Shown in pieces: positions 1 through 64,000 of a stretch of DNA of 64,000 bases (position 1 is the stretch's first letter; the number at the start of each line of letters is the position of its first letter). Under the pieces are notes generated by a model. The model made no database searches. It had not been told where the DNA came from and worked only from the letters and a program-made list of their open reading frames with translations. The stretch spans positions 1,116,001 to 1,180,000 of the forward strand of contig WBMQ01000007.1 of the NCBI GenBank assembly GCA_016630905.1, written 5' to 3'. The DNA is from Capillidium heterosporum (taxonomy: Eukaryota > Entomophthoromycota > Entomophthoromycetes > Entomophthorales > Capillidiaceae). The translations under genes and the position numbers were made by a program.

Positions 1-362
1 TTTTTAGGTTGGGTATTGCCTAAAAAGCTGTATATGAGGGATTTGGTATGAGTTCGCGACGACCTTATATCCTTCTGCTTGATCAAAACTACTTCGTCAT
101 AAGCTAGGAAAAAGGTTAAAAATTTGGCTAGGACCACGAAAGTTTTCGGGGATTTGGCGGTAGGGTAGAGGTAACTTGCCAACTCCAACCCAGCTTTAAA
201 GTCTGTAGACATGCCTAATTTGTCAAAGTTGGATTTTACCCATTGGTTGATTTCGGCCAATATTGCTTCATCCTTTCCCAACGGGTTTATGGTTGTCCGT
301 TTAGGTAGTAGTATGGGCGGAAGGTGGAATTTATCGACTTTGAAGTTGGATCCGACTATCAT
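1..362 (-). CDS. Class I terpene synthase paralog, cut by window edge
   Basis: Reading from ATG at 362 to the window edge gives about 120 residues open throughout. They match the N-terminal third of the three complete terpene synthases in this window: FKVDKFHLPP near residues 8-16, an EINQWVKSNFDKLG block near 37-50, and the KFLTFFLAYD block near 80-89. The usual acidic metal-binding motif of class I synthases (DDxD/E in the paralogs) reads DEVV here, so the second acidic position is lost. The rest of the gene, including the NSE/DTE motif, lies outside the window. Because the C-terminal part is unseen, I cannot say whether this is an active enzyme, a divergent one or a pseudogene. Family assignment rests on direct comparison with the paralogs. 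Confidence 0.8.
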   Translation of the reverse strand, partial: MIVGSNFKVDKFHLPPILLPKRTTINPLGKDEAILAEINQWVKSNFDKLGMSTDFKAGLELASYLYPTAKSPKTFVVLAKFLTFFLAYDEVVLIKQKDIRSSRTHTKSLIYSFLGNTQPK

Positions 363-861
363 TATCTATTTTATTAAAGTTGAAACTTGTTGGTTTGGAA
401 CTTGAGAGGTACTTATGTAAATTTGTAGTTGTAGGAAAAGCATTCGTTAATTTATTTAAAACATCAAAGTTCGTCGGAATTGTACAATTGATACGTGGTA
501 TATTTGGTTGGAGTCAACCGATTTCAATCAGATTTTTAACGTCCAAGGTTTTACAAGGGAATTAAAAGCTTGTCGGTTGTAAACTAAAAGCTGTTGTTGC
601 ATACCTAAGCTCAATTAATTAGCTGCCCTTCTTTAGATACCTTCTTCAAACTTAGGTTGCGCAATTTCAACTTTCATTCAACGGTTGTGCTGGTACCCAT
701 ATCTCACTAACGATCCTTGGTTAAACTTTAATTGCGACTTTGACATGTGGAATTGTCTATTTGAACTTGTAAAGTTACCCTTCACAGCCATCTCTTGAAA
801 TCTATCTCTAGGGTTAAATTCCTATAAACTTCAACATGAAAGAAAAGTGCTATAAACCTAT
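363..861. other. Intergenic, nothing recognised
   Basis: AT-rich spacer between the 5' end of the partial terpene synthase and the 3' end of the Zn2Cys6 regulator. The short open frames here have no recognisable composition or motif. Confidence 0.5.
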
Positions 862-2707
862 TTATTTGAAAAAACTCTCATCAGCGTAGAAAGTCGAAAA
901 GAAGAGGGCGACTCCACTCTTAGTAAAAGTGCCTTTCCTAAAGATTTTCAGGTACTCCAGCCCATTGTCGATAACCAAACTTATTTCCTTAAATTCAGGA
1001 TACAGATTCCTATAAAGCTTAAGGTGGTTTAGGGCTGCGAACATGGGGAAAAGAGAAAAGGGATGGTACTTGCCACAGGTACCAAAGTTGATATAGATAT
1101 TGACGATTCTTATAAAACAATCGATACACTTGGTAGCTAAAGCTCGTGTCGCTATAGGGTCAGGATGTAGAGCAGGATCTTTTATGCAGATGGGCAGTGG
1201 CATCGAGTATGGGTTGGGATTGAGGAAGTATTCCAAGTCATAAAATCGCGCTAACGTCACGAACAATGCCATGTTAGCCAAGTTGATCATCTTATCGAAC
1301 AAAGTGACGATGTAAGTAGGGCATTCGCTATACTTCCGTCGGTACTTGATAAGCTTCCTCAATCGCATAAAAAAAGTTTGGATGGCGAGTTCCTTACACC
1401 ATGTTATCAGTGCTCTTAATTCTCCTGATGGAGTAGCCTGCTCCATAATTTTAGCTCGAAGTTCACCTAGGGCCAGAGTAACTATGGTATCCAACTTAAA
1501 CCCTATAGATGCAATGACGATACAATCCATCTCGGGATTATCTTTCAGACTGCAAGGCAGCCTCCAATCGGATAGAAACTGATTCGTGAACATGGATTTC
1601 AAATCGAGATCTAGCAACGCTGGTAGGGGGAACTGGTAAGCAAAAGTTTTGAAGTTGCCCAGGTGTAAACTGCAAGTCCGTGTCAAAATCTCGGTTACTG
1701 TAGAGTAGGTGATGTTTCGTTCAAACTGCACGACCTTACATATGTTCAATCGTTTCGGTAGATCTAGATGAAGTCCCAGCGCATGAATCATGTTGTTTAA
1801 TATCATAGGTGCTCCCTGGCCTATAGGCGTCAGCTTGACGTTGATGGTGAAGCAAAATATGATATGCAGCGCTTGGACCGAATCCAAACAACTTTTGAAA
1901 GTGATCGATTTAGCTAGGTAGACGATCTCATCGGTAGCCGCTTCTAACCAACTTATATCTTTCGTTTCAAGGCTCAACCTCTGTACACCCAAAACATAGA
2001 CCAGTAGGTTAAGTAGCCTGGAACGTTTCAATTGAAAAAAGGTTTCCCTCGTAAAAAGCGGTGAAAATGGATTGAAGTAGGTGAAGTATGCTTCGATGGA
2101 GCGGTAGTATATCTCAGGCGTGCCGTATTCGACTATAGGACTTGGTACCGAGTAAGTTATTGGGGCTTTGATGCCTCGGTTGTTGCGCCAAGTTTTGGTA
2201 TAGATATGCTTAGAGTATTTGATTATATTCTGGATGACTTGGATTTCCTTTAAGCTATCAACTTTGAACTTTAGCCCCATAATAGTGGCGTACAAGCCAA
2301 CTAGAGTGTGTTTAGATATCGTCTTCAACAGCCTATACTGTGGTAGACTGTAATTTGGTACGACTAGAGATCTAAGAGTTTCAAGCAAAAGTTAGCGCTG
2401 GTATAAGCAAAAGTGTTTACTTTCCAAGATCAAAGTAAATAGGATTGGACCTGGGTTTCAAAGTGACATTTAAAGGGTTGGGTTGCTTGGCCTTGTCCAA
2501 GACAACTTTGCGCACCCTTTTATAGGTTCGATTGTAGGTACAAGGGTTGTTGGATTGGAGGCAGGTCGTACATATAGGTAGGTGCATGGAACACTTCTGT
2601 TTCCTCGAGTTGCATCTATCACAAGCTCGGTTACTTATCACCAAGTTGGCGCTTTCGTTGACATAGTTGAAGTTGTTGGAACTCAAGTTTTTGAAGCTGT
2701 TGGCCAT
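862..2707 (-). CDS. Zn2Cys6 fungal transcription factor
   Basis: Two exons (2707-2421 and 2371-862) are joined across a 49-nt intron with a GTAAAC donor, a GCTAAC branch site and a CTTAG acceptor. The product is 598 aa. Residues around 29-56 hold a textbook binuclear zinc cluster with spacing C-x2-C-x6-C-x6-C-x2-C-x6-C, beginning CDRCNSRKQKC, followed by a basic linker (YKRVRK). The long remainder resembles the middle homology region of fungal regulators: helical, with an FNPFSPLFTRETF-like segment. Such proteins act in the nucleus as sequence-specific activators or repressors. It lies between the edge terpene synthase and the rest of the terpenoid genes, so it is a candidate cluster regulator. 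That role is inferred from position only. I chose the ATG at 2707; the codon just upstream is GTG. Confidence 0.88.
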
Positions 2708-2710
2708 CAC

Positions 2711-4004
2711 AAAAGAAAACTAAGATGAATGTAGAGAAAATTCGATGAAAATAAGTGCTTATTAATGCGATTTTTTGACTCATAGTAACAAGTTATTTTG
2801 CAAAACAAATGAAGGAAATAAATTAGACTTGATATATAATTTGGTATCGAGACTTTGAAGTATACTAATTTTTCTTTTGATCAGGATCTGATATTAATCA
2901 TAGGAACATTCTTCAATTTGGCTGTCGGAAATAGGAATTTCTCATTTTTGTAAAGGGAATCAAATTCGTTGTCGGAAGTTGGATTTTACATTTCGCTATA
3001 AATGGCAAGTGACTACCACCGAGAACATGTTGTGCCTTGAGGTTTAAGGATAACTTTGGCAACGAAAATTTGTCCATAGTTTGGAATATCTACTAAGCTC
3101 TACAAGTGTTTTAGTTTATAGATAGCCTCGGCTATTTAATAGTCCTATGAACTGTGTTTTAATATAACCCAGTTTCGACTTGCTTTTAATTCCTTTATTA
3201 CCAAAACGATATGCATATTTATCTATCTATCTAAATATATACAGATAACCAATTTTAAGTATCCCTATTAGACGCTATGCAATAATCCTAGTAGATGATA
3301 AATTCAAAGGGGAATAGCGATTCCCGTTTCAACAAAGCACATATCAACATTTTAAGGATACTGTTAATATATATTAGCCATATAGTGCAGGAGCCAACGT
3401 AACCAGTGACTGCCTTTAACATTAGTCTGATACAAATATATATTTAGCGTTATGTAAAAGCATTATAAATACATAGCTAATCTATTAGATTTTAGCGACT
3501 GGGTGGTTTACTATATCGTAGCTCGCTAAATCTCCAGTCCGCACTGATGATCGGAAGCTTGGTAAGAGTCAAGCTCATCAAGATGAAGTAATGCCAACGG
3601 TAATAGATTGATATAAGCCGATGTATTATAGCTTCTATAGGAATCAATAAAAACACGTGGTATTTCAGTTCGGTCTATTGGTAGATTCTTATTGTCGGGA
3701 TGATTGACTATCTGGTTTATAGTAACTAGTTTATTGTAATCTAATGGCCTTTTATTGGATAGTATTGAGAAGTTAATAGATAAGGGTGTCAATAAAGTTT
3801 AAGAGGATCTCATTTAGAAGTATAAATTTATTTATTCAAATAACTTTATAATTCAACATATTTAATTGGGTAGTTTATAATACTATAGACAAAAGATTGG
3901 GTATTGTAGAATAATGAGATCTCTACAAACCATATACTTATAATATATATAAATTGCCTATACTTTAAAGCAAACTAGAAACTGGTGCTCCATGAATTTA
4001 TTTA
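2711..4004. other. AT-rich spacer, no supported gene
   Basis: About 1.3 kb of AT-rich sequence upstream of the Zn2Cys6 gene and downstream of the lipase relic. A TATC microsatellite-like run lies near 3218-3232. An 88-codon open frame on the minus strand (3792-3526) has no motif I recognise and is not supported as a gene. Confidence 0.5.
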
Positions 4005-4960
4005 TTACAGAAGGTATCGATGAAGAAAATATTTATAAGGAGGATATGGTTTTCTAGATATAAACTCCCTCTCCTTCCATCCACATTCTAGGTTCTCATC
4101 ACATATATATTTATCGTAGACCATCAACTTCATTCTATCTAAATTTTTAATTTTAAGTTCGTGTATCTCACCACCAGTATATACATAGCCTAGCAGCCTA
4201 GAAAATAAGCGTGATATCAAGTCGCTCTGATTAGCATATTTAGTAATTGGATATTGAGACCATATATATACTCAACGAACCTATCGCTTCCAACTCTAGG
4301 GCTTGCATAGATATAACTGATGATGAATCAGTTTTCACCAAGCTACTTGAGAAATTGAACCCAGTTAGGTAGCAATAGAGCAGATATGCCAGCATCTAAA
4401 CTATACTCGATAATATGTAAGGCATAGTCCTTGTAATAGTTTTCGAGAAACTTTTTGACGCTTGACTGTGTTTTAAAGTAAGAAAGATAGCAAAAGAAGA
4501 AGCCATAATTAACGACTATGTTAGGTCTCACGCAAGAGCAATCCATTTTCTGAGCAGCTAAGTTGATGACCATGTTCTGAGTCGATATTGCACTACGGTA
4601 CGATATCACTACAAGCTCTTTGGGTCTGTTCAATTCAATAATAATTAGCAAGCCCATATATTTATTTCAAATCATTGACATATCGTTCAAATCTCTCTCA
4701 TACTTACATTTTTTTGTCGATTATCTTCTCCTTGGTACAGATGGCTATAATAGTAAACTATAAGTACCATTTCATCTTTTCAATAGTGCTGTGCTTGAAG
4801 ATGCGAGGAGTTTGGAATTTTTTGAGTGGGGCTTATACTAGAGGTTTGTAGTAACTCTGTAAGGTATATGGCACAAGCAAATTCCTCAACGTGTTTAATA
4901 TTAAGAAAAGGTATAGAGACTGATTGATCTTTGAATAGATTTAGAACTAACTTCTCAAAC
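4005..4960 (-). pseudogene. Decayed class 3 (fungal) lipase
   Basis: Pieces in different frames follow the order of an alpha/beta-hydrolase lipase_3 protein. First comes a possible N-terminal EEFACAIYLTELL piece near 4900. At 4657-4343 is a segment with KELVVISYRS (normally the SFRG(S/T) strand), KMDCSC, and an EYSLDAG piece where the nucleophile elbow GHSLGG should be. Near 4310-4250, in another frame, is YASPRVGSDRFVEY, the usual YGxPRVGN block. At 4220-4005 are RLLGYVYTGGEI and a CDENLEC segment typical of the C-terminus. The putative nucleophile Ser is still encoded, but the flanking glycines and the His are gone and the frame is broken at least once. I read this as a dead gene. An active, spliced version is unlikely because the lost residues are catalytic-site residues. 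Confidence 0.7.
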
Positions 4961-7121
4961 TTTTAGAACTTCATTTACGACTTTGACACTATCACTTATA
5001 TATATATCGATGTTATTGGTGTTTGAAGTCACTAGATCAGTAACTATGAACCCTTGGATGATAGTTAATAGGATTTAATCTAGACCGGATTATTCATATT
5101 TATTTAAATAATTTACACTGCTTTATCAATGACTATATATACGCTATATATATATTAAGTATAAAAACCATGACATTTAATATTTACAGGATATTATATA
5201 AATGAATGGTTTCCTAACTATTGATAGTACAACTAATACTATTTAAACCTTTATATAGAATTTCTTATGTGTCTTTTATCTCTACTGTCTTTTGGAATAA
5301 TGAGCAAATCAATAGACTTTACATAGTGAACAAGCATCTGTAAATTCATCATATAAATCTATACCTGCGTATATCATTGAGTGAAAGCTTTATTACTATA
5401 AATGTCATTATACAAAGGTTCACACTTGCTAAACGTGTACACCCATATATTTCGACATATACTACCGCTTAATTTTAAATATGCTGATATATGTACGTAA
5501 TTTTATATAGGAGCGGAAAAAAGATTCTATGAACGATCCTAAAAATTTTAACTCAGCTAGTTCTTACTATATAAAGAAAAACAAATTCGACATCCTATTA
5601 AAGAACTTTTACTCTTCTATTTATTCCATTAGGTAGATAGAAATTATCTTTAAATAAAAGAATCAGACTATACTTAAAGGCCATGGCCAACGTTTCTATA
5701 AAACTATCTCTTCCAATATGTTTAACAACGTTTTTCCATTCAACTCCAGTATCATTTTAAATTTTACATATTTAGCGCAGTATACAAAGTAATATAGCTC
5801 TTCATATGTTCTACTAACATTGTATACCCGTCTAATGCTAAATTAAGGCAAAGGTATAGTGATTCAAAACTGATTTGTATATTCCTTGAAAGTATACGTA
5901 TTATAAGGTCCAAAGAGGTACCGTTGGATCCAGCTAATGATGATATTATAATGGGGGTGTATGACATGATAGGTCGGGATAGTAGAACCAATGTCAACCA
6001 TTGCATTGATAATATAAATTACTCAAAGGAGGTAAATCCAAAGGGAAGTAAAGAAAGTTTGAACGGAGTGAGCTGAGAGGGTAGAGAATTCGGACCACAT
6101 ATTCGCACAATCTAATAACCAAAAGACTTACTAGGAACAAGACTTTATTCGTAGGCCAAAAAAAAATCAGGCTGTCGCAACAGCTATGGCTAAGGATTAG
6201 GATCAAGAGGTGAGTAATAGCTACGAATAGTGAGATGGAACGTTGTCAAGATAAGAGTTTTTGATAGCAATTGGAGAGTTTAAATACCTCTGATACTTTC
6301 AATAGCTAGTTTAGGTGTAAGCTTATTCATCTTCATATTTGAATGAGAGGACAGAATTCAAGTAATCAATCGAACTTAGGGTGCGGAATAGGCCTGTAAC
6401 CAAAATGATTACTAATTGGGATAGTAACAGGGAAAATATTGGTAACACAATGTAAAAAGAGAACAAATAAGCAAAACGGGCCTATGACCTAGTTGTAAGG
6501 ATTGTAGCAACTAGAGTTGTTATAGTAAGTTAAATTGAAATGAATAAGTTTAGAGATAGTGGATCTTTCTTGTATAGCTTTTTTAAAATAGACTATATTA
6601 AATAAAAGTAAATGTCATTAGTAATAACAATAAGAGAATGTTAGATGTATTCATATATGTATTTTCTTGAAAAATATGCCTTAAATATACTTTATTTTAT
6701 TAAAAAATCTCAACATACTTATATAGCAATGCTATATTATAAGCTTTACAAATTAATTTATAAAATAGTAAAGTTGGTATACTTTGCTATAAAAGGCTGT
6801 AATATCTAACAAATTAGTCCTAAATATAAAAAAATTGGGGTATTGATAGAAATTTTCAAATTTTATACAAATTCAATAAATTTACAAATACTTGAAACTG
6901 CCTTAACTACTAAAATCTCATCAATATTGACTTATAAAGAGATGGATGCAGGTTGAAACTATTGCTTTCAGACGCTTCTCTTCATATTTTAGGTGGTAGT
7001 AGGAATTATAAATAAATCGGACTAACCCATAAAATAGCAAAAGTTAGCATATTTCATATGCTACAAAAGGTTATATAATTGAGCGGATAAGTCCCAAAGT
7101 AGCTAAATGGTTTTTATAAGA
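4961..7121. other. Long AT-rich spacer, nothing certain
   Basis: About 2.1 kb, very AT-rich. Minus-strand open frames of 70-80 codons (6206-5764) contain some protein-like runs but no family I can name, and they are interrupted. No intact gene, RNA or repeat is supported. Confidence 0.45.
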
Positions 7122-7278
7122 TGATCAGAATTTAAAGACCGATTCCATTTTTACAATTTATCTTTTTACAGCTGTACCAAAGCTGCCTTCAAAGATATCG
7201 ATAGGCAGGATTTGTCGTGCCATCATCAGATCAACCATCCATTTCAAATGGGAAAAAGGAAGCCGGATATGACTAAAT
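7122..7278 (-). pseudogene. Short coding relic of unknown origin
   Basis: A minus-strand frame ends with a stop at about 7162. It encodes roughly 45 residues of protein-like composition (IRLPFSHLKWMVDLMMARQ followed by an ILPIDIFEG piece). It has no start codon nearby and sits just downstream of the terpene synthase gene on the same strand. It looks like the surviving 3' end of a lost gene. I do not recognise the family. It could also be chance. Confidence 0.25.
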
Positions 7279-7368
7279 CCATTACCAATTTCGGTTATAT
7301 ATTTTTACTTTTTAAAACTGTATACGTATATTGAAGCATCATTCATAATTTAAAAACAATAAACTTTA

Positions 7369-8412
7369 CTACTTGGTTAAGCAGGTAAACTCCGGATTCA
7401 TATGTAGCCATCCCCCATCCTTAATTTGAATATTCGATCGTTTATCGACAGGTCCATGGTACCTTGGTGTCTCCTGCGAATAATTTAGATTTCCATTCAT
7501 GCAGCTCAACAAAAGCCTTATATACTCCTTCTCTTCCTCGGTAGGGTTTTCCTCAAGTATCGCATCCCTTTCCCTGTAGAATTCCTGTTCAAATTTTTTA
7601 ATAAGCTCATTAGTGATCTCTACAGCCTTGTCGATACCCAACTTATGATGATAGGCCAAGATAAAAATACAGTTCGCCCCCATATCCTTGTAATACTCCT
7701 TACGGAAGGAGTACAAATCATTTACTAGACCTAGATGCTTGGCGCAGATGTGAAATAAGTCATTAAACTTGGTGTTAGTCGTGATAGGCTCCAGGAATTT
7801 GGAAGTATCTAAGTTTTGAATAGCTTCCCCGATACTGGTGATCAGCACGGCGCCTCCACTCTCTTCCCTAAAGCTTAAGTATTCCTCTATAGTAACTACC
7901 TGGCTACCGTCTTTCAAACTTTGTTTAAGTTGCTGCTCCTTGAACACGGACTGTACCCATAATCTCATGCCTAAACTGATTCGATCGCTGCATGCTTTAT
8001 TGGTATGAGCTCTTATCTCCGAACCGAAATGCTGCATCAGCTTACCTACGCCATCTTCTGGTTCTATTTCTCCATCAAAAACTTGAACTAACTTGTCAAA
8101 TTTCTTACTTGAGCTAGAGGTTGAGTTGGTATGATCTACATCGTCGTAAGCGAATATAAAGGTTAGGAATTTGGCCATCAGTATAAAGTTTTGTTTGGAG
8201 GTGGCGTTTGCGTACATATAGGTTGCAAATTCTAAACCCATCTTAGTCGATGGGGAGTCAGATACCTTACCTAATTTAGATTGAAGCCAATTGTCGATTT
8301 CCGTTTTCACGGTTGAGTCTTCACTAAATTTGCTTTTGAGGTTGGAACTTTCTTCCAGAGCTATGGCTGGTAAGTAGAACCTGGTAACCTTGAAGTCAAA
8401 TTCTGAATTCAT
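7369..8412 (-). CDS. Class I terpene synthase (paralog 1)
   Basis: 347 residues from ATG 8412, exactly the length of the paralog at 20179. The frame stays open upstream to an alternative ATG at 8565/8568 that would add 52 residues. Class I terpene synthase hallmarks are present: an acidic metal motif in FAYDDVDH (residues 90-93), the NSE-type motif NDLYSFRKE at 231-239, and a terminal RY pair at 317-318. The expected chemistry is Mg2+-dependent ionisation of a prenyl diphosphate such as FPP, followed by cyclisation, in the cytosol. The product cannot be predicted. It is strongly similar along its length to the synthase at 22755 (shared SPSTKMGLEF, SDRISLGM, DMGANCIFILAYH). It is divergently arranged with the antiporter gene at 8894. 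Confidence 0.9.
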   Translation of the reverse strand: MNSEFDFKVTRFYLPAIALEESSNLKSKFSEDSTVKTEIDNWLQSKLGKVSDSPSTKMGLEFATYMYANATSKQNFILMAKFLTFIFAYDDVDHTNSTSSSSKKFDKLVQVFDGEIEPEDGVGKLMQHFGSEIRAHTNKACSDRISLGMRLWVQSVFKEQQLKQSLKDGSQVVTIEEYLSFREESGGAVLITSIGEAIQNLDTSKFLEPITTNTKFNDLFHICAKHLGLVNDLYSFRKEYYKDMGANCIFILAYHHKLGIDKAVEITNELIKKFEQEFYRERDAILEENPTEEEKEYIRLLLSCMNGNLNYSQETPRYHGPVDKRSNIQIKDGGWLHMNPEFTCLTK

Positions 8413-8893
8413 CTCTTGAATATTGTTAACTGTTATCGCTATTGCTTGATTGTAACCTATAGACGCTGACACGAAGCTTTGTTGTTGATCTGAGATGGTG
8501 CAAGCAAAAATTCTAATTGTGACAAAGCTAATCGATTTTGTTTCAAATGAAAGTACGTCATCCATCAATCCAATAAGCTTTCATCAGCAACTGCTACGAT
8601 AAGCCTTTATTCGTCTGCCTTTGGTGTATTCAAAACTGAATTTGAATCTGACACCACAATAGACAATGTCGGTGTAGCATCAAAAGGATGGAAAGCCACC
8701 TCAATAAACTCAATCTAAATATAAATGGCAAACCTTTTCATTTATTTGCCAACCCGTTAGTTTAACTTCGTTGAGTCGCCAAACCTATAAATTTGAAACC
8801 TAAGGACGACTGCTTATATTTACCTCAAATATAACATCCCAACATCCCAACTCAACCATTTATAAGAACTCAACATCTTATAAACCCTATCTG

Positions 8894-11508
8894 ATGACTA
8901 TTCCAGCCGATCACAATACCGAAGGCTCGTTCCTAATTGGCCGGAACCCCTTCCAATTCACCTTCCTCCAACCTTTACCTTTCTTCATCCTACAGATGCT
9001 GATAATAATATCCTTCTGTCGACTTATCCAACTTATTCTAAAACCCCTTAAGCAGCCGGCCATAATAGCCGAGATCCTAGCTGGTATAGTGTTAGGACCT
9101 TCAGCACTAGGCTACGTACCCCATTTCAAAGAAACCATATTCCCCGATAACAGTTTACCCTTCCTAAACCTAGTTTCCAATTTCGGCTTGGTTTTATTTC
9201 TATTTCTAATAGGCTTGGAGTTGGATCCAGTAGCTATGAAGAAGGATTTCAAGTATTCGATATTTATCTCGGTTGCTGGGATGGCTTTGCCCTTTGTTAC
9301 TGGAGTGGGAGCTTCCTATGCTTTGTTCTCGCTAATTGAAACCGAAACTAAGGTGGGATTTCCTACCTACGTTTTGTTCTTGGGGGTAGCTATGGCTATA
9401 ACGGTAATCTTCAAGCGTTTAATCATTTTTATTAACCATAAATAAAGGCTTTTCCAGTACTAGCCCGAATTCTAACCGAGCTACGTATGCTAAAGACCAA
9501 AGTGGGTAAGATTACGGTGGCTTCAGCCGCTATAGATGACGTTACATCTTGGTGCCTACTAGCCTTAGTCATCTCGATGATCAACGCCGGTTCGGGTTTA
9601 GTCGCCCTCTACGTCTTCCTTATGGGCTTGGGGTATACCCTTATCCTTGTATTGCTAGTCCGTCCCATTCTTCTCTTCGGGTTCCGACGTAGTGGTGTAT
9701 TGAACCGAGGTCCATCCCAGTTCGTTATGTTTGTTGTTTTAGGTCTGGTTTTTGTGAGTGCTTTTATTACCGATGCCATAGGCATCCATGCTATCTTCGG
9801 GGGCTTTATAATCGGGGTGATCATGCCCCATGAAGGAGGGTTCGCCGTAAGCATAACGGAAAAGATCGAAGACTTGATAACGGTCCTTTTCCTACCCCTC
9901 TATTTCGCGCTGTCAGGATTGAAAACCGATATCACCACTTTGAATGATGGATTAGGCTGGGCTATGGTAGCCTTGGTCATAACTGTCGCCTGCTTAGGTA
10001 AAATCATCGGTTGTACTCTGGCTGCCAAAGCTTCCAAATTGAGTTGGAGGGAATCCTTTGCAGTGGGTATTCTGATGAACTGTAAGGGTTTAGTTGAACT
10101 CATCGTACTAAATTTGGGGTACGATGGTGGTGTAATTTCGAAACGCACCTTTGCCATAATGGTCCTTATGGCCCTATTTACCACCTTTATGACGGTGCCT
10201 TTAGTCTCCATAGTATATCCCCCTTCGATCTACCGAAAGAAGAATGAAGTTGACGTGGATGATTTTGATGGTAGAAAGTTGAATCTTATGGTATGCTTGA
10301 GCAAGATCGATCATGTCCCAGCAGTTATGACCTTAGTGCAGATGTTGCAACACGACAATTCGAATCACTTCCCACCTGAGCTACCAGCTCCTGGACAAAA
10401 TGATCTATTCAAGAAACCAGATAGTGGCATTGATCCTCTCCTATCATTAAAGGTCTATGCTCTTCGGTTAATGGAGTTGACGGAACGGAATTCGAGTGTT
10501 ATGCACTACTCCGAATCAGACGGGACCTTACAGCTTGACCCAGTGATGAACGTCTTTCGAACCTTCAGTCAACTTATGGCAGTAGGTACCAAATCTATGT
10601 TGCGAGTGGTTCCGATCCAAGACTTTGCTGATGTTACCAAACGTCAGGCTGATGAAGTCAAGGCTGATTTAGTTGTCGTACCATGGGCTGGAAGTGGTAC
10701 ACTAATTAACGTTACACCTACTCCACTTGAAGAGCTGTTTCAGTCCAATATACGAAGGAAAGAGAATCGACATACATCGATGCACCACAACAACTTTGTC
10801 AAGGAGCTATTCAAAAGTTCACCGTGCTGTGTTGCCGTTTTAGTGGATAGAGGGTTCGCCATAAGTCAACAAACTAACCCCAACTCTTCTACAGCCACAT
10901 CACCACCTCAATCCCCAGTATCGGAGAGGTTTAATACACCATCGAGCAGTGCTCAACAGATCCTATTTCCGTTCTTTGGTGGTGCAGACGATCGAGCTGC
11001 TTTGGACATCGTGTTTGGACTGGCACAGCAGAATTCGGTCAGTGTCAAAGTTCTAAGATTTTTACATAGTACCACTGCCTCAGCTTTAAACAGGATAAAT
11101 TCCACTTCGACTATCAGCACCACCGTTACTGAACTAGATTCTCTGCCACTCCCCGCCACCAATCAATCCGATTTCCTTAAATCCCAAACTTTGGATCAAC
11201 AGCTCCTGGATCATTACTTTGGTACCAATATTAACCCTGACACTACTACCCATCAAATAGGCAGGATAGCTTACGAAATTATCAAAACGTCTGCTCCACT
11301 ACGTGATTTTTTAGACTATTTAACGCCACTCACTAGGAAGGATTTGGTCGTCGTTGGTAGGAGAAACAGTCTGACTTTGGAACAGCTATATGGGTTTGAA
11401 ATGAAAAAGCTAGATGGAGCTAGGCGAAAGACTTTGGGTGATTTGGCTGAAGCAACTCTGCGAATTAACGGGAGGGCCTCCTTGCTGATCGTTGGAAAGA
11501 GGAATTAG
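8894..11508 (+). CDS. KHA1: Kha1-type cation/proton antiporter (CPA2 family)
   Basis: Two exons (8894-9403 and 9448-11508) with a 44-nt intron; 856 aa, close to the roughly 870 aa of yeast Kha1. Splicing restores the conserved reading AIT-AFPVLARILTEL. The N-terminal half is a Na+/H+ exchanger domain of about 12 membrane spans, with signature pieces LAGIVLGPSALGY, LFLFLIGLELD, DDVTSWCLLA, GAxFGGFIIGVIMPHE-like and NCKGLVELIVLN. The C-terminal half is soluble and resembles the universal-stress-like domain of this family (TPLTRKDLVVVGRR, RASLLIVGKR). In yeast this protein acts in Golgi-type membranes in K+ and pH balance. It is a housekeeping-type gene embedded among the terpenoid genes. A link to secondary metabolism is not evident. 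Confidence 0.92.
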
Positions 11509-12140
11509 ATATATGCAAGGCAGTTACTACTATAAACTAATAAATACACTTTCTTTCTATTTATATTTAAATGGAACAAGAAGTATAAACTTATAGTTTA
11601 GCAAATACTTTTTATACATCGAATTTTAAACATATGTAGCAGTTTCTAGATGTTAGCGTCGTAAATTTTGAACTCAGATATTTAAACCGATATTCTTCAA
11701 ACTTAAAAGCTAATACAAGTTTTCAAAAAAAGCCTTAGATTTGATAATTTATGTTTCTATATCCATCACTTAAAGATGCTAATTTTAAAACATTGTTGTG
11801 CAATAGATTTTACCTAAATAAGGATTGAATACCACTAAATTAGTGATAAAACATGAAAATAAGACGAAAAAAGCAGAGGTGCGATAAGATAAAGAAGCTA
11901 CTATATGGTTCAAAACCCATGTCCAGCTCTGCAACCAAATATTATTATGCAAAGTCCAAAGCCTTTGTCTAATATCTACATTAGTTAGAGGGTCTCCAAT
12001 AATTAGACTGCAATCTTACATAACCTGAATCTAAAAAATATACGAAGCGTTTTATTATAAAACCTTTAAAACGGACATAGTTTGCAAAAAAGTAGTACAC
12101 ACCTGCCTCTCTATCCTAATTAATTGACCAAAAAGTTACG
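11509..12140. other. Intergenic
   Basis: Noncoding spacer of about 630 bp. A TATAAAAC element near 12056 lies some 80 nt before the CAP gene start and may be its TATA box. Nothing else is recognised. Confidence 0.5.
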
Positions 12141-13136
12141 ATGTTGACCATCCAACTTTCCCTACTGTTATGCCTGACGACCCTAAACTCTGTCCTAAGT
12201 GTAGCCACCAAGGAGGACCTCAGATTTGCCAAAGAAGTCTACGATCAACTTTTAATAGCAAGAGGTGGTAGAGCCATCGCCTACTCTCCAAATTTAGCCA
12301 AAGTAGCTCAGATTCACTGCGAAGACCTGAAGGCCAGCCATGCCATCCAGTCAAAGTACTGTAACATGCACAGCTGGTACCTCAACGGCATGAGTTCCGA
12401 CGATAGGGCCTGCTGCTACACCGAAGATCACAAGCAAGCCAAATGCATGTGGGATAAACCTAAGCAGCTCTCCAACTACAAGGGTAACGGCTATGAAGTC
12501 GTTTTCTACGCAACGGGGTACCTGCCCGATGCCGAGCGGGTCATTGAAGGATTCCGAAATTCTCCAGGCCATAACAAGGTGATTATGAATTTAGATGGTT
12601 GGAAGGAAGACTGGAATGCGGTTGGAGTAGGTCACTCTGGTCCCTATACCAACATCTGGTTTGGTAGGGAATTGGACCCCGAGACTGGCGATGATAAATC
12701 CTATCCTGACTCTGACAAAAAGTATCCAGTACAAAAGGAGGAGGTCAAGCAAGTTAAAGCTCAAGTCCAAGTCCAACCCGAAGTTAAAGAGAAGGAAGAG
12801 AAGAAGGTGGAGACAGTTACTATTACTGCTACCGCTACGGTCACTGTCAAAGAAACTTCTACCGCTACCGTCACTTCTTTGATCACCCAAACTGCTATTT
12901 CACCTTCAACTGGGAGTGTCCCGACCGGTACGGCCACTTGCCCAAGCTTTAGTGAAGAGTCATTCAAAGGGGATATTTGGTACCGTAAAGGGAATACTTG
13001 GTTTAGGGTACCCAAGCTTACGTACATCAAGCAGCTCTCGTTGGACGGTAAGACTCCGGGGTACTTTAAAGTTGATGAACCTACTGATGTCCAGAAGGGC
13101 TATGGATACGTCTATCGTCGTCCTAAAAAGAACTGA
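12141..13136 (+). CDS. Secreted CAP/SCP (PR-1-like) protein
   Basis: 331 aa, single exon. A signal peptide covers about residues 1-20 (LLLCLTTLNSVLSVA). A cysteine-rich CAP domain follows to about residue 185, with ANLAKVAQIHC-like, MHSW, GNGYEVV, GHNKVIMN and NAVGVGHSGPYTNIWFGRE blocks that correspond to the CAP core motifs. Next come a charged linker with Lys/Glu/Val repeats, a Thr/Val/Ala-rich stretch (VTITATATVTV) likely to be O-glycosylated, and a C-terminal segment of about 70 residues with YRKGNTWFRV that I do not recognise. Fungal CAP proteins are extracellular, and some yeast members bind and export sterols. That function is only a family possibility here. Confidence 0.82.
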   Translation: MLTIQLSLLLCLTTLNSVLSVATKEDLRFAKEVYDQLLIARGGRAIAYSPNLAKVAQIHCEDLKASHAIQSKYCNMHSWYLNGMSSDDRACCYTEDHKQAKCMWDKPKQLSNYKGNGYEVVFYATGYLPDAERVIEGFRNSPGHNKVIMNLDGWKEDWNAVGVGHSGPYTNIWFGRELDPETGDDKSYPDSDKKYPVQKEEVKQVKAQVQVQPEVKEKEEKKVETVTITATATVTVKETSTATVTSLITQTAISPSTGSVPTGTATCPSFSEESFKGDIWYRKGNTWFRVPKLTYIKQLSLDGKTPGYFKVDEPTDVQKGYGYVYRRPKKN

Positions 13137-13329
13137 TATATTTAAATAATAAGCTTTGACTATACTGTAATTGATTGTACTTTTTGAAATAAACTTTATG
13201 AATTATCTTTTTAAACCAATCTTTCTAGCATTTTGATAAGTAACTATAACAAACGATATGAAGTTTTACGTATATACATATAAATTTGATAAATTTAAAC
13301 CTTTTTTATGCAGTTATAAAAATTTCTAA

Positions 13330-13482
13330 CTTTCGGCAGCAGATATAGCTATTTTATCTACCTTCGAGCACTTGGCTTATCCTCAAGTAAAAGGTGTCAC
13401 TAGCTCCACTGCAGGGAATTTACTTGCCGGAGAAGGATATTATGAACGGGAGATTAGAGGAAAGGTGGCTTGTCTAAATTAG
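13330..13482 (+). pseudogene. Short coding relic of unknown origin
   Basis: A 51-codon frame reads as convincing protein (ADIAILSTFEHLAYPQV, then a GNLLAGEGYYEREIRGK piece) but has no ATG and is bounded by stops. It probably is a fragment of a decayed gene. The family is not recognised, and chance cannot be excluded. Confidence 0.25.
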
Positions 13483-14875
13483 GGTCTAAATACAATATTA
13501 GTAAAAGTGAATCTAAAGCTCCAGTACAGCTTGAACGATAGGAACAGATCAACTTTAAAACGGAGAGGTGAAGTGAACCTTATATTAGTCGGAGTGACCT
13601 TGACAAGGGGTCCAAATATACATCTCTAGCTTTTTTGAGAGCTCTACAAATACTATTTCAGCATAAAAGCTTAGTAAGTTTGAAAGGTGGGCTGATAATT
13701 CATCAAATTTGTATACTACATTTTACAATTGTAGCAAGGGAAAAATCAACGGCATGGGTTTAAGTACCTTGTACTCTACATATTTCACCCAAAATGCTCG
13801 GCCTAACCGTCTACTGAGAAGTATGTATCCTGTCATGAGTGGATGCCAGACGTTATGTAAAAGGGTAGTAGCATTTTTATCCAATAAATTTTATAAGCCA
13901 ACTGCTAAATCATTATTTGCCCAAGACCTAATGAATAAATCGATATAACCAATAGAAAGGGCCTTTTTGTCAAAGCTAAACTGAAACTTCCAATTATCTT
14001 TTCAAATCCACCTATGAATTTGAGCTAAATATAGTCCATATCTAAATATATATTTAATAAGTTCCGAATCAATTATACTATTTTTGGCTGTTTTTACTAC
14101 TTTGTAAGCAATTAATTTGGAATGGAAATCCTTCTGGAGACGGACTCTGCGACAAAAGAGAATTTTACGGTTCCTATCGGAATGCCAATATATTAGCAAA
14201 GTATAGCAGCCTTACTATACTAAACTACAAAGCAAATTGGTGATCTAACCTCAATATCTACAAACTTTCGTTGCAGTAAACTAATATATTGGTAGAAAAC
14301 TAAGGTTCTCATATGAAGAAGGCACAATCCCAATTAATGTGCTAAACCTTTAAACCTACAAATCCATAGCTGGACCTACTGGGTTATATACGGTTTTAAA
14401 TAAAGTAGTCCTCAATCACCTTCAAAGTATGTATTGAAATTCTCGGATAGTATTTGTTACAAACCAAATTCATTTAGCTGGACCATAGTGAAATATAGTT
14501 ATACGAATTGTGCAATAGAGTTTTCAAAATGTAGGTATTTAATTGTAGAAAGTTTGGGAATCTTTTTTACTTTCGTATCAACTAGTTTAGCTTTTCGAGA
14601 CCATCAATTTTCCCATCAGCCCTATATATACATTTGAATCTAGTGAGCCGTGCTTCTAATTTAAAGTATATTACATCTAATTCAAACTTTTAACCATTAT
14701 TATATTTTAGTTTAATTAATTAAACCTCAAAAAAGTAATTTCGTACTGCAGGATTTAAATCTTTCGGATACAAGTATATAACTGCTGCTTCCCACTATTT
14801 CATTTGCGTCTACCCTATCCTCATCAACTTTTATATAACAACACCTTTACTACGATTGTGCCAATCTAGAAAACA
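13483..14875. other. AT-rich spacer
   Basis: About 1.4 kb with only short, uninformative open frames on both strands. A TATATAA element lies near 14831, about 40 nt before the next start codon. Confidence 0.5.
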
Positions 14876-15307
14876 ATGAAGTTTATCCACCTAGTCGAGT
14901 TAACTTTAACTCTATCCACCTTAGTTTCCAGTAGACCCACCTCCAACGGTAGTAACAACCAAGTTGGTATCGTACGTAGGTACTGGGGCTACCCCATGAT
15001 TTGGGCTGATACTGGTGATCAGGATTCCCAAGCTACTACCGCCAACTCCAAAAGTGACATCAATTCGAACGCCAGCAACGACTACCAGAATACCAATACC
15101 AATAGTCAGAACTACGACCAAAGCTCGAACCAGGCTAACACTCAAGTAAACCAAAACAGCAATCGGAGGTTGATCAAGTCCAATACCAAGAAGAATATCA
15201 ACACTTACTCGGATTACGATTCAGACGTTATTGATTCGAGCCAAGAAGGCACCGATGGGAGTCAAAGCTACGTCAACGGTCTAATTTCCGGATTGAAATC
15301 CAATTGA
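14876..15307 (+). CDS. Small secreted Asn/Gln/Ser-rich protein
   Basis: 143 aa, single exon. Signal peptide at about residues 1-19 (MKFIHLVELTLTLSTLVSS). Shortly after it is a dibasic site in GIVRR followed by YWGYPMIWADTGDQD, an aromatic segment that could be a released peptide if a Kex2-type protease cuts there. The rest is low complexity, rich in Asn, Ser, Gln and Asp, ending in an amphipathic NGLISGLKSN. The architecture resembles the two Asn-rich secreted proteins at 26649-25924 and 32405-33538, although the leader is not clearly the same. No family is recognised. Function could be a cell-wall or matrix protein, or a peptide precursor; this is inference. Confidence 0.6.
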   Translation: MKFIHLVELTLTLSTLVSSRPTSNGSNNQVGIVRRYWGYPMIWADTGDQDSQATTANSKSDINSNASNDYQNTNTNSQNYDQSSNQANTQVNQNSNRRLIKSNTKKNINTYSDYDSDVIDSSQEGTDGSQSYVNGLISGLKSN

Positions 15308-15672
15308 ATATGTCTTCCATCTATATCACTAGAACTTCGAACCTTGAATGTTTTTAAGATGTACCGTGTATACCTTTGAAATTTAAAGTTGGCTGTTTGG
15401 ATATATATAAACTTAGTTCAGGACTCATCCCATCTCTTCCCCTTCCTTTTCCTTCTACATTTTATTTAAATAATATTACTGGTAAATAAAGACCTACCCT
15501 TTATATTACAATATTTTCAAAGCTTTGTACTTACAACCACATATCACTTTCTTTCAAATGATGATAGCTTCTAATATATTGAACTAAATGAAAGCTCAGC
15601 TAAAACATTGTAAACTACGATGCTATATAAATATAAAATAATATACATTTATTACTACATTTTAATTAAAAA
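15308..15672. other. Convergent 3' intergenic region
   Basis: Tail-to-tail spacer between the small secreted protein and the class II cyclase-like gene. AT-rich, presumably containing both 3' ends. No specific element identified. Confidence 0.5.
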
Positions 15673-17370
15673 TTAAATACTATTCTCCGAATCGGTAGAG
15701 TTGGCTTGAGACATTGGCAAGGAAAGTGGTGGTAAGTCGGGTGACAAGTAATCCAAATCATTGACCCCTTCATCGACATCCCTTTCATCTATCTCCTCAG
15801 CAATCAATGTACAAGCCTTTAGAGCGAAAGCCTGATCAACCAACTGGTTGAAGACTTTACCTTTAGTTGTAGGCAACAAGTAAAGCTCCGATTCTTTCCA
15901 ACTTCCATCCTGGGTTTGTAAATCTATTAACAATTGCCTATCTACCAAATTTTCTACATCGAACATATACGCCAAGATAATACGCTTGGATAAATCTAGT
16001 ACGTCACAAGTCCTACCCAAGCGTAACTTTATACCTTGAATGAGTTTTTTTTGCAGTTGACAGTGATTAGGTAGGTTAAACTTGTAAAGGATACGACTGA
16101 AGTGATACAGGAAAGTCTCGGGTTGGCGGTAGTAGTGAGTACCAAAGTGGTAGCCGTCGTTCAAAAGGAAGTTACTGACCAGCTTTAAATTCCTTACGAC
16201 GACAGGGTGTTGTGATAAGTTTAAAATGTAAGCACAGTAGATGACGTTGCAATTGACAACTTGATCCATTCTAGGTCGATCCTTATCGAAGTAAACTAAC
16301 AAATTGTTATCATCATCAACGTTCTTCAAGACATAGTTGAAGCATCTAACGGCCTGCTTCTTAGTGATGTAGCCCATCTCGTAGAAATAGGCCAAGTTTA
16401 GAGACATGGTGTCGATGTCGGCCGGTAATTTTTTGAAGTTCTGGCCAAAGTAACCAAAGGGTCCACTGGCAATTAAATCGATGACTTCTTGGATGATGGT
16501 ATCGTTCAGTAGGTTGCAATTGGATACGGTAGCAGCTAAAGTCGGGTTGAAGTACTCAAAGAGATCGCCACAGTAACATACTTTAGTTAGGTTTTCCATT
16601 TCCTCCGAATTGTTCAAGTTGATGTCCTTGGCTTGAACTGGTTGGTCCATAACTACGGTGGACTTGTACTCTTTCGTCGCAACTATACGTCGTAAAGCCT
16701 GCTGACCTAAATCTACAACCTCGTCCATATTTTTCGATCCGAATTGACGCATCAAACTTTCTAATCCGACATTAAATGGGAAAGCAAACCAACCGTTGGA
16801 GCGTAGATTAGCCGACATTTCCAAGGATTTACATACTACATAGGCACAGGATTGGTAGCTTGAGTTTAGGTTGGATATCGTGGTAAATAGTTGATCTTGC
16901 CATTGACTACCTAGAATTTGCAATACAGTTTGGTACTCGGGAACTGGTAGGTCGATGTATCCTACTACTTTGAAGTTTAGGGATTGAAGTTGAGTTAACA
17001 AGCCGTAGTTGATACTACATTTGGAAAACAACTTGTCTAACAGGGATTTGACTTCCGATATAGATAGTTTAAATTTGGTGCTTATGTTCTGTAAAAATTG
17101 AGGTTTAGTGATACTGTTGGATTGATATAGTTTAAATTGGTGATGAGCGAGCAACTTCTGCAAGATACGTTCTTCCTCGTTGATACCGTAGTTAAGTAGG
17201 ACCGATAGGCTTAAAACTACGATTGAAATGTTAGAGTCAGCGGAAAACTGAGTAGCAGAATTTGTAAATAGGTGAAGGTTAGGTTCGTGGGCTTTGTTGC
17301 CGAGGTCTTTGGTGTTGTCAAAATCTAGTTGTTGCACATTTATATAGGGAGACTTTATAGGTTTAAACAT
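15673..17370 (-). CDS. Class II terpene-cyclase-like protein (DxDT type)
   Basis: 565 aa, single exon. The C-terminal half has features of the prenyltransferase/squalene-oxidase repeat fold of class II cyclases: DIDTMS at residues 318-323 in the place of the proton-donating DxDD motif, RPRMDxxVNCNV at 365-376, and a QW-like QTQDGSW at 485-491. Variants with DxDT(T) occur in bacterial drimenyl-diphosphate-type cyclases. If active, the protein would protonate and cyclise a linear prenyl diphosphate, and a class I enzyme could then process the product. The N-terminal 260 residues are divergent. No class I DDxxD or NSE motif is visible, so it appears monofunctional. It lies between terpene synthases. 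A role as a non-catalytic repeat protein cannot be excluded. Confidence 0.65.
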   Translation of the reverse strand: MFKPIKSPYINVQQLDFDNTKDLGNKAHEPNLHLFTNSATQFSADSNISIVVLSLSVLLNYGINEEERILQKLLAHHQFKLYQSNSITKPQFLQNISTKFKLSISEVKSLLDKLFSKCSINYGLLTQLQSLNFKVVGYIDLPVPEYQTVLQILGSQWQDQLFTTISNLNSSYQSCAYVVCKSLEMSANLRSNGWFAFPFNVGLESLMRQFGSKNMDEVVDLGQQALRRIVATKEYKSTVVMDQPVQAKDINLNNSEEMENLTKVCYCGDLFEYFNPTLAATVSNCNLLNDTIIQEVIDLIASGPFGYFGQNFKKLPADIDTMSLNLAYFYEMGYITKKQAVRCFNYVLKNVDDDNNLLVYFDKDRPRMDQVVNCNVIYCAYILNLSQHPVVVRNLKLVSNFLLNDGYHFGTHYYRQPETFLYHFSRILYKFNLPNHCQLQKKLIQGIKLRLGRTCDVLDLSKRIILAYMFDVENLVDRQLLIDLQTQDGSWKESELYLLPTTKGKVFNQLVDQAFALKACTLIAEEIDERDVDEGVNDLDYLSPDLPPLSLPMSQANSTDSENSI

Positions 17371-17605
17371 GGCTCATTAATTAATTAAAAGTTAAAGGTA
17401 GTCGTATCTAAGCTTATGTAGGTTGGAATTTTAAAATCGTAAGCTAAATTAGGCCCAAGTCCTAACTATTTATACTTCCATCTCATTAGAACTTGTGTTT
17501 CTAGCCTGTGTAGACCAATCCTTTTCATTTGATCTATCTTTATAGAATTTGGTTTATTTAGATATGGACATACAAATTTTGGATAGTTTAAAACAGGATT
17601 AAACT

Positions 17606-17960
17606 ATGCCTACCACCCAATTAGTAGCTGCAAGGGATTACTCCCATCCAAACCAGTTGGAAGAACTTTATCAATCTATGAAACTAAGTACTAGTCTGAA
17701 ATAGGCGTTTTAAGTTATTACGCGCTGATGCTGTTCTTGAAGTGGGAGTTATAGCCACCTTTCCCAGCAAAGAAGATCCAATTTCTTCGTTTAGTGTCCT
17801 TTCGGAGCCCATAGAGGTATAAGTAAAACGTATTAGCTTTGGCGTTTCAAGAAGCTGGGTTAAAATTTTGGATTTTAGTCCTTCCTAAATTTAAATTTGG
17901 TTTACTACATTTAGTACCTGCCTCCCTTTTTTTCGAATATCGCAGTTATATCTAGTTTCC
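17606..17960 (+). pseudogene. Possible decayed gene, family unknown
   Basis: ATG 17606 opens 32 codons of ordinary protein composition (MPTTQLVAARDYSHPNQLEE) that hit a stop at 17702. Further protein-like pieces follow in other frames (LRADAVLEVGVIATFPSKED near 17725-17800; WILVLPKFKFGLLHLVPASL near 17870-17930). It lies divergently beside the class II cyclase gene. This could be a broken gene or one with an intron I failed to find. Low confidence. Confidence 0.25.
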
Positions 17961-20178
17961 AGTTTAAAATCTGTTATGGAGGTTAAGTTTATTGGCTCAA
18001 CACTTGGTACTAAGGATTAATTGACAGCTTTGGTATTCATACTATAGAGTTTTGGACTACGGTTGCCAAGTCGAATTTAATTTTCCATTTCCACCCAGCA
18101 TCTTTCCTAAGCTGTAGTTCCAAGTCTGAGACTTTAGCTGATACCCAGCAGCCCAAAGTTAATAGTATATCAGGCTGCAGCTTCTTTAAAGATGTATTCA
18201 ACAAAAAAGCTATTATGCTCTTATTGCATTCACATCATTTATGTAGCTTTTAGCTTGAAATTTAATAACATTTCATTATTAATAGTCTTCCGTAAAACGT
18301 TAATCTATGCCAAAAATGTAAGAACAGGTTACATTGAAGTGCTTGGTAAGGGTTAAAGTTTTTCAATACAGGGATTCGGGTCTACTATCAAATTTTAAGG
18401 TATCGAAAACTCTATTGGAAAGTGAATGATGGTCAATAGAACTCCAATTTTTATCATCGTGTGTATAGTTTCATATAGCCTAGCACTAGTACCGAGCCTA
18501 ACTTATTCGTATTACAAAAATTAATATTTTGCTGCTCATATTGATAATAATGCAGACTATAGATGCTGTATCTGATCTACATATGTTGGCTAAATTAGAT
18601 GATTCCCTTACAGACCTCCTAGAATTCCTTTTTATTAAAAATGTATACATTTTTTAATAATAATAAAGGATGTAAAGGATGTATCCTTATTGCTAGGACG
18701 CAAAAGACCCTAGTTTACCGATATAGCCAATTCGAGACAAACTCTTCGATATGTAACAACGAAGAAAGAGGAAATAAATTCCTATAAAAGGAGATATTTA
18801 CTAGTTAGGAACTTGTACTCGAGTCATAAAGATAGCTGGTGACTTGTGGATATATAAGGTAGTGGCGTTTTTCCATGGAAATCCGCTTACCTACCTTTAG
18901 AATGGTTAACTCTATTTCCATATTGCAAGTCAATACTACACATCTCTAAACATGCTTGTACATTTTCGGTCTCGAAGCCTCCAAAATTTATAAAAAGTTT
19001 CATAGCAAACTCTAAACTAATGAAGAAAACCAATGTATAAATACCAATAAAGGTAATTTCCGAATAGTAATGACGTACAAATGTGCTTAGCCTATATCTT
19101 TATGAACGATCCAGCCTAAAAACAGGTTAGGACCCTCCTACTTTAGCTACTTTTCGCTGTTTGAAGTGGATACCAGTTTTGGTTTTGAAGGTGGAAAGGA
19201 TTCCATAAGGCCAGGCTGTCACTGATTTGCTTTGTCAAACCGTTTCATCAGGACGTAAAGGTATATAGATACCCAGCTTCTCTTAGCCCAGCCCATGAGC
19301 GTTCACTTTACCCTTCAAAAAAGTAAAGCATCAACCATCTTACAATCACTAAAAGGTCCACAAGCTTTTTGAATTGGACTGCTTTTAATTGGAGGCTTTA
19401 GGCTCTAATCCAAATATATTGCTATTGATTGGATTCTAAGATTATGCATCCAATTATACTCAGTAACTTGATTCGTGCTATTTTAATGGGATCGAGATCA
19501 CTAGTTAAGGCTCAACAGATTTTTTGAAAGAATAAGGTAGTTGAGAAATTTTCTTTGTCATCATACCTGTTTGTTATCAATGGGGATCTACCTACCCAGC
19601 TAAATCTGTAGCCTGGAGTTCTCGACTCTCCGTACAAAATGTTTTCAATGGTTTCCCTAATGTACTGTTCAAAATATTTCAATGAAAGATCCAAATGCAT
19701 TATACTTTTCAATAGCTATTTTAATTCGAGAAATAAAGCATCTTTTAGTAGCCTATATTTTCTATGGGTAAACTTTGAGCTATTATTTTTAGTCAGTGGA
19801 AAGAGGTGGCTCAAACAACCTACTCTAAAGTTTGCGACTAAATGTTCTTATTTTCTTTTGAATTGAAAAGTTAACTAAAACGGGTTAGAAGGGAGAGTGA
19901 ATTCAAGTTATAGGATAGACAGGCTTGAGAGTAATTAGTGCCGAAGTTAAAATAAACCGGATGAAACTGCCTTTCCCATACTCTAAACTTATTATTGGAG
20001 TTGCTTTTTTGAATAACACTCACCAGTCCCAAACGATACTTCGTTTACGTTTAGAGTTCAATCTTTACGGTTTTTGTTTACCTATCCATTTTAATTGCAA
20101 GCTGTCAACTTCAATATAAAAGCATTTCAACATTTATGTCAATGGATAGTTCTTTTGGAAGGTAAAAGTATCACAACA
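17961..20178. other. Long AT-rich spacer
   Basis: About 2.2 kb between the cyclase-side relic and the next terpene synthase. Several 60-75-codon frames exist on both strands, but none shows a recognisable domain. No RNA gene seen. Confidence 0.45.
20115..20122 (+). promoter_or_regulatory. TATA box of terpene synthase paralog 2
   Basis: TATAAAAG lies 57 nt before the ATG at 20179. Similar elements precede paralog 3 and the LEU fusion at comparable distances. Motif match only. Confidence 0.45.
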
Positions 20179-21222
20179 ATGGAATTCAAAGTCGAAAGGT
20201 TCTACCTACCTCCCATCTCCATAACAGAAATCTGTTCAGTCTCAAGCCCGTTTAAAGGGGACCTAACCATAAAGTTAGAAGTCGACAGCTGGTCCCACCA
20301 GAACTTAGCCAAGGTAACCAATTCCAACTCTCCATCCAAGAAAATAGGTGTAGAATATGCAGGCTACATGTACCCGTACGGAAAATTGCGCTACAACTTT
20401 GTCCTCATGTCCAAGTTTCTAACTTTCCTGTTCGCCTACGACGACATTGATATGTCCAACTCTACAACCAGTAAAGAAGATAAAAGTCCCGTCAGCAAGT
20501 TTGATACATTCATAAAAGTATTCGAAGGTAAACAGGAACCCAAGTCAACTACAGAGCGCATCTTAAACACGTTTGGTGAAGAGATTCGTACCAACATCAA
20601 TAAAGCAGCCAGTGACCGCATAAGTTTAGGTATGAAGTTGTGGGTAGGTTCTATGAAAAAGGAACAAAAATTAAAGGATGATTTAAACGACCCCAACGTC
20701 AACATGTCCATCGATCAGTACTTGAAGTTTAGAGCCGACAATGGTGGTGCTGTTTTAATAACCGCCATAGGCGAAGTCATTCAAAACCTGGACACTTTTC
20801 AATTTTTGAACGCAAGTAGTACCAAGTTCAACGCTGTATTCCAAGCTTGTGCCAACCATCTAGGCTTAGTCAACGATCTGTACTCCTTCCGTAAAGAGTA
20901 CTACCAGGATATGGGTGCAAACTGCCTGTATGTTTTAGCTCACCACCATAAATTGGGCATGGATAAGGCCGTCCAGATGACGAAGGAACTTATTGAAAAG
21001 TATGAGCTTGAGTTCTATAGGGAACGCGATGCTATACTTGAAAATAATCCTAGCGATGAAGAAATAGACTATTTAAATATGTTATTAGCTTGTATGAGTG
21101 GGAATATTGAGTATTCTCAGGAATCGGTACGATACCATGGGGCTAGAGATAAACGGTCGGAGGTTAAGGAAGGTGGATGGTTGGTTATGAATCCGGAGTT
21201 TACCTGTCTGACTAGCGAATAA
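20179..21222 (+). CDS. Class I terpene synthase (paralog 2)
   Basis: 347 aa, single exon. The frame is open upstream to 20095, but ATG 20179 matches the start of paralog 1 (MEFKVERFYLPP). The metal-binding motif is in FAYDDIDMSN (residues 88-91), the NSE-type motif NDLYSFRKE at 232-240 and RY near the end. Cytosolic prenyl-diphosphate cyclase by family. Substrate and product are unknown. It is the most divergent of the complete paralogs: it has a TTSKEDKSPVS insertion after the metal motif and differs through residues 15-60. It is followed on the same strand by paralog 3, with 1.5 kb between them, so they are not an operon-like pair. Confidence 0.9.
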   Translation: MEFKVERFYLPPISITEICSVSSPFKGDLTIKLEVDSWSHQNLAKVTNSNSPSKKIGVEYAGYMYPYGKLRYNFVLMSKFLTFLFAYDDIDMSNSTTSKEDKSPVSKFDTFIKVFEGKQEPKSTTERILNTFGEEIRTNINKAASDRISLGMKLWVGSMKKEQKLKDDLNDPNVNMSIDQYLKFRADNGGAVLITAIGEVIQNLDTFQFLNASSTKFNAVFQACANHLGLVNDLYSFRKEYYQDMGANCLYVLAHHHKLGMDKAVQMTKELIEKYELEFYRERDAILENNPSDEEIDYLNMLLACMSGNIEYSQESVRYHGARDKRSEVKEGGWLVMNPEFTCLTSE

Positions 21223-22699
21223 ATGTGTTATTTATAGATAGATTTAAACTGTATGTTGAATTTTAGTACAGGCTTTTACAACTGAACTTCCAACACACCT
21301 AGTCTTTCCTACCAGAGTTTAATAGTTTTCGGTGAAGCTTATTGAATCTGATAGTTGATGTATTTTTATTGAAAGCTTTAGTTTGATTAGTTTCCGCTAC
21401 GATTAAACTTTTTTAATAACAGCTCTGATCAACACTGAAGTCTCAAGTGTCAAGATATATACGATACTTCCATTTTATACTTTGTAGTGGGGGAAATTTT
21501 TGTCAGATCGGCATCAACCGGTGCCCTATAGGGCTTTGAATTTCTACAGCGGGTTGAAGCTGCACCTAGGAGTTATCCCAACCTATACATACATTCCTGA
21601 GAAGTGGAGCTTACTACATACCATCACATCCCATTCAACACTAGGTTGAATCACTACTGTGCAATCGTTGATAGTATATAGTGCAATAGTTATATCTCAA
21701 TAGTATCCAGCTCTTTGATAGACCTATTAGCCTTTTGATGATAGGATACAATCCTTGACCTTTCTTTCTGAAGAGTTTTCAACAATAATAGGATGGCAGC
21801 GTTAATAGTTTTCGTCCTATAAAGCTAATTGTTCGAATAGATTTACATATATATTACTTTAAATATCCCAGCAAATAAACTAATTTTGGATATAGAAAAT
21901 CATGATATTTTATTAAAAGTTATAGTTTCCTCTCAATGCTAGTATCGGAAACCAACACACACCTTTCTTAGCTTATGATGGGCCAGAGCTTCCATTCCAG
22001 TGTCTACGCCTTCGAATTCAAGTCTAATTCCTGTTACCAGCTCTTTTTAGATTTCCGACTTTATCCATTTTGATTCACAACTTATTCACTTTGGCTTACT
22101 AACTCGACCTAATTTGTCACTAGAAAAGTATAATTTTCTTGATCCTTGGTCTAAACAAGCTCAAGCTCTACCAGATCCAAGCCTGTTTATTAATAAGAAT
22201 AAGTAACCGGACGTGGAGGGACAGAGATAAGTTGGACCGGTAGTTCTATCAAGCCGGAAAACTAGAATTCTTGACCAACCTGGTTTTATCGGAAATCAAC
22301 AACGCTGTGTAAATTTTGGAAATTGACCATTTAAGGTTTAAATTTTGCCATTTTGGGTCTTAGTCCGTCTAGCTTTATAGCATTTGTACACCTAAAGCGT
22401 GCTAATGTTACTATTTTATGAACTAATCTGTGAAATTTGTAATATTTTACTGCTGTCTAAGGTATGCTTGAGACTTTCCTAACAAATAAAAGTAAAATGT
22501 GCTAAAGTCGTTGGCTCTCTAAAATTTGATCCAATTGAAGGTTCCCATCAAGAATTAGGATTGGCTATCATCTCCTACTCGGGATAAATATAGGTGTTGA
22601 TCAAATTCTATAAGTCAAAGATTCCCACTCACATACCATCCCAAAGCTAATAGATCTAAAGTTCCCTCGACCAATATATTGAAGATATTGGAAACAGGG
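21223..22699. other. Spacer between terpene synthases 2 and 3
   Basis: About 1.5 kb. A short frame near 21975-22080 reads MMGQSFHSSVYAFEFKSNS but then stops. Nothing supported. Confidence 0.45.
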
Positions 22700-22707
22700 T
22701 ATAAAAG
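22700..22707 (+). promoter_or_regulatory. TATA box of terpene synthase paralog 3
   Basis: TATAAAAG is 48 nt upstream of ATG 22755 and 75 nt upstream of the next in-frame ATG at 22782. Motif match only. Confidence 0.45.
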
Positions 22708-22754
22708 ATAAAGGCTTCCATCTCTAAAAAGTATATTCATATCAATTGACACCC

Positions 22755-23900
22755 ATGTCACTTTTCTTTTCACCCTCCATCATGTACCGACATAGTCCTA
22801 CTTTCCTCCTCAAGTCCTTCCGATCCATAGCGTCCCATGTAACGCCACCAACTAGAAGCATCCAAGAAACGAATCTGGGATTCAACTTCAAGGTCGACAA
22901 GTTCTATCTACCAGCCATTACCCTCAAAGAAAGGTCCTACCTCAAAAGTAGATTTAGTGAAGATCCGACCGTAAAAGTGGAAGTCGACAGCTGGCTCCAG
23001 TCTTCGCTAGGTCAAATCCCCGACTCCCCATCTACCAAGATGGGACTAGAGTTTGGCACCTACTTTTACCCCAATGCTACTTCCAAGCCAGCCTTCACCT
23101 TAATGTCCAAGTTTCTTACCTTCATATTCGCTTATGACGATCTTGAGCACTCCAACTCGATCGATAAATTTGACAAACATATCCAAATTTTTGACGGGAA
23201 AGTGGAGCCTGAAGACGGTGTAGGTAGGTTGATGCAACACTTTGGTTCTGAGATAAGGGCCCATACCAGTAAAGCGTGCAGCGATCGTATCAGTCTAGGT
23301 ATGAAATTGTGGGTACGATCGGCGTTCAAAGAGCAGCAACTCAAGCAGAGCTTGAAAGATAGCAACAAAGTAATGACCATAGAGGAGTATCTCAACTTTA
23401 GAGAGGAGTGTTTCGGTGCCGTACTTTTGACTGGTATTGGCGAAGCCGTCCAGAACTTGGATACCTCCAAATTTCTAGCACCTACCACGACCGGTTCCAA
23501 ATTTAACGGTGTATTCAAAGCTTGCGTCAAACACCTGGGTTTAGTAAACGATTTGTACTCCTTTCGCAAGGAGTACTACAAGGATATGGGCGCCAACTGT
23601 ATTTTCATCCTAGCTTACCATAGCCAGTTCAACTTCAATAAAGCAGTTAAAATTACCGAGAAACTCATTAAGAAGCACGAGCAGGAGTTTTACAGGGAGC
23701 GCGACATCATTCTTGCCGGCAATCCTACCAAGGAAGAGAAGGAGTACTTAAAGCTATTGTTGAACTGTATGAACGGGAATTTGAACTACTCGCAGGCGAC
23801 AGTCAGGTACCATGGAGCTAGAGATAAACAATCGGGTATTGAAATTAAGGATGGGGGATGGTTGCATATGAATCCAGAGTGTACCTGGTTGACCAAATAA
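22755..23900 (+). CDS. Class I terpene synthase (paralog 3) with N-terminal extension
   Basis: 381 aa from ATG 22755 (an alternative ATG lies at 22782). The metal-binding motif reads DDLE (FAYDDLEHSN, residues 128-131), followed by an NDLYSFRKE NSE-type motif and a terminal RY. It is closest to paralog 1, sharing FSEDPTVKVE-like, SPSTKMGLEF and DMGANCIFILAYH blocks and the IQE.N segment just before the catalytic domain. The first 40 residues (MSLFFSPSIMYRHSPTFLL onward) are rich in Ser, Arg and hydrophobics and almost lack acids, like a mitochondrial presequence. That would be unusual for a terpene synthase. It may instead be a wrongly extended start, although no ATG exists between 22782 and the domain. 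Confidence 0.88.
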   Translation: MSLFFSPSIMYRHSPTFLLKSFRSIASHVTPPTRSIQETNLGFNFKVDKFYLPAITLKERSYLKSRFSEDPTVKVEVDSWLQSSLGQIPDSPSTKMGLEFGTYFYPNATSKPAFTLMSKFLTFIFAYDDLEHSNSIDKFDKHIQIFDGKVEPEDGVGRLMQHFGSEIRAHTSKACSDRISLGMKLWVRSAFKEQQLKQSLKDSNKVMTIEEYLNFREECFGAVLLTGIGEAVQNLDTSKFLAPTTTGSKFNGVFKACVKHLGLVNDLYSFRKEYYKDMGANCIFILAYHSQFNFNKAVKITEKLIKKHEQEFYRERDIILAGNPTKEEKEYLKLLLNCMNGNLNYSQATVRYHGARDKQSGIEIKDGGWLHMNPECTWLTK

Positions 23901-25923
23901 ATAAATATAATATTGGAAAGTTCTGTCTTATATTATTTTTGTTGGTAGGATGTCATCCGTACCTACTGTTAACCAGAATTTGTAGCTTTGGGTAGAATTT
24001 TGTATGTGTTTGGAATTAATAACACATTTTATAAGGCAACCATAGAGCTACTTATATATGTAATTAGTTCATTTTAAGGAAACTTTTATACATTTTTTCT
24101 TTTGTATCTAAAAAATTTGTATTATATTAAAAGTATTTATTTTTTAAATAGAAGGTTTTATCGTTCTGAATTAAGCATATTATCTTTGCAAAAATTTTAA
24201 AAATTTACTTACTATTTAATTAATATATAATGTATAAATTTGATACTGAATCCTCAAAGCTGCACAGTTTAACTATGCAAAGTAGTAGGAAAGCTAAGCA
24301 TACCTTTATCTAGTTTCAACAAAAGTTAAAGTATATAGCACTTGCATATTCAGTAGGTATTAAATCTATCTATCATACTATTTAAATTAGTATGGAATCT
24401 TAAACCAATTCCAAAGTTATAACCAGTTTTGACAAGTTGTCAATTTTATTCAGAACTCTCAATTTTGAAATCGGATAATGCTGCATTTAAGCATATAACT
24501 GGATAGATGCCATTTAACCCTACCTTTTTAAATTTGTTGCATACTGGCATATATAACTATAAATCTACATAATTGGCTATTATTATGCTATCGTATCATA
24601 AAGTTGGTCAGTATTCCAATAGCTTAGAATCTGTAGAGATCTAGGCTACATAGCCAAGTCTTAATTAGGTATTCCAATATAATAGGCGGTTTTTTACAAG
24701 CATGGCTGGAAAAACTTACCTAGAATATAAAAGCCTAGTGTTACCCCAATTTAGGTAGCATTGATTATAGTATTGATGACTATAGAATATTTCTTTACTA
24801 TATTGTCAACTTAGCTCTGGCTAAGTTGGGTGTTGAATATTGGATTATTTTTATTTTTTGGAGGTAGCTCCCAATTTACTACCACTCGACAATGTGCTTT
24901 GAATTACACGTTTACTTATCCGTTTCTTGCACTTTAAAACGCCTCACATTCATTAGTCATTATTTTAATCAATGGCCAGGTCGCTTAACTTACCTAAGAC
25001 CGATTCACCATTAAGGATGCAGGCTTGGTTTAGACTCGATGGAGAATTCTCCGATTATTGTCCTGCAGAAAAGGTGAGTCCAAAATGCTAGGGTGGACAA
25101 CCGCAACTGGGATACAGACTCTTCGTTTCATTGGAAAAAGGACTTACTTGCAAGCTTCCAAGTTATGCCTTATTCCGAAGCTATAGTATATATAGTTAAG
25201 CTGGAGAGGAAGAAAAAAGAAGAGGACGAAAACAGGGAAAGAAACCACAAAAACGAGAAGAAACCAAGAGAAAAACAAAAGGACAAAGGAAGAACAAGAT
25301 AAAAATAAAAAATAAATTTCTGGATCGCTTCCATCAATAGAGGAAAATAGCGTTTCTGAGTCGTTTATTAGAGTTGTTTTGGGCTTTTCTTTTGAGCTTG
25401 CCCTAATCGTAAATTTAAGTTTGGGTTAATCTGATTAAACGGTTTTAAAAATTTCTAGCTGAAAGTATTGCAGGAATAGAATTTTTATATTATATCTAGC
25501 TGTAAAGTAAGCACTGCATTTACATTAGTCAGTCCACAATATGATACATATGTCACATCCCATGCCGAAGGATTCACCAAGTTTTGCCGAACTCACTCGA
25601 CTGGAAGTCCAAACCAGTGGTCAAACACTCAGCAAGGGCGACCAGCCAGCATAAAATATAAAATTTCAACTCATATACCTTCGAAAAATCAACTATTGAG
25701 CTATATATATAGTAACCAATACTGTCCACTTTACCTACTTTTCAATTTGAAAATTGTATAATTGAACTAAATTATGAGCTGACCACACAAGTATTTCTAT
25801 AAATGGCTTAATATATCTCTAGCAACTACTCGGCAATAAGCACGATATAAGTTGTAAAAAACATCAAATTAATATACAATAATGTAAGCTCATTTATAAG
25901 TTATAAATACAAAATTTATTAAG
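23901..25923. other. Long spacer with purine-rich tract
   Basis: About 2 kb. An ATG at 24972 opens a 34-codon frame ending at a good GTGAGT donor (25073), which could splice at an ACAG at about 25116. The continuation is only about 19 codons, so I do not call a gene. From about 25200 to 25317 the plus strand is almost purely A and G. A 37-codon frame at 25541 (MIHMSHPMPKDSPSFAEL) is also too short to support. Confidence 0.4.
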
Positions 25924-26649
25924 CTATTTAGGGATGGCCAGAGACTCACTGATAAAATTCTCAATAAATTCGTTGGTAAGGCCATCCTCCCCAGCACCTT
26001 GACCACCCTTATTGGAGCTGGAGTTGGAGGTACTGACATTATTTCCACCACTATTATCACTGTACTTGGTGCCATGATTGCCGGAATTATCGTGTGTGTG
26101 GGAATTGTTTCCAGTGTTTGAATTGTTACCGGTATTGGAATCGTTATGGCTATGTGAGTTGTTTCCAGTGTTTGAGCTGTTGGCGTTAGAGCCGGTGCTG
26201 GTATTTGCAGTATTACTAGCGTTGGTGTTTTTATTGGTATTCGAGGTGGAACCGTTATTGAGGTTCGAATTGGCGTTATTGTTGTTAACTGCATTTTGGT
26301 TGGAGCTGTTGTTTACAACATTGCTGTTATTACTAGTGTTGGAATTATTATTCGTAATGTTTTCGTTGTTACTGACATTGCGATTGCTATTTACGATGTT
26401 TTTGTTACTAGTTTCACTGTTGTTGTTATTGCTACTGTTGCTATTATTAGCACCATTGTTGGAATGGTTATCGGTATGGCTATGGCCTCCGGTGTTCGCT
26501 TGAGGATAGATTGACTTTTTAGCTTCGTTCAGCATGTTGTGGATGATGTGAAACTTATGTATACCTTCGAGGGTACGACGTTCCAAGGGGACAGCTTCTA
26601 AGGTAGCGATGGCCGTTACAAAGATGACGATAATGTTTCCGAGCTTCAT
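25924..26649 (-). CDS. Secreted Asn-rich protein with prepro leader
   Basis: 241 aa, single exon. Signal peptide MKLGNIIVIFVTAIATLEA, then PLERR, a Kex2-like dibasic site at about residues 21-25. A short helical segment with HKFHIIHNMLNEAKKS follows. The centre (about 55-215) is almost entirely Asn, Ser, Thr, Gly and His, in imperfect SNTGNNSH-type repeats. The end, GLTNEFIENFISESLAIPK, is an ordinary amphipathic segment. The leader is near-identical in pattern to that of the protein at 32405 (LEAVPLERR against LEAIPLERR), and both have a (L/V)TNE segment at the C-terminus, so they are paralogs. Many N-glycosylation sequons occur. Possibly a cell-wall or extracellular protein; function unknown. 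Confidence 0.72.
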   Translation of the reverse strand: MKLGNIIVIFVTAIATLEAVPLERRTLEGIHKFHIIHNMLNEAKKSIYPQANTGGHSHTDNHSNNGANNSNSSNNNNSETSNKNIVNSNRNVSNNENITNNNSNTSNNSNVVNNSSNQNAVNNNNANSNLNNGSTSNTNKNTNASNTANTSTGSNANSSNTGNNSHSHNDSNTGNNSNTGNNSHTHDNSGNHGTKYSDNSGGNNVSTSNSSSNKGGQGAGEDGLTNEFIENFISESLAIPK

Positions 26650-28239
26650 TTTGAAAATTTAGTTGTAATGTATATAGAAACCAGTTCTTTATGCTTTGGG
26701 CTGTAGGTAGTTTTTTCCACAGGAAAATATTTGATAGTTTGATAATAAATATTTTGTACAGCTGTATGTCCTTTATATACTAAAATTAAATGATAAATAT
26801 GGAGGTAATACATGAGCGTATATATTTTAAACCACTGTCGGTCTATAATGAATTACTATTTAAGGAGATGCATCCCATTCAAAAGAGTATGTCGTTACTA
26901 GTAGGGTTGTGGCAACCTTAGCGATTTGAAGTTTATTAATTTTTTGAGGACCCTCTTGGACATGGCGAAGCACTTTAATTAAAATTTATACTCGAAATAT
27001 CAAGTGCTGTTGATCAAGTAGAATCCTTTACTCGGGTATACATAGGCTCCTATATTATCAAGCATATTATATATTCGCCTTGTGTGTGTGTAAAATTTTA
27101 ATTACACCTTCTGTTCACATTGTCGATATATTAGCTGTATAATTGTATTACTCTTCAACCATTAAACAATGTTAATTAAGTTAAAACAGGTATTTTGGTT
27201 ACACAAGTTTATATATTATCGGAATTCATGTATTCCCATTTTATCTGTGATATATATAATATTTACTTTCGCCTTCGGTTTGCTCTGATAAAATGAATTA
27301 ATTGATTGCACTACTTTACACTTAATTCCAGAATTGACTGATTTTGTTTATTGGAAAATAAATACTATATGAATTTGTATAAAATTAAATAGCTAATCAG
27401 CATATATATTAAACTTTATTTATGAAATCTTTACATTATAGATCCAGCCAATTGCAAACTACAATTATAATCAAATTGAAGTCCAAATTCTATATATTTC
27501 TGCTGACTTCAACATGCTGTATCCTTCAGCTCAAGAACCAGTCTCCTGTGGGAAAATTTGCAAATTCCCAATAGTTTTGGATTCAAGTCATCCTTCTGGA
27601 ATTCTCCTACAAGCTTGAATCTAAATTTTCAAATATGTCAGCAAACGATATTCTCAATGGGTTTTGTAGAGTATCAAATTTGCACTTATTAGTACAAAGC
27701 TTATAAACTGATAGACATAGAACTTTTCATTAAATCTAGCTTTGATTTGACGTATTTTGAAGCTATCCATGATGATTATCCAACTTTCACAAGTTATAAA
27801 GGATTCAATGTCAAATCATTGTTTCTCAGGGTATGAGTTCATTGGATAGGAATTCTAAATCAAAGCCTTCAATTTAATTTGCTCAGGCATGTTATTAAAT
27901 AGGCCGTTAAACAAACAACCAAATTATTTTCACTTTTGTATCGATTTAAAAGGATAGTTTATCTTAATAAAATTAAATGTAATAACTACTTTATATCGAA
28001 ACAAATTGCTGTAAAGGAAATGCCGCCCACTAAACCAATATAAAAAGCAAAAACAGATAATTGAACTGAAAACTTGATCAACTATATTGGTTTGAATCTA
28101 ATATTCGTATACCAACAACATTGAAGATAGACGTCTACCTTCAAAGTTAAAATAGCAAATATTAATTTAATAGATCACGAACTATAAATATACATCTTTT
28201 CCAAAATACAGACCCTGAACAATTTTAATCATAATTACA
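26650..28239. other. Divergent AT-rich spacer
   Basis: About 1.6 kb between two divergently transcribed secreted-protein genes. It must contain both promoters. No gene or repeat identified. Confidence 0.5.
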
Positions 28240-29901
28240 ATGAAGCAGGCCGTATACTTACTACTCTTATCAATAATAGTTCACGGGTTCCCGACTTCTG
28301 GCGAAAATGAAGGCAAAGTAGAGTTGAGCCGGAACTCACAACCCTATGATGACTACGTCCCCTACAAAGAAGCAGATAACAGCGATAAATCCGATGAATC
28401 TAAGCCCGAAGCACTACCATCTCCACCTATACTCTCTCCAATCAGCAACCCTTTCAAAGACCTTGTTGAAAAGATTTCTAAACAGAAGGAAACCCCACCC
28501 CCCGCTACTGACGAAGGTAAACTGGACGAGCCGTCCTCACCCACATTCCCTCTAGTCAAAAATCCTTTCAAAGACCTCGTTGATAAAGCCCTTAAGCAGA
28601 AGGAAGCTTCATCTAACCCTGATGGAGAAGCTAGTGAATATTCGCCACCATCGCCTTCTCCCCCAACTAGCAACTCCTTCAAAGATCTGGTAGAAAAGAC
28701 CATTAAGGAAAAAGAGAACCTGTCACTCCTACCCAAGCCTGAAGTTGAAGGGTTCGTCGACAAGGTGAAGCACATACTCGAAGGTAGGAAGAAACCTACC
28801 CCTGGTGATGAAGACTATGCGCAGTCAAATGAAACGATCAACCGCCTTGAGCTAGCTTTGCCTCACTGGCTTCAGAGATCTATCCCTGGTAAGTTGGCAT
28901 CGGCTGATGTACAAGTGGACATTGGCAAAGACAATGGCAAGGAGCCATTCTTAGAAAGTCAGGTGGATGCAAGCATCAGCCTCCCACCCTGGAAACGTAA
29001 CAAGCCCAAACCTGAGCCCAAGTACACTGACGATGGATCTGGCGATAATGGCAAGGCACCTCTAATCTCTAGTCAAGTAGGTTTAGATATCGACCTTCCT
29101 CCATGGAGACGTAACAAAAAAGGCAAAAAAGGCGACAAACCAGTCATCTACGCAGGTGTGGACGTCAAAGTTGACCTACCTCCATGGTTGGGCGTCAAAG
29201 GTCTTAAGCATGTAAATGGCGACATCAAGCTCCCCCCATGGCTCAAGCACATCAAAAAGGTCCTACCGCACCCGGAAGAAATCAAACTTGTTGATCCCAT
29301 TGATAAGCCTCTGGATAAACTCCCAGAAATTAATCTTCCCATAGAACCCATCATCAGCAAGCCTGATGAGAAAGATTACACCGAGACCAAACCCCCTCCT
29401 CCTGAACCCAAACCTATTGAAAATGTAGAATACCACATCCTACCCTACCCTAACCCCACTGTTCCTATCATCAAGAAGGACAAACAGGGTAATCACCTGT
29501 TCAAGGGTAGCGACTCCAAACCTAAGGAGGTACACATCCATGTAGAACCTCACGCTGGAGACCACGTCTTCAAATCTAGTGGCGAGCATAAGGAGCACAA
29601 AGAGCACAGCGGCAATCCTATCATTCATGCTGGTGCCAAGATAGAAGGCCATCTGTTCAAGGGTAGTGGGGATCATAGCGCACATAAGGAACATAGTGGC
29701 AGCCCCGACATCCATGTAGGTGCCAAGATAGAAGGTAATCTGTTCAAGCCTAGTGGCGAGCACAAGAATCCTTCCAGTTCAGGTGATCATAAGGAAGCCC
29801 CTGTACTGTCCGCTAGCGTAGATGTTCATGCTGCTCAGCCTGCCCCCCCTGCCAAGAAACCTAGCAGCTTCTTTGGAAGTGGTTCCTCCAAGTCTTATTA
29901 G
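28240..29901 (+). CDS. Secreted modular repeat protein
   Basis: 553 aa, single exon. Signal peptide at about 1-16 (MKQAVYLLLLSIIVHG). Three kinds of internal repeat follow. (1) Three FKDLV(E/D)K helices separated by Pro-rich linkers, at about residues 71, 110 and 147. (2) Between about 205 and 340, five units centred on LPPW or LPHW followed by basic residues (LPPWKRNK, LPPWRRNK, LPPWLGVK, LPPWLKHI). (3) Between about 415 and 530, His/Lys/Ser-rich units with HLFKGS/HVFKSS and SGEHKEHKEHSG pieces that could bind metal. I recognise no family. It looks like an extracellular structural or wall-associated protein; the function is inference only. Confidence 0.7.
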   Translation: MKQAVYLLLLSIIVHGFPTSGENEGKVELSRNSQPYDDYVPYKEADNSDKSDESKPEALPSPPILSPISNPFKDLVEKISKQKETPPPATDEGKLDEPSSPTFPLVKNPFKDLVDKALKQKEASSNPDGEASEYSPPSPSPPTSNSFKDLVEKTIKEKENLSLLPKPEVEGFVDKVKHILEGRKKPTPGDEDYAQSNETINRLELALPHWLQRSIPGKLASADVQVDIGKDNGKEPFLESQVDASISLPPWKRNKPKPEPKYTDDGSGDNGKAPLISSQVGLDIDLPPWRRNKKGKKGDKPVIYAGVDVKVDLPPWLGVKGLKHVNGDIKLPPWLKHIKKVLPHPEEIKLVDPIDKPLDKLPEINLPIEPIISKPDEKDYTETKPPPPEPKPIENVEYHILPYPNPTVPIIKKDKQGNHLFKGSDSKPKEVHIHVEPHAGDHVFKSSGEHKEHKEHSGNPIIHAGAKIEGHLFKGSGDHSAHKEHSGSPDIHVGAKIEGNLFKPSGEHKNPSSSGDHKEAPVLSASVDVHAAQPAPPAKKPSSFFGSGSSKSY

Positions 29902-30091
29902 ACATTTTTTACTATCACGTCGTACTCTACCTCATACCCTCTATAAATCCCATCACCTATCCTAAGTTTTATATTAAAAAGTCTGAAAGAATTTGAATAT
30001 GCATCCACACTTTATAATTTATGCTATACTTAAACATAAAACTATCATATCAATCCTAGTTTTATTTACACTATAATAAAACCTACTTGAA

Positions 30092-30986
30092 CTAATCCTT
30101 CTTATAGTACCTGGCTCTAAACTTGGCATCGGTTCCGTGCAAGTAGTCCAAAACTCCAATGACACCGAACATGTTATCAAAGGTTTCATGGTGGAAGTCG
30201 TGTAGCTTAGCATCGGGTAAATAATCCAATTCATAACCACCGTGGGTAACTACCGTGTTGACAATAGCGATTATAAAGTATAGGTAGACAGTAATGGGAT
30301 GGGCTTTGGTAATCAGTGGTCCTACCAATAATGGGAATAGGTTGGAAACTATAAAGTCAACGGGAGTTGTATACACAGCTAAAATAAAAAAGGCATTGGT
30401 AAGTTGTATTAGAATAGATAAAATTACCAGAAATACCAATGGGCGCTGTAAACTCATGGTGCTTCTTGTGGAACCTCTGGTAAAAGAACTTGAGGTGGAA
30501 GAGCCTATGGGAGTAGTAGAACAGAACTTCTTCTACACCAACGCAGATGATAATATCTCGAACAGTAGTAAACAAACTAGGCAAATCCTTGTAAAGTTCA
30601 CGGTTACTACTTTCTATGAAGCGTGGGGAAGCTGGGTGCAAAAGGTAGTACAGAGTGAGGGCGAAAGGTAAAGCTAGTACCAGCAAGTTAAAGGCTACCC
30701 GTGGTAAAGCTACTAAATAATCTTCGGCGTTTGGTGACTTTTTGGGTTGGACTCGGTTTGTCAAGTCGTACCTAGGGTACAAATATAAATCGATTAAAGC
30801 TAGTAGCAAGCCAAAGATGGTGTAGGCGAATAGAGCAACGGTCAAAGTTCCAAATAGGAGTAGTACGAATGGAGAGTACTGCTTAGAGAGATTGGTCCAT
30901 ATTTCTGGTAGGTAGGTTGACTTGAACAGTTGGTAACTCGTCAACAGTACGATGAAAAACAGTCGGCCTTTGATAAAGTTTAGCAT
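30092..30986 (-). CDS. ERG25-like membrane fatty acid/sterol hydroxylase
   Basis: Two exons (30986-30428 and 30378-30092) with a 49-nt intron; 281 aa. Splicing gives [20 protein letters not shown]. All three di-iron histidine boxes of the fatty-acid-hydroxylase/sterol-desaturase family are present: HRLFH, HKKHH and HDFHH, the last followed by [13 protein letters not shown], which is typical of C-4 sterol methyl oxidase relatives. Several membrane spans surround them, so it is expected in the ER, using O2 to hydroxylate a lipid, sterol or terpenoid. A housekeeping ERG25 may exist elsewhere, which would make this an accessory paralog. Its place beside the terpene genes suggests, without proving, that it tailors a terpenoid. 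Confidence 0.85.
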
Positions 30987-32404
30987 GGTTCTTGTTGGAT
31001 TTGAATTCTGGTTGATTTTGATCTTGAAATTGAAAGCAAAGGAGATGAGAAATTTGAAGCTTTATAAATCAAGATGGGATTTATTCTATGACGTATAAAG
31101 TAAATAAAAGTACAGGGGATATAAAAAGTGGAAAGGTTGAAGTAGGGATGCCAGACAGGTGGCATATAACTTATTATGAAACTTGGGGAACGAACGTTCA
31201 GTTCAGGTAGATGGATAAACTACTGACTATACTACAGGTCGATGTCGGATAAACTACTAGCTATAAGAAAAGGTCATAGTCTGTACCTTGCACATATCGT
31301 ATTCCAAAGATGAAGGCAGACTAAAATCGAGAATCTGTCAAAGTTGAATAAAGAAGCTTGCAAAACTTGACATGATGACTTCAAATTAACCGATACAAAA
31401 AGTAACCCTAGGACGGGTGGTTTCATCACATTTACGAATTGGGTACACGAAAATGTGGAGAGTTCCGACATATTTGGCTTTCCAAAAAATAGCATATCTC
31501 TAGCTTCCTATATCGAACCTTTTAAAACCTTGGAACAAGGTGAGAGTCGGGTCTACTCATATTTTCGTATAAGTAGAAAGCAGTATCAAAGCTTCTATTA
31601 GAAATCCTTGTGGAAATGAAGTCCGTCTTATTGAATTGGAATAAATAGGATGTACTTGGATTTTCTATTAGAAACTTTGAAATTTGTACTAGATTGTACC
31701 TATTTTTAAAGAATTTCTTACTAAATTCTTTTATATTTACTTTCTGATATATAAAACAGTTTACTTTAAAGGTGAAGTTTAAACTGGTGCACTAATTTTG
31801 CTGATATACCATCAAGGTGAATAGAAGGCACAGCATTTAACCTATATATTTACTATAAACAGATCGGATACATGTTAGCTTTGTTACTGAGATACTATTA
31901 TGGATCCTTTAACAATAGGATTCTATTTGGCAATGTATTTTTAATATCCAAAGTGAATGTTTTAATTCAAGGACTTTGCAAGTCAGCTAAGAGGATTCAT
32001 AAAAATTTTCAATAGATTTTGGGCTGGTATGGGAGCTTCGGAGCCCTCGGATACCACTAGAGAAATGAAATTCAATTAATGGAAAGTATATTTTATCAAA
32101 TAATATTGTAAATATTGCTATATATTTAAGGCTTTTAATATATAAACAAATTGGCGACGATATCCATCAAGCTTTCAGATGCAATGAACCAACTCGAATA
32201 ATATTCTACTATAGACCAACAGTGGTTAAAACTATATACGCTCACGTATCGACTCCACATTTGGGCTTCACTTTCAGTATAAAAAGAAAATGCATTCATA
32301 TAAATAGCTAGTATCAGACGATTAAATACCATCCCGTATAAGCTACTTAAAATTCAAAGTCTACAGAATTAGTTTCTCGACAACTCCTCAACTAAACCCC
32401 TCAA
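30987..32404. other. Divergent spacer
   Basis: About 1.4 kb AT-rich spacer between the hydroxylase (minus) and the Asn-rich protein (plus). No supported gene. Confidence 0.5.
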
Positions 32405-33538
32405 ATGAAATTTAGAAGCATCATTATCACATTTGCAACCACCATCACCATCTTAGAAGCTATTCCCTTGGAACGTCGTAACTTTAGGGCATCGAATAAA
32501 TATAGCATGCCGAGCAAATTATTGAGTAAAGGTAGCAAGCCCAATTCCATCTCCAAGATGAATACTGGGAAAATTGCCATTTCGAGCAGAAATACCGAAA
32601 CCAACAACTCTCACAACAAAATGAGCAATAATGCTACTAAAAATAGCAACTTAAATATGACCAACAATGAAGCTGTCAACAATAATAACAACGAAACAAA
32701 CAGTAGAAATACCGCAAGTATCAATTCGAACAGGACTACCAACAAAGGCATCAGCAGCAACGAAAATATCAACAATAACATTATGAATGACGGTACCGAA
32801 ATCACCAACTCTAGCGTGACTACTGCCGATAAAAGCTACGAAGATTCGATCCAAAAAAAGAACACTAAACTTAAAAACTCTGGTAAACTCATTAACAACA
32901 AGAGTAGCATTTTCAACTGTAACTCCAATGTCGCAACTAACCGAAACAGTAAAAGTAGCGTTACCGCCAAAATGAGCACCAATCGAATCGGTAAAAGAGC
33001 CACCACGCATATTGACACCAACACGAACAACGTTGACTCCAAAGATCCCAACCGCGAAACTGTTATATATTTTTGTGATCCAACCATCAATAGGGGTCTA
33101 AATATGAAAGGTAATACTGTCTCAAGCATCGATAGTGACACCAATGTTAAAAATAAATCAGGAACCAGCATCAATGTCAATCAAAACGAAGATGAAAGCA
33201 ACGTATCTAGTAGTAGTACAACTGCTCATAACATAGAAAAAATTACCAGCAATATACGCTCCAAAGATATGTATATTGCTGAAAGTACTAGTGAAGATGA
33301 CACCAAAACTTCCAGTTCCGACACACCCTCTATACCGGAATCCAACTTTGGGCGACTGGAGACTACTATCAAAGAAATACCTATTGTCAGTTTCAAGAAT
33401 TCTAAAATGAAATCAGAAGCATCGAATAGTAGAGAAATGAAGGAACCTAGATCCAAGAAGGAGGATTTCAATATTGGAGAGAATGAAGTTACTAACGAAT
33501 TAGCCTTGGAACTTATCAACGGGAAGAGGGTCTTCTAA
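32405..33538 (+). CDS. Secreted Asn/Ser-rich protein with prepro leader
   Basis: 377 aa, single exon. Leader MKFRSIIITFATTITILEA then PLERR, matching the leader of the protein at 26649-25924 almost residue for residue. The body is rich in Asn, Ser, Thr and Lys (about residues 60-330), less repetitive than its paralog, with scattered lysines and a Ser/Asp-rich acidic stretch near 300. The C-terminus contains GENEVTNELALELINGKRVF, comparable with the TNE segment of the paralog. No catalytic domain is seen. Likely secreted and processed after the dibasic site. Confidence 0.7.
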   Translation: MKFRSIIITFATTITILEAIPLERRNFRASNKYSMPSKLLSKGSKPNSISKMNTGKIAISSRNTETNNSHNKMSNNATKNSNLNMTNNEAVNNNNNETNSRNTASINSNRTTNKGISSNENINNNIMNDGTEITNSSVTTADKSYEDSIQKKNTKLKNSGKLINNKSSIFNCNSNVATNRNSKSSVTAKMSTNRIGKRATTHIDTNTNNVDSKDPNRETVIYFCDPTINRGLNMKGNTVSSIDSDTNVKNKSGTSINVNQNEDESNVSSSSTTAHNIEKITSNIRSKDMYIAESTSEDDTKTSSSDTPSIPESNFGRLETTIKEIPIVSFKNSKMKSEASNSREMKEPRSKKEDFNIGENEVTNELALELINGKRVF

Positions 33539-34381
33539 GTAAAGTAGCTGGTGGATTTCATATTGATAAACTTTAGAATGTGGTAAACTTGTTATATTAA
33601 GCTGTTTTATAAAATAAAGCATACAATTTAAACTACCCTGTACCTTTTTATTGATTTAATAACTGATATTTCTTTGAACTGAAGCTTCACCCTATAGCTT
33701 TATATCTTGAGGTAATCAATAATGCAATTTACTCTTCCAAGCTCTTGTTCAAGTAGTTTGTAAAGTTTTGAGAATACTAAATATTTAAATTGGAGATTTG
33801 TACGATTGATGCTGCTACTTTTGTGCAACATTGGTTTTATACTGGGTAGCCGCTTCATTTGGAGAATGTGAATTTTGTCTCATAATTTACCAGCATCAAA
33901 TTTAGTGCCAAGCTATGATAAAATATTGTGCCAATATAACTATAGATTTAGAGATATCAACTTTGTAAAACTGTTGCTATGGTATAAAAAGTATACCCAT
34001 TTAACTATCGTAGGTATGAAGTATAGTATAATCAATATACAGGTCTTTAATAAACTATAGCATTAGTATAAAGCTACTTACAGTAAGTATTTGTCTTCAA
34101 TTAGTCCAACATTCAACACAATGGATTTTGACTACATTTGTAAAATATATCTACATCTTTATGAAATATATTAAAGTTAATGAAATAGATGTAAACAAAG
34201 ATTAGGTTTAATTAAATCGGCACTGTTAGTAAACCTTTTACACTACAAAGGGTATCCAAATTGGTTACTTGGCAGGTAGAACGCAACATTACCCTTTGAA
34301 AAATGTAAGTCTAAAATAAACTCGAAAGCAGGAGAAAGAGAGGTGATAAAAGAAGTGTGGATTTTGGAAGGTTCAGGTAGA
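33539..34381. other. Convergent spacer
   Basis: About 840 bp between the 3' ends of the Asn-rich gene and the RasGAP gene. AT-rich, no feature recognised. Confidence 0.5.
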
Positions 34382-37300
34382 CTACCCTAGGATTTTCCCA
34401 ACAATTTCGGCAACCAGGCAGGCGTTGGAAATAAGGTGCTCTTTGGAGTGATTTTTGATGGCTGGGCAGTCGAGGAGTCCTTTGAACCCAAGCGGTTCCA
34501 AGACAGTAGCGATGTCAGCGCCCGAGTTCTTATAGTAGGGGTTGGAGAGAACAGTGTATAATATAGATTGTACCGCCTCAATAGTCTTGGCCGTTTGGTT
34601 GCTCAGCAAAACTTGATTCATTTTAGGGACTAGGCGCGCTTGTCTAAAGCTGAGTTAGTAAAAGTAGTAGTAAAAGATACTTACACCATGGTAAAAGCTT
34701 CAGGGTTGGTAAGGGCAGCTTCGGCGAAGAAACCGTACAGGTAAAGGTACTCCTCTTCAAATTCGGCATACTCCAAGAGACCCGACATCATACCGACCAA
34801 CAGGGTAGCGGTCGTGCTGTCAGGCATGGCGATCTTATCCAGCATCTTGTAGTAGGGCTCGCTAGGCTCGCTGAAATCGATGATCGTTTGATCTTCGATG
34901 CCGACCGACGCAAGCAACTCACGGAGGTCACCATCCTTAGCAGCGATAGGTAACTGAGGGGCGAGGTAGCCTAGGATAGGGTAATTGAACTCGCTTTGGC
35001 TAGTCCTTGAAGAGGAGCGGTTGGAGATACTCAACATAGCTTGCAGGACGCTCAAAGTCGAGTTCTTGGTCGAGGAGTCTTTGAGACCTTTAGCGAGGAC
35101 TGCTGAGAAAGCAAACGAGAAGTCTACTGCAAAGTTGACGCCAAAGATATCGTCGAGCTTGTTGGAAATTTCGCTGAATGGGGCGCGAGCACGTAACAAC
35201 ACGGCACCGATGGGTTCCGATAAAAACATACCAAAGGCGTTCATACGGCGGATGACAATCTCCAACAAGTTAACTGCACACGATATTAGAGGTAGATGGC
35301 CTATCTTTATAACGGCTGTAGCCAACCAGAACATAGATTGAAGATATTTTGAATCTTCGGGCAGATTCTCGGTGATATTGGTCAGGCACATTATAATACT
35401 GATGATCAGATTGCAGTCGGTGGCATCGAAAAGCTCCAAAGCCCCCTTCAAATTCATCAAGATCTGATACAGTAGGGCATCGTCGACCTCCCCTCGAGCC
35501 AGGCATCCAAGTACAATGAAAGCACGAGGTTGTACAGCCGGGTTGATCTGGAAGGCGGTGGTCGTAATCAAACTCATCCAGCGAGCACGCCAGGCGTTGC
35601 TTTGATCTATCGATGAAGACCCATAGGTCAGGATATCCAACAAGGTGTGCACTATGGTCTCCAAGGATGGGAGAGGAATTGACTCTAAGACATCGGTTTC
35701 ATTTTCTATGACGTTGGAGAAGGGGTTCGCAGCATTACGGTTCAGTCCAAACAACAACTTGAATTTGGGTTCCGAAAATTCGGTAAGCAAAGCAGTCAAA
35801 GTTTTGAAGTTGGGATGGTCAGTCGAAAGGCAAGTGCAAAGCGACTGGATCACGTTTACAATTAACCCGTGCACTGACGATCTGATGATTGAAGGACCAG
35901 AGGCTGCTAAAACTGAAACGCAGTGGAAGATCTCAGGGAGATAGTGCTGGGCAATAAACCTATTGTTGAACGACAGCATCAAGTTGAACCGTACCAAAAT
36001 ACAAATTTCGGTCCAAGCTATATGCTCGGAAAGTTGACGCTTGGGGCTGAAGCTGGTCTTCGTTATGATCTTACGAAGCCTAGATACTAGTTTACCGGCT
36101 TTGACGTTGACGGAGGATAAAGTAACAGTCGTGTCTGCCAGTAGGTCGGATTGCTGGGATCCAATTCCGTATTCAACAGCATACTGGACAATTGTTTCCA
36201 AAACAATATCTATCAGTTCATCTACCTGTCCGATGGTACGCCAAATCTTGGATTGAATGGATGGTGCCATCTCGGTTTCTTTGACGGTAAGGTCGATCAT
36301 CAAAGTTAAAAGTTCGCGGGTACGACTATTGACATCATCCGAATCCAACGACGGGTTACGACTCAAATGCTTGATGTTGCTGATCCATGGAGTCATATAC
36401 TCGAGGCACAGGTGCTTCGATTGTGCAGACGAATTCTTCATACCCACGAAGCATTCGGTCAAGAACTCGTACGTAAGCTGAGGCTCGGTATCGGCGATTC
36501 GCTCACTGATGGCAATGACAAAGTTCGTGTTGTTACTTGGAATACACATATCCTTTGCGTACATCAACTGGTTGCCGACGTCAAATTTGAAAGTTGCGCT
36601 GATTGCAAACAAAAGGTTATAGGAAGCTAGTCGGAGGTTGGGATCGTCACTACCTGAGTTGAGCAAGGCCATGTTCAGTAGAGTTCCAGGAACGTTTTTG
36701 GGGCGGATGATTCTCTCCGAAATGTTGTCGGGCTTGGACTCTAGATGGCGGGCTTTGATTGATCGGATGGTCTTACAGATGATATCGATCTTTGGGCTCT
36801 TGAATATCAAAGTAACCGCACCATTATCGCACTTCAAGATCAGGCAGCTTTCGTCGTGATACGAGTTGATGCTAATGTCCTCGATCTGGGAGATGTGGTA
36901 GACGTCATTGAAATAAGAGCTGAGGCCTAGGATCTCCTGCTTCTTGGTGATGTTGACTTGGATCGTAAAGTTGCTGATCTTGATGATGGCAGGGAGCTGA
37001 TGCTTTTGACGGTTGATATAAGTAACGGGGAATTCGTGGCTGATTTCCGAGTCAAGGTTCATAGTAAGCTTGGGGAGCCTGACGTCGCTTATATGGATGT
37101 ATTCCGTTACTTCTTCCATGTTACAAAGGAACTGAGTTCTCTTCAAGAATTTGAATGGTACTTTTTTACCGAGAACCTTGGTGTAGTTTTGGAAGGAGGT
37201 GGTGACATTCAAAAAGTATATGGCGCTTATACTTTGCTGTGCTTCGTAGGGGAACAAGTTGAATAGATGGTTGGAGAAGCTCACTGGGGCTTCATTGATG

Positions 37301-40300
37301 CTACCGAATTGGGTCATATCGAAGAACAACTCATATGATTTGCTGGACTGCTTCTCGAGTACTTTAAAGATGTAGTAGATCAACAGCTCCAAATCGTGGT
37401 CGTCAGGGCAGAATCGGCGAGCAATAAAGTAGAATACAGGGCGCCTCTCCTTGGATAGACCACCTTCGTAGAAGATCTGCTTCTCCTGTATGGATGCCGT
37501 ATTCTTACCCTTGTGCTTGGCCATAAAGTCGCGATACGCTTGCTCGCCGGTTTTAGTGGTATTAATTAGCGAGAACCCATCCTTCTTCCTTATTTTACTG
37601 TCGGGTGTACCTAGCTGAGCAAGGAGTATCGAAAGCTTGTAGTAGGATAGCTTAGCGTCAGCCCTTCGCTTTTCACAATCAGCCGGTAGTACTACAGGGT
37701 CGGACAACGGATACGCAGTATGAACTTTACGGGTGGCGATATCTTTACCAATCTTCTCTATATTCTCAACCAAGTAATAGTGGAGTTTGCTTGAGTCCTC
37801 TTCTTCGATTGCAGCAATCTTATGGGGCTCTGGTTCAGGAGTTGGAATCAAAGGCGTAGATATTTCGACCAGGAAGCTCTTAACTTTAGGAATATATTCG
37901 GTAAGAACGTCATTCAAGGACCTCATAAATGTTTCTTTGGATCCGAAGAACACATTGTTAGCCAAGTTCTGGATGACCTTGGTAATCAAAAGTAAACCAC
38001 GGCGGAGATCCTTGTCGGTGATGGCTTTAACTAAGCCGTGGTTGTCAGGAGCTACGATAGCAGGGCAGAAGAAGCGGAGGAAAATCAAACCACCGACAGA
38101 AGTCGTGTTGGCTTCGGGAAACTTTCTGACAACTATTGAGGACAAGTAGCTACAGATTTCACGAACCGATGTAGGGATAATAGACCCAGAATTGCTTATA
38201 GCATCCAAGAAAGCGTGGCACATGGCCTTGAGGTTGGCCAGATTGGTTTCTGCCTGGTCTGGAGAATCTATTTTAGAGGGGTCAACCTCATAAACCCGTG
38301 GGTTGTTGATCATCTCTTCGAGTACGGGCTGGAGCACAATTCGCATGTATTCTGAACCATAGAGTTTGGCAAAAGAGGCTAAAAGTCTAGTTGCAATCGA
38401 GTTCCTTCTGAAAAGCTCAGGTGATGAATCAGTCTTGTTGATTTCCTTTTCGATCACGGCTTTGAGAACGGGCAAAGTTAAGTTGCAGCTGTCAAAGAGA
38501 TTGAGGAGGACTGTACCAAGTTCATCAACATCCTGGACCGGACAAACGTCGCATAAGGACATGGCTATGGCAAGGTCGGGTTCGCAGAGTAGGGCAATAA
38601 CCTTTTGGAATCTATCTTTATCGGTAGATTCGCCAAGGATCTCAAACTCGGTACCTTGCTTTAAAATGTTGGTTAAGACCTGCATGAAGGCAGGACCGCG
38701 TTTTAGCATCTTCATGGTATCCCATAGAAAGAGAGTATTTCAACCCACATTCGATGTTGCCGCTAAGCAAATTCGATAGCGCCAAAATAGTGTAGTCCTT
38801 GAGAGGTCCAAGATCCTTCAAAGATTCTTTGGACTTGACAAGTAAACTATTCAGATCACTGTTATCCTTGGTTGACCTTGGTCCCTGTTCGACGGTTTCA
38901 AGTACACGGCAGCGATTGAGCAGCTTGATGAAGTAAGAGAAATATCTGTAAAAGAGCTTCGACTTCGCTTCTTGACGTTCAGTCTCTGATTTCGCTTCGG
39001 CCGGCTGTAGAGGAAGGCCTTCCAATACCAGAACTACGGCACGCATTACAGCAACATCCAGATCTCGGTAAATCCTATCGCTCGAGTCTTCAAATTGAAT
39101 CATATCGTTCTGCTTCATAAAGTCGGTTGCCCACTCAACAAGATACTCCAGGAGCTTGTTACGGAAAACAAACTCTTGCCTTAAATCGATGACTTCCCGC
39201 TTGATCATCAAGCTTTCGGTCAGCTGACAGAATCTAATCTTCACTCTCAAAGTCATGATCGTATGGGGGCAGAAGTTAAGATATCGGGCAAAGGAGTGTA
39301 GTAGATTTCCCATGTCTAAGCTAACCGAAAACAGGGACTCGGTATTGTCACTTAGACGATCTATGATGGTCTTGAGTATACATAGAGCGTGCTCTACAAA
39401 TATAGTGTAGGGTGTGTTTATACGTACACCAGTGTTCGTAAAGAAGCGGTTGGCGATAATGTCAAAGTGGTGCAGGAGATCTTCGTAAAGCAACGGGTTC
39501 AACTCAGTGGATGCAATCTCTTTGACAGTTTCGCGTATCAAAGCTACGTCGGTCAGAAGCAACTCGACCATCTCCATCCCAAACCTATTGACAAGCTGAG
39601 TTGAATTCAGCTTCTTGGTTCGGTTCTTCAAATCGAAAGTGAAGGAGGTTCGGGCCATCTCTTCACTTTCGCCTTCGACGACCTCATCCTTAATCATACC
39701 ACAGACTCCGCCAAGTGAGCATAAGAATGCGGTGTAATTGGCCCATAGTTCGTGGTCGCGCTTGGTTTCCAAAGGACAAGCATTAGTTGAGCCGATGATG
39801 ATGGGTTGAGAGATGTTTCGGTTCTGGTTGAAAAAGTTAGGTTTCTTTTTGGGGGCTTCGGCAGGCTCAGCGACAGCTTCGTCAGAGTTTTTAGAAACGG
39901 CTTTGCTGCTTCTCCAGCGCTTATAGATCTCTTCCCAGGCATTCAAGTTACCGGCTCTGGGGACAGTGACTAGACGAAGCATCTTCCGGACACTCTTTTG
40001 TTGGGCAACACGTCCAGTAACGAGGGCACCGGCGTTGGGCATCTCTTTGTAGATCTTCAGATTCTCCATCAATCCAAGCTTTAAAGTGTCGGCGTCGGCG
40101 TGCTCTCTGGTAAGCTCCATTTCTTCGCAAATTACTCCAAGTGCTGAGGTTGCTAGCATACAAATTTCCGAAGTTGGCATACATAACATGACGAGCAAAG
40201 CAGTCTCGAGTGAAATGAGAGAGGACAGCCTTTCTGGAGTAGACATTCCTTGGTGATATGTGTCGGGGTGGGCTCGGATGAAGTTTACCCTATGTATAAG

Positions 40301-42589
40301 GACCTGGTACAAGACATCTAAATAGAGACTGACGCTATCGTCCTTATCTTTAAAGTTGATGATATGGTGAGAAAGGTCGGTAATTATTGGAGAGCTGCAA
40401 CCCCAGAAGGTTTCCATCATGTTATTTTCATCACCCCACAGTGCTATAAGCTCAGGGCTATGCAGTTCAATTAGGGACTGGGCGGCAAGATCTCGGATCG
40501 TAGTGTTGGGGTCGTGAAGGCAAATAGTCAAGTTTAACAACAACCTAGCATTTTCGCGTCGTTGGGAATCGGGGTTATGGCCGATGATCGCTAGCCTTGG
40601 GTTCTCACAAAAGACTCTGAGAACATTCAGTAAGATCTCGACTTTTTCGTTGATCACATCGATGTGCTGTTGGTAAAGCTTCCTAGTCTTTTTATCCAGG
40701 ATATTGGAAATTCCTTTGGCCTCGGCACGATCTATTATGACATTTTTATGAAACAAGAGCCTTAATGGACCGGCTAGGGAAGCGTGAAGGTGTGAGATAG
40801 TTGGGTCGTATTGAGCGGATTTCCTAGACACGATATTGTAACAGCTTTTAACTAAGACGAGGGGAAAGGTGAACGGGATTTGATCCTGTAAACAGGTTTG
40901 AATCAGCTTCTGAGTAGTTTCGCTAGAATTGAGTCGGAAGAATGCAGTGAGGCAGTCGGTCATTAGCTTTTGGTCGATAATCCCATCAGCGTTCATAAAA
41001 GGCATTCGAGGGTCGAAAAGTTTCTCTTTAAGCTCGGGCTCGATATCGGTGATAATGTATCGCAAAGCGCTATCGGGGATCTCGGATAAGTAAGTGGAGG
41101 CTTTACACAGATCTACATAGCAAACTGCAGCAACGTCAGCCAACCTACCGCTCTTTAAAGTTTTGCGCAAACTCTCTAAAAATTGGGTCTGCAGAATTTA
41201 GTCAATAGAGCTGCGAAACAATGTTACCTTTTTAGAAGCATTACCAGTTCCTCTCACAATCGTACCGAGGATATCGGGGCAAAGTAGGAGCAGCATGACC
41301 TGAAGCGGCCAGAAGACCGCCCTCCTACGAGCATTATCGGCCAGCGCGTTACACATGTCAAAAAGGATTTCAGGACCTCCTGAGTTACCCAAACCTTGCA
41401 TTAGGAGTGAACTTGGGTCAAATGTAAAAGCTTACCTTCTAGCCTTCTCTGGCTTTGGTGTAAGGAAATAAAACTCTTGGGGTAAAGCTCAATCCAGGTC
41501 CAGATGGCCTTTCGTATGATTATTGCAACATTGAGCTGGGCAGGACGTTTGAACTGGAGGAAGGCCACATTTAACTCTACAAATATCGTTAGCTATTATA
41601 CCATGCATAAGTAAACCTTGCAGAATCTTTGCCAGTCTCCTTTCATTCAAGTTACACCACTCTACGTATCTAAAATCTCCCAGATCTATTCCCTCATCAT
41701 TTCCAGCGGTCAAGTTGACTATCTTGTATCGCAGCCTCGAAAAGATGACGGGCCAGTTGGAGGCACTAATGTACTTCAAAATTTGACCTGCCGTATACTG
41801 TATCTGAGAGCGTATATCGGTGATATTTTTGCCGAAGCTTTTCAATGGCGACTTCTCCTGCTTTGATATAGAGGTGCCGTTGGAGTTAACGCTCAAGGAA
41901 AGGAACCCTTCGACAATATCTCCGGTATACGTGATGTGAAGGAATTGGAAGGCAGCTTTCATAAGATTGGTAGCCAAACCTTCGTCTAACGGAGGTGGGT
42001 CCTCGACGTTACGTAAGGCTTCACTGGAGGCTGGAACACTTATAAATGAACTTCTATGGGATAGGGTAGGCCCATTGGTGTTGGTCGCTGTCGAACTTCT
42101 AATTGAAATTTCGTCGTCCTCTTTACGGTACTCGTTGATAGTCTCATCGAAGGATAGAGTTGAGCTACGTGATGTAGATACGGCAGCATTCGGATCCCGA
42201 CAATATCTCCAGTGCATATCCAAGCAGGCATCGATTAGTTTAATTATGAATAGCTGGGAGGCCAAAGCATCGTGATTTGGCATCTCATCGCCATTACCCT
42301 TTTCATAAAAATGAATTTAAAATAACTAAATTAAAGTTTACCTTGAAAGTCTTGTCTAAAAGCAGCAGTAGATTGGTAACCGTAGTCTGCACCTTGAACT
42401 TGGATAAATCGATCAGCGAGTGATAAGTTTGGGTAACTAGAGGATCATTCTCGAAGGCGCTTAGGCTACCACCCTTTCGTAATGAGGACAACTATAAGCA
42501 ATTATACATGTTAGTACAAACAATAGCCAGAAACCAACCTTGCTCCCTAGACGACTAATAAGCGAATATATAAGTGCATCCGAGTCCAT
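34382..42589 (-). CDS. IRA/neurofibromin-type Ras GTPase-activating protein
   Basis: Reconstructed as seven exons: 42589-42539, 42491-42342, 42298-41617, 41576-41436, 41394-41228, 41188-34685 and 34643-34382. The six introns are 39-47 nt. Total about 2,651 aa, the size class of NF1 (about 2,800) and yeast Ira1/2 (about 3,090). The start MDSDALIYSLISRLGSK fits the family. The GAP domain is near 38,600-37,900, with ELFRRNSIATRLL (arginine finger in FRRNS) and FLRFFCPAIVAP. A Sec14-PH-like region follows (RPVFYFIARRF). It switches off Ras by stimulating GTP hydrolysis, controlling cAMP/growth signalling at membranes. One base breaks the frame near 38,690-38,705, between SMGYHEDAKTR and AFMQVLTNIL; skipping one nucleotide restores the family sequence (see findings). 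The last exon may start at 34649 instead. Confidence 0.9.
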
Positions 42590-43391
42590 CTTTGTAAACT
42601 AGGCAGCTTCGTTTTGCAATTAAGGAAATAAATTCTTGTCTAGATAAGTTCGTATATCTTTGTAAAGTGTGGAATACTAAATTAATGGTACTGAATCTAT
42701 CGTTTGGATTTTATGTGAAAGTGGTACTCGTCAAATAACCAAAGTTATTTTCACTTATAAATTTGTTTGGACTATATTTCGCCTAAAGATAAACAACTAG
42801 AAATTGGATAGGTTATTGCTGTTTTGAAACTAAAATTTTAGATTCCGATTAACCAATTAGTTGATCCTAACCACCCAGAACAAGTTGTTCTAATTGTACA
42901 ATCGGAGAAATAACTTTTCAATCTATAGCTCACCTTCGCTTTGACCAGTCCAGCCCTGTTAGAAAGGTCCTAAATTTATAAATGGCCTTTCTTCATTATT
43001 GTGACTACCTAAATGGAAATTTTCATTACACCTTTTAAATACCTGACGGTACTTGGGCTATATCAAGCTTGGTTGTAGTGCATAGCCCTCAAGGATATTA
43101 ACGCTATCTATAAACCTCTACACACTTTATAAGTTTACGTATAGGCTGCTTTTAAAAAGTTTGTTGTAAATGTTGATAAATGCTAGACAAGCTTAAATCA
43201 GTATTTAGAAATACGAATGATAGCCATCAGCATAGTAAATGGAAGCCCAATATACTGCAGAACCACTCGAATCTATATATTCTAAAGAATATTTAACGCC
43301 TACAAGAACCATACTTTTATTCAAGCAAAAATACACCCTACCTGATATAGATCACAAACAAACAACAGCCAATAGTACATATAGGCATTTA
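42590..43391. other. Intergenic, RasGAP promoter side
   Basis: About 800 bp AT-rich sequence upstream of the RasGAP start and downstream of the coiled-coil gene. No distinct element identified. Confidence 0.5.
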
Positions 43392-45606
43392 TTATTCAAA
43401 CATAGACATCAATTTTTCCCGGGACCGCTTCAACGAATGCTGTCTTTGCATGAACATTTGGGTGTGCAAAAAAGCCATTTCGAGCTCTCTCTTATCGATG
43501 GAGGTATCTCCTTGCTTTTCAGACTGTAAGGTAAGTGGCTTATCAAATAGTCTACTGTCAGGCTCAAGGTTATCAGACGAATCATTCGATATAAGGGCTT
43601 TCTTCTCAGGGGCACCACCTAACTTTCTTCCCTTAAAGGATCGCTTCGCAACATTGGAGGCATTTTTCTCGATAATACCTTTCGCTTGCTTGAACAGTGG
43701 AGTGAGGGAGGGGTTTGGAGTGAGTGTCTTTGATGTACTGTTTATTTTCGCTCTGGGAAGTTTTATGGGAATCGACTTGGCTTGCTTTTTCGGCGTCATC
43801 GTTATTTGCACACTTGGGTAGATGGAGAAGCTCAGACGAGACTTGGATTTTTCGGGCTCAGGCTGATTGGAGCCTACGTTTAAGTGCTCAGTGAACGAAG
43901 CAGATTCGGGTGACGATATCCAAAGACCTTTATCTTCGTGATCAATATTTGCTTCGGCATCTACTTTAGTTACAACGGGTTCGTTTTCCTTGAAATTAAT
44001 TGAGATTGCACTCAAATTCATACTATCATCCTAAATTTCAACTTAGATTTTGTGATTAAAGAAATATATACTGCGTCTTCGTTGACAAAAGCCTCAATAT
44101 CAGATCGAATGCTAGCAAACTTATCTTCAACCTCACTATAATCCATTAGTTTGCAAATTTAAAAACCATTTACCTCTGGTTGCCGCTTTTATCCAACTCT
44201 AATGTCTTAAGCTCCTGATTAGCTATCTTTGAAGAAACCTGCTTGCTTGTGATAAACTCATCTAAAGCTTGGTGAATGACTTTTTCGAAACTTAAAAGCT
44301 TCTGAAAGTCAATAATCTGCTCACTGAGTATGTTGCTGAGCTCATTCGGAAACTGAACTATTGTTTCAAGCTTCTGTAGCTTCTGACAAAACAAATATAA
44401 ATCCTCCTTCATCAACCTCTCGGATTCCACCTTAAATCTATACTCGTCCTCGATGCCTTTAAGCTTCTTCCTAGTCTCTTTGATCGTCTCTTCCAACGAA
44501 TCGTACTCAACCTTTAACTTCTGATAGTGATCCGACTTTTCTTTATAATAAATAAACTGAAGGTCGTTTTCGTCAAGGCTAACATCCATACCTTTGATAT
44601 GCTTGGATAAATCGGTATCAGCGACACTTATTTGGGATCCTACCAAAACTTTGGGAGAGGCGCTATTACCTGGGCTTTTATTGTTGGTGGTGGTGGTTTC
44701 GTGAGGTACATCCCCAAACAGAGATATCGAATTTAAATTAACCGAGTTTTCAGGAGAATTAGAAAGGATCAATTTTTGGTAGTGTTTTATCAAAGAACGA
44801 ATCTTTGATGGAATCGTTGCCAGCATCTGTACGGAATGGATTATTTGGAGAATCTACAGGTATCGAAACTTTACAACTAAAATTATTAGGATCTATTGCT
44901 TAGATTGATAGATTCCAATTTACCTATTCCTTATGTCTTCCGCTAAACTGGATTCATCTTTACCTGTATCTTCATAAGTATCTGTACGGAATGGGTTATT
45001 TGGTGAATCTATAGGTATGAAAACTTTATAGCTAAAAATCATTAGTAAATGCCGTTTACCTTAATAAACTTCAAATGTACCTATTTCTTGCACCATCTTC
45101 TAAGCCAGATTCATCTTTAAGTAATGTGCTTATCGAGAAATCAAAATCATCAATCTTAAAAGTTACTAAACCAATAAAAGTTAAAAATACCTCGTCAATT
45201 ATAGAATCGGGCCTTGGAAGATTATCCACCCTTTCTCTTAGTGACAGATTGTGCGACTCTTCTATCTTTGCAACCAAACTTATTAGAAGCTTACTAAACT
45301 TTTTATGTTTGTGATCTATGAATCCTTCATTGTCCCTGAATATATAGTTGTTGAGCTCTAGCTTGTTAAAATTCCTAAAAACTTTAAGTTGCTATTTGGC
45401 TGTATAAAGTACCTCGTTAAGAATTCGTAGTCCCTGTGTATATCGCCATTCCTTTCCCAAAGTAAGTCTCGGTCATAGGCATGAAACAAAATTCGCAATA
45501 GCGCAACTACTTGATCTCTGTCAAGTGAATTTAACCCATTGAATTTGAAATAGAGCTTCTTTTCACAAATGTAAACGAGAGTTGGTCGTATTTGCTTGGT
45601 TCCCAT
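43392..45606 (-). CDS. Coiled-coil protein, multi-exon, family unknown
   Basis: My model has eight exons: 45606-45413, 45374-45191, 45154-45081, 45031-44924, 44876-44858, 44826-44174, 44135-44072 and 44030-43392, giving 644 aa with all phases consistent. The N-terminus (KLYFKFNGLNSLDRDQVVAL) is folded-looking. A low-complexity middle follows, then a coiled coil encoded at about 44580-44200 (YQKLKVEYDSLEETIKETRK), then a basic Ser/Pro/Lys-rich tail ending REKLMSMFE. Exons 4-5 lie in a 155-bp tandem duplication. The 31-nt intron 44857-44827 is uncertain; it rests on frame alone. The gene is head-to-head with the HEI10-like gene, 144 bp apart, so co-regulation and a chromosome or kinetochore role are possible but unproven. 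Confidence 0.6.
44825..45134. repeat. 155-bp tandem duplication, two diverged copies
   Basis: Copy 44825-44979 and copy 44980-45134 align directly. Both contain, on the plus strand, ATCTGTACGGAATGG followed by TTATTTGG, an intron boundary, then CCTATT(C/T)CTT and GATTCATCTTTA. Each copy carries an exon part and an intron of the coiled-coil gene, so an exon has been duplicated in frame. Confidence 0.85.
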
Positions 45607-45750
45607 TCTTCAACCTTGGCTGTTCAAAAGTTGTTTCTAAATTATGTATTCTCTGCAATTCAGATTCGTCAGTAAAAAATTTGCCGAAAACTGCAAAACT
45701 GCATAAATTCTGAATAATATATAAGGAATGGATCGCAGCTACAAGCAGCA
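45607..45750. promoter_or_regulatory. Divergent promoter, 144 bp
   Basis: Only 144 bp separate the start codon of the coiled-coil gene (minus) from that of the HEI10-like gene (plus). Both promoters must overlap here. No specific binding site identified. Confidence 0.45.
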
Positions 45751-46905
45751 ATGTCTACTCTCGATCATATTTTAAGGTGCAATAACATCAAATGTCGACG
45801 ATCTTTCGACGAGCTGAAGAAAGCCTGTGTAACGTCTTGTTCACGTATATATTTAGTATATAATTAACTAACATCGTAGATATATTCTGTATGGATTGTG
45901 CAAACCAGCTCTTTTCCGCGGCACTAATATGCCCGGCATGTGAGACCAGTCTTTCAGGAAAGTATAAATAACTCAAAACAAGAGACTAAATTAGTTTAGA
46001 TACGATATAATGACAACCAACCTTAAGCCAGATCAATCTTATAAGAATGTGCCGTTATAGTAAATAACTTGCTAATTTTTATAGCTCGCTTTGATCGGTC
46101 TTCACCCGGAAAATATACTAGAGATCTGCTCCAAAGCATTTTCCTTTTGGAACTATCAAGTTTCACAAGAGATATACTACCAAGAGATCGTAACTAAAAA
46201 GCTGTCCGAGATCAAGATAGTGCTGGAAAAGCAAATTAAAGAACTCATCGGTGCTGCAAATTCGGAAATTTCAAGTAAGGTGTATATAGCAACCTATATT
46301 AACTTTAATAGTGCTGAAAAATAAGATAAAAGGTAGCTACTACTTTGACAATTGTTCAATTTTTAGATCTACAGAATGAAAAAGAGCATGAGAGGAAGAA
46401 GGTCCACGAGGTTACCCTACAATATTCAGAGAAGCAGCGCCAGTTCAACAAGCTACAGGTTACTTTTTCACATTATATAGCTAATAAGTAGACTCTATAC
46501 GATAAACTCAAGAGGAAGCAATTGGGGATTCATCCACTTAACAGCACTTTGGATGAGACTGGTTTTATCCGACAAAACGGCATCTTTACTCCAAAAAACA
46601 TCCAAACTAACATCCCCTTTCAAGTACACACCTTTAATCAACTCTACTAGATTAATTTAGGAAACAAAGACTACTGACCACTCTATATTCTCGAATCAAG
46701 CTATACGCAACAACCAGTTTGCACAGTCCCCATTTATTAAAAGTAGGTTTTACAAAGTACGTAACTAAAATTCCGAGACGACCGTTTAACTATTAGCTCG
46801 AACAACTCGGGCACGAACTTTAAATACCCTGGGAGCAAACCTTATAGTAACTCGGTCTTATTGGATCTATGGTTAACTTTCAATAGAGCTATTTTCGGGA
46901 GGTAA
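45751..46905 (+). CDS. HEI10: HEI10/CCNB1IP1-like RING E3 ligase
   Basis: Eight short exons, assembled by hand: 45751-45844, 45880-45961, 46000-46048, 46085-46274, 46367-46458, 46492-46623, 46661-46746 and 46797-46905; 277 aa. The N-terminal RING reads CNNIKCRRSFDEL, SCSHIFCMDCANQLF and CPACETSLSG. The next block (LHPENILEICSKAFSFWNYQ, then ANSEIS) matches the CCNB1IP1/HEI10 family, followed by a coiled coil (LQYSEKQRQFNKLQTLYDKL). Length equals the human protein as I recall it. In the family this SUMO/ubiquitin ligase marks meiotic crossover sites on chromosomes. Introns are 33-50 nt except one of 92. The donor at 46049 (GTGCCG) is non-consensus, and the last two exons are less certain. The organism therefore probably retains meiosis. 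Confidence 0.82.
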
Positions 46906-47112
46906 CTATGATTCAATGTTTCTAAAGTAATAAACATGTGTATAAATTACATTTCCTAACTATAAATACCTTTACTATTATATTGAATCTAAATGATCGA
47001 TAAAGTGGTAATAATTGTATATATGTATAATTGTAAATATAACAGGTTTAATATAACAAAGTTTATGTATAGTATTTCCAAATTTAAATACTATAAAATT
47101 CACACCACACAT

Positions 47113-47610
47113 TTACAACTTGCTTCCCAAGTAATAATTTGGTTGATACTGATGATGTCCATACACGAGGGCGGGGTTGACGTACAGCATATTCTGATAA
47201 CCAGGTTTATAATCAACAGCACTATTCGCATACCCATTGCCGGCGAAACAGTTTTGATTTTGCAATATGTGAGTTTTGGTATCGATTAGCCTATTCAATT
47301 TGACGTAGTGCTTAAATTTGCGTAATGGATCGACTTCGTTTTGGTACAAGATGAATTGGTGCGTTATACACTTGTCGATCTTGCTAAGAATAGCGTAAGC
47401 GGGCATGTTTCGAACTTTGGAGTTGTAAGTAGGTAAGCCACGGTGGATTTGTACAATATGCTGGCTAACTTGATCGACGAACTTGTCTTCATCTTCATCC
47501 TCCTCTTCAAGCTCGAGTTGGAATGGGTCTAATATGTTGATCTTGCGGTAATTGATACTGCCATAGCTGGTAATACTGGAATTGGCGGCTCTTGATATAG
47601 AGTGTATCAT
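47113..47610 (-). CDS. Hypothetical protein, 165 aa
   Basis: Single open frame from ATG 47610. An acidic run (LELEEEDEDEDKF) at about residues 32-44 is followed by an ordinary mixed sequence (LPTYNSKVRNMPAYAILSKI) and a Tyr/Asn/Gln/Pro-rich C-terminus (YQNMLYVNPALVYGHHQYQP). No signal peptide or membrane span. It is head-to-head with the tubulin cofactor A gene (394 bp). Family not recognised. Composition and length favour a real gene. Confidence 0.55.
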   Translation of the reverse strand: MIHSISRAANSSITSYGSINYRKINILDPFQLELEEEDEDEDKFVDQVSQHIVQIHRGLPTYNSKVRNMPAYAILSKIDKCITHQFILYQNEVDPLRKFKHYVKLNRLIDTKTHILQNQNCFAGNGYANSAVDYKPGYQNMLYVNPALVYGHHQYQPNYYLGSKL

Positions 47611-48004
47611 CCTTACTTTGATTAGTATTTTAAGAATTTACTTGGTAATTTAATTTCTTTGTATTTATATGGGGATATAGGATGACGTGTTAGGCATGCA
47701 TGTTGGTAGATAACCCTTTACCCCTTTGGCAACCCTGTATTTATAAAGCTATATAGGTCTGATCCTTAAAAGATTTGATGCTGTACAGGTTTGAAATTTA
47801 AAGTTGTATGCAGTGAAATAGAATCGCTAATTTGTACTTTACCAATTGCAAAATCATACAATTTCAACCAATTACTTTCAAGGCTAGCTAATTGCCTCAG
47901 AAAACTACTTCATCCCTATTAATAAATTTACAATTCTAACCAAAATCCAATCTTATAAAAACCACTTTTTATTTTGGAGTCAGCAACGTAAATCAACAAG
48001 AGCG
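47611..48004. other. Divergent intergenic region
   Basis: 394-bp spacer between two divergent genes, presumably a shared promoter region. No defined element. Confidence 0.5.
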
Positions 48005-48482
48005 ATGGGAAATATAAGTCAATTAAAAATCAAGACCAATGTTGTTAGAAGGTACTAGGCAGCTAGTTTTTATAGTTTAACTTTATAATTTCTAGGTTGT
48101 TTAAGGAGGAGCAATACTACATCAAGGAAGTTGACCAACTGACCAAGAAATTGGAAGAATACAACAATTCGCCCGATTTTGATGAATATGAAGCCAGACA
48201 GAAGGTACTTATTAATATATACATATTATTTAATTCATTTAACTTTCATTGAAGCAACGTATTATTGATGAATCTAAAGAGATGCTACCAGGCTGTAAGA
48301 AAAGACTATTGGAGGCGGCAAACGATTTATCGGACTTTTTGGTAACTTTTCAAGAAAATTTAAATACTTAGTAATGATGGTATACCTTTTAGAAAGCAGA
48401 TTTTGATCCTTCTAAAGGGCCTATTGACGAGAATGAGTTGAAGGAGGCTACTGAAGTTTTGCAATCGATTATCATCGCTTAG
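48005..48482 (+). CDS. RBL2: Tubulin-folding cofactor A (Rbl2/TBCA)
   Basis: Four exons joined by hand (48005-48051, 48096-48204, 48255-48341 and 48393-48482) with introns of 44, 50 and 51 nt; 110 aa, as expected for TBCA (about 106-108). The sequence shows LKIKTNVVRRLFKEEQYYIKE at the N-terminus (families have IKIKTGVVKRL), then a helical middle (EYEARQKQRIIDESKEMLPG) and KEATEVLQSI at the end. This is the compact three-helix chaperone that holds newly made beta-tubulin in the cytosol before dimer assembly. All splice phases and both termini agree with the family. Confidence 0.9.
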
Positions 48483-50337
48483 GTTGTTGTCATAAAATAG
48501 TTGGAATGGTGTCATTCACTTTGCTTTTATGTGAGGCTTAATAAATTTACTTTTGATTTAGGTTTTCAGATAAGTAAAGATATAGAGCGGTTTACTTTAA
48601 ATAGTAGTTTAGGGTAACATTTTATTTTTTAGTTGACGTTCAAGTATAATACATCTGTATAGACACTACTGTAACAACGGCTTTTCCTACCTATATAGGA
48701 TGGAATTGTAAGTAGCCTCGTAGTATTTTAATAGATTTTCACTTATTTTTGAATCGATTTCCAATTACTTTTACCCATATTACCATCTAAAAGCTTGACA
48801 AGTAGATAGAAATACCAATGTTGTATTTTCCAAATCTACATCAACAAGCTACTTAAGTTAGTATTAGCATCTATTGAGACGACTAATACTTTGTGCCAAA
48901 GTTGACACAACTTCCCAATTTGAAGATTTATAGGACTTCAATAAGCTTATAATCCCTGGATCCAACTTTTATATTAGACCAGTGTCCTAACTCAATGAAA
49001 GATATATCGAGCTGAAGCTACACTTAATGACTATCTAAAGAGGGAGATTCAAATGCAGCACTAAAAGTTACCAATACTATTCTACTGCTTCTTTTTATCA
49101 ATTTAATCGACATTAAGAGTTTTAACAGTGTATGTATTAATATTCCATATTTAAAATCTCAGATGACTACTCAAGATATAAGATACTTTTTACAGCATAC
49201 TGAAAATCTTTACAACCACAGCATATTATAACTTGAAGCTGGTAGCTTAGAGTTGAAGTTTATTTTATATCCACCAGGCTAATATCCTTTGAAAGTCAAT
49301 GTTATCTAAAGAGTTCCTTGTATGCTAAAAAAGCAAGTATAGCTCTAAGCTAAAAATAAGCGTATACCTACATTGTATCTGACCATCTATATCTTTATAG
49401 ATCTTGGGTCCTCTTCTGTATGAAAATGCTATAGACTGATTGAACTGGAGCGGTGGAAATTTTAAAATAGATGATTAAAACTATGTAGGGGTATTTATAG
49501 CTATTTTATTAAGCCATTTTGCAAATCACTTTAAACTTTGAATATAGAAAAGTTGCGAAATCAAAGAGAATTGTGGTAGTTATCTACTTTGCCATCCATT
49601 ACATATTAACATTCTAGTGTATATTTTAATATAAATTGTTAATACATTTAAAACCTTTATCTGAAACTTCCAGAGTATAGAAAAGTTACTATAAAGTGAG
49701 TACACCGATATATAGTCGACCTAACTATGAACAAAGGTCACTTTAGGAAACTAATGAATTTGCCTAAAGTGACTATAAAAGCATTTTGATACTTCTATGC
49801 CAAGCCTACCTTACTTATTTCCATAGCAAGAACATTCTTTTTACAAGACAGCTGACCCCATACTGTACAGAATTTAAGTTTCTAATACAAGAGTTCAAGC
49901 AGGTAACAGATCCGTACCGATTGACGGAGGTTTTCTATCAAGTAAAGTGCAGGTAATCAAACTAAAAGTTCTAAAAATAGGGTGCAAAGTTAATTTTAGC
50001 CGTCTTTTACCACGAGAATTAGGTCATGTACACTAGTATTGTTGAACCTAAACAAAAGATTGATACTCCGAGGAAATCTATTTAAATAGGACCTTGGCCT
50101 ACTTTAGCTACGCTTATGGCTGCACCTTATAATCCAATAGTAGCCTAAATTGAGGTCAGATATCCAAACTTATAAAAATACCATATATATTTTTAACTAA
50201 TTTAAAAATATGTATGAGAATGGGTACTCCCAACAAGAACTTTTGCCATAGTCCGATATAAATACGAGGAGGATGATGAAAGGCATCAAAAATACAAAAT
50301 TATACCTAGTACGACTTAATAAAATTCCAATAGACCG
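48483..50337. other. Long spacer
   Basis: About 1.85 kb, AT-rich. A frame near 49855-49950 reads EFKFLIQEFKQVTDPYRLTE, protein-like but isolated. A TATAAATA at 50257-50264 lies 74 nt before the chitinase start and may be its TATA box. Confidence 0.45.
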
Positions 50338-51684
50338 ATGCTGTTCGACTTAAAGACATCTTTAATACTAAACTTTACTTTACTTGCGTTGGTAACCTCG
50401 AGCCCAAGTCCAAGTCCCAACTCCAGCTCCGACAACCTTTCCAAAGCCAAAACCAGCAAGAGTTACAATTTGATGGGCTACTTCCAAACTCAAAGTCAGA
50501 CCGTTGCATCAGGGCGTATCGATGTAGCACAAATTTCCCCTAAACTATCCCATACTTTCTTCGCCTTTGTTGAAGTAGATGGTGAAGAGTTCAAATGTAA
50601 AATTGTCGATACTGAATTGGATACCAAGGACCTACGCGATGCCAACTTGAGGAAGTTGAATGACAAGGCCAAGTGCGATAGTGGCAGCAGTAAAGCAGGT
50701 GGTAACTTGGCTGCTTTATTTGCCAACAAAGTGGAGAACCCCAGCCAAAAGATTATCTTATCAGTAGGTGGCGCCAGTGAAGTCAAGACCAAGAACTTTG
50801 TCAAAGCAACAGCGACTTTGGAAAGTACAAAGCAGTTGGCTAAAAGTTGCGTCCAGCTGGCGTTAGATTACGGGTTCGATGGTGTAGATTACGATTGGGA
50901 ATCCCCCAAGTCGGTTGAAGAGTGGAAAGCGTACGCTGACCTCATCCAGTTCACTAGAGAAGAGTTTGACAAGTTAATCGACAAAGCTAGGTACTCTGTC
51001 ATTGTCACTATTTTACAGACCGTCTTCAACAAAGATTCGGATGAAGCTTTCAAGCGCATATCGAAATCCGTCAACTTTGTCAATTTGATGACCTACGACT
51101 CTTCTTTTGGATCGGATGGTGCATTACACGACGCCGCCATCTACGGTACTGAGCTTAGTTATGCGACTCCTTACCTCGATAGTACCGTTAAATTGGCCCT
51201 CAACTACTTCAAATCGGATAATATAATGATAGGTCGACCCCTCTACGGCTACGAAAACAAGATCCACATCGACCCAATGCCTTCCAATCCCAATTTACCA
51301 GGATTGTACGGTAGAATAATTATGGGGGAAACGAAAACTTTGACCTACAACACCATACGCGACAAGTACCTCAATGATAAAGCTTATAAAAGGTATTGGG
51401 ATGACAAGGCTAAGGCCAGCTACCTCTACAACGAAAGTACCAAAAAGTTGGTAACTTATGTTGACGATCAAAGTATAGATGAAGTGACAAATTACATCAA
51501 AAGTAATAACTTGGGAGGCATGTTCTTTTGGCACTTGGGGGGGTCCTTTAACTTTGATACTAAGAAGGAGGAGTTGGTTGAGTTTGCAGCTACTAAATTG
51601 GAAGTAAATGGAAATAAGGGAAGGTATGTGCCAATCATTCGCCATTCTGTAATATTAAGACCATATGTAGTAATGAGGAGCTAA
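50338..51684 (+). CDS. Secreted GH18 chitinase
   Basis: 448 aa, single exon. Signal peptide at about residues 1-21, then a Ser/Pro-rich linker. The GH18 barrel follows: the conserved SVGG strand at 142-145 and the catalytic motif DGVDYDWE at 181-188, with Glu188 as proton donor and Asp186 stabilising the substrate. Later blocks include VNLMTYDS, IMIGRPLYGY and GGMFFWHLGG. It is expected to hydrolyse beta-1,4-linked N-acetylglucosamine polymers outside the cell, either remodelling the fungus's own wall or attacking external chitin. No carbohydrate-binding module is seen. The last 20 residues (YVPIIRHSVILRPYVVMRS) look non-conserved and may reflect a missed 3' intron. Confidence 0.9.
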   Translation: MLFDLKTSLILNFTLLALVTSSPSPSPNSSSDNLSKAKTSKSYNLMGYFQTQSQTVASGRIDVAQISPKLSHTFFAFVEVDGEEFKCKIVDTELDTKDLRDANLRKLNDKAKCDSGSSKAGGNLAALFANKVENPSQKIILSVGGASEVKTKNFVKATATLESTKQLAKSCVQLALDYGFDGVDYDWESPKSVEEWKAYADLIQFTREEFDKLIDKARYSVIVTILQTVFNKDSDEAFKRISKSVNFVNLMTYDSSFGSDGALHDAAIYGTELSYATPYLDSTVKLALNYFKSDNIMIGRPLYGYENKIHIDPMPSNPNLPGLYGRIIMGETKTLTYNTIRDKYLNDKAYKRYWDDKAKASYLYNESTKKLVTYVDDQSIDEVTNYIKSNNLGGMFFWHLGGSFNFDTKKEELVEFAATKLEVNGNKGRYVPIIRHSVILRPYVVMRS

Positions 51685-52379
51685 CTTCTAATGCTTATAC
51701 TTTAAAGTTTTCTTTAGTTGTGATGGCAATGGTTGGTGTGTTGAATTGTATGTTGTAAGATAAGGCTATAAGAAGCATATTTTTTGGAAATGGCTTGATG
51801 GTATGTATATATCGAATTGAATTACACTTATAAATAATAATATGGATTTATTAACTTTTTATTTTAGTAGTTTATAGCATATATATTATATTATATAACA
51901 GTTTATAGCATACCTTTATAATATATTGCTTAAATGACACTTATATTCTACTTAAATCCTATTTTATATAGGATATCCTTTTTCATATAATCCGTATGAT
52001 CAAGCTGTTTTATACTACTATTTCATTCCTATGTTTTTATAAAATATACTACCCACCTTGAACTTGATCACTACACTGGTTGTCCTCAATCTACTAAACG
52101 AACTAGGTCTTTAGTTGGTACCTATCTTATACTTGACTACCTCTACCTTATAAAAATTGCCCATTAAAGGTATTTTATAAACTAAAAATTGGAAAAGTAG
52201 TGATCAAAAGAAATCGGTAGTATATAAACTATAGAAATTTATTAATACATGTTTGACATCAGCAAGAGCTTACGAAAAATTGATGGGTATGCAATTTTAA
52301 AACTTATTTACTTTAGAGTATAAGATTTACTTTATTCATTTTAATAATATAATGTACAGAAAGCTGCTTAGCTCTAAAT
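51685..52379. other. Intergenic
   Basis: About 700 bp of AT-rich sequence downstream of the chitinase gene. Nothing recognised. Confidence 0.5.
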
Positions 52380-52890
52380 CTACCTCCTCCTAAGATTGTA
52401 CCTGGCCAAGAATCCTTCCAACCAAGAGTTCCCAAATTTGGCCCTCACGTATCGTTGCTTAACTTTAGCCGAGTACTTGTCACTTGTTAAAAGTGCTTTG
52501 ACTTCAGGCCTAGTGGCTGCTATCAACGTACTACTTATATTTCTAATGTATAAAAAGTAAATGAATAAAGTGGTGTCTAGTAAACTATATCTGCTATCAT
52601 TTTTATTCTTAGTGATATCAAGGAGTTTAAGCTTGATCTCAAAGTATTTGAACCTTTGGAACCATTTGTGATTGAGATGCATATTGATAATAGGATAAGT
52701 TTTTGGAAAGCTACTTGTGACTGATTGAGGGTATTTTTGCTAATGCTGTATTTCGTTTTTAGCAAATGGACTCATTATTGAAAACAAAATCTTTTTAAGA
52801 TCTTTCTGTTCTTTGATAGTTGGAAATCTACTCTGCTTCCTATCAATGGTAGCTGTCTTTACTTTTGAAGGTTTAGTTGATTGTAGCATT
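52380..52890 (-). pseudogene. Possible relic of a CENP-B/Tc5-type DNA-binding protein
   Basis: From an ATG at about 52890 the frame reads protein-like but stops near 52742. A second frame (52682-52380) ends RAKFGNSWLEGFLARYNLRRR, which resembles the second helix-turn-helix of CENP-B/Tc5 transposase proteins (xxWLxxFxxRHxL). No catalytic DDE domain follows. It could be a decayed transposase fragment or a coincidence. Confidence 0.3.
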
Positions 52891-55022
52891 GTACTGACAA
52901 CTTATCATTGGTACAAATAGAGGTGATCTGAAAGTACTTGTTGAAGATAGCATATTGAAATAAAAAAGATGACCTCGTCAATTACAAACTTATAGAAATG
53001 AACAAGTAAGCTCTCTGTGGGAATTTCTCAAATAGCCAATTATGTTACAGATTTTCTACACGATTGGGGCTTTTCATGAGAAACTTGGTTTTTCTGATCG
53101 CACAAATGAAGGGTTCATCTGTATAGGACATAGCTACATGGGATTACATCCTATGTAATGATATGGTATTTATATGAAATAGAAAAGAAAGCCTACGGGT
53201 TTATAAAGCAGTTGTTGTAAAGACTCAAAAAGGTCGTCAATTTTCATTATACAGGGTATAGATCATAGCGTACACTATACGATGTGAACCATACATCAAG
53301 CTTTATAGTGAAAATGTACTTTGGGTGCTTTAATTCGGCTCTATGGATCCCAATTTTCAAGTCTTAGTGTTGGTAAGTAGCAACATACTCCTTCCTAAAC
53401 TTATAATGATACAATATGGCCTTTTACATATTTCTTGGATTGAAAACATATATACTCATAAGAAAATTTTCCTATAGTAACCTTAATAAATTTAGAATCC
53501 AAAAGGCTCATTGAAGGTAATGGTCAAGTTGAAATAAATATATTTCTTTAAAAGTTTAGTATGTTGCCTAAGTAGTCCTTTAAAGAAATCTGAACAGTAA
53601 GGGTAAATTTGATACTGCTGTAGAAAGTTGAATTTTCGCCATTTAATTTTATAGCTAAAAGTAATTTTGGAACAGTTATTATATTTGTAATAAAATTTAT
53701 GTAGAAAAGTAAATGGGCTAAAGGCTACGGTGCTATATCGGTAGAGATGGTTTGGGCTTTGGATTTTACTACTTGATAAAGGTCTTCCATATGGACTACA
53801 AGGCTCAATTCTTGTAGGTTTCAAAGCTCTTTGTAAAAGATAGTTAGCAGTTGGATTAGTTTTGAGTTCGATAGCTGTACCTGTAATTTTTCCAAAATGA
53901 GATAAAAGTAGCTTTTGCAATGATTATGGATTTGGCAGGTATAGTCTTATCATGGCTTGATAGTTATAAGGAAGTATGTTCAATTTAGTTGGTGTAATGC
54001 CTTGGGAATATCGTATAGTAGACTTTGGAAATGGTTAGTTGATTTCGATGGAAACATTGAGTAGAATAATTGCTAGTTGATGTAAAGTTTGCAATGTCAA
54101 TTGGATAGTCAATTTGGATTTGTGGACTATTTTAATTTTGTGTCAACTAAACAGTTCATACACTTCCATATAAAATGAGTAATAGGTTATACTCATGAAT
54201 CCAATTCAATTTAGATTTGATGAAATGATCAATATATTTTGATGTCCATGCCAAGTAAATAGCCTCCTGTCTACAAATCTATATGACTTTAGTTTCAAAC
54301 TATGCATGATAGTTGAGTTACTAATACTGTATACAATGTCACTTTTAACTAAAATATGAATAGTTTGGTTGCTCATCAAATTATAGTAAAAGTAACAAAT
54401 CTCAGACAAAATCTAAATTTGACCTGTAGAACTACTTTGATAAACTTTCAAGGTTTGTTGTGACTCATCGTCGTTGACGGATACCTTTTTATCAGTTACA
54501 AGATCCTGTGATGGATTAGCTTTCTAATTTGAAATGGGTGGATGGACTTGATAAAACCTTTATATTTAGGAAAATTAGCATGTCCTATTGCTAAGTCAGC
54601 TTGGATAGTCAGCCACCATCAATCCGTTCTCTTTTTGGTATACCTGTATGGCTTTATAGAGGTAGTCTTTACAATGCCATCCGCTAGCTATACGCTTTAT
54701 CAGCTCCAAGCGTGTCTTTGTTCCTTTCCCTATTTTGGTGTTATTGTGTTTCTGATAACGAATCAACCTACATTTACCCAAGAAACTATTGGACGCATAC
54801 CACTATCAAAACCTTTGAAAAATTGAGCATTACATCCATTACCTAAAATGGTAAAGTTTTTCATCCAGTGACGTTAATTACAATTTGTACATAATAAAGA
54901 ACCCTATCAAAGTTGGAATGTGACGTTTATTGAAAAGATAAGATTATGAGATAAGATGATTCATCTTTTATCACTTGAATGTGAAAGTTATAGAGTTAAG
55001 ACAGTCACGTAAAGTTAAATGG
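52891..55022. other. Spacer with possible gene relics
   Basis: About 2.1 kb. A 142-codon minus-strand frame at 53920-53492 has no recognisable motif. Between 54850 and 54410 on the minus strand several protein-like pieces occur in different frames (NTKIGKGTKTRLELIKRIAS; DKKVSVNDDESQQTLKVYQ). They suggest a small intron-containing gene or a decayed one, which I could not assemble. Confidence 0.35.
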
Positions 55023-55030
55023 TATATAAA
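55023..55030 (+). promoter_or_regulatory. TATA box of the LEU fusion gene
   Basis: TATATAAA lies 63 nt before ATG 55093, a distance like that of the TATA boxes of the terpene synthases. Motif match only. Confidence 0.4.
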
Positions 55031-55047
55031 TCCAAAGCTGGTCGTAA

Positions 55048-58451
<3,404 letters not shown>

Positions 58452-59056
58452 TTGAGATGTATTAAATTTTTTATATTGTATTGGTATGTGTTTTTAGTAT
58501 TTTTAAAGTTGAATAGCTAGGATTAATTTATAGCTAATGCAGTTAAGAGTATATAGTACAGTAGATAATGTTTCTTTACTTTTTATCAAGTTGGAGATAT
58601 TGTAAATATATAACATCAAAGAGTAGGAAGCCAGTTCCTTTTTTGGAATTCCATCACTCTTTGTAGGCTATTGTTTATAGGCGAAGCCAACTTTCAGAAA
58701 CTATAGTAAAGTCTACCCTTTCCTATCTCTATATTTGTTTTGTTAGACTCCAAATTCTTGCTTTCCATCTTTAGCTGGAAAGGTTTTATAAAGCTTACCA
58801 ATGAAAAACTTTTGCACCATACTTTCCCAAAATCTAGCCTAACATCTAACTTTAACGAATCTAATTGAACAGTGCGCAGCTTAGGTTTAGGCGACTACCA
58901 GTTTGGTTTTCAAAGGAGCTTCTTCAACAAATAGAGGAGTAGGGTCTATCAAAAGCAGTTTTCAACATACAACAACTTGGCAGATATAAAGTAATTGGTT
59001 GCTTGCCGGTGGGTGTTTTATTAGGTGCTTTTCGCAGTAAACAATATAGTATAGCT
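58452..59056. other. Intergenic
   Basis: About 600 bp between the LEU fusion and the SNM1 gene. A frame upstream of ATG 59057 is open to 59003 but lacks an ATG. No other feature. Confidence 0.5.
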
Positions 59057-61039
59057 ATGCATCGGTTCCACCTAAAAGGTAAGACAACTCGAGCCCAGCC
59101 CGAAGAGAGACGACAGCCACCCAAAGATGTAGGGCTGCGAAACTGTCCCATGTGTAACTTGTGCTTCACTGGGAAGTCAATTTCCTTTCAAGAGCACCAT
59201 GTCAATTTTTGTATCGAAATGAGCGACAAGAAATTGAAATTAGAGTCCAACGTCAGTCAACCCTTCGAAACAGAATGCAACCTAGTTGTGGAATCAAATA
59301 CGAGTAACGATAAAATTGAAGTCAGTGATCCCACCCATATGAAAGTAGAGGATAGCTTTGCACTTAAACAAGAACCAGGCTTAACTGAGTTGGATTTTTC
59401 AAGTACAATAGACTTTGAAGCTAAAACTAAGGATGACTGTGAAACCCACGCTGAGGATAGTATAAAAGTAGAACGGGTTTCCAAGCACTTTTCTCCAGCT
59501 AAAACTGAGTTGAAAAGGAAGCACGACAAGAGCAATGAGCTGGTCAAAGTTATTGATGAGATGAAATTCCAAGCCATTCCGACTCAAACTTCAATGCATA
59601 TGGTTAAAAATGAGGTCGAACATAAGGTCACGATAAACTCAAGTGGTGGAGGAAACGTTCAAGTACGAACCTTTGGTAAGAGCGCCACTATGAATCGGAA
59701 GAGTGAAGTCTCAACAGCTCAAAAGTCCAAGCTCATTGACAAATTTACGAGGCAAGAGTTGATGAATCAAGGTAATTTTATAAGTAGGCGCGAAAACCCA
59801 ATTGTTCATACCTGTCGAGATTTATTTCATTTCGCCAAGATTAAGCAGAAGCGTCCTGTACCGGAAGGTAAGATAGTACCCAACACCAATTTTACTGTTG
59901 ATTGTTTCAACATTGGTGCCGTCATCAACTGTCCCGCCTATTTTTTGTCCCATTTCCACAGCGATCACTACGGTGGGCTCTCTTCGACATTCAAGCATAG
60001 CACGATATTTTGTACCAAAGTAACAAGCAATTTATGCCAGACAAAGTTGAGGGTTAACCCTCAGTTTATCTTTGAAATGGAACTTAACATCTGGTACAAG
60101 ATTAACAATGTTTTCGTAGCACTCATCGAGGCCAACCAGTAAGCTATATAGCGTTATTTAAAACTAACGATAGTTTAGTTGCCCTGGAGCTGTTATCCTA
60201 ATATTTGACGTCCCAGAACTCGCCGAGGATGGAACCACCATCTACAAAAGATCGGTGCACACCGGTGACTTTAGAGTGCACCACGATATCCATCTTGGTC
60301 CGCAGTCAGTGTTGCTAACAGATAAAATCGATTACCTTTACCTAGATACTACCTACTGCAACCCAAGCTACCCTTTCCCCAAGCAAGATACCATCGTAAA
60401 TACCGCTATCGACCTAGTTGACAAGTTTGTAAGTACACCCAAGGTCAACACCAACTCACTGTTGAACTGGGGGTTCAGTCTATCCACGGCAAAAAGCACT
60501 GATACCAAGAGGTACGACCATTTGGTGGTAGTGGGGAGCTATTCTATCGGCAAGGAAAAGATGTTCGCCGCCATGGCCGACCATCTAGGCAGCAAAATAT
60601 ACTGCATCCCTACCAAGAAGCCCTCTTAGAACAGTTTGAGGACCCCAAGTTCATCAATATGCTTACGGATGACCCCCAGAAAGCTATGGTCCACGTCCAG
60701 TCCATGACCATGATCACTCAGAAGGCGCTGCATGACTACTTTGACGAGATGCGCAAATATAACCCCAACCTCAAATCTATATTGGGTATTAGACCAACTG
60801 GGTGGAGTTTTGGAAATACGCGAAATGGAGCCCCCAGTAACTATTTGAACCCGAGCTCCAAGACCCCTAAAGTTGTTATATATGGCTTACCTTACAGCGA
60901 ACATAGTAGCTTTGAAGAGTTGGCTACCTTTGTCAAAGCTATAAGGGGTAGGAGTCCTAACGTCCAAGTTGTACCAACGGTTCCACCTAAAGATGTCTCT
61001 TATGCAACTATGCACGAGTGGATCCAGACTTGGGTTTAA
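59057..61039 (+). CDS. PSO2: Pso2/SNM1 DNA interstrand-crosslink repair nuclease
   Basis: Exon 59057-60138, a 40-nt intron with a CTAAC branch site, and exon 60179-61039; about 648 aa. An N-terminal UBZ4-type zinc finger (CPMC ... HHVNFC) is followed by an acidic/basic linker. The metallo-beta-lactamase/beta-CASP nuclease domain then shows HFHSDHYGG (metal site), EAN-HCPGAV (restored by splicing), HTGDFR, YLDTTYCNPSY, VVVGSYSIGKEK and LPYSEHSS. It is a nuclear 5' exonuclease that trims crosslinked DNA. The frame breaks once at about 60610-60625: KIYCIPTKK continues into ALLEQFEDPKF only if one base is read twice, i.e. one G seems missing. The rest is intact, so I treat it as a gene with one frame error, though a recent pseudogene is possible. 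Confidence 0.85.
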
Positions 61040-62043
61040 TTTTTTAATAAACTTGTACTAATGTTACTACATCGTTCTTTGCCCTTATATAGCTAAAGGT
61101 ATAAAATAAAACTAAAATGTAAATAAGATTTTGAACTAAAATAAGTAAATTTAAAATTTAAACACGATATATAGTAGTAGGCTTATTGTTTAATAATATT
61201 GGCATGTCACTTAAGCCGATTGCTGATCTAAACATTTATAATTAGTTTGTGTTCATAAATTAAATAGATAAAGTATATCACGAAAAGTCAGTAGGAACAA
61301 TTGGAATATTTAAAAAGTTTGAAATCACAACTAGCTTCATAAAAGTATCTCATCATTTCATATAGAATAAAATTTCAAAATTCACAACCAAAATTACTTA
61401 CCAGAAAGAACTGTTTACTTTGTAAAAATTGAGTTCAGAAGCTTTTGAGTTTCCAAAAATTTTGGTAGTTCAAATTACACCAATCAAAGCAATTATCGAT
61501 TGGTGCTACAATGCAGACTACAAGATGGTGGAAATTTTTTTGGCATGGGTGCTATAGACAGCGTTACTAAGTTGGTCCTACCTTGAAATTGTTTAGGTAA
61601 TGAAATCCAACCGGTACAGTCGGTCCAAACTTCAAATATTAATTTGCCAACATCTGGTGAATTTTGGGCGATTCTTTGTTCAACTTGTAATGTTGAAAGT
61701 AACATGAAACTTAAGTTGAAAACTTTTCTGATTGTTTGCAAGCCATCACTTGAAACTTGGGCTAGCTATAGGAACGAGTGGCTTCAACTAAAAAATGGAC
61801 AAGCTTCGGGCCTGCTTTTCAAATACTAACAATCAGCATTTGAAATTAAAGTTTTTTGTCAAACTTGGCTGAGTTAAGTAGTGGCAAGTAGCAGATATAT
61901 ATATAGTAAACCAAATCCAAACGTAGATGTATGATCTAGCATTTTTTGACAAGATGCCTTCAAATTTTGAAATTTTGACGCTAAATATAAATTTTATTTA
62001 CATAATTGAGGAAGTATACGGCTCTAGGGTAAACAAATGTTAA
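61040..62043. other. Spacer
   Basis: About 1 kb downstream of the SNM1 gene. A minus-strand frame (about 61720-61493) encodes MLLSTLQVEQRIAQ and WTDCTGWISLPKQF with a possible donor after it. Too little to call. Confidence 0.4.
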
Positions 62044-62346
62044 TCACTTGGTCAATACTACCATCTCAGGAACTTGAGGGGCGGCCATACCATCAATCTC
62101 ATTTGCGATTGTATTTTCATCTTCTGGATCGTTGATCACGTTCGATGTACTTTCTTTTGCACTTGTGCTTAAAGGATTGATATCATGTAAATCTTTAGCT
62201 TTAAGTTTGGAGGTTGATATAGCTAGTGGCATCAAAAATCGAAAAATTCCATGACATACCGCCATCTTTTCAAAGGTATCGGTTGGATTTGATTCTATTA
62301 CAAATTTATGGACCATAAAGTTTGACAGTAATAGAATTGATACCAT
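62044..62346 (-). CDS. Possible small secreted protein, 100 aa
   Basis: Open frame from ATG 62346. The N-terminus MVSILLLSNFMVHKFVIES has a short hydrophobic core that could be a weak signal peptide. The remainder is mixed, with an acidic stretch (NDPEDENTIANEID) near the end. No cysteines apart from one, and no known motif. The evidence is only frame length and composition, so it may be spurious. Confidence 0.3.
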   Translation of the reverse strand: MVSILLLSNFMVHKFVIESNPTDTFEKMAVCHGIFRFLMPLAISTSKLKAKDLHDINPLSTSAKESTSNVINDPEDENTIANEIDGMAAPQVPEMVVLTK

Positions 62347-63224
62347 AGACTAATATTAATATAACTGTACATGCTGCTTTGTAGTAATGTTAAAAGTTTA
62401 ACTGACAAGTACTACTCTGGTTAGAATCTTTCACTCCAAATCTAAAACTTTATAATTATTTAAAAATATTTCAACCAATATAATATTAGCCAACTAAACT
62501 TTAATTTATCACAATTGTAGCATGTTCATTGAGATAAATTGTAAAAGTAGTAATTTGAGGGACCGATCTTCGTTTATAAGCTTTTTAGATAGTTTTTAGA
62601 TTGATATTTTGTATTTTGAACCCTTCCTGAGTGAAGAGCATCTAGATCAAGTATCTTTTTGTTTCTCGTTTATTTGGCTATTTTTTTGTTTATTGATGAT
62701 GCAGTTAAAATAAGCCTCGTACATCTATACGATACATATTATATATATATGCAAGCAGCATGTATCAATTTTCTATACATTGTCGCGTATGGGTAACTAA
62801 TATCTACCATTGTTTTGAGCAGTGATGATAAAGTTTTTGGATAATGAAACATTCTTCCCTATCTTGTCCTACAAAAAGATAAAGTCAGCTATATTCTATT
62901 CGGGATAGGTGTAACAACTTTATCACACTTTAACATTAATTTGTTATACAATTAGATTTTAATTCAAATAAGAATGCAAGTCCGTCCAAGCTCTTTACAA
63001 GTGTTAAAAGACAAATAAATCCGTATTCCAAACCTCTTACACCTGCAAACTAAAAGTTCAGCACAGCAATACGAAGATATGTATAATATCCGACATTTTT
63101 GAGTCATTCCTATATGGAGCCTGTCCTTGAACGAAGCCTTAGTTGAGAAATTAGATAACAAGACTATGACATAAAGGTAGTAAATCTAGGAGGTTTCCAA
63201 TAAATATCTTGCAATTTCTTCAAA
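62347..63224. other. AT-rich spacer
   Basis: About 880 bp, AT-rich. No gene, repeat or RNA recognised. Confidence 0.5.
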
Positions 63225-63998
63225 AAATTTATAAAGGAAAAGGATGCCTGGAATATCAAGTTTGTACTAGATGAGTTGAAACCGGACCTGGTACTAATTT
63301 TGAAGAAGAGGAATATCTCTATAATTGATATAAGTCACTGTAGGTTGAAAAAGATCCTGTTCCTAACTTTTTATCAAACCAAGATACCCTAGCTCATCCA
63401 AACATTGCTGAAGTTGTCAGTTTATAGTATGTTGCAGTATTTGAAGTGATAAGTATTTTAAAAATGGTCAACATTACTTACCTTTTGGCAACGTCGTAGG
63501 TACCATTACAAAGCCATCAACTTCCTATAAATATTTGATAGTACAGCATAGAAGCCACTTCAGGAGATTAGTATACATAGCATCAAGCCTTGGTTTGATA
63601 GTGTAAATATCTCTAGATTTAACCCCAGCAAGGAGTTGATCCATCAGTTCAACCCCGATTTTATAACTTGACTAAAATCTACCTTGCTATATATATCGAG
63701 AATCATCAGTGAAAAGCGCTAAAGCGTCTCTATCCATAAAATGTAGGGGTACTAAAGTGTTTGTAAGCAATGAGTCAATCCTCGATGGTTTGTGAGCCAA
63801 GTATCCCGATATCGAATGTTTGAGTTCCAAGGCTGAAACTGAACCGGATACCTACTGCACTTCTACAGATTATTTTATCTTTGCATCCAAGTATGATACT
63901 TTTGATTTAACAAACATTGAAGCTCTAGCTTCTGGCATCCTAGTAATAGGCTATGTTACTATCAGTGTCTTAAAAATTGGAAGTCGATATAAATAAGT
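63225..63998 (+). pseudogene. Decayed GT4-type glycosyltransferase
   Basis: Pieces in order along a family GT4 glycosyltransferase are separated by stops and frame changes. Near 63250-63310 is FVLDELKPDLVLIL, the end of the N-terminal Rossmann domain. At 63614-63669 is RFNPSKELIHQF, ended by a TGA. At 63674-63721 is LLYISRIISEKR, the usual LLYVGRLSxEKN strand, ended by TAA. Near 63800-63835 is AKYPDIECL. At 63865-63950 are YFIFASKYDTFDLTNIEALAS and GILVIGY, the EX7E-type motif region with a conserved EALASG. Several in-frame stops show it is not functional as written. The family was a sugar-nucleotide-dependent transferase; the acceptor is unknown. The relic may continue past the window edge. 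Confidence 0.7.
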
Positions 63999-64000
63999 AT

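What the first reader, a model, noticed from the sequence alone, without database searches (positions are those of the whole stretch)
1..31000. Dispersed terpenoid locus: four class I synthase paralogs, one DxDT class II cyclase, a hydroxylase and a Zn2Cys6 regulator
Four homologous class I terpene synthases, a class II-type cyclase with a variant catalytic motif, an ERG25-like oxygenase and a Zn2Cys6 factor lie within 31 kb. Co-occurrence of separate class II and class I enzymes suggests a two-step cyclisation pathway (protonation-initiated, then ionisation-initiated). The genes are spread among unrelated ones and large AT-rich gaps, unlike compact fungal clusters. Whether they act together is inference.
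Basis: partly seen in the sequence, partly recalled or inferred. Interest (0 to 1): 0.85.

Follow-up and report, generated by a model that had tools for sequence, protein, structure and literature searches.

The report
Fungal terpene locus with unusual cyclase
A fungal genome region carries a group of terpene-making genes, one of which is a rare two-domain cyclase whose phosphate-removing half has apparently lost its active site, so it may pass its product on with the diphosphate still attached.

Summary
[quoted passage not shown] Six of the genome's seven class I genes lie in 40.5 kb, and the genome's only copy of the cyclase sits among them. The cyclase is not of the classical kind. It belongs to the HAD-like terpene cyclases (bacterial AsDMS, fungal AstC): its cyclase half matches AsDMS at E 9.3e-22. 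The acid motif D318-x-D320-T321 and the Asn and Tyr that position it are kept, while all four HAD phosphatase motifs are changed or deleted. It therefore most likely releases a bicyclic, drimane-type diphosphate. That neighbouring class I enzymes then use this product is inference. The regulator and hydroxylase add little: at least 150 Zn2Cys6 and about six FA_hydroxylase genes exist, none of the 94 P450 matches lies on this contig, and no shared promoter motif emerged. One class I paralog has lost both metal motifs. Verdict: a real, non-random terpenoid locus holding a new variant of a known cyclase family.

The parts
1..365 (-). 5' part of class I synthase T3 (whole frame C42:1115214-1116365); both metal motifs degenerate (YDEVV, NDLYAFRNQ)
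862..2719 (-). Zn2Cys6 factor, exons 2417-2719 (Zn_clus, E 6.5e-9) and 862-2391 (Fungal_trans, E 0.0028, below its cut-off); link to the pathway unproven
7369..8580 (-). class I synthase T4 (PF19086, E 9e-23); open frame, true start uncertain
15673..17370 (-). HAD-like class II terpene cyclase, 565 aa from the first Met: degenerate HAD domain (about 50-200) and cyclase domain (about 215-525) with D318-x-D320-T321; single copy in the genome
20095..21222 (+). class I synthase T5 (PF19086, E 4.5e-21), divergent from the cyclase; first Met near 20179
22728..23900 (+). class I synthase T6 (PF19086, E 1.2e-18), with an N-terminal extension
30092..31061 (-). FA_hydroxylase-family (ERG25-like) gene, two exons, probable 49-bp intron at 30379-30427; link to the pathway unproven
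8804..11508 (+). Na/H-exchanger-family antiporter between T4 and the cyclase; unrelated neighbour
12120..13136 (+). secreted, weakly CAP-like protein (E 0.026, below cut-off); unrelated neighbour

Best explanation
A fungal terpenoid locus in which local duplication of class I (ionisation-initiated) synthases surrounds one HAD-like class II cyclase. The class II protein takes farnesyl diphosphate into its C-terminal barrel, D320 protonates the terminal double bond, and the chain closes to a bicyclic (drimane-type) diphosphate; D318 or water takes the last proton. Its HAD half lacks the nucleophile, the Ser/Thr, the Lys and both metal-binding Asp, so it acts only as scaffold or lid and the product leaves as the diphosphate. 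Shown: gene content, homology, kept and lost motifs, single copy, clustering. Inferred: substrate, product, catalysis. More speculative, and not part of the stated confidence: that a neighbouring class I synthase ionises that diphosphate.
Against: No activity data. The residue after DxDT is Met, not Thr, and AstC K451 (diphosphate sensor) aligns with Thr (AsDMS has neither Lys). The model is weak (mean pLDDT 54) and its alignment held AsDMS-type rows, so the fold match is partly circular; the HAD half is barely tested. The HAD homology rests on hhalign E 1.5e-4, probability 51%. Substrate could be GPP, GGPP or something else.
Confidence: 0.62

Rival explanations
1. The class II cyclase and the class I synthases work in separate pathways. 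The drimane-type diphosphate is dephosphorylated by a phosphatase encoded elsewhere, as AstI and AstK do for AstC, and the class I enzymes act on FPP or GGPP alone. This shares the first step with the best explanation and differs only in the partner.
For: AstC needs AstI and AstK (PMC5024094 passages). The best structural matches of T5 are VenA and AriE, which I recall as enzymes acting on linear GGPP. Two HAD_2 matches exist elsewhere in the genome.
Against: Neither HAD_2 match lies on C42, whereas class I genes adjoin the cyclase.
Confidence: 0.45
2. Coincidence: a tandem array of class I genes and an unrelated class II gene happen to be neighbours, with no shared pathway or regulation.
For: Local duplication explains the class I array (T1/T2 inverted repeat; T4 and T6 72% identical). 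Unrelated genes intervene. Regulator at chance level. No shared promoter motif.
Against: Chance of the only HAD-like cyclase lying in the same 40.5 kb is about 0.0014 (post hoc). No ORF of 100 aa or more lies between the cyclase and T5 or between T5 and T6.
Confidence: 0.2
3. The class II protein is a pseudoenzyme or does different chemistry, because of the Met after DxDT and the decayed HAD half.
For: DxDTM instead of DxDTT; all HAD motifs changed.
Against: Frame intact over 566 codons. The metagenome relative P0001 (39% identical over 67% of the query) keeps the same LPADIDTMS, Asn and Tyr, as expected under constraint. AstC works without a phosphatase half.
Confidence: 0.1

Closest known systems
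AstC, drim-8-ene-11-yl pyrophosphate synthase of Aspergillus oryzae (PDB 22TZ, 22TY)
   Same: HAD-like plus cyclase domain, DxDT acid motif, positioning Asn and Tyr, no phosphatase activity
   Different: About 30% identical over the aligned cyclase part; AstC keeps two Asp of HAD motif IV, here none; AstC sits with phosphatases and P450s, here with class I synthases
AsDMS, bifunctional drimenol synthase of Aquimarina spongiae (PDB 9MHS; L013)
   Same: Same two-domain layout and best sequence and fold match
   Different: AsDMS has a working Mg-dependent phosphatase half and DxDTT; the window protein has neither an intact HAD site nor the fifth Thr
P0001, unnamed metagenome protein
   Same: 39% identical, same DxDTM, HAD motifs II to IV lost too
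   Different: Partial; no species or gene context known
Class II to class I relay of labdane-type diterpene pathways (copalyl diphosphate synthase then kaurene-type synthase)
   Same: Proposed logic only: protonation-initiated, then ionisation-initiated cyclisation (recalled)
   Different: Here the class II enzyme is HAD-fused and probably C15-specific, and no hand-over has been shown

Membership tests
HAD-like terpene cyclase (AstC/AsDMS type) | C-terminal class II beta-type cyclase domain | tested here: met
   AsDMS E 9.3e-22, AstC 6e-17; profile comparison of the cyclase halves E 1.6e-25; fold match
HAD-like terpene cyclase (AstC/AsDMS type) | DxDT acid motif with positioning Asn and Tyr | tested here: met
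   D318-I-D320-T321, N375, Y414. The longer form DxDTT named in PMC9128629 is not met: the fifth residue is Met
HAD-like terpene cyclase (AstC/AsDMS type) | N-terminal HAD-like domain | tested here: met
   Moderate support: collinear alignment, hhalign E 1.5e-4, probability 51%, control profile 0.33; weak model aligns from residue 61 on
HAD-like terpene cyclase (AstC/AsDMS type) | Working phosphatase site (present in AsDMS and AacA, absent in AstC, so not required for membership) | tested here: not met
   D43 to Leu, S138 to Ile, K171 deleted, D195/D196 to Cys/Lys
HAD-like terpene cyclase (AstC/AsDMS type) | Cyclises FPP to a drimane diphosphate | not testable with these tools
   Needs an enzyme assay
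Classical class II diterpene cyclase (beta-gamma, DxDD) | DxDD motif | tested here: not met
   DIDT
Class I terpene synthase | Terpene_syn_C_2 domain and class I fold | tested here: met
Class I terpene synthase | NSE metal motif NDxxSxxxE/D | tested here: met
   Kept in T4, T5, T6, T7 and, with Asp, in T1/T2; lost in T3 (6 of 7)
Class I terpene synthase | Asp-rich motif DDxxD/E | tested here: inconclusive
   T4-T7 read DD-x-D/E, T1/T2 DDIQL, T3 DEVV; the canonical form is recalled
Fungal terpenoid gene cluster | Backbone genes closer than chance | tested here: met
   6 of 7 class I genes and the single-copy cyclase in 40.5 kb
Fungal terpenoid gene cluster | P450 or other clear tailoring genes in the cluster | tested here: not met
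   None of 94 P450 matches on C42 (list is a lower bound); one FA_hydroxylase gene of unknown role 6 kb beyond T6
Fungal terpenoid gene cluster | Co-expression | not testable with these tools
   No expression data; promoter comparison found no enriched shared 8-mer and no CGG-N(0-12)-CCG pair

The most novel reading that the evidence does not exclude
A two-step sesquiterpene pathway in which a HAD-like class II cyclase with a dead HAD half acts purely as a diphosphate-releasing synthase and feeds an expanded set of neighbouring class I synthases: a second invention of the class II to class I relay known from labdane diterpenes, with the phosphatase step of AstC/AsDMS pathways replaced by class I ionisation.
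Probability: 0.25. Interest if true: 0.78.

Novelty: new variant of a known kind. Interest (0 to 1): 0.55.

Why it matters
The papers on HAD-like terpene cyclases seen here describe them from bacteria, Ascomycota and Basidiomycota, and most of the enzymes discussed have a working phosphatase half. This one seems to have abandoned that half and sits among class I synthases instead of phosphatases and P450s. It makes testable how cyclase-phosphatase fusions decide whether the product leaves as diphosphate or alcohol, and whether a class II to class I relay for sesquiterpenes has arisen in fungi. If the host proves to be an early-diverging fungus, which was not established, it would also add terpene chemistry to a lineage with few characterised products.

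Tried and rejected
A Conidiobolus-like (Zoopagomycota) origin is a guess from genome size, AT content and a rich P450 set, set beside a table in PMC12387763.

Regulator and hydroxylase as evidence: rejected, because Zn2Cys6 genes are common and the FA_hydroxylase search gave 7 exon matches, about six genes.

Shared promoter motif (8 promoters): no CGG-N(0-12)-CCG pair in any. With T1 and T2 pooled, one AT-rich 8-mer occurred in 5 of 7; with T1 dropped, none did; random windows of this region gave on average 0.22 such 8-mers. The class II binomial for class I clustering was not used, because tandem duplicates are not independent.

Phosphatase partner in the locus: none with PF13419. Prenyl diphosphate synthase in the locus: none of 7 PF00348 matches on C42.

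Wider homologues: two protein searches for the cyclase gave one relative, the same P0001 (in one search only the 7995 candidates sharing most words were scored). One for a class I synthase gave P0002. One search gave 9 bacterial loci; L021, a 349-aa frame too short for a HAD half, was left out of alignment A4. No Dikarya sequence other than AstC was reached, so placing the protein nearer to bacteria or to fungi was not attempted. P0001 carries a precomputed Pfam PF28380 that the local Pfam copy did not report for the window protein; its name is unknown to me.

Synteny: no related fungal genome is held. Model details of the cyclase: not interpreted (pLDDT 54).

Full report
Setting. The window is C42:1,116,001-1,180,000 of a 29.5-Mb assembly of 44 contigs. 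The gene set (Zn2Cys6 factors, NF1-type Ras-GAP, GH18 chitinase) is fungal by inference. The species could not be named, because seven identical 18S requests did not complete.

T1 and T2 lie in a 2.4-kb inverted repeat, 95.3% identical, arms 11.3 kb apart. Their coding parts are 99.74% identical (1140 columns), the flanks 91.41% (1234 columns), with 1 synonymous and 2 replacement codon differences in 380. That suggests gene conversion over the coding part (inference).

The class II protein. Window 17373-15673 (-) is an open frame of 566 codons, 565 from the first Met; numbers below count from that Met. It has no match in the local Pfam or in NCBIfam at E 0.1. It matches solved HAD-like terpene cyclases: AsDMS at E 9.3e-22 (frame residues 315-523) and AstC at 6e-17 (340-521); with P0001 added, 3e-28 and 1.5e-19. 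P0001 is a metagenome protein, 39% identical over 67% of the query. The genome holds one copy. AsDMS itself and seven close bacterial homologues were fetched as L013-L020.

Cyclase half. PMC13244436 (three of five parts read) reports AstC mutants. Its acid D273 corresponds to D320 here, its base D271 to D318, T274 to T321, N324 to N375, Y361 to Y414, R316 to R367 and K314 to R365. The paper reports D273N, D271A, D271N, T274A, N324A and Y361F without product. Not kept: the residue after DxDT is Met, also in P0001, and AstC K451 aligns with Thr (AsDMS has no Lys there either). The QW motif named in PMC5024094 is present as QTQDGSW. These equivalences come from sequence alignment, not from the model.

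Clustering and neighbours. A random gene would fall in the 40.5-kb span with probability 0.0014 (after the fact). No ORF of 100 aa or more lies between the cyclase and T5 or between T5 and T6, so cyclase, T5 and T6 are neighbours in 8.2 kb. Elsewhere an antiporter, a weakly CAP-like protein, an alpha/beta hydrolase exon, an amidohydrolase and a proteasome subunit lie between the class I genes. Zn2Cys6 matches number 150 of 281 candidates, so one in 31 kb has a 15-26% chance. FA_hydroxylase gives 7 exon matches, about six genes. P450 gives 94 matches, none on C42. HAD_2 gives 2 and polyprenyl synthase 7, none on C42. SQHop_cyclase_N gives 2 weak matches, both on C4, probably the sterol-pathway cyclase (inference). 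Promoters share no enriched 8-mer and no CGG-N-CCG pair. So backbone genes cluster beyond chance, while regulator and tailoring links are unsupported.

How it most likely works. FPP enters the barrel, D320 protonates it, a bicyclic diphosphate forms, and without phosphatase residues the protein releases the diphosphate. In Aspergillus oryzae separate HAD phosphatases finish that job (PMC5024094 passages). Here none was found near and class I synthases are, which makes a class II to class I relay attractive but unproven. I put the relay at about 0.25 and separate pathways at about 0.45; both share the first step, so the figures for best explanation and rivals overlap and do not sum to one.

Literature. 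One search found 0 papers. Searches (20 of 1,759 listed; 8 of 9; 4 of 5) listed the HAD-like cyclase papers used here, on bacteria, Ascomycota and Basidiomycota. The passage search of PMC13244436 found 0 mentions of Mucoromycota, zygomycetes or early-diverging fungi. One search listed 8 of 724 papers, none with the word drimane. PMC7466969 (sections 16 and 22 and passages) reports terpene cyclases in zygomycetes, many annotated as squalene synthases. PMC10210940 (passages) reports 3 sesquiterpene cyclases from two Zoopagomycota genomes. PMC12387763 (passages and tables) reports two terpenoid clusters in Conidiobolus coronatus. PMC9128629 (passages) describes the bacterial drimenol synthases. 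PMC11105155 (12 of 17 passages) gave nothing on this. None of the passages I saw describes a HAD-like cyclase in early-diverging fungi; the library holds open-licence papers only.

Noticed in passing
window about 55100-58451 (+): A single 933-aa frame joins the C-terminal part of isopropylmalate dehydrogenase (Iso_dh) to a whole isopropylmalate isomerase (Aconitase plus Aconitase_C); dehydrogenase-like N-terminal stretches are visible upstream by eye. It looks like a LEU2-LEU1 fusion; the other genome matches are only 34-40% identical. A paper search found 2 papers, neither with such a title.
   Followed up: partly
C42:1098822-1101199 and 1112492-1114871 (L008, L009): T1/T2 inverted repeat: coding parts 99.74% identical, flanks 91.41%, which suggests gene conversion over the coding part.
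   Followed up: partly
C42:1115214-1116365 (window 1-365 is its start): T3 keeps an open frame although both class I metal motifs are lost: a pseudoenzyme kept for another role, or recent decay.
   Followed up: no
window 22782-23900 (+): T6 has an N-terminal extension that resembles a mitochondrial targeting peptide by eye; no predictor was run.
   Followed up: no
window 25924-26658 (-), 32396-33538 (+), 14870-15307 (+): Small Asn/Ser-rich proteins with apparent signal peptides (by eye) that share a similar start; Pfam found nothing for the first and only a sub-threshold match for the third; the second was not scanned.
   Followed up: no
genome contigs C6, C38, C4, C43 and others: At least 94 P450 exon matches, many in tandem groups, and at least 150 Zn2Cys6 motifs: a large repertoire for a 29.5-Mb genome.
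   Followed up: no
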